The notes beneath the pieces were generated by a model. That model worked only from the letters and a program-made list of their open reading frames with translations, ran no database searches and was not told where the DNA came from. A stretch of DNA of 27,955 bases. Source: a virus. Of this stretch, positions 1-27,955 are shown one piece after another; the stretch's first letter is position 1; each line of letters starts with the position of its first letter. The position numbers and the translations under genes are program-made. The stretch is taken from positions 1 through 27,955 of the IMG/VR virus record IMGVR_UViG_3300028864_000080; one strand, 5' to 3'.

Positions 1-306
1 TGGAGGAGTATTATCTGCAAGTTGTTGAATATATCTGTGTACATCTCCAATTTTCTTATCATGAGCAAATTTAGTTATATCTTCTGTAGATGAAATATAA
101 CCTGTACCTTTAAGAGCTTCAATAGCTTTCTTAGATTCAATAGGATCATTGATAATTCTATTAACTGCTGCATTATAAGCAGGAGTATATTGTTGATTAT
201 CAATTCCCCAAAATTCAGAAGTAGGATCTAGTTCACCACCAACAGCATATTTTTTCTTTTTAATAGATTTACTATTAAAAACTTTAGATTTAATATTTTG
301 TTTCAT
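1..306 (-). CDS. N-terminal part of an unknown late protein, cut by the window edge
   Basis: An open frame of 102 codons starts with ATG at 306-304 and runs off the left edge without a stop. The protein begins MKQNIKSKVFNSK, followed by a lysine cluster and the stretch KKKKYAVGGELDP. It continues as a hydrophilic, probably helical segment (ESKKAIEALKGTGYISS). The family is not recognised. Its place directly after the nozzle-like tail gene is where crAss-like phages often carry large internal (cargo) or tail-associated proteins, so a virion protein is a reasonable guess. The lysine-rich start followed by a GG motif resembles N-termini I associate with Bacteroidetes phage virion proteins. A hairpin terminator lies just upstream, so the gene may need its own promoter or read-through. 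Being a gene is likely; its function is inference from position only. Confidence 0.68.
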   Translation of the reverse strand, partial: MKQNIKSKVFNSKSIKKKKYAVGGELDPTSEFWGIDNQQYTPAYNAAVNRIINDPIESKKAIEALKGTGYISSTEDITKFAHDKKIGDVHRYIQQLADNTPP

Positions 307-334
307 ATATGTAATATTATTATTTTAAACACCA

Positions 335-368
335 AAAGTGTAACCTCTAGTTATAGAAGTTACACTTT
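335..368 (-). terminator. Hairpin terminator between the tail operon and the next gene
   Basis: A perfect 10-bp inverted repeat (AAAGTGTAAC at 335-344, GTTACACTTT at 359-368) is seen. A second inner helix of 4 bp (346-349 with 354-357) forms past one mismatch. On the minus strand the hairpin is followed by TTTTGGTGTTT, a weak U-rich tract. It lies after the nozzle gene and the possible 27-residue peptide gene, and before the gene starting at 306. It is probably an intrinsic terminator or attenuator that ends most transcription of the tail operon. Confidence 0.65.
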
Positions 369-375
369 AATTAAT

Positions 376-459
376 TTACTTTTTCTTACCACCACATTTC
401 ATCATAGGTTTTTGTAGAGTAGTTTTAGTAGTTGGTTTAGCAACAATTTTCTTAGTCAT
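376..459 (-). CDS. Possible 27-residue Lys/Gly-rich peptide
   Basis: ATG at 459-457 opens a 27-codon frame ending in TAA at 378-376. The peptide starts MTKKIVAKPTTKTTLQ and ends MMKCGGKKK, so it is strongly basic with a threonine-rich middle and a Cys-Gly-Gly near the end. It lies 33 nt downstream of the nozzle gene stop, in the same direction, and immediately before a terminator, which is a plausible place for the last gene of an operon. The A-rich sequence before the ATG fits the weak ribosome sites of Bacteroidetes and their phages. The length is short enough for chance, but the composition (Lys plus a GG motif, as in the neighbouring truncated protein) is not that of random AT-rich sequence. 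No function is recognised. Confidence 0.35.
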   Translation of the reverse strand: MTKKIVAKPTTKTTLQKPMMKCGGKKK

Positions 460-492
460 AACTTTAAGTTTTAAATTATTAATTGAATGATG

Positions 493-3400
493 TTATCTAT
501 TATTACGTTTATATTCAAAATCTATATCTTTAAATGAAAGAGTTGGTTGAACACCAAAAATATCATTTCCTTCTGAATCATTTAAATGACCTGTAAGACC
601 TTTAAAATTTCCATTAGTACTATAATACCAATTGTCAAATATAAACGTAACAGCAACAAAGGTACTAATAAAACGGCTTATTTCAAACCATTCTAAAGCT
701 GTATTAATATTGTCGTCATTCAAATCAAATGCATTATAAATATCAGTTGGAGTAATATTAAAAATATTTATTTTATTATCTTTTACATAATCAAATATCA
801 TATTAAAAAACCAAATATTATTTTTGTATACTCCTGTAGTAGCATCGAACCATTCTTGATTATCATTTACATTAATATTTCCTGTAGATTGTGAATCATT
901 AGTTATATTAAGTGATGTAAATGTTTTATCATAAATATCTACATTATCAATAACAAAAGATGTATCCCAATTAAGAGATTCATATAATTTATTAATACTA
1001 GAATAATCATTATGATAAATAGAAATTATCATTTTTTGAATATCTGTTATATTACGTCTTATAGAAGTCACCATATTATTAGAAACAAGTTGACTTTTTA
1101 AACTATCAACATATTTAAATAATGAATGTATTTCAGTATTTGTTTGAATTAAATAATAAGTATCATTTCTAGTATAAATGCCATACATTGGAGTATAATA
1201 ATGAAAACTGAACCAATTCTTTATTTCAGGAACATAACTTATAGTGAATGCTTTAGATGCGTCATCATTCGTTACAGTTAATAAAAAACGTTTAAGTTGT
1301 TTATCATATGTGATATATGAGCCTTGATTTTTAAAAGGATTAACTCCATGAAGTTTATCTTTAAACCATCTTTTACATTTGCCATCAGTAAGTATTGCAA
1401 TACTATTATCAGTAATTAGAAATATTTGAGATTGTATAGAATCAATAACCCAATAACCTAAATCATTAATACCTGTATTATAATAACTTTCACATCCAAC
1501 ATAACCATATCCCGTAGGTATTATTTCTTGAGGTTGTCTATCAAATAATTCACCTGTACCAACATATGTGGCACCATCTTGATAAGATATAATATCTTTA
1601 ATTGAAGCAATTGCAAGACTAAGTTCTTGTTGAATATACATATTTTTATATGTACTATAAAGAGATCTAATAGGACCTCTATTATAAGGCATATCAAAAT
1701 AATCTAATGCAAGATATTTTCTAAAACCTAATTGATTAGATTCAGTATTAGCAATAGTAGATTTAATTATTCTAGTATTAAATATATTACCTACTAAACG
1801 ATCTTCATTATTATTAATATCTACTATTGTAGTAACATCTTCTGTATTTTGAAGATTATAAACTTTATTATATCCTATTTGTTCTACAGTATTTATAGGT
1901 TGTTCATATTCAGGATATTTACCTTCCCAATAACGAGCATGTATATTATATTTAGATTCTACTAATGCTTTAACATTAATACTAACTACATGATTTAATA
2001 TCCAAGTAGGATCGTAAGCTTCTGATACTTTCATACCCTTAATCACTACAGGATTAACGAATGTATAAAAAGGTTGATATTTAGTATTAGTTACTCTTTT
2101 TAATCTAATATTAAATTCAGAATAAAAAGTATCTCCTACTGCAATTAAAGTATTATTAGTTAATGTATTAATAGTTGTGCATAGTACTAAAACCTCATTA
2201 TAAATATATTTATAATATTCAGTAATAGGAGTTAAAGTATTACATCTATATAGTTTATCATTTTCAGATATTCCTGTTCCAACTCTAGAAATATATATTT
2301 GATCTATTAAAGGACTATGTAATATTCTAGCACCTTCAGTTAGTATATTATCAATATCTAAATTATTACCTTCTACTAATTTTTGACTATCAATATCAAT
2401 AGTTTTATTAGTTTTTTCTTCACCTGTAATATATAGTGTATTATTAATAGTAACTACATCTGTTAGAGGTTTTAAAGAAAATGTATATTTAGATATTAAA
2501 TCTATTTTATTTGCAGGAAAAGCATCATTTTTATTATATAAATCTTCAAAACTATAAAATCTAACTTCTTTAGAAACATCTGTTTTATGTAAAAATGTAC
2601 CGGATATTGCTTCACCCCAACCTATTTCTAAAGGATTAGAACCAAATGTACTATGAGGTATAGTAGAGTTACAATAGAGAATAGCATCAGGTCTATCAGG
2701 AATATCTACAGTATCATTTCCATTAAAACTATATCCTATATCTATTTGAGGCATTATTATACCTTGAGCATATATTTTAGAATTACTATTAGTTCTTTGA
2801 GCACGATGAATACACCAAAAACCTATTTTATTTCTAAATGAAGAAGGATAATTAGTATCATCTAAAATAGGTAATTGTACTGATATTGTATTAGTAGTAT
2901 ATATAATACTACTTCCTCCAAAATTAGGATTTTCTCTAGGTATTTGATATATATAATTAAATGGATGTGTTAGAATATTTCCATAAGAATTAGTATTAAT
3001 TGGATAACTACCTATAATGTTACCTTTATTATCTCCTAAAGTAAGATATAACGCATATAATTCATCAGATTGAAATTTAATGAATTGTTTAGACTTTATA
3101 TTAATTAAATCATTAGCCGTAATAACATATAAATTAAGATCTAATAAAACATTATTAGCTAATCTTTGAGCAATATCATCAAATCCAATAATTTCTTGAC
3201 TTCTAAGATTAGCTCTATAAAGTCTATTATTCATAATATTTAAACTCTCACTATTAGAATAAAATATAGATTTAATAAGTGTATCATTTAAAGTACTTAA
3301 ATCTAAAATACTAAGATTTTGAACTTCATAAGTAGTACTACCAGTAGAATTAATTTTTATATCAGGAGTAGTATAAACTTTAAATGTAGTGCCATCATTA

Positions 3401-4167
3401 TATATAACTGCAATTCTAAAATATTTATATTTAATATCTAAATTACTAAAAGAATAACGAATACCTTCAGTAGAAATATTATTAGGTGATAAACCATCTT
3501 GTGTTCCATCACCTACTGCTGTATGTCCATAAACATAATATGGTAATGATAATAAACTATAATTAGTATATTCTTTATCTATTTTATAAGTAACTGCAAT
3601 TTGATAACTACCTGTAATTAATGAACCTGCAATAGAATTATTAGTTACACTAGGAAATTGTACATTAGGGTTAATATCTAATAAATAAAGATCATTAGCA
3701 TCTAATTCAAAAGTATATGTAGGATTAATATAATTATCTAAAGTTTCATAAGAATTAAAATTAATTATTTTATCTTCCCAATTACCATTAACACCACATG
3801 AAAAAATACATATTAAATCACCTCTTTGATTATAACTAGTAGTCCCTCTAATAGGCTGTTCTTTAGTAAAATTTAAAGTAGGTATATTAATATTATATTT
3901 GATATATTCTTTATTAATATTTTGAGAGTCAGTAAATATAACTTTTATATTAGATACTTCATTAGATTTATTAAAAACAATCATACCTTTATCAAAAGGT
4001 ATGATTCCACAAGTATCTTTAAGTATTATTTCAATATCTAATAAACCATTTTCATTAGTAGGTAGTTTATATGTACTATCTAATACAACATTCTCAGCAT
4101 ATCTATAATCTCCAGTTTCTACAGTATCTGGTAGACCATCTAAATTAAGTCCTTTATTTAGTTGCAT
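493..4167 (-). CDS. Tail stabilization / nozzle (muzzle)-like protein
   Basis: This is the largest gene in the window (1224 residues). It begins MQLNKGLNLDGLPDTVETGDYRYAENVVLD, close in form to the start of P22 gp10-like tail stabilization proteins (small residues, then 'GDY..A.NV'). The body is rich in beta structure with many Tyr, Asn, Ile and Thr. Repeated segments such as GSYQIAVTYKI, RYSFSNLDIKYKYFRIAVIY and DSIQSQIFLITDNSIAIL could form propeller or beta-barrel blades, as in T7 gp12 and crAss-like muzzle proteins. No membrane segment or catalytic motif is visible. In this family the protein forms the distal barrel that closes the tail and opens for DNA ejection. It follows the neck-ring genes with a 1-nt gap to the upstream stop, so it is translated as part of that operon. 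A terminator-like hairpin lies inside its early coding region (3979-4006). The family call is fairly strong; the blade assignment is inference. Confidence 0.78.
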   Translation of the reverse strand: MQLNKGLNLDGLPDTVETGDYRYAENVVLDSTYKLPTNENGLLDIEIILKDTCGIIPFDKGMIVFNKSNEVSNIKVIFTDSQNINKEYIKYNINIPTLNFTKEQPIRGTTSYNQRGDLICIFSCGVNGNWEDKIINFNSYETLDNYINPTYTFELDANDLYLLDINPNVQFPSVTNNSIAGSLITGSYQIAVTYKIDKEYTNYSLLSLPYYVYGHTAVGDGTQDGLSPNNISTEGIRYSFSNLDIKYKYFRIAVIYNDGTTFKVYTTPDIKINSTGSTTYEVQNLSILDLSTLNDTLIKSIFYSNSESLNIMNNRLYRANLRSQEIIGFDDIAQRLANNVLLDLNLYVITANDLINIKSKQFIKFQSDELYALYLTLGDNKGNIIGSYPINTNSYGNILTHPFNYIYQIPRENPNFGGSSIIYTTNTISVQLPILDDTNYPSSFRNKIGFWCIHRAQRTNSNSKIYAQGIIMPQIDIGYSFNGNDTVDIPDRPDAILYCNSTIPHSTFGSNPLEIGWGEAISGTFLHKTDVSKEVRFYSFEDLYNKNDAFPANKIDLISKYTFSLKPLTDVVTINNTLYITGEEKTNKTIDIDSQKLVEGNNLDIDNILTEGARILHSPLIDQIYISRVGTGISENDKLYRCNTLTPITEYYKYIYNEVLVLCTTINTLTNNTLIAVGDTFYSEFNIRLKRVTNTKYQPFYTFVNPVVIKGMKVSEAYDPTWILNHVVSINVKALVESKYNIHARYWEGKYPEYEQPINTVEQIGYNKVYNLQNTEDVTTIVDINNNEDRLVGNIFNTRIIKSTIANTESNQLGFRKYLALDYFDMPYNRGPIRSLYSTYKNMYIQQELSLAIASIKDIISYQDGATYVGTGELFDRQPQEIIPTGYGYVGCESYYNTGINDLGYWVIDSIQSQIFLITDNSIAILTDGKCKRWFKDKLHGVNPFKNQGSYITYDKQLKRFLLTVTNDDASKAFTISYVPEIKNWFSFHYYTPMYGIYTRNDTYYLIQTNTEIHSLFKYVDSLKSQLVSNNMVTSIRRNITDIQKMIISIYHNDYSSINKLYESLNWDTSFVIDNVDIYDKTFTSLNITNDSQSTGNINVNDNQEWFDATTGVYKNNIWFFNMIFDYVKDNKINIFNITPTDIYNAFDLNDDNINTALEWFEISRFISTFVAVTFIFDNWYYSTNGNFKGLTGHLNDSEGNDIFGVQPTLSFKDIDFEYKRNNR
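3979..4006 (-). promoter_or_regulatory. Intragenic terminator-like hairpin near the start of the nozzle gene
   Basis: A perfect 12-bp inverted repeat (AATCATACCTTT at 3979-3990, AAAGGTATGATT at 3995-4006) has a 4-nt loop. On the minus strand it is followed immediately by GTTTTTAAT. It sits about 54-63 codons into the 1224-codon nozzle gene, encoding IIPFDKGMI. Its base composition matches the two intergenic terminators of this window. It may attenuate transcription of this long gene; chance occurrence in AT-rich DNA cannot be excluded. Confidence 0.35.
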
Positions 4168-4168
4168 A

Positions 4169-5026
4169 TTAAATTATATTACGACCTGTTAGTTTACTAA
4201 GAGTTCTTTTAGAATCAGGTGACATAGCATTACAACTATTTCTAGCAAGTTTACTATATTTAGTCCAACCCATTCCAGGATTTAAAAATTCATTATTTGT
4301 AGTATAACTTAAAAGAGAATGTTTATAACCTCTCATAAGCATTTGTCCAAGAATATAAAAAGTAAGTGCTTGAATAAGATTTTCATCATCTGGTATTAAA
4401 GGAAATATCATCTCAAAATCTTGATCATATAAATAAGGAATTGCTCCACATGCTAATTCAATAGTTCCTTCTTTAACATTAGTATTAATCCAACCATTAA
4501 CTATTTTATATTTGTATGTATCTTTACTTCTACTTCTCCAATACTTAATATCAAAATTTGTATGATTTAATTCAGGATATTGAGCATTATAATAATCAGT
4601 AGGAGATATAACAGTAGGATAAGTTTGTGTAAGTTTTTCTTCATCAGGAGTAACTAAATCTTCATCATAATCATCTATTGCATTATGCTCAGTTTTATAT
4701 ATACTACCATTAAACCCAACAACCTCATTTTTATAATGATGACTATAATATTGTTTTTCTACTGTAGATAAATCATAATTTAAATCAGCAGTTAAACCAT
4801 TAATTTTAACACCATATATTCTATCAATTTCTTTAGGAATACATGATTTATTATCTTTAAGATATAATACAATATTAGTTAGAATATATGACTGTTTAAT
4901 ACCTATTTCTCTAATTGCATTAAGTACCCATGTAGGTAAACGAGAAACAAAATCATCTGATTGAATATTATAATTATTATATATTCTTTCGATAAGATCT
5001 TTAGATGTTATATAGTTATGTACCAT
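4169..5026 (-). CDS. Neck/tail ring (adaptor-type) protein
   Basis: A 285-residue protein. The N-terminus (ITSKDLIERIYNNYNIQSDDFVSRLPTWVLNAIREIG) is helical and resembles the N-terminal helices of phage head-tail adaptor proteins. The second half contains NGWINTNVKEGTIELACGAIP followed by FPLIPDDENLIQALTFYILGQMLMRGY. I recognise that pattern (a surface phrase, then 'IPDDE', then a long hydrophobic helix) from crAss-like and other podovirus neck-ring or connector proteins. It should sit in the virion neck between portal and nozzle. Its ATG overlaps the upstream stop codon by one base (TAATG), so the two are translationally coupled, and the nozzle gene follows after 1 nt. The neck-ring role is well supported by context; which ring of the stack it forms is unknown. 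Confidence 0.62.
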   Translation of the reverse strand: MVHNYITSKDLIERIYNNYNIQSDDFVSRLPTWVLNAIREIGIKQSYILTNIVLYLKDNKSCIPKEIDRIYGVKINGLTADLNYDLSTVEKQYYSHHYKNEVVGFNGSIYKTEHNAIDDYDEDLVTPDEEKLTQTYPTVISPTDYYNAQYPELNHTNFDIKYWRSRSKDTYKYKIVNGWINTNVKEGTIELACGAIPYLYDQDFEMIFPLIPDDENLIQALTFYILGQMLMRGYKHSLLSYTTNNEFLNPGMGWTKYSKLARNSCNAMSPDSKRTLSKLTGRNII

Positions 5027-5859
5027 TAGTCAATATTTTTAATAAATTTATAAAATGGATAATTATTTTGTGTATATGAATAATGAAATCTATATATATG
5101 ACTTATCTTATCATATAAACCAGTATTTGTTTTATTTGCAATTTCATCAATTGTATATTTTCTATCAAGAGATTTAGGATAAAAGTTTCCATAAACAGAA
5201 GCTCTAAATCTATATTGAAGTTTATTTTTAAGTCTAGAATTATGTTTCCACCATTTAAGAATAGCAAAATCATTTCTATTTAATCCATTATCTACTAACC
5301 AAAGTTTACCAGTAGGATTATCTTTATTTTTAATAGTATAGCCTTTATCTCGCAAATCATTTTTATATTGATTAGATGCTCCCCAATCAGGTTTAGTACT
5401 ATCATAAGGTACTCTTACAATAGATAAATCACCTATCTTAGGGATAGTAACAGTATCACCTTTTATAATACGTTTTGTTTGTTCAAAATTAGAATTAAAT
5501 AAAATACTTTTATAAATACTAGAAGGTATGCTTTTATAAAAAGTAAATTTATTAATAATTTTAGAAGTATTAACTACAGTTTCTAGTTTAAGTAATAAAT
5601 AATTATATTCACTAATAAATAAATTTTCATCTTCTGAATTAGTATATAATAAAGGTTTACCAATATAGTCATTATTATGCAGTTCCTTAATACGTATGCC
5701 GTACTTTATTAAAAAGTGATAGTATTTATCATCTAATAGCAATATAGTACATGTAATGTCATAGAAACAGGCATGTAATGATTCATTTAATGTATTTATT
5801 TGAACACTACAATTATTAATAAATTCCTTATGATAATCCTTTATTATAAACTCTCTCAT
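5026..5859 (-). CDS. Conserved-looking neck/tail protein, function unknown
   Basis: A 277-residue protein rich in Tyr, Lys and Asn, without membrane segments. The first 130 residues are helical/beta mixed. The second half has a run of aromatic and basic phrases: IPKIGDLSIVRVPYD, KPDWGASNQYKNDLRDKGY, GKLWLVDNG, WWKHNS, FRASVYGNFYPKSLD and IYRFHYSYTQ. They look like a folded domain with conserved surface, but I cannot name a family. It lies between two likely neck-ring genes, with one base of overlap to the downstream start and a 1-nt gap to the upstream gene, so it is part of the neck/tail assembly operon and probably a virion protein. Codons near the start (5660-5800) are less AT-biased than in neighbouring sequence. 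Confidence 0.55.
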   Translation of the reverse strand: MREFIIKDYHKEFINNCSVQINTLNESLHACFYDITCTILLLDDKYYHFLIKYGIRIKELHNNDYIGKPLLYTNSEDENLFISEYNYLLLKLETVVNTSKIINKFTFYKSIPSSIYKSILFNSNFEQTKRIIKGDTVTIPKIGDLSIVRVPYDSTKPDWGASNQYKNDLRDKGYTIKNKDNPTGKLWLVDNGLNRNDFAILKWWKHNSRLKNKLQYRFRASVYGNFYPKSLDRKYTIDEIANKTNTGLYDKISHIYRFHYSYTQNNYPFYKFIKNID

Positions 5860-5860
5860 A

Positions 5861-6601
5861 TTATTTATCTGTTACTTCAACATCTTTAGGTTGAATATTA
5901 AATTCTGTTTTAAGTATATCAAGAACTATCATTTGCATCATTTCATTAGGAAATGGAAGATCTAAATCTTGATTATCTGTAGTACTATAAAAACCAATAA
6001 CTTCTTCAGGATTTTCCCAAAGACCTTCAACTTCTATACGAGTAATAGGATTCCTAACAACAGTATCATGAATAAGAACATTTTGACGAACATTAATATA
6101 ATTATCTTTATATTGATATAATCTAGAACTCCTGGTAGGAGAAGAGTGAGTAGAGATTCGGTAACTAATTTCACTAGAATAAGTAAATGTAATAGCCGTT
6201 CCTATAATACTAACTTTAGTAAAAGGAGCATCATTTTTAATATTCATTGGAGTAGGAATCTTGCTCTTAGTTTTATATTCAGTATAAACTTTATATCTAG
6301 GATTCTTTATATGATTAGGATCAGCATCATCTGTAATACTTCTACTCCAAACACCATCTATAGTATGTCCCCATATATTATAAAATTCATTTATTATAGC
6401 AGTTTCTTCTACAGGAATAGTATCCATTTCAAGACTTGCTTTATAGTTATTAGAAATACCATTTCTATCTATACTTTGTATAATATATTTAGCATAATAA
6501 TCTTTGATTAAATCTTTAGCCAGTTCTTTAACTGTTTGATTATTAGGCTGCCCTATTGCGTAAGCTATTCTACTAGCATAATGATTTAAACTTTTACTCA
6601 T
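5861..6601 (-). CDS. Neck/tail ring protein carrying repeat copy A in its coding region
   Basis: A 246-residue protein starting MSKSLNHYASRIAYAIGQ. Features include an early helix (KELAKDLIKDYYAKYII), a central beta-rich region and a C-terminal part with NPITRIEVEGLWENPEEVIGF, then DLDLPFPNEMMQMIVLDILKTEFN. The last phrase (acidic, 'PFP', long amphipathic helix) is typical of crAss-like neck-ring proteins, so it is probably part of the ring stack below the portal. Its ATG overlaps the stop of the holin-like gene as ATGA. Residues around 147-157 (RISTHSSPTR) are encoded by an unusually GC-rich stretch with codons that are rare here (CGA, ATC, CAC, ACC, AGG). That stretch is one copy of the repeated element described separately. 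The structural role is likely; the exact ring is not known. Confidence 0.6.
   Translation of the reverse strand: MSKSLNHYASRIAYAIGQPNNQTVKELAKDLIKDYYAKYIIQSIDRNGISNNYKASLEMDTIPVEETAIINEFYNIWGHTIDGVWSRSITDDADPNHIKNPRYKVYTEYKTKSKIPTPMNIKNDAPFTKVSIIGTAITFTYSSEISYRISTHSSPTRSSRLYQYKDNYINVRQNVLIHDTVVRNPITRIEVEGLWENPEEVIGFYSTTDNQDLDLPFPNEMMQMIVLDILKTEFNIQPKDVEVTDK
6129..6163 (-). repeat. Repeat copy A: 33-nt GC-rich element with small hairpin, inside a neck-protein gene
   Basis: The element 6131-6163 matches 24611-24643 at 27 of 33 positions in the same orientation. The hairpin is CTCCT (6129-6133) / AGGAG (6137-6141) with loop GGT on the plus strand, which reads ACC on the sense strand of the genes. 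Conserved blocks are CCTGGTAGG at one end and AGAGATTCGGT at the other. It stands out from its surroundings by composition and rare codons. Function unknown. Confidence 0.7.
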
Positions 6602-7014
6602 GGTTTTGGTGTTATAGTTTTAGTAGTTGTATCAACAGTATTAGTCTTTTTATCTACTACAATATCAGCATTAGAAATAGTTACTGTATCTGCAGTTTCT
6701 ACAATAGTAGTATCTTTTGTAGTAGTATAAGATATATTTAATTTGTCTAATACTTTCTTTATAATAAAATCATAAAATGCAGTAGTTAAAAGATATGTTG
6801 GTATAATCTTATCAATAGGTAATTTAACAATATAATAATAAGCTACACAAAGTAATATACCTCCAATTGCTGTAATAGCATGTTTACCAAAACTAGTAGT
6901 ATTTTTTAAAGGACTTATATCTATAATCTTAATAATAATATAACTAAGTACAGTAATACTAATCATTAAAGGAAGATCAAAACTAGCAAATAATTGTTCT
7001 ATAAATTGTTCCAT
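6598..7014 (-). CDS. Holin-like small membrane protein
   Basis: A 138-residue protein. Three hydrophobic segments are visible at about residues 13-33 (LPLMISITVLSYIIIKIIDI), 46-63 (AITAIGGILLCVAYYYIV) and 68-85 (DKIIPTYLLTTAFYDFII). A polar, threonine-rich tail follows (about 93-138, with repeated TT, DTTT and TITPKP). Size, topology and position next to a peptidoglycan-active candidate fit a phage holin, which would permeabilise the inner membrane at lysis. The long threonine-rich tail is unusual for a holin and could face the cytoplasm as a regulatory extension. The gene overlaps the downstream neck-protein start as ATGA and lies 15 nt after the DUF5675-type gene. The membrane nature is clear; holin function is inferred from context. 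Confidence 0.55.
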   Translation of the reverse strand: MEQFIEQLFASFDLPLMISITVLSYIIIKIIDISPLKNTTSFGKHAITAIGGILLCVAYYYIVKLPIDKIIPTYLLTTAFYDFIIKKVLDKLNISYTTTKDTTIVETADTVTISNADIVVDKKTNTVDTTTKTITPKP

Positions 7015-7029
7015 AATAGTAATTATTAA

Positions 7030-7467
7030 TTATTTAATTGTTATATAAATATCTTTAGATTCTTGTTCTTCTAATAAAAGATTAGTAAGTTTATTCATGT
7101 AAATAGTTCCACCAGTTACTCCACCTTTTTCAGTATTCTTACCAAGTATAATACATCCTGAACTAGAATTTTCATCATGTCCATTATGTATAAGAATACC
7201 ATCAAAACTAGGTACATTAAGTATTCTAGGAAGTAATCTTTTAAATCTAGTAGACATATTAACTATAACTTTATATCTACCAAATGGAATACAAGTTTTA
7301 TCTTGAATTTTAGATTCTCCAAGATCTGTTAAATCACCATCTTTATTCAAATCTCGATTTACATCTTCTATAGTATCACAAAAATAAACACCATCTATAT
7401 AAAATTTACCTATAGTATATGTAGGTGCATAATAAATTCTATTTAATAACAATTCTAATACTTTCAT
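7030..7467 (-). CDS. DUF5675-like protein with L,D-transpeptidase-like motif (lysis candidate)
   Basis: A 145-residue protein that I recognise as DUF5675-like. Key elements are the early strand MKVLELLLNRIYY, an acidic Asp/Asn loop at about 39-51 (DLNKDGDLTDLGE) resembling a calcium-binding EF-hand or dockerin loop, IPFGRYKVIVNMSTRF, then GILIHNG (His94, Gly96) and SSSGCI (Ser103, Gly104, Cys105). The His...Ser-x-Gly-Cys order matches the active-site signature of YkuD/L,D-transpeptidase-like folds, where Cys is the nucleophile. No signal peptide is seen, so it would reach the cell wall through a holin, and a holin-like gene follows directly. It may cut or remodel peptidoglycan at lysis, or be virion-associated. 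The family call is good; enzymatic activity is inference from the motif. Confidence 0.62.
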   Translation of the reverse strand: MKVLELLLNRIYYAPTYTIGKFYIDGVYFCDTIEDVNRDLNKDGDLTDLGESKIQDKTCIPFGRYKVIVNMSTRFKRLLPRILNVPSFDGILIHNGHDENSSSGCIILGKNTEKGGVTGGTIYMNKLTNLLLEEQESKDIYITIK

Positions 7468-7477
7468 ATTAATTAGT

Positions 7478-7744
7478 TTAAATGTTAGTTATTTCAATAT
7501 CTGTTATAGGTTTAGTATCTAAAAGTTCTATTTCTTCTAATAGGTCACTATATTTTTCTTGAACTTCAGAAGTAATAATCATTATACATAAATTATTATA
7601 TATTTCAGGAGTATTTGTAGTATAACGGGCTGTTGATTTACCTTCTGAATAACCAAATGCATTACTAATTTGATTATTTAATTCTATATACTTATCACTT
7701 GTTAGTAAAGCATATTTCATTTTATATAATATTTCTTCTTCCAT
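7478..7744 (-). CDS. Small protein of unknown function between adhesin and lysis genes
   Basis: An 88-residue acidic protein (MEEEILYKMKYALL...). It appears mostly helical, with a hydrophobic core stretch YNNLCIMIITSEV and an acidic helix YSDLLEEIELLD. No signal peptide or known motif is visible. It lies 3 nt after the FISUMP adhesin gene and 10 nt before the DUF5675-type gene, so it belongs to the same transcript. Small proteins next to receptor-binding genes can be chaperones or tail-fibre assembly factors, but nothing in the sequence proves this. Confidence 0.55.
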   Translation of the reverse strand: MEEEILYKMKYALLTSDKYIELNNQISNAFGYSEGKSTARYTTNTPEIYNNLCIMIITSEVQEKYSDLLEEIELLDTKPITDIEITNI

Positions 7745-7747
7745 AAT

Positions 7748-9214
7748 TTAGTTTTTTATTAATCTTAATGCACATCCTTGAATTGCATCAGAACTACCAT
7801 TACCTAATCCTGAATCAGCTATTCTAACATATCTTGTAGTATTTCCAATATCTGACATTCTAAACCAAGAATAAATATTAATATTTGAAAATGTACCATC
7901 TGTGTATCTTCTTCCAGTACCTATTGCACTAAATCCACTATTATTATCTGCTCCTGTATTAGGACTATTCCAATATACTAAACCTTCTTTTTTCATCTTA
8001 CCACCACTAACAATATCACCACCTAAATATGTACTTAACGCTGTATAATCCGCTTGTGCTGGTACTCTATAACCCCACAATGATGTAGGATTTGCAACGT
8101 TGTAATAATCAATATCCATCTGCAATAATTTTACAGCGAACCAGTTGTATAACTTTCCATATACAGAACCAACAGTACTATCATTGTTATAATGACACCA
8201 CATAGATGCAGCTTTTACAGCCGCATAAGTTTTTTGTTCTACTGTACCTGCTGTAGCTGCATAAGCATTATCATACAATGTTTGTGAACTTGTCCAAATG
8301 GTATTATCAGTTACATTAGCAATCAAATTGCCTTGTGGTGTACAAACCATATCACAATTACTTGTAGCCCAAACTTGACTACCAATTGTTATAGATGGAA
8401 TGTCAGGGTATAAATTTCTTAAAAATGTTGCTTCTGTAAGTACTTGTGTAGATGTTAATGCTTGTGCACGAATTATGTGAGATGAAATACTTCCAATATT
8501 ACTGCTATTTGAATCTAAAATTTTAGTTAGTTCAATGCTTGTAACTACAATTTGATTTTCTAAAAATACACCATTAATATATGTTTTTAAATTTCCTAAT
8601 CCATCAGCAACTCTTGTTACTACACAATTTTTACCTATAATTTGACCATTAATAATATTTGTTGATAAATATGAAGTACCTAAAGAATTAATAAACCTGA
8701 ATTTTGCAGTGCCATAATAAAAATTACTAAATTTTGTAGTAACTCCACTCGCATAATACATGTTACTTACATCTGAACCATTTGTATTTATGATAGTTGT
8801 TATACTCCACGCATCAGTAGTTGCAAAATTAATAACAGAATGAGGCATAAAATTATTTCCACCATTAGGATTTTTCAAACTATAATGTTCATTTGGTGCA
8901 ATATTTCCACCTACAAATGGTTGTGATGTACTTGTTGTTTGTATTGCATCATTAGTAGTTAATAGTGAATATAACTTAGTAAAATAACTATATATTCCAC
9001 TTGTCCTAATAGTACTACCTGCTTCACCCAACCAAGCAAAGTTTATAGATTTATTAATACTTTGTTGTTTAGACATTTTCATATAAGCAATAGTATTGCT
9101 ATCACTAGTGACTATACCAAGATCTGCAAGGACTCTATTTTTATAAGTTTTAAATACTAGTATTACACCTCGTATAACACTAGCAAGTACTCCACTATAA
9201 TATTGTATATTCAT
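7748..9214 (-). CDS. Adhesin/tail protein with LamG-like and FISUMP domains
   Basis: A 488-residue protein with three parts. Residues 1-110 are a structural N-terminus (probable attachment to the virion or tail). About 127-265 looks like a LamG/concanavalin-like beta-sandwich (AWSITTIINT, KFRFINSLGTSYLS, TYINGVFLENQIV, then RAQALTSTQVLTEATFLRNLY). About 275-488 is a FISUMP domain (Fibrobacter succinogenes major paralogous domain): TIGSQVWATSN, YGKLYNWFAV, WGYRVPAQADYTALSTYLGG, NNSGFSAIGTGRRY and the ending GCALRLIKN. Such domains occur on Bacteroidetes surface proteins and phage adhesins, and their C-type-lectin-like relatives can display variable residues. The likely role is recognition of surface glycans by the virion. 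It is directly downstream of a small structural gene and the SGNH receptor-binding gene. Parts of the FISUMP coding region (8040-8400) are less AT-rich than the neighbours, suggesting module exchange. The domain call is strong; the exact location on the virion is unknown. Confidence 0.75.
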   Translation of the reverse strand: MNIQYYSGVLASVIRGVILVFKTYKNRVLADLGIVTSDSNTIAYMKMSKQQSINKSINFAWLGEAGSTIRTSGIYSYFTKLYSLLTTNDAIQTTSTSQPFVGGNIAPNEHYSLKNPNGGNNFMPHSVINFATTDAWSITTIINTNGSDVSNMYYASGVTTKFSNFYYGTAKFRFINSLGTSYLSTNIINGQIIGKNCVVTRVADGLGNLKTYINGVFLENQIVVTSIELTKILDSNSSNIGSISSHIIRAQALTSTQVLTEATFLRNLYPDIPSITIGSQVWATSNCDMVCTPQGNLIANVTDNTIWTSSQTLYDNAYAATAGTVEQKTYAAVKAASMWCHYNNDSTVGSVYGKLYNWFAVKLLQMDIDYYNVANPTSLWGYRVPAQADYTALSTYLGGDIVSGGKMKKEGLVYWNSPNTGADNNSGFSAIGTGRRYTDGTFSNINIYSWFRMSDIGNTTRYVRIADSGLGNGSSDAIQGCALRLIKN

Positions 9215-9217
9215 AGG

Positions 9218-9577
9218 TTATTCTCCCCAAAATAAATTAATGGTTCCTGCACTTCTTATTTCACAATATAAAACATTAGTTATTAAAGGATTATAATCTG
9301 TAACTACTGTGCCTGCCATCCAAGTAGTTGTATAACCTGTAAAAGTAGGAACTGCTAAAGTACCCCCTGTAATAAATAATCTAAATGTTTTTTTTATAAT
9401 AGGATTAGTAATAGTAAATACACTATTAGTAATCATATTAGTAAGTTTAGTAAAATCTTCACCAATAGATAAATCTATATTAAATGCAGATAATGCAATA
9501 GTTCTAACAAGAGTACTTGATTTAGGATTATCTGCACTAGTTGTAAAAGTCATACCTCTTTGTTCTGTAGTACTCAT
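9218..9577 (-). CDS. Small structural protein of the receptor-binding cassette
   Basis: A 119-residue, Thr/Ser/Ile-rich protein with an expected all-beta fold. It has no signal peptide or charged helices and ends in INLFWGE. The stretch TFRLFITGGTLAVPTFTGYTTTWMAG reads as alternating beta strands. Between two large host-contact proteins and only 3 nt before the FISUMP adhesin gene, it could be a fibre connector, tip or trimerisation unit. I do not recognise a family. It is clearly a gene, by length and tight spacing; the role is inferred from position. Confidence 0.55.
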   Translation of the reverse strand: MSTTEQRGMTFTTSADNPKSSTLVRTIALSAFNIDLSIGEDFTKLTNMITNSVFTITNPIIKKTFRLFITGGTLAVPTFTGYTTTWMAGTVVTDYNPLITNVLYCEIRSAGTINLFWGE

Positions 9578-9601
9578 AAATTAATTATTTATATTATATA
9601 T

Positions 9602-12091
9602 TTAAAAAGAAAATAATGATTTTAAGAATGCTGCTATTTTATTAGCTATATAAGTATATCCAATTGCATTAGGATGTACCCCATCTATTCCAAAATAATA
9701 TTGATGATTATATTTATTAAATCCTGAATTACGATACATATCTAATACTGGAATATGATTATAATTAGCACGTTCTATAATAGCATTTACATATTCAATT
9801 AAATATTTTCCTAAAGTATTAGGAACTACATCTACATCATCTATTTTATTATCTTGTATAAATCTATGAGTAGGAGTAATAAATACAATTTTAATATGTG
9901 GATAAGCAGTTAATATTTTATCTATAATATAATTTATAGCTCCATTAAATGTAGTAGTATCAATTGAATCAATTGCTCCTAAAATTACATTTCCTGTAAA
10001 ATCATTAGTACCAAAAAATATAGTTAATACATTTAATTTATTAAAATTAGTAGTTGATAATTTTGTAAAAGCTAAATTATTATTATCTTCTAAAACAATT
10101 AAATTATTAATTGCATTTTGCATTGTTGTAAAATTTCCTGTATTAATAGCTTGTGCTATTTTATACATAGATAATTCATTATAATTTACATCAGGATGAG
10201 TTGCCATTCTACAACCTCCATAACCTACTTTAATAGCATTAGCACCAATTAATTCTGCTACTTGTTCAGGATATGTCCCAAATTCTGTAACTGAATCACC
10301 ACAAAACATTGTTGTTTGCTCAAAAAAAGAACCTGGTATATTAATTTTTTTAAGATCAATTTGATTAAGTAATCCAAAAGGAATAAAAGTATTAGTATAT
10401 CTTTGATTAACTGTTATCATTAAATTAGACATTGTAGTTAAATCAATACCTACATTTCTAAAACAAATTCTTACATATTTTTCACCTTCTAAAGCAGTAT
10501 AAACTAATCTATCATCAATTACATTAGGATTAATTATAGAAGATTTTGTAATAATATTTTTATCTTTATCAAAAATAGCATAATAACCACTAAACCAGTT
10601 ATCAGGTTGATTTGCTAAAGATGTATTAATTACATCTCCTGTATTTAAAGGACCAATAAAACCTGTAAATAGCGCAACTCCCGACATATATTCTAGTAGT
10701 CCGGTTGTAGAAGTAGAAGGAATATATTTACCCATTACGATAGCAGGATCTGATATATCAAATAATTGGATAGTTTGTTTATATATATTCTCTCTTTTAA
10801 TAGTTAATGTGTCGATATTTGAAGTTACTATTTTATTGGTTTGTTGATCAGGCGAATAATCATGTTTAACATTTACATGAATTTTATCAGCAAAATAAGT
10901 TAATGATACATCAATTAAATCCCAGTTTATTTTTGCTTTAAATAAAACAGATTCACCATTTTTTAATTCAACTTCTTCGATACCTGTTGCAATACCGCCC
11001 AAATTAGGGTAATATGTAGCTACAACCGTACTTAAATCAGCCTTACAAACTTGAAGTAAAGGATTATTTTTCTGAACTGTTACTAAATAAAGTTCATCTT
11101 CATTATCTATATAATCTACTTTACCAAATTGCAAAATTAATAAAGGATTTATTTTTGTTAAATCTGAATCCTGTAAGAAAAAATCTTTGGTTGCAACATT
11201 AGATAATTCTTTTGCATTACTATCTTTTATCCATTTATTATCATCATTCCACTGCGCTGTAATTTCGCCTACAAATTGTTCTTTTATCCATTCTGTTGCA
11301 CTAACTTGATAAGTAATTATTCTACCTAACATTGGTGGAGTTACTTCTTTAGCTGTAATTGGAGTATAAAAAGAACCAAACTCTAAAGGAAAATTTGTAT
11401 TTACATTATATATTGATATATCTGCTTTAGATTGTTTATCTATTCCTTCTGTTATATCTACATAAACAGTACCACTCCATCTATATTCTTTATTATTATC
11501 AAGAGTAGTGTAAATAGTATCTAATTCTCCTATAAGTGGTAAAGTAGCAAAATTAGTAGCTTCAGCTACTTGTGATAAATAACCTATAATAAAGTTAGTT
11601 GGTATTTTTCCTTCTGAATTTAAAGAAGGATAACCATTAGCAATACCTTTATCATTTTTTAAAGCTAATGCTGATAAATCTTGATCACCAGTATTAACTC
11701 CACTTTGATTAGCAAGTTTTTGTATTTCAGTATCTAAAACTAATGATTTATTTATAACTTTATCAACTTTACTATCAACAGTATAATTCCCTATAATTAT
11801 TTCATGTTCTTTTAAATCTTTATCATAAGCTCTAAGAATACCATCTTTAAAATATAAAAATAAATGTCCTGCATCAGGAGTATGAACAGGATATTTATCT
11901 TTAGGTAAATCATCAAATATAGGTACACTAGATATTAATCCATCATTACCTATTAATGTTTCAGTATAGTTATAATAAACATATATATGTCCATTATTTC
12001 TTTTATAAATATAAGTTCTACCGTTATCCTTAGGAAAAGTATTATTAGGAAGAGTACCTATATTAACATATGCAAGATCTGTAGTTGGCAT
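9602..12091 (-). CDS. Receptor-binding protein / tail fibre with C-terminal SGNH hydrolase (esterase) domain
   Basis: An 829-residue modular protein. Residues 1-100 carry short aromatic beta repeats (GRTYIYKRNNGHIYVYYNY; AGHLFLYFKDGILRAYD). About 100-250 is a linker/shaft of a type common in Bacteroidetes phage fibres (NTGDQDLSALALKNDKG, GELDTIYTTLDNNKEYRWSG). About 250-590 is a beta-rich region resembling carbohydrate-binding modules. About 594-829 is an SGNH/GDSL hydrolase with GDSVTE (Ser600), GYGG (623-626), FFGTND (Asn696) and the terminal IDGVHPN (Asp803, His806). All four SGNH blocks are therefore present and it should be an active esterase, probably removing acyl groups from capsular or surface polysaccharide during attachment. 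The middle part (about 10660-11350) has more GC-rich codons than either flank, consistent with a swapped module. The gene starts 5 nt after the GAF-like gene stop. The catalytic call is firm; the substrate is unknown. Confidence 0.82.
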   Translation of the reverse strand: MPTTDLAYVNIGTLPNNTFPKDNGRTYIYKRNNGHIYVYYNYTETLIGNDGLISSVPIFDDLPKDKYPVHTPDAGHLFLYFKDGILRAYDKDLKEHEIIIGNYTVDSKVDKVINKSLVLDTEIQKLANQSGVNTGDQDLSALALKNDKGIANGYPSLNSEGKIPTNFIIGYLSQVAEATNFATLPLIGELDTIYTTLDNNKEYRWSGTVYVDITEGIDKQSKADISIYNVNTNFPLEFGSFYTPITAKEVTPPMLGRIITYQVSATEWIKEQFVGEITAQWNDDNKWIKDSNAKELSNVATKDFFLQDSDLTKINPLLILQFGKVDYIDNEDELYLVTVQKNNPLLQVCKADLSTVVATYYPNLGGIATGIEEVELKNGESVLFKAKINWDLIDVSLTYFADKIHVNVKHDYSPDQQTNKIVTSNIDTLTIKRENIYKQTIQLFDISDPAIVMGKYIPSTSTTGLLEYMSGVALFTGFIGPLNTGDVINTSLANQPDNWFSGYYAIFDKDKNIITKSSIINPNVIDDRLVYTALEGEKYVRICFRNVGIDLTTMSNLMITVNQRYTNTFIPFGLLNQIDLKKINIPGSFFEQTTMFCGDSVTEFGTYPEQVAELIGANAIKVGYGGCRMATHPDVNYNELSMYKIAQAINTGNFTTMQNAINNLIVLEDNNNLAFTKLSTTNFNKLNVLTIFFGTNDFTGNVILGAIDSIDTTTFNGAINYIIDKILTAYPHIKIVFITPTHRFIQDNKIDDVDVVPNTLGKYLIEYVNAIIERANYNHIPVLDMYRNSGFNKYNHQYYFGIDGVHPNAIGYTYIANKIAAFLKSLFSF

Positions 12092-12096
12092 ATTTT

Positions 12097-12723
12097 CTAT
12101 TTTTTAATTATATTTTTAATACTTTTAGAAGTACTTAATTGATGTTTCCAAATATAAGATTCGTATTCTCTTTTAAAATCAAATTCTTTAAGATATTCAA
12201 GACTTATAAATCCAACAGGTTTTTCATCATCATCTTTAATTAAAAAAGAATAACTAGAATAAACCTTACGTTTAATTAAATCTTCTTTATAGTTACTATC
12301 AATCATATCTAATTCACCAATATCTTCTTTATAACATCTTCCATCAGTAAGAAGTCTATGATATAAATAATTTATATAATTAATAGTTATCATTTGATAT
12401 TTTCCAATGTATCCACCTTTAATTTTATTATCATAATCTTCAGCTACAACAGTAAATTTATCAATAGACATTCCATTTTTAAAATGATCTCCATTATGAA
12501 AATAAGCAATATAAACACCATTAGCTTTAAGATCTTCTCTTATTTGTCCACATATTTGTGTAAGTTTAATAAATAAATCACTTCTGTCAATAGGTGAAAG
12601 AATAGTTTTAGAAAGTTGTTTTTTAATCCAATATTCTCTAAACCAAATAGTTGTGAGAGTAAAAAGATTAGTTATAATAAGTAAACTTATATCTTTTAAA
12701 ATTATGTTATTCATTACATCCAT
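12097..12723 (-). CDS. Membrane-anchored GAF-like protein
   Basis: A 208-residue protein. An N-terminal hydrophobic helix at about residues 9-28 (LKDISLLIITNLFTLTTIWF) is followed by basic residues (REYWIKKQ), suggesting a membrane anchor with the rest in the cytoplasm. The remainder resembles a GAF-type sensor fold: GVYIAYFHNGDHFKNGMSID, a central helical part (GKYQMITINYINYLYHRLL), then VYSSYSFLIKDDDEKPVGFISLEYL. Phrases like 'AYFHNG.HF.NGMS' recur in tailed phages, but I know no demonstrated function. It is the first gene after the terminator at 12778-12813, so it starts a new transcript carrying the receptor-binding and lysis genes. Possible roles are lysis timing, superinfection control or sensing of host state. 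The domain call is moderate and the function unknown. Confidence 0.58.
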   Translation of the reverse strand: MDVMNNIILKDISLLIITNLFTLTTIWFREYWIKKQLSKTILSPIDRSDLFIKLTQICGQIREDLKANGVYIAYFHNGDHFKNGMSIDKFTVVAEDYDNKIKGGYIGKYQMITINYINYLYHRLLTDGRCYKEDIGELDMIDSNYKEDLIKRKVYSSYSFLIKDDDEKPVGFISLEYLKEFDFKREYESYIWKHQLSTSKSIKNIIKK

Positions 12724-12770
12724 AATTAAAAAGTATATTATATTATTTAAATTAAAAGTGTATATTTAAT

Positions 12771-12797
12771 AAAACATAAAAAGTATCTAGTATATTT
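12771..12797 (-). promoter_or_regulatory. Weak candidate promoter overlapping the terminator
   Basis: On the minus strand GTTG (-33-like, from the loop of the terminator hairpin) is followed after 19 nt by TATGTTTT, one base from the Bacteroidetes -7 box TAnnTTTG. The layout and spacing are the same as the better candidate at 27471-27501. It would start transcription about 40 nt upstream of the GAF-like gene (start 12723), the first gene after the terminator. Match quality is modest and AT-rich DNA gives chance hits. Confidence 0.25.
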
Positions 12798-12813
12798 CAA
12801 CTAGATACTTTTT
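12778..12813. terminator. Strong (possibly bidirectional) terminator closing the head module
   Basis: A perfect 14-bp inverted repeat (AAAAAGTATCTAGT at 12778-12791, ACTAGATACTTTTT at 12800-12813) has an 8-nt loop. On the minus strand the stem ends in a run of T and is followed by TTTTATGTTTTATT. It starts 10 nt after the stop of the last head-module gene (12823). This is the clearest intrinsic terminator in the window and divides the head genes from the receptor-binding/lysis genes. The A/T-tract symmetry would let it work in both directions. Confidence 0.85.
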
Positions 12814-12822
12814 AATTATATA

Positions 12823-13746
12823 TTATACAACTACTACAGCTGCACCATTAGAATTTTTAAGAAAAGTAAGATATTTAACAATAACATCATATACGGCTGT
12901 TTGTGCTGTATGAGGAACATAAATATGTAATGTTTTATCAAAACCAGCAGCATTAGGAAGCAATGGACGTTGAGCAACTGCTCTAGTACTTATAGTTATA
13001 ATATCATATACAGCAGCAGGATCAGCAATAAAATTTGAATCCGCATATGCACCTTCAAATTTATCAAGTGTATTATTATATCCACTATTAGTTGCTAATT
13101 CTTTTTCAAATAGAACTGCTTCAGCACCTGTATTAATATATGATTCGCCATTTACTTTAGGAAAAAGAAATGAACGTAAATCACCAGTAAGTTGAATAAA
13201 CCAATTATTATCATTCAAAGTATATACAGAACTAGTGCCTGCTGTATGAACTACACTTTTAATAGGCAACTTCATATCAGTAGTAGAAATTAAAGTAAGC
13301 ATTGCAGCTTTAAATGCAGCTACTACATCAGTTGCTAAAACTACACCCGCAGTACCAATAACTTCTACATTAAGAATTTTAGTAGTATTCCAAACATTCT
13401 TGTTAGTATCAAGTTTTTTTACAACAATACCACCTTCAAATTGCATTCCAAAAGAATCAGTACGTACATTACCTGTAGGATATATAATACTTTGAGTAGG
13501 AACTATATCAGCAGTATAACCACTTAGTTGTGAATGAAAATTAAAGTTATTAGGATTAATAGTAAATGTTTTTACAGATCCATTACCTAAAGAATTAACT
13601 AATTGAAATAATCCATTAGGATTACTATTAGCTGGACTAGTAATAAAATTACTAGGATTCCCTGCAGCATCTTTAAGTCCAATCGCTCCTTTTGCTGTAG
13701 GATTACCATCAGCAACAAGAGTATTAGCAATCATCATTGTTCTCAT
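12823..13746 (-). CDS. Probable capsid-associated structural protein
   Basis: A 307-residue protein rich in Ala, Val, Thr and Asn, with composition and codon use closer to the MCP gene than to the tail genes. It starts MRTMMIANTLVADGNPTAKGAIGLKDAAGN. Most of the chain appears as beta strands (KTFTINPNNFNFHSQ, FGMQFEGGIVVKKLD, ILNVEVIGTAGVVLA). It ends in an Ile/Val-rich tail (YDVIVKYLTFLKNSNGAAVVVV). No enzyme motif is visible. It is the last gene of the head module, 10 nt before the strong terminator and 19 nt after the gene at 13766. A decoration/auxiliary capsid protein, head fibre or other abundant virion protein is plausible. I do not recognise a named family. Confidence 0.6.
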   Translation of the reverse strand: MRTMMIANTLVADGNPTAKGAIGLKDAAGNPSNFITSPANSNPNGLFQLVNSLGNGSVKTFTINPNNFNFHSQLSGYTADIVPTQSIIYPTGNVRTDSFGMQFEGGIVVKKLDTNKNVWNTTKILNVEVIGTAGVVLATDVVAAFKAAMLTLISTTDMKLPIKSVVHTAGTSSVYTLNDNNWFIQLTGDLRSFLFPKVNGESYINTGAEAVLFEKELATNSGYNNTLDKFEGAYADSNFIADPAAVYDIITISTRAVAQRPLLPNAAGFDKTLHIYVPHTAQTAVYDVIVKYLTFLKNSNGAAVVVV

Positions 13747-13765
13747 AAATATTTATTTTATTTGT

Positions 13766-14863
13766 TTAATTATTTAATTGTTGATTTTGTTGACGTTGTT
13801 GATTTTGTTGAGCTGCTTGTTCTGCATAAGGATCTCTAATATTAAGAGTTGCCATAAGTAGTTTAGTGGCTATATCAAGAATATCATCAGTAATTTCCAT
13901 ATCAGTCATTTGACCAATAGTACTATCAATAATTCTAGGTTGTTTAATATATTCTAATCTAATATCACTATAATAAAATTTAGAATCAGTAGTAAGAAAT
14001 ATCTTACCATTTTCCATAATAAACTTAGGATTTAAATGATTATTTGTTTTAGCATAATAATCATTAGTGTCATTAGCATTATTCATAGAAGATACCAAAT
14101 CTATTTTTTTATAACCCATATCAGTATATTCTACTATAGGAGTTTTGGTGATATCAATTACTTTATTAATAATAGTTTCTTCAGTATAAGTTATAGTATC
14201 TAATATTGTATCATTTAAAATAACATTTATAGGTATATTATTATTTTTATTTTTAAAGATTAAACTATTAGGACAATATTTATCATTATAATTTTCATAA
14301 TAACAATCAATATCTTTTTCATTCTTAAAATAATCTTTTATTAAATTAAAATAATAAAAAGAAGATTTAGTACTAATTCCAACTTTATATATATTCCTCG
14401 GAACAATAATTTTATTATCACTAGTTGTATATTTTAAATCAGAAACTACTTTAGTAGGAGTTATAAAATTATCAAAATTAAGTATTGATAAATTTATACT
14501 TTCATCTTTAGTAGTTATAGTTTTATTAGTATTATTATAATTAATTTTAGCAATTAAACTAGCATACATATAATAATTTGATGGTAACTCAAAGTAATAT
14601 CTTTGAGTTACACTATCATAATAACAAGTAGGATTGCAAGTACGTTTTAAAGATTTAACACTATCATAATTATTAGTAGACTCTTCAAAACCTATTTTAA
14701 TAGGATTAAGTCTAGTAGATAATCTAAGTTTCAATACAGTTTGTATAGCATCATTCAACACCATATCATACTGTTGTGGAAATATAGCAGTTTTACGATT
14801 ACTATTTTGTTGTTGTATCCTAGCATCTAAAGCTATATGTAATGATGCTACACTACTATACAT
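13766..14863 (-). CDS. Head-neck connector / ring protein with Gln-rich tail
   Basis: A 365-residue protein. The N-terminus (SSVASLHIALDARIQQQNSN, FPQQYDMVLNDAIQTVLKLRL, then GFEESTNNYDSVKSLKR) follows a pattern I know from Bacteroidetes and large-phage connector proteins: 'ELHIALDQ...', then 'P.E.D..LN.A...FV..R', then 'GFE.S....D.L..L'. The middle is beta-rich. The C-terminus has a helix (TDDILDIATKLLMATLNIRDPYAEQ) and ends in the Gln/Asn stretch QQNQQRQQNQQLNN, encoded by an 18-nt tandem repeat. By position after the MCP and a head protein, it probably forms a ring attached to the portal. It starts 4 nt after the upstream stop. Structural role likely; precise ring unknown. Confidence 0.6.
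   Translation of the reverse strand: MYSSVASLHIALDARIQQQNSNRKTAIFPQQYDMVLNDAIQTVLKLRLSTRLNPIKIGFEESTNNYDSVKSLKRTCNPTCYYDSVTQRYYFELPSNYYMYASLIAKINYNNTNKTITTKDESINLSILNFDNFITPTKVVSDLKYTTSDNKIIVPRNIYKVGISTKSSFYYFNLIKDYFKNEKDIDCYYENYNDKYCPNSLIFKNKNNNIPINVILNDTILDTITYTEETIINKVIDITKTPIVEYTDMGYKKIDLVSSMNNANDTNDYYAKTNNHLNPKFIMENGKIFLTTDSKFYYSDIRLEYIKQPRIIDSTIGQMTDMEITDDILDIATKLLMATLNIRDPYAEQAAQQNQQRQQNQQLNN
13780..13811. repeat. Two-copy 18-nt tandem repeat encoding a Gln-rich tail
   Basis: The 14-mer GTTGATTTTGTTGA occurs at 13780-13793 and again at 13798-13811, a period of 18 nt. Being in frame, it encodes the repeated QQNQQ units at the C-terminus of the connector protein. Such repeats can change copy number by slippage without breaking the frame. 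Confidence 0.7.
14584..14611. other. Perfect 11-bp hairpin inside the connector gene
   Basis: GTAACTCAAAG (14584-14594) and CTTTGAGTTAC (14601-14611) form a perfect stem with a 6-nt loop. It lies about 85-93 codons into the 365-residue connector gene (encoding VTQRYYFEL). No T tract follows on the sense strand, so it is not an obvious terminator. It may be chance or an mRNA-structure element. Confidence 0.3.
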
Positions 14864-14867
14864 TTTA

Positions 14868-15860
14868 TTATTTCTTTAATGATTTATATTTACTTTCAAA
14901 TTTAGTAACTTCCCCTTTGTTTATAGGATTTTTAAAATAAAGAATTGCACCATCCATAGTTTTACCAACAATTATTTCAGTATTACTAGAATCTACAATA
15001 GCATTATCAATATTAACACTTAAAACATTTAGTTCAATATACTTTTTAATAGTTGCTTGAAGTTCAAGTTCTTTATTCTCAGCTATTTCTAAAAAATCAC
15101 TTGAATGATTATTAGCATAACTAAATAATTCAAGATATATATCTTCTTTAGACATATCCATAACATCTTCAAAAGGAATAATATTCTGTAGAATAGCAAT
15201 ATTCTTAAGAATATCTTCACCATTGTCTTTAGCACGTAAAGCAATCAGTTTGTTAACAGCCTTAGATTGAGCATCTGCATTTGCCAAAAGTCTAGTTCTA
15301 GCAATTTTTTCATCATATAAGAAAAATCTTATATTAGGAGATTTATCCGCATCTTCCGGTTTATTAGCAACTTGAGCAGAATTAATAGCAACTAACCAAT
15401 ATAAAAAATCACGAGCATTAGTATATCTAAAATACATGTGATAATCTGTAGGATCAATTTCTTTATTTTTTAAAATATGTTGAGCAAGATTTTCTTCTGT
15501 AATATCTTTATCTACTTTATAATCTTTAATATACTTAGCAATACGTTCTTTACGATCAGGATTACCTACATCAAATATAGAATTTAAATCAAGTATCAAT
15601 CCACTAGAACTAATAGGAATTTGAATAGAAGATACCCAATCTAGTTTTTCATGTTCCCATTCACTATTCTTATTATTGTTTCCAATAATAATAGGTAGTA
15701 CTTCATCTAGTAAAGTTGGATTAGATAATAATTTATTAACTATAGTTTTAGTAGTTCCAAGACTTCTTACTTGAGTATTATAAGCAAGTTTATTTATAGA
15801 TTCAAATATACTTCCTGCAAGTTTATATTTGATTGTTATTGTTTTTTTAAGTGTAATCAT
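14868..15860 (-). CDS. Conserved-looking head protein downstream of MCP, unknown function
   Basis: A 330-residue, mostly helical protein. The N-terminus is basic and beta-like (MITLKKTITIKYKLAGSIFESINKLAYN). An aromatic phrase YHMYFRYTNARDFLYWLVAINSAQV marks the middle, and a long helical part follows (ARTRLLANADAQSKAVNKLIAL; KNIAILQNIIPFEDVMDM; ENKELELQATIKKYIEL). It ends in a small beta unit (EIIVGKTMDGAILYFKNP). It lies 45 nt after the MCP gene and 4 nt before the connector gene, inside the head module, so a virion or head-assembly role is likely. I cannot assign a family; internal head protein or assembly factor are both possible. Confidence 0.58.
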   Translation of the reverse strand: MITLKKTITIKYKLAGSIFESINKLAYNTQVRSLGTTKTIVNKLLSNPTLLDEVLPIIIGNNNKNSEWEHEKLDWVSSIQIPISSSGLILDLNSIFDVGNPDRKERIAKYIKDYKVDKDITEENLAQHILKNKEIDPTDYHMYFRYTNARDFLYWLVAINSAQVANKPEDADKSPNIRFFLYDEKIARTRLLANADAQSKAVNKLIALRAKDNGEDILKNIAILQNIIPFEDVMDMSKEDIYLELFSYANNHSSDFLEIAENKELELQATIKKYIELNVLSVNIDNAIVDSSNTEIIVGKTMDGAILYFKNPINKGEVTKFESKYKSLKK

Positions 15861-15905
15861 TTCAGCAACATTTAGTTTATTAGTACTTTAAATAGTTGAT
15901 TTATA

Positions 15906-17399
15906 TTAAGCTCTACGCATAATGAAAGATGTAGTAGCATTCAAGATATTAATACCCTGTGAAGTAATAACTTCATAAGATGCAACATCCTTAGTATCAC
16001 TTAAGATATTACCTTGACTAGCACCCCATTCAGCAGGTAGTTCAGCCATACCTTTATATATACCCATCTTAAATTCACGACCTTGTTCGTAAACCATTTG
16101 AATATTACGAGAATCACCAAAGTCATCATTAGCAACGAGTGAGTGATCAAGACATACAGCAGTATATGAATCATATGGTAAACCATCAATAGTATCACCA
16201 TTCTTTTTCTGTAATTCAGCAACAGAACCTTCATCAAACATATTAACCACTTTGACAGTAAATATAGTACCATCTAAAAGTTTGTAACGATTAAAATAAG
16301 CACCATAAGAAAGATAACCATCAGTTCCATTACCAATAACTTTATCTCCAAGAGATTGAAAATAGTTATTAAATTTAGAATCACGTTCTAATGATTTACT
16401 AAATTCACGAGCAAATCCTTTACCACAATAAAGTACTTTTTCACCTTTAGAATCACCAATACGATTACTATTAACATGATCATGAATCATATCAAGTAAT
16501 GAACGAGTAAAGTTAGAATAACTAAAATCATTACCAGCAGCTTCTAACTGTTCGAAAACTCCTGCACCACGTGGAATAGGTTCATTTGATTGAGGATCTT
16601 TCAAAGTAACATTACCATTAATATCACGATTATAACGAGAACGCCATAAATCTTCTTCTAACAGTTGTTTACGTTGAAGTTCCCATTTCTTCATCTGATA
16701 AGGTATCCACTTGTTATATTTGTGAATAGTGCCATTTTCATCTTTAATATCAAATTCTATATCCAATACTTTATTAGAGATGTTACCTGCAATATTCTGA
16801 GAAAAACGATGAAAACCAAACTGATTAGTAGCTTCATTAAATGAAGATTTATTATCACGAGTACCATCAGATTTACTAGCAGCAATTGTAGGAGCTTGTA
16901 ATGCCCAAAATTTACCAGCAGCAAAATTAGCAACATCAATACCTACACCCGTTTGTGATACAAAAGTATATTGATAAGTACCACGACCAGTAGGAACACC
17001 TTCCGTTTGTACACGAACTAATGAACGACCATCAGGAGCAACAGCACCATATTGATATGGAAACCAATTATCTTGCATTTCTACAATAATTGCTCCACCA
17101 TTTGAACCAACTAATCCATTAACAGCAGTTGTAACTAATCGTTTAATTGGAGATGTAAGTTTTTCACGACCTATAATTTTCCATTTATACTGTGTATCAG
17201 CACCATTTAAAGGACGTTTATTAATCTGTCCCATCTGACCTTCTGTCATAGTAAGTAAAGGAAACTTATCACTATCATGTCCCCAAAGATGTGTGAATGC
17301 TTGATTAAGAGTAGGAGCATTCATTAATTTAAAATTCAAAAGAGTATTTTCATCATTATACGTTGATGAATCATACTGTACACTTCCAATTTCCCTCAT
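15906..17399 (-). CDS. Major capsid protein (crAss-like, HK97-type fold)
   Basis: A 497-residue protein beginning MREIGSVQYDSSTYNDENTLLNFKLMNAPTLNQAFTHLWG and ending ILNATTSFIMRRA. Length, start and internal phrases such as GRSLVRVQTEGVPTGRGTYQYTFV, KKWELQRKQLLEEDLWRSRYN, VLYCGKGFAREFS and DSYTAVCLDHSLV match what I know of crAss-like MCPs, which adopt an HK97 fold and form the icosahedral shell. Codons are clearly less AT-biased than in the surrounding genes (more C-ending codons and CGT/CGA Arg), as expected for a highly expressed virion gene. It follows the scaffold-like gene after 45 nt and precedes other head genes. The leader contains an AT-rich palindrome (17425-17446). No N-terminal prohead propeptide is obvious. 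Confidence 0.85.
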   Translation of the reverse strand: MREIGSVQYDSSTYNDENTLLNFKLMNAPTLNQAFTHLWGHDSDKFPLLTMTEGQMGQINKRPLNGADTQYKWKIIGREKLTSPIKRLVTTAVNGLVGSNGGAIIVEMQDNWFPYQYGAVAPDGRSLVRVQTEGVPTGRGTYQYTFVSQTGVGIDVANFAAGKFWALQAPTIAASKSDGTRDNKSSFNEATNQFGFHRFSQNIAGNISNKVLDIEFDIKDENGTIHKYNKWIPYQMKKWELQRKQLLEEDLWRSRYNRDINGNVTLKDPQSNEPIPRGAGVFEQLEAAGNDFSYSNFTRSLLDMIHDHVNSNRIGDSKGEKVLYCGKGFAREFSKSLERDSKFNNYFQSLGDKVIGNGTDGYLSYGAYFNRYKLLDGTIFTVKVVNMFDEGSVAELQKKNGDTIDGLPYDSYTAVCLDHSLVANDDFGDSRNIQMVYEQGREFKMGIYKGMAELPAEWGASQGNILSDTKDVASYEVITSQGINILNATTSFIMRRA

Positions 17400-17424
17400 T
17401 GTTGTAAGTTTTTAATTGTTATAA

Positions 17425-17446
17425 AAAGTAATAATATTATTACTTT
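17425..17446. promoter_or_regulatory. 22-bp perfect palindrome in the MCP leader
   Basis: AAAGTAATAAT / ATTATTACTTT forms a perfect 22-bp palindrome between the scaffold-like gene stop (17445, overlapping it by 2 nt) and the MCP start at 17399. In RNA it would be a short AT hairpin, 26 nt upstream of the MCP ATG. It may protect the abundant MCP mRNA 5' end, mark an mRNA processing point, or be chance. Confidence 0.3.
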
Positions 17447-18773
17447 ATTTGATTATAATTTGAGCAGTACCTTTACGAACTTGCTCTTCTATATTAGTTG
17501 CAGGTTTAGATGAAACAGGTTTACCATTAGTCATTTTAATAATAGACTTAGCATTTTTAAGACGTATAACATTAGTAAGAGTTTGTTCTAATGAAGAAAT
17601 ATCTCCACCAGTAATATTCTTAATACCTTGAATAAGAAATTGATTAGTATCAGCTAATCTATTATCTTCATCAATTTGTGCTTGTGTCTTATAACCGTTA
17701 TTTGTTTCTATATCATTATAGAAGTATGCAAATAAATCTTGTCGTGTAACACGAGTAGGTTTACCATTAACCTCTACTTTTAAACCTTCTTTAGGAAGTA
17801 ATAGATTTCCTATTTGACCAGTTTTAATAATTTTATCATATAAAGAATCTTTAACACCTAAATCAATAAGTTGTCCTTTATTATCAACAGCAGCACCATA
17901 ATAATTATTTATAACTTGTTGTTGTTGACGTTGAGATTCTTTTTGAATAAGTAATGTTTCTTTATCTTTTATAGCTTTATTAGTCTTAAGTTCTTCTAAA
18001 GCCTCAAGAGCATCAACTCTTAAAGTTTCATCATTCTCAGAAAGTTTAATAAGTCTATCAATAGTTTTAGAATCATTACCAATTGCTTCATAATGATCTC
18101 TAAGAATTGTTTTTAAAACATCAGGAGTAGTTGTTTCATTAATAGTAATTGAATTATAATCTGTCTGTTTAACATAACCTTCTAAACTACCATGTTTAGA
18201 TTTATATGAATACATTTCTGCTAAGTCAGGATTATCACCAAATAAACTATCAATAGCCTCAGTTTGTCCTTGTTGATAAAATTTGTTTTTTACGTAAACT
18301 TCTCTTTCAGCTAAACCTTCAACACCATCTTTAAATAAAACTGGTTGACCGGCGTCATCTAAAAGATCAATTCCCGATACTTGTGAAATTAGTTGATGTA
18401 TATCATCAACAATAGGAGTTTTATCATCTTCAGTTGAACTAGTAGCTATCTGTTCAGCTGTATAAACAATGACTCCATCTTTAGTGGCATTACCATCAAC
18501 ATCAAGAATATAATCAGAAATACCATTACCATCTTCAATTTGAACTACAGTTCCACTAGTGCCATTAGAAGGAGTTGGTTCAGGAGTTTGATTAGGAGTT
18601 GGTATATTTTCTGGAGCAGGAGGAGTTTCAATAGGATTTATAATAGGTATTGTAGGTTTAACGCCTTCAGTTTTAATTGGAGTTAAACCTTCTATTATTA
18701 TATCACTACCACCATTACCATTATCAGGATTAGCTTCTTCACATTTAGGATTATTAAAATAATTGAATTTCAT
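17445..18773 (-). CDS. Scaffold-like protein between portal and MCP
   Basis: A 442-residue acidic protein. The first 75 residues are disordered and Pro/Gly/Asn-rich (GNGGSDIIIEGLTPIKTEG; IETPPAPENIPTPNQTPEPT). The middle has acidic helices (DDIHQLISQVSGIDLLDD; AEREVYVKNKFYQQGQTEA; LIKLSENDETLRVDALEALE), and a coiled-coil-like stretch lies at about 270-300 (KDKETLLIQKESQRQQQQV). A basic C-terminus follows (KSIIKMTNGK; EEQVRKGTAQIIIK). A large helical, acidic protein with disordered N-terminus and basic C-terminus directly between portal and MCP is the usual position and style of a phage scaffolding protein, whose C-terminus binds the capsid. No protease motif is seen, so the scaffold, if that is what it is, may leave intact or remain inside the virion. 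Position and architecture support the call; no family-level match is claimed. Confidence 0.55.
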   Translation of the reverse strand: MKFNYFNNPKCEEANPDNGNGGSDIIIEGLTPIKTEGVKPTIPIINPIETPPAPENIPTPNQTPEPTPSNGTSGTVVQIEDGNGISDYILDVDGNATKDGVIVYTAEQIATSSTEDDKTPIVDDIHQLISQVSGIDLLDDAGQPVLFKDGVEGLAEREVYVKNKFYQQGQTEAIDSLFGDNPDLAEMYSYKSKHGSLEGYVKQTDYNSITINETTTPDVLKTILRDHYEAIGNDSKTIDRLIKLSENDETLRVDALEALEELKTNKAIKDKETLLIQKESQRQQQQVINNYYGAAVDNKGQLIDLGVKDSLYDKIIKTGQIGNLLLPKEGLKVEVNGKPTRVTRQDLFAYFYNDIETNNGYKTQAQIDEDNRLADTNQFLIQGIKNITGGDISSLEQTLTNVIRLKNAKSIIKMTNGKPVSSKPATNIEEQVRKGTAQIIIK

Positions 18774-18822
18774 AACATTTTACTTTAGTATAAGTTTATA
18801 ATGTAAAAATAGTTATAGTTTT

Positions 18823-18847
18823 ATACATATACAATTATTATATGTAT
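18823..18847. other. AT hairpin in the portal-scaffold gap
   Basis: A 9-bp perfect stem (ATACATATA at 18823-18831, TATATGTAT at 18839-18847) with a 7-nt loop lies in the 85-nt gap after the portal gene. It is followed on the sense strand by AAAACTATAAC, without a T tract, so termination is unlikely. It could be an mRNA processing or stability element. Confidence 0.25.
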
Positions 18848-18858
18848 GTATTTAAGTA

Positions 18859-21264
18859 TTACTTATTACTTGATGGTTTCTTCTGTGCAAGATTATCTGC
18901 ATGTTTCTTTTTCTCAAATTCAAATTTAGCACGAGCTAAAGAAAGAACTTCTTGTTGTTGTTGATTCCTATTAATAGCTTCACCATAAGTTTCATTTTCA
19001 TCAATATAACCATTACCATTAGTATCAACTTTTAAACGTTGTTCCCAAACAAGTAATAGACCTTCTTGTTTAATAAGTTCTAATTCTTTTTTACCGTCAT
19101 TTTCTAATTGAATTTTTTGAATTTCAAAATCTCTAGTATCTTTAATACCTTGTTGTTTCATTGCTTCAATTTGTTGAGCAGATTGTTGTTTAGAAAGTTC
19201 CATTTGTTGTTCATAAACTTTCTTAGCTTTAGCAGCATCTTCAACTTTAGATTTAAGTACTTGAAGATTATCATTCATAATAGCTTCTGTAGCTAATTCA
19301 ACATCTCCATTTTGAGAAGCACTAAAAGCTACATCTTTCATAGCTTTAAGTTTTTCATCAAGCAATCTACTATTACCAACATTAATACCAATGTTAAGTG
19401 CAAAATGTTCTAAAGGATCAACTTCAATATATTTACTTTCATTAGTTGATTCATCTACATAACTACCTTGCTTACCATTAGCCCAAGCTATTTTACTATA
19501 ATCATAATTAGCTAGATAATCACTACTACGAAATAGATTAAACATTTCAAGTGACCAATTACCACTAATAGAAGATTGAGCAAGACTTTGTTCAGTAACA
19601 GACTTTCCTTGATAAGCTGCCTGATTCCCCATTCTGCTGGGTGTCATATTTGCCACTTCCCAGGCATCTAGTTTGAGTTTATCTAATAAGCCGGACAATG
19701 TATTAATATAATTGTACGTTGCCGTAGTAGCCACTTCCTTCATTGCTTGCAAGGCATTCACATTAGTAGTTGCATCATTAATAACTAAAGTACTTTCAGC
19801 ATTCATATTAGCAAGACGTTCCTCTGTAGACATTTCAGGATCATCACTAAGAGCACTTTGAGGAATAATTAAAATAGATTTCCATTTATTAATAGCACGT
19901 TCTATTTGATAATGATATATTCTAGCAAGAGCAATATATGGAACCATCCTAAAAGGAATAGGTTTAGGACTACTATCAGCATGAATATAACTCATGCCAT
20001 TATAAGGAGATTTACAAACATTTAAATTAGTAAAATTTTCTCTTTGAATATCAATAGGTCTAACTTTAGTATAAACACTTTCAAAATTATTAGAACCTTG
20101 AGAATAACCAATAATTTCACCTTCATATAATTGTTGTAACCAATCTACTTTAATACTAATATCTCCATTAGTAAGATCTAATTCATAATTTTCATCTACT
20201 ATAGTTTCTTGTATTTCACCAACTATATTTTGATAAGTTAGATATCCAACTTTAACTTCAGTTTTAAAAACATAATGTGCAATCTTAACATCATTAGTAT
20301 TTCCAAAACAACTATTATGAGTGATCATATCATTCATCATACTACTTTTAGTAATATAATCATCTTCTGTCATTCCTTGTTCAAGTAATCTACTTTTAAG
20401 TAAATTAGTAGTACCAGTTTCAACTGTGCGTTTCTCAGTAAAAGTTTTTAAATAAGCAATATCTGTAGGTTTTAAAAGTTCTGAATAAATATCTAATACT
20501 TGATATAAAGTTCTATTAAATATTCTAACTCCATATTCATCATCTTCAACATAATGATTACCACTAGGTACTCTATAATATTCAAGAGGAGAAACTATTT
20601 CAAATATAACATTTTCTTTATGTACTTTTCTATAAGTATAACATTCTTCTGTAGCCCACCAATAATAATATAATTGATTATATTTAAGTTTAGCATCAAT
20701 AACATTATTAAGAAGATCTAATCTACCTTGAGCATCTTCCGTACGTCTATCATTCCAAGTGTCAATATGATCTTTAAGTAATTGATCTAAATCAGGAGTT
20801 TCTTTAGATTGTTGTCCAGTTTCAATTGTTTTATTAAGTTCATTAATAATCATTTGTTGCATTACAGCAATTAATTTATCTCCATATTCTTTATTTCTAA
20901 AAAATATACTATTGGGATCATCAGTATAAACTTGATAATTATTATATGATGAAACAAATTCTCCAAGATATTTATCTTTAATAGGTTGTAACCAATCTAT
21001 CTCTCTAAGATCATCAAGTATAGATTCTTTAGTACTATCCTCTTTAAGACCATATGTCTTAAGAACATATTCATACATTTTCTTATCTATATAACCATTA
21101 GCCATATTTAAAAAATCAGCAGTACGAGTTTTATCATTACAAGATATAGCTAGTTGTACTACATAATCTGCCATAGATTTTGTCCATTTAGCAGATTGTT
21201 TAGTTTTAAAAGAAACTCTTTGATCAGGTAGAACATTGTTTAAATCAGTATTAAATCCTGCCAT
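18859..21264 (-). CDS. Portal protein
   Basis: An 801-residue protein directly after TerL (1-nt gap), the standard position for the portal. It has a helical N-terminus (QSAKWTKSMADYVVQLAIS), a large mixed core with aromatic phrases (YNQLYYYWWATEECYTYRKV; GVRIFNRTLYQVLDIYSELL), and RMVPYIALARIYHYQIERAINKWKSIL, which looks like part of the stem/wing helices. A long C-terminal coiled coil spans about residues 640-740 and 760-795. Portals of this type form the 12-mer DNA gate and carry a C-terminal helical barrel. Two oddities: the C-terminal part contains a perfect 12-residue EF-hand loop (DTNGNGYIDENE, 747-758), suggesting bound calcium. Residues about 498-551 are encoded by a clearly more GC-rich patch (19610-19770, with CCC, AGC, GGG, CTC, GTG codons). 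The frame is intact through the patch. The portal call is strong by context and architecture. Confidence 0.82.
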   Translation of the reverse strand: MAGFNTDLNNVLPDQRVSFKTKQSAKWTKSMADYVVQLAISCNDKTRTADFLNMANGYIDKKMYEYVLKTYGLKEDSTKESILDDLREIDWLQPIKDKYLGEFVSSYNNYQVYTDDPNSIFFRNKEYGDKLIAVMQQMIINELNKTIETGQQSKETPDLDQLLKDHIDTWNDRRTEDAQGRLDLLNNVIDAKLKYNQLYYYWWATEECYTYRKVHKENVIFEIVSPLEYYRVPSGNHYVEDDEYGVRIFNRTLYQVLDIYSELLKPTDIAYLKTFTEKRTVETGTTNLLKSRLLEQGMTEDDYITKSSMMNDMITHNSCFGNTNDVKIAHYVFKTEVKVGYLTYQNIVGEIQETIVDENYELDLTNGDISIKVDWLQQLYEGEIIGYSQGSNNFESVYTKVRPIDIQRENFTNLNVCKSPYNGMSYIHADSSPKPIPFRMVPYIALARIYHYQIERAINKWKSILIIPQSALSDDPEMSTEERLANMNAESTLVINDATTNVNALQAMKEVATTATYNYINTLSGLLDKLKLDAWEVANMTPSRMGNQAAYQGKSVTEQSLAQSSISGNWSLEMFNLFRSSDYLANYDYSKIAWANGKQGSYVDESTNESKYIEVDPLEHFALNIGINVGNSRLLDEKLKAMKDVAFSASQNGDVELATEAIMNDNLQVLKSKVEDAAKAKKVYEQQMELSKQQSAQQIEAMKQQGIKDTRDFEIQKIQLENDGKKELELIKQEGLLLVWEQRLKVDTNGNGYIDENETYGEAINRNQQQQEVLSLARAKFEFEKKKHADNLAQKKPSSNK

Positions 21265-21265
21265 A

Positions 21266-23638
21266 TTATTTACGTTTTAGTCGTTGAGCTAAAGATTGTT
21301 TATTAGTAGTATTTTTAAATAGATTTGCACGTTTAACAAATTCATCTTTTCTAAATTCATACATAGCAAGTAACATAGTAGATATTCTATCAAAATTTCC
21401 TGTATCTGTATATTTCTGAAATTCTAAACATAAAGGTAAAGAATAATTATCTTGTAACCTAATAATTATTTCTCCATCTATTGTATTACCTATGACTTCA
21501 TTATTAAAGTTTTTAATCATAGTTAAACCATTAAGTTTTTTATCTCCATCTCCAATAACCATACCATAACTAGTAGCAAGAGCTAATTGAATATTACTAC
21601 CATCATACCCCGAAGGATCTTTAAGTAGTTTATCTTGTACTTTCCATAATTTAAAATTAGGAATAGTTTCACCTCTATTAGATTCTACAAGTACTCCACA
21701 ATTCCAACGATAACATGCATCAAGCATTAATCTATCATTGTCTTTCATAGTATTTAAACGACCTGCATATTCTGCAACTAAACGTTTACCACCATAAGAC
21801 ACTCTAGTATTATCTCGCATCCATACTTGAAAAGAAAATAGAGAATGTTTATCTGTAATTTCAGTTCTAAGTTTATCTACACCATAAGGATCACATGTAA
21901 TGAAATATAAATCTTTAGGTACAACACCATTTTCATCTATAAATGGTTGATAGTATTCTCTAACACATCCATGCACATCAGTAGCATTAGTATGAGGAAC
22001 AGATAATATAAAATCATGCCAACCATCAGAGAATATATTTTGTCTAATACATTCATCTTTATCTAAAAATTTAGTTACTCCATCAATTTGTACATACCAA
22101 CCATCAGTATAAAATTTCTTAGTATGATCATTTTTTAAATCACTAACATGTATATTTAATGTAGGAGAAGCAAATAGATTTTCAGTAGTATTAATAAAAG
22201 CTTCGCTAGGTTTATTAGCACGTTGAGCACACCATATTATAAAATCATCATTAGCTTTAGATTTTTTAGCAATTGCTTTAGCTTTATTAAAACTAACTAT
22301 AGAACTAAATAATAAAGAATTACCATCCTTAATATAAGGTTCATAATTCCAAACATTAGGATGAAAGAATCCACATGTTTCATGACGTCTATCATCATCC
22401 CATATATTCTCAAAACAAATACCATTAATAGAAAGTGGATTATAAAATATAAATTCAAAATGTTCCCAATTAGAATTTTTAGTACCACCAGTACCCCATA
22501 TATTTAATCCTCCAACACTAAGTTCACCTGATTCATTATTAGACATTGTAACTTGAATGAACTCTTTAAGATGAGGACATTTACCAGCTTCATCAACATC
22601 TATGCTAATACCTTTTTTACCTACAGCAGCAGAAGTATTATGACCAATAGCATAAGATAATAATTGACTTTGATTACCAAAAGATATATTACCTTTATTA
22701 CGAAGTTTATAACCTAGTTGAATACCATCCATTGCTTCACTAAGATAACCTCTATGCCAATAAGTTTTTGTTTCAAACCAATCGAAACATTGTTTAGCCA
22801 TATATGTAAGTGCTCCTCTATCAGTAAGATAATTAAGTAAATCAGCACAAAATATAATAGTTAAGTTATCAGTAAGATTTAAAGTATTAGCTGCTTGATT
22901 ACCACGTTTATAAGAATACCCTTTACGACGAGCTTTAGCAATTGTATTATTAAAATTATTAATAGCAGTAAATTTAAAAACTTTATATGCCCAATAATCA
23001 CCATCCCAAAATCTAGGAAATCCGGCAATAGTATTAACAGCATGTAATCCTTGAGAATCTAATTCCTTACGTTCTTGTTCATTAGCAGTACGTTCTATTC
23101 TACCATAATTAAGATATGAATAATGATCTCCTGTAATATGTATTTTTTCAATAAGTTCTTCTTGTCTAGCAGGAGTAGTTTTGGGGTTAAAGTATTCGAC
23201 TATATTCTTTCTAGGAAGTCTACATTTAGCAGTCATTCCAGCTTTTCGTCTATGTGTTTCTCTGCCCCAAAACTTTTTATATTCTATACTATTCTTATCA
23301 GCTAAAGTATATTCACCATGTTTAGTATAAAAATCTGCAACTCCTGTAAACAAATATGTATTAACAAATATAAAATTTATATCCATTAAAAAACCACCAC
23401 TATTACCAACTAAAAAATCATTATCTAAATCAATATATTCTTTATTAGTTTTAGGATTAATTGTATCTTTGACTCTAGGATAATTAGATTTATCTTCAAG
23501 TATATAATTGACAAATGGTATTGAATTATCTTTATCACTAGTATCATAATTCCAATTTTCTTTAATCCATTCATTACTCTTCGTCAACGATATAAGATTC
23601 AATTTCTCTATCTCCGTCCATACTTGGTCTATATTCAT
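21266..23638 (-). CDS. terL: Terminase large subunit (ATPase-nuclease)
   Basis: A 790-residue DNA-packaging motor. The ATPase domain has a deviant Walker A, ARRKGYSYK (236-244), typical of crAss-like and related TerL proteins, and a Walker B GISIDVDEAG (343-352, with Asp349/Glu350). A coupling-type phrase, GGLNIWGTGGTK, follows at 376-387. The C-terminal RNase H-like nuclease shows FITCDPYG (Asp583), LVESNRG (Glu652) and NFDRISTMLLA (Asp750), the expected acidic metal-binding triad. Length is large for TerL but normal for this phage group. The ATG at 23638 lies 65 nt inside the upstream gene in another frame. The next in-frame Met is residue 85, within folded sequence, so the early start is preferred. 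It cuts and pumps genomic DNA into the prohead through the portal encoded next. Confidence 0.93.
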   Translation of the reverse strand: MNIDQVWTEIEKLNLISLTKSNEWIKENWNYDTSDKDNSIPFVNYILEDKSNYPRVKDTINPKTNKEYIDLDNDFLVGNSGGFLMDINFIFVNTYLFTGVADFYTKHGEYTLADKNSIEYKKFWGRETHRRKAGMTAKCRLPRKNIVEYFNPKTTPARQEELIEKIHITGDHYSYLNYGRIERTANEQERKELDSQGLHAVNTIAGFPRFWDGDYWAYKVFKFTAINNFNNTIAKARRKGYSYKRGNQAANTLNLTDNLTIIFCADLLNYLTDRGALTYMAKQCFDWFETKTYWHRGYLSEAMDGIQLGYKLRNKGNISFGNQSQLLSYAIGHNTSAAVGKKGISIDVDEAGKCPHLKEFIQVTMSNNESGELSVGGLNIWGTGGTKNSNWEHFEFIFYNPLSINGICFENIWDDDRRHETCGFFHPNVWNYEPYIKDGNSLLFSSIVSFNKAKAIAKKSKANDDFIIWCAQRANKPSEAFINTTENLFASPTLNIHVSDLKNDHTKKFYTDGWYVQIDGVTKFLDKDECIRQNIFSDGWHDFILSVPHTNATDVHGCVREYYQPFIDENGVVPKDLYFITCDPYGVDKLRTEITDKHSLFSFQVWMRDNTRVSYGGKRLVAEYAGRLNTMKDNDRLMLDACYRWNCGVLVESNRGETIPNFKLWKVQDKLLKDPSGYDGSNIQLALATSYGMVIGDGDKKLNGLTMIKNFNNEVIGNTIDGEIIIRLQDNYSLPLCLEFQKYTDTGNFDRISTMLLAMYEFRKDEFVKRANLFKNTTNKQSLAQRLKRK

Positions 23639-24194
23639 TTGAACCTCTAATTACTTGTGAGTTATTGTTCTGTTTTTCTATAAGATTTTTAAGAGTATCA
23701 ATATCACCAGGAATACTTTTAATAGTTTTCATAACTTTAGAAACCATATCTGAAACATCAATAGCATTACCATCTTTATCTTTAAACTCATCACGTTCAA
23801 GATTATTTAAAGTATCAATATAATTCTCTAAACTTCTAGTAGAAATATTCAATGCTTTAGTAGCCATACTAACTAATCTATTAATACCATCAAATTCTAA
23901 ATCTTCTTTAACAAATTTAAGAATTTCTTTATGATTTAAAGGAACATGATAATCTCTAGGAAGTTTAGTTTGACTTAAGGCATATATATGAGAATCTTTA
24001 GCATTTAATCCATTCTTAATACAATATCCCGAAGGAGAAGTTAAATAATCAATATATTTAAAGTATTCTTTAGATAGATATTTAACTGTAGAAGTATCTT
24101 GTTGATATACTTTAGCTAGTAAAGGATATTTCAATAGCTCTTGCAGATTAAGAACTAAATTATCTGTATTGTCTATATACCATATATGTATCAT
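23574..24194 (-). CDS. Candidate small terminase subunit / terminase-associated protein
   Basis: A 206-residue protein just upstream of, and overlapping, terL. The N-terminal half is mixed, with hydrophobic and aromatic residues (IHIWYIDNTDNLVLNLQELLKYPLLAKVYQQD; YFKYIDYLTSPSGYCIKNG). The second half is helical (LNHKEILKFVKEDLEFDGINRLVSMATKALN; MVSKVMKTIKSIPGDIDTLKNLIEKQNNN), suggesting oligomerisation, and the tail is acidic (DGDREIESYIVDEE). No helix-turn-helix is certain. Position immediately before terL is the usual place of a small terminase, which selects viral DNA. It starts with an ATGA overlap with the HExxH gene and ends 65 nt into terL, so the three genes are translationally linked. 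The small-terminase role is inferred from context, not from a recognised motif. Confidence 0.5.
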   Translation of the reverse strand: MIHIWYIDNTDNLVLNLQELLKYPLLAKVYQQDTSTVKYLSKEYFKYIDYLTSPSGYCIKNGLNAKDSHIYALSQTKLPRDYHVPLNHKEILKFVKEDLEFDGINRLVSMATKALNISTRSLENYIDTLNNLERDEFKDKDGNAIDVSDMVSKVMKTIKSIPGDIDTLKNLIEKQNNNSQVIRGSNEYRPSMDGDREIESYIVDEE

Positions 24195-24565
24195 ACAAGT
24201 ATTTCATTATATTGTTTAATTGCTTTCTCAACTTCACTAAATAAATATTCCATTAGATAAGCATTATTTTCATCACCAAAATTAGTTTGTCCAATATGTT
24301 CATATAAACGTTGAACTAAATGTATAAGTTCATGAACTATTAATTTACCATTAGGAACTTCTTCAAAAGCAACTATTAAAGAATATACATTAAGTTCTTT
24401 ATGTATAATTCCTCTATATACTTTAGCATCAGATTGATCCCAATTATCATCAGTCATCAATCTATCACCATCATTAATAAATTGATTAAGTGTTTCATGA
24501 ATATCTTCACCTATATGAATATATAATTCTATAGGATATATATGTTGATCTATTTTATATAACAT
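24191..24565 (-). CDS. Small HExxH putative zinc-metallopeptidase
   Basis: A 124-residue protein. The motif IVHELIHLVQ (His78, Glu79, His82) fits a zinc-binding HExxH helix, and the downstream acidic helix GDENNAYLMEYLFSEVEKA offers a third ligand (Glu99 or Glu106). It resembles the minimal zincin core of small phage and anti-repressor peptidases. There is no signal peptide, so it would act in the cell or in the virion. It is the first gene of the set HExxH - small terminase - terL and is preceded by repeat copy B, 43 nt upstream of its start. It overlaps the next gene as ATGA. A prohead or host-protein protease is possible; a non-catalytic role is not excluded. The motif is seen; activity is inferred. 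Confidence 0.6.
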   Translation of the reverse strand: MLYKIDQHIYPIELYIHIGEDIHETLNQFINDGDRLMTDDNWDQSDAKVYRGIIHKELNVYSLIVAFEEVPNGKLIVHELIHLVQRLYEHIGQTNFGDENNAYLMEYLFSEVEKAIKQYNEILV

Positions 24566-24607
24566 AATATGTTTAAATTTATTTGATCAATTCTGTCGAG
24601 TATGATA

Positions 24608-24643
24608 TTCCCTGGTAGGGAAAGGGTGATCAGAGATTCGGTT
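24608..24643 (-). repeat. Repeat copy B: 33-nt GC-rich element with small hairpin, upstream of HExxH/terminase genes
   Basis: The element 24611-24643 matches 6131-6163 at 27 of 33 positions, same orientation. The hairpin is TTCCCT (24608-24613) / AGGGAA (24617-24622) with the loop GGT, i.e. ACC on the sense strand. Relative to copy A the two outer pairs of the shared 5-bp stem change on both sides (T-A to C-G and C-G to T-A), keeping pairing. It ends at the stop of the 40-codon gene and lies 43 nt before the HExxH gene start, so it sits in that gene's leader. Confidence 0.7.
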
Positions 24644-24764
24644 AAGAATTAGTTACAACTTTAGTTCTTTTCTCAGTACAATTAGTATATCTGTGAATAA
24701 CATTTTCAGGAGTATTACTAAAAGTACAATTACAATCTCCCATATAATTATAAAGTATATTCAT
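24642..24764 (-). CDS. Possible 40-residue Cys-containing protein
   Basis: ATG at 24764-24762 opens a 40-codon frame ending in TAA at 24644-24642. The peptide begins MNILYNYMGDCNCTFSN and contains CNC and a later Cys (YTNC), then a basic tail (TEKRTKVVTNS). It starts 1 nt after the stop of the 67-residue gene and fills an otherwise empty gap, so spacing argues for a real gene. Three cysteines and one His could bind a metal, but this is speculative. Just after the stop, the +1 frame continues for 18 more codons with RISDHPFPTR, which resembles residues encoded by repeat copy A. A frameshifted longer form is therefore possible. Confidence 0.42.
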   Translation of the reverse strand: MNILYNYMGDCNCTFSNTPENVIHRYTNCTEKRTKVVTNS

Positions 24765-24765
24765 A

Positions 24766-24969
24766 TTATTTATTATTAGGATTATGCCAACGTTCTTTCA
24801 TTTCAACAGTTATAGGTATTCCACCACTAGTACCAAAATAATATATAAAATCTTTTTCATTATTAGTCATAATAGAAGTAACTTGTTTTACTAATTTATT
24901 AAATGCAATTTTATCTATAGTAATATCATTACATTTAAATGGAGATTGTTTACCATTACATTTTTCCAT
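24766..24969 (-). CDS. Small unknown protein
   Basis: A 67-residue protein (MEKCNGKQSPFKCNDITIDK...). Two Cys near the N-terminus (Cys4, Cys13) precede a short helix (AFNKLVKQVTSIMTNNEKD). A hydrophobic strand and Gly turn follow (FIYYFGTSGGIPITVEM), and the end is polar (WHNPNNK). No membrane helix or known motif is visible. It lies 6 nt after the second spanin-like gene and 1 nt before the possible 40-residue gene. The role is unknown. Confidence 0.55.
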   Translation of the reverse strand: MEKCNGKQSPFKCNDITIDKIAFNKLVKQVTSIMTNNEKDFIYYFGTSGGIPITVEMKERWHNPNNK

Positions 24970-24975
24970 AATAGT

Positions 24976-25374
24976 TTATTTTAGAATAGTTATAATAACA
25001 AATAATAGAGTAGTAGCAATTCCACCTGTACCAATTAACTTCCAAGTATCTTTAGATTTAATTTCTTTAGATAACTGATTATTTAATTGAATATTTTTAG
25101 CATTACTAATAGAATCATTTTTAGCAAAAGCTTTCATATTATCATTAAACTTAATTTCATTAATTTTATAAGTATCAATAATTAATTCATTATCAAAATT
25201 AAGTTCTTCAAGTTTATTTTTATCTTGAAATATAATAGCAATAGTTCTATTTTGTTTTTTAGTATAACCTACAATAGTATCATTTCCAATCAAGTAATTC
25301 TTTTGAGATAAAATTGGAGATACTATCATCACTAACAATAGTAGGATTAGAATAGTTTTCAATTGTAGTTTCAT
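24976..25374 (-). CDS. Spanin-like partner with signal peptide and C-terminal membrane helix
   Basis: A 132-residue protein. An N-terminal signal peptide or anchor is clear (MKLQLKTILILLLLVMIVSPILSQ). It is followed by NDTIVGYTKKQNRTIAII, a coiled-coil-like helix (EIKFNDNMKAFAKNDSISNAKNIQLNNQLSKEIKS), then a C-terminal membrane segment (about 111-131, KLIGTGGIATTLLFVIITIL). This layout matches a protein type common in Bacteroidetes phages near lysis-type genes. It overlaps the upstream Rz-like gene by 95 nt in a different frame, as Rz/Rz1 pairs do. There is no lipobox cysteine, so it is not a classical Rz1 lipoprotein. The signal peptide is encoded inside the overlap, which supports the chosen start. 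Likely role: envelope fusion or disruption at lysis; moderately sure. Confidence 0.5.
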   Translation of the reverse strand: MKLQLKTILILLLLVMIVSPILSQKNYLIGNDTIVGYTKKQNRTIAIIFQDKNKLEELNFDNELIIDTYKINEIKFNDNMKAFAKNDSISNAKNIQLNNQLSKEIKSKDTWKLIGTGGIATTLLFVIITILK

Positions 25375-25603
25375 ATTTATTAGTTATTTGAGATTTATGA
25401 TTATATAATGAATCAATTATAACTTCATTTCTTTTAAGTATAATGTTATTAATTTTAATAATATTCTTTAAAGAATCTACTTGACTATTAGCAGTAGGTT
25501 CAGGAATTTTATTATCAAGAACTTCTGCAATTTGTATTAATCCATATAATACTGCAAATATACATAAAGCAATAGAAAAATATTTTAATGCAAGTTTTAG
25601 CAT
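25280..25603 (-). CDS. Rz-like inner-membrane spanin candidate
   Basis: A 107-residue protein. One N-terminal membrane helix (about 5-26, ALKYFSIALCIFAVLYGLIQIA) is followed by a periplasmic coiled-coil-like segment (VDSLKNIIKINNIILKRNEVIIDSLYNHKSQITNKYETTIENY), ending NPTIVSDDSISNFISKELLDWK. One anchor plus coiled coil is the layout of i-spanins (Rz), which disrupt the outer membrane after peptidoglycan is cut. The next gene, with signal peptide and C-terminal helix, overlaps it by 95 nt. The start overlaps the nuclease gene by 7 nt. Distance from the holin/DUF5675 pair is large (about 18 kb), so lysis genes would be split into two clusters. Confidence 0.52.
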   Translation of the reverse strand: MLKLALKYFSIALCIFAVLYGLIQIAEVLDNKIPEPTANSQVDSLKNIIKINNIILKRNEVIIDSLYNHKSQITNKYETTIENYSNPTIVSDDSISNFISKELLDWK

Positions 25604-26583
25604 AGTAGTAGTTTTGTTTGTTGTTCTCTATTATTCATCATGAAGTGATTCATCATTAATTTCACTTGTTGTTCTAGATATGGAAATTTATAAACTTCAA
25701 CAACTTCTTTCCAATCTTCTCTATTTAAAAACTTCTGTTCAATTGGACGTATATGACAAAGTATAATTCCTTTAAACGTATAACCAAATGTTGTAACTAA
25801 ATAAGCATATGTAGATAATTGTAAAGCATAATGATTACCTGTACTATCATCTAAATCATTAATAGGATATTGCATCTTATCATTAGTAGATTTCCATTTA
25901 TCTAAATCAAGTCTACCATCAGGAAGTTTTTCATAATGACCACTTTCAAATTTAATAGGTGCTTTATTAGTTTTCCAATCTAGTATTATAAATTCTAGTG
26001 TTTTATGATTAATACAAAGTATATCAATTAAACCACTAATACCATAAGCATCATCATAAACTCCAATTTCAGCATATATATAATATCCTGCTTTAGTAAG
26101 TCCAACTATAATATTGAAGATTTCAGGATATTTAATATCAATACCTGTATTTCTAAAATCTTCAATAGTTATTCTACCATAATTATGTTTAGCAATAATT
26201 TCATCTAAAGTAGCAATCTTATCGTCTATATAACCATTACCATTACGATTATAACCATTAGCATTCTTAACAGCTTGTTCTAAATATGAATGTTTTTCGG
26301 TACCAAACTCACAAGCAGTCTTAGTAGTATCTTCCCATTTAGCAAGAAGTTGTTTCCAAGTTTTACCTTTGTAATGTTCATACTTAGGATGTCTAGGATT
26401 CTGTCCAATCTTTTCACAAGCTTTAGCTATACCTTCAAAATCTTTTTTAACTTCATAGTTCTTAATAACTGTTGTAGTAGAAGTATAGGGTATTCCTAAT
26501 TCATTAGTATATTTATGGGCTTCTTCATTAAAATATATTGTTCTACCTTTAGGTATTAATCTATCTCGTAGTGGAGTTCTCAT
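25597..26583 (-). CDS. PD-(D/E)XK nuclease (RecB/Cas4-like)
   Basis: A 328-residue protein with the ordered RecB-family nuclease motifs: FGTEKH (His97), YAEIGVYD (Glu172), GLIDIL (Asp187), LDWKTNK (Asp202, Lys204) and ALQLSTYAY (Gln255, Tyr259). These form the metal-dependent DNA-cutting site. It is shorter than AddB/RecB and resembles stand-alone phage exonucleases. It contains NRNGNGYIDD (about 112-121), close to the EF-hand-like loop of the portal. Likely roles are DNA end processing during replication-linked packaging, recombination or degradation of host DNA. It overlaps the HU/IHF-like gene by 23 nt and the Rz-like gene by 7 nt. The catalytic call is firm; the substrate is unknown. Confidence 0.85.
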   Translation of the reverse strand: MRTPLRDRLIPKGRTIYFNEEAHKYTNELGIPYTSTTTVIKNYEVKKDFEGIAKACEKIGQNPRHPKYEHYKGKTWKQLLAKWEDTTKTACEFGTEKHSYLEQAVKNANGYNRNGNGYIDDKIATLDEIIAKHNYGRITIEDFRNTGIDIKYPEIFNIIVGLTKAGYYIYAEIGVYDDAYGISGLIDILCINHKTLEFIILDWKTNKAPIKFESGHYEKLPDGRLDLDKWKSTNDKMQYPINDLDDSTGNHYALQLSTYAYLVTTFGYTFKGIILCHIRPIEQKFLNREDWKEVVEVYKFPYLEQQVKLMMNHFMMNNREQQTKLLLC

Positions 26584-26986
26584 TGAATGATAATTTAATA
26601 TTTACTTCTACTATTTTGTTATTAGCTTCTTTAGTTGCAATATAATTATCTAAAATTGGTTGAATATCTTTTCTATGAGTTGTTCCACCATTTTCAATAA
26701 CTTTCATAATTTCTTGTCTAGCTTGATTAGTTCTTAAATTTCCTAAGCCGGTAATAAGTATATAATCATAATTATCTATACAAGCATTTTCTAAAGATAC
26801 ATATTGTTGATCATAAATATTATTTATTAATTCAACAACACTGGCATTATCTAAACTAGTAAATTGCTCAACCCAATCTTCAAACTGTTTACGTTCAAAT
26901 TTACGTTTATTTACTGTACTCATTAATGATATATCTTCTCTAATATGAGTAGTAATATTATTAAGTTGTTGTTCAGATAATGCCAT
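26561..26986 (-). CDS. HU/IHF-like DNA-binding protein
   Basis: A 141-residue protein. The helical N-terminal part (LSEQQLNNITTHIREDIS; FEDWVEQFTSLDNASVVELINNIYDQQYVS) is followed by YDYILITGLGNLRTNQARQEI (74-92). That phrase matches the 'V.L.GFG.F....R' saddle of HU/IHF proteins, whose arms bend DNA, and a polar tail follows. IHF-type proteins are a recognised component of crAss-like genomes. The N-terminus is longer than in bacterial HU (about 90 residues), so it is a divergent member. It may compact or bend phage DNA for packaging or transcription. It overlaps the nuclease gene by 23 nt and lies 6 nt after the first gene of the cluster. It ends in TAG. Confidence 0.58.
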   Translation of the reverse strand: MALSEQQLNNITTHIREDISLMSTVNKRKFERKQFEDWVEQFTSLDNASVVELINNIYDQQYVSLENACIDNYDYILITGLGNLRTNQARQEIMKVIENGGTTHRKDIQPILDNYIATKEANNKIVEVNIKLSFNENSTTR

Positions 26987-26992
26987 ATTATA

Positions 26993-27439
26993 TTATAGTT
27001 TTTTAGTTAGAATAATAGAACTTGCTTCAAAAGTATAATAACATCTAACTTTATAATCAACACTAGAAAGAGTAGTTGTAAATTTTCTATCTTTAGAATC
27101 AAATTTAAAATTCTTAATAACATTATCTAATTCACAAGGATCATTTTCAATAAATATTGCAGTAGGATTACCATACATATTAAATAGTATCATATCTCCA
27201 AAAAATAATTCAGGATATTCAATATAAGCTTTATTAGATGCCTTTACAATAGTTTTAGGATTTTTTGCAAGATCTTTAAAAAAGTTATCAACTATATTAC
27301 TATTAGCATTTTGCTTTTCAGCGGAGAGAGTAGTTAATTGTAAAGTACCAACAGTACCTTCAATACAAACTAATACATGATTATTATGTAATGTAATATC
27401 ACTACAATAATCTAAAACATTTTCTTTAGTTGTTTCCAT
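26993..27439 (-). CDS. First gene of the late transcript, unknown function
   Basis: A 148-residue protein (METTKENVLDYCSDITLHN...). It appears as mixed alpha/beta: VLVCIEGTVGTLQLTTL, then a helix (SNIVDNFFKDLAKNP), then PELFFGDMILFNMYGNPTAIFIEND, then KFTTTLSSVDYKVRCYYTFEASSIIL. There are no membrane segments or catalytic motifs that I can name. It is the promoter-proximal gene, about 24 nt downstream of the predicted start of transcription, which suggests early or strong expression in this operon. The gene is certain by length and context; the role is unknown. Confidence 0.6.
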   Translation of the reverse strand: METTKENVLDYCSDITLHNNHVLVCIEGTVGTLQLTTLSAEKQNANSNIVDNFFKDLAKNPKTIVKASNKAYIEYPELFFGDMILFNMYGNPTAIFIENDPCELDNVIKNFKFDSKDRKFTTTLSSVDYKVRCYYTFEASSIILTKKL

Positions 27440-27470
27440 ACATTTATTTATGTTTATTTGAATACTTCTA

Positions 27471-27501
27471 CAAATGTAATAATTAATTTATAGTACACAA
27501 C
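27471..27501 (-). promoter_or_regulatory. Bacteroidetes-type promoter upstream of the late genes
   Basis: On the minus strand TACATTTG (27478-27471) fits the -7 box TAnnTTTG exactly, and GTTG (27501-27498) lies 19 nt upstream as a near match to the -33 TTTG. Initiation would be near 27463, leaving a leader of about 24 nt to the ATG at 27439. It is the best promoter candidate in the window and supports a Bacteroidetes host. Confidence 0.6.
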
Positions 27502-27726
27502 AGGCACGATGTATTAGATTTTAGACCATATATATAAGGTATAATCCAAAAATGTACTAATGTATTGATAAACAGTTTAATAACCTTATATCGACTAAGA
27601 ATGAACCAATTTGATGATGTTAGGTAAATAAGTATTAATGTTAGTATTATAATTACATTAAGTAATAGTGTAATGATGTTTTAAATTATTATTAAGTTTA
27701 TTAATCATGAGAGCAGTATAATTATT

Positions 27727-27746
27727 AATTTAAAACGTTTTAAATT
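27727..27746. promoter_or_regulatory. 20-bp perfect palindrome in the control region
   Basis: AATTTAAAAC / GTTTTAAATT is a perfect 20-bp palindrome with a central CG. The symmetry fits a dimeric DNA-binding protein site (repressor, or an initiator). It is 288 nt upstream of the first late gene. No protein in the window is an obvious partner apart from the HU/IHF-like protein, which usually does not need palindromes. Confidence 0.35.
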
Positions 27747-27955
27747 TAGTATGTTTATTAGTATCGAAAGAAGTACTGTTTAGGATGTTTGTATGGATAG
27801 TCGAAGTATCTACCATTTGACCCCCACCTCTACTTGAATTTTGAACAACCCCCGCACTTAAATTGGAATCAGAGAAATTATTTCTTTGATTTATTATTAA
27901 TAATCAATCTATAAAATGAGAAGTAACTGCATTAGTGTTACAACAAACAATGAAT

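Follow-up and report, generated by a model that had tools for sequence, protein, structure and literature searches.

Dispersed, evenly spaced DNA sites in crAss-like phages

In the human gut, the Crassvirales rank with the most abundant viruses. Known Chi words are 5 to 8 bp long and are read by host enzymes, the uptake sequences of Haemophilus and Neisseria are strand-specific words reported to be evenly spread on each strand, and the linear phage-plasmid N15 carries dispersed centromere sites in its phage genome. The Chi word of Escherichia coli is an octamer present at a density of 0.2 per kb (PMC3784561). The nick motifs of phages T5, phiKMV, tf, and Rembedalsseter (WACTRTGAC) are short, strand-specific, phage-group-specific, conserved, and dispersed in and outside genes, and their function is unknown (PMC11780129). 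Replication of the Crassvirales is reported as unknown, including its exact mode, and DNA primase is the only gene for replication that all crAss-like phages are reported to share (PMC10136315).

The window analyzed here, a 27,955-nucleotide stretch of IMG/VR record IMGVR_UViG_3300028864_000080, is a fragment of a crAss-like phage that contains two copies of a GC-rich element. The two are best explained as representatives of a strand-specific recognition site that is dispersed through the DNA of crAss-like phages, each lineage having its own word. The sites point to an undescribed signal in how these phages copy, repair, or process their DNA; no description of them was found in the open-access literature searched.

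A repeated element in the window and its relatives

Copies A and B (Table 1) are identical at 27 of 33 positions, and both lie in sense relative to their genes, on the minus strand. Their G+C content is 48 to 52%, compared with 26.3% for the window. The repeat, first pointed out in an earlier note on this DNA, was confirmed by a composition-weighted score of 50.6 for the pair. No pair in 40 dinucleotide shuffles scored above 37.9, and the runner-up in the real window scored 37.1. An Rfam scan of the window gave no match. The window neck protein, in whose gene copy A lies, matches phrog_9863 (virion structural), and copy A does force rare codons on this gene, as had been claimed: ACC makes up 1.5% of threonine codons, ATC 2.8% of isoleucine codons, and AGG and CGA each 3.8% of arginine codons.

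Crevaviridae-like genomes are by sequence the closest to the window, whose terminase is 50% identical to that of cr127_1 (Crevaviridae). Contigs L003 and L004 belong to the window's species, and the best informative relative is G003 (IMGVR_UViG_3300020045_001434; 90,928 bp), with 59.5% identity in the terminase and 54% in the best segment of the neck gene. In G003 the element occupies the equivalent position in the neck gene, and seven more sites lie on both strands, within and between genes. These sites score 30 to 50, and two shuffled G003 sequences gave a single match with a score of 11.5. The earlier expectation of copies at equivalent positions in relatives thus held for copy A and failed for copy B, for which there was no G003 site between the equivalent genes and no position weight matrix (PWM) match in the relative L021. 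Strict-pattern scans of IMG/VR matched only the conspecific contigs and G003, and a relaxed-pattern scan of the whole collection of 2.9 million viral contigs returned only five of the G003 sites. In cr127_1, weak matches to the motif of the window and G003 turned out to form a repeated family of their own, ACGAATTTCGGAACACCTCTCGCCCTTGTGGCC, with 12 sites, one of them directly downstream of the neck gene. This family has in common with the window and G003 motif the start ACGAATNTC and a C-rich middle.

Within copy A, taken alone, third codon positions are kept at 7 of 11 in the site and at 83 of 122 elsewhere. That a relative, G003, has the element at the matching point of its neck gene and further copies elsewhere argues for a selected nucleic acid signal rather than coding alone. 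That part of the earlier interpretation stands. It had offered a translational operator, a hairpin promoter, or a recombination or packaging site, and of these three only the last remains, for reasons given below.

Table 1. Positions of the element and neighboring genes, and numbers of dispersed words in crAss-like genomes
Feature	Genome	Position or no. of sites	Strand	Word	Remark
Copy A	Window	6131..6163	-	TACCGAATCTCTACTCACTCTTCTCCTACCAGG	Within neck/tail ring protein 2 gene; orthologous site at G003 62798-62830
Copy B	Window	24611..24643	-	AACCGAATCTCTGATCACCCTTTCCCTACCAGG	Intergenic; unchanged in conspecific contigs L003 and L004
Neck gene with copy A	Window	5861..6601	-		G003 ortholog matches Pfam CrAss_Ring_2 (tail ring protein 2)
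40-codon ORF upstream of copy B	Window	24642..24764	-		TAA stop overlaps first bases of the element
124-aa ORF, phrog_1365 match	Window	24191..24565	-		Start 45 bp downstream of copy B
Terminase large subunit	Window	21266-23638			Follows phrog_1365 ORF
Element sites	G003	6798-, 16688+, 26855+, 28807-, 45726+, 49166-, 62798- (neck), 84937-	As signed
Dispersed word	Prototypic crAssphage	32 sites		AC.CCCCGTRGAGGATGGA
Dispersed word	O152	33 sites			Genus of prototypic crAssphage
Dispersed word	cr110	34 sites
Dispersed word	cr3	37 sites
Dispersed word	jaberico	29 sites		CCCCTGTARAGGA
Dispersed word	crAss002	35 sites		TTCCCCCRTAAAGGAG
Dispersed word	cr107	34 sites			Genus of crAss002
Dispersed word	cr271	18 sites		GCTCCCCCGTAGAAGA
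Dispersed word	cr8	29 sites
Dispersed word	ctcc615	23 sites

A 5-bp stem with an ACC loop can be drawn in both window copies, and copies A and B do have different bases on either side of its two outer pairs. The claim that pairing is kept while the sequence changes did not survive the addition of the G003 sites: the outermost pair fails in 6 of the 10 copies from the window and G003, which is the loss of pairing in homologues that the earlier note had itself named as evidence against its reading. Covariation in the ten copies was not clearly above that of shuffles, being reached by 39 of 500, and the core CCTACYAGG is conserved as sequence. The cr127_1 family is without the CCT/AGG stem. On these data the family lacks the conserved hairpin with a 3-nucleotide loop that an N4-type promoter would have.

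Analogous words in other crAss-like genomes

When other crAss-like genomes were compared with themselves, every one of the ten Intestiviridae records examined proved to carry a dispersed, GC-rich word specific to its lineage (Table 1). With one mismatch allowed, a single 13-mer gave 13 to 32 matches in 8 of the 10 records, compared with 0 or 1 for reversed-pattern controls; in crAss001, phi14:2, cr106, and cr10 the same 13-mer gave only 0 or 1 matches. An unbiased search for over-represented 9-mers recovered the Intestiviridae words and, in crAss001, a shorter word, CTCCAGAAG. This 9-mer occurs 25 to 31 times in three genomes of Kehishuvirus, the genus of crAss001 (control, 2), and 0 to 7 times in the remaining records checked. 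Removal of the middle of the cr271 word gives a similar sequence (CTCC-AGAAG, CTCCCCCGTAGAAG), a likeness that may or may not be homology. In cr10, TACTYWGGA-like words are enriched yet irregularly spaced, and the 9-mer search gave no convincing word in phi14:2 or cr106. Over twelve complete genomes the words number 8 to 37 per genome. The words described here are 9 to 33 bp long, non-palindromic, and over-represented, and they lie on both strands, which are used about equally across the Intestiviridae genomes. We treat the words of the Intestiviridae and the Crevaviridae as analogous families, which may or may not be homologous.

Relation to genes and conservation of the sites

The sites in the twelve genomes comprise 104 in sense, 127 in antisense (P = 0.15), and 93 intergenic. 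The crAss001 word by itself has 13 sense, 12 antisense, and 4 intergenic sites. Intergenic sites are enriched 2- to 6-fold, as expected if coding sequence resists the word. This enrichment would also suit promoters, terminators, or operators of phage transcription, among them hairpin promoters used by the giant virion RNA polymerase and the translational operator once proposed to link tail and packaging genes, and so would the sense orientation of both window copies and two G003 sites, one at 84937 upstream of the late operon and one at 16688, 30 bp before a gene. Yet antisense sites are as many as sense sites, most sites lie inside genes, the outer stem pairs are not kept, and homologs of the giant polymerase also occur in phi14:2, where no such word was detected. 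We therefore consider transcription signals the least probable of the readings weighed here. A translational operator in sense mRNA leaders was rejected in view of the antisense copies in relatives, the copies deep within genes, and the 8 to 37 copies per genome; the hairpin promoter fares no better, its stem not being conserved and its sites not facing downstream genes as an N4-type promoter should.

Sites are well conserved between related genomes. Between crAss002 and cr107, 32 of 35 sites are at orthologous positions, some of them where the aligned flanks are only 67 to 78% identical, and two comparisons among more distant Crudevirinae each showed 3 of 5 alignable sites conserved. Several of the aligned sequences that lack a site differ by substitutions alone (crAss002 3790 and 44331; cr3 63976); two cases in prototypic crAssphage fall in gapped alignments, so that nothing can be read from them. 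Alignment of the neck proteins of the window, G003, and cr127_1 runs across the element with no gap. Together, the substitutions and the gap-free alignment argue that sites are written over existing sequence and not inserted. They make it highly improbable that the words are a mobile or selfish miniature element that spread by copying, its close direct copies being lost again by deletion; such an element should appear as a clean insertion relative to an empty site. The high similarity of copies within one genome, and the same-variant inverted pairs 180 to 200 bp apart in cr127_1, would be in keeping with such an element.

Even spacing on each strand

The gaps between sites on one strand are far more even than random, with a coefficient of variation (CV) of 0.25 to 0.6 on most strands compared with about 0.9; the plus strands of jaberico and cr271 are exceptions. 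Combined over eight genomes, per-strand regularity gave a Fisher P value of 2.6e-28, which overstates independence because the genomes are related. Same-strand pairs closer than 2 kb numbered 11, with 75 expected, and opposite-strand pairs at that distance numbered 74, with 78.6 expected. The strands are metered independently of each other. Close inverted pairs (25 to 300 bp) exceed chance in some genomes.

Spacing per strand is about 5 to 9 kb in the Intestiviridae and about 14 to 18 kb in the Crevaviridae-like genomes. The minus-strand gaps of G003 have a mean of 18.2 kb and a CV of 0.23 (five sites; P = 0.006), and the 18,480 bp that separate copies A and B on their strand resemble this mean. 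In three genomes, about 3,000 other 7-mers with comparable copy numbers were examined, and none matched this regularity. A hard-core null, in which gaps below the observed minimum are forbidden so as to mimic deletion between close direct repeats, was rejected overall (P about 3e-11; P = 2e-9 for the largest gap), with individual strands as exceptions. A deletion purge of direct repeats is thus insufficient as the cause of the even spacing, which is also more even than the purge of close copies of a mobile element would yield.

Even spacing with independent strands might be expected of single-strand initiation or primosome-loading sites, at which a single-stranded site would start synthesis of the complementary strand, so that each strand is metered. 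The primase reported in all crAss-like phages would fit such a role. Known phage primases require only a few bases, and the per-strand gaps of 14 to 18 kb in G003 and cr127_1 are very long for lagging-strand starts, both of which count against it, and we consider initiation sites decidedly unlikely. By analogy with the nicked phages introduced above, a phage nickase could instead cut one strand at each site in virion DNA; the motifs of those phages look alike in being phage-group-specific and dispersed across genes. Nicks nevertheless seem to us unlikely, since the Rembedalsseter nick sites are all on one strand and are uneven in its relatives (PMC11780129), whereas here both strands are used, about equally and evenly, and since nicks at close inverted pairs 25 to 40 bp apart would risk double-strand breaks.

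Sites for a partition or genome-organizing protein, such as an N15-like dispersed centromere or a nucleoid protein, would also be dispersed and blind to genes, and a phage-plasmid or pseudolysogenic life has been proposed for prototypic crAssphage and crAss002 (PMC11652158, PMC12118408). For such a protein, orientation should not matter, yet the metering is per strand and ignores the other strand. Lytic crAss001 also has such sites, and ten G003 early proteins scanned gave no ParB-like Pfam match. The N15 sites differ in being inverted repeats, few in copy number and read by SopB, and no ParB- or SopB-like protein was seen among the proteins scanned here. A partition role is accordingly very unlikely.

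A possible Chi-like role

Our best guess, held tentatively and short of being probable, is that the sites are a Chi-like landmark for a phage recombination or replication machine. The word would be read on one strand by a phage-encoded enzyme travelling along the DNA, such as a helicase-nuclease that processes DNA ends and switches its activity at a correctly oriented site. Each strand would then need sites all along its length, so that one is met no matter where the DNA breaks or a permuted genome ends. Candidate partners are a PD-(D/E)XK exonuclease, a RecD/Dda-like helicase, and a Gam-like end-binding protein. Metering per strand, blind to the other strand and to the genes, would be natural for an enzyme that moves along DNA and reads a single strand, and a Chi-like landmark fits best with the density of the sites, their use of both strands, and the circularly permuted ends predicted for crAss002 (PMC10136315). 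Like Chi, the words are over-represented, strand-specific, on both strands, and in and outside genes, at a comparable density (0.09 to 0.4 per kb). They differ from Chi in being longer, carrying 27 to 50 bits in place of a short host-set word of 5 to 8 bp, in being lineage-specific and following the phage rather than the host, and in their very even per-strand spacing. Side observations that speak against a Chi-like role are the close inverted pairs, which Chi does not predict, and the intergenic enrichment. DNA uptake sequences differ in that they are tags for bacterial DNA import, and phages are without an uptake process.

The sites may alternatively form a genome-wide signal of the Crassvirales that is itself undescribed, a reading that we consider somewhat less likely than not: a word of 9 to 33 bp, specific to the phage and metered on each strand independently, would have a co-diverging phage-encoded reader and serve a strand-specific replication, recombination, or packaging step for which no described dispersed site is used. 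An evenly metered, strand-specific site in prototypic crAssphage offers a handle on replication and predicts a phage-encoded reader. The sites could identify the protein that processes crAss-like DNA, and the culturable members crAss001 and crAss002 carry them. The lineage-specific words would also be useful for sorting crAss-like contigs.

Candidate readers of the words

Proteins shared by the five site-bearing genomes compared include the PD-(D/E)XK exonuclease, the RecD/Dda-like helicase, the Gam-like protein, a DUF932 protein, and two conserved proteins with no assigned function. No homolog of these six was detected in crAss001, phi14:2, or cr10, and PDB profile searches with the two unassigned proteins and the Gam-like protein detected no homolog. 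This gene profile is only a lead, since crAss001 has its own 9-mer without detected homologs of the exonuclease, helicase, or Gam-like protein. A first idea, that Steigviridae lack sites and that the sites are tied to these three genes, was weakened by the Kehishuvirus 9-mer.

The reader is probably encoded by the phage, as suggested by the words of two phages isolated, according to their records, on Bacteroides cellulosilyticus: Rudgehvirus jaberico and Kehishuvirus tikkala. The jaberico genome contains 27 copies of its own word and two of CTCCAGAAG, and the tikkala genome contains 25 copies of CTCCAGAAG and one of the jaberico word. Different words in two phages of one host species argue for a phage-encoded reader, and a Chi read by the host is disfavored for the same reason.

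Sequences adjoining the sites, and words in cr10_1

Words of the CGCT(T/C/A)CGCT type lie exclusively within 60 bp of a copy of the GC-rich site in three Intestiviridae genomes, namely, prototypic crAssphage (BK010471; 7/7 words), crAss002 (5/5), and cr107 (6/6), and frequently they stand 5' of the neighboring site. Judged by this placement, they are a putative accessory element of the site. In G003, a relative of the window's phage, an outer inverted repeat, AACGAATA/TATTCGTT, surrounds the sites at 26855 and 84937 and was not observed at the six remaining sites. The genome of cr10_1 (NC_055875) as a whole is enriched, on either strand, in words of the TACTTTGGA and TACTCAGGA types, but their spacing is not even.

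Site pairs in cr127_1

In each of two convergent site pairs of this Crevaviridae genome, both members carry the same private sequence variant, which suggests that the pairs arose by local copying. Positions 1746-1863 and 11889-12006 are 77% similar over 118 bp, from the site onward in the downstream direction, and this similarity extends further than that at the remaining cr127_1 sites.

Features of cr127_1 and the window
Feature	Location	Strands	Spacing
Convergent site pair	cr127_1 28677+/28869-	+/-	~190-200 bp
Convergent site pair	cr127_1 42018+/42230-	+/-	~190-200 bp
829-aa protein, GDSL lipase/acylhydrolase domain	window 9602-12091		

Neighboring proteins

The neck gene of G003 (L005:8957-10450, corresponding to G003 62528-64021) has an insertion of ~250 aa with a Fib_succ_major domain; in the window, this domain is encoded by its own gene (7748-9214), apart from the neck gene. 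The window's GDSL-domain protein is probably a tail-associated enzyme.
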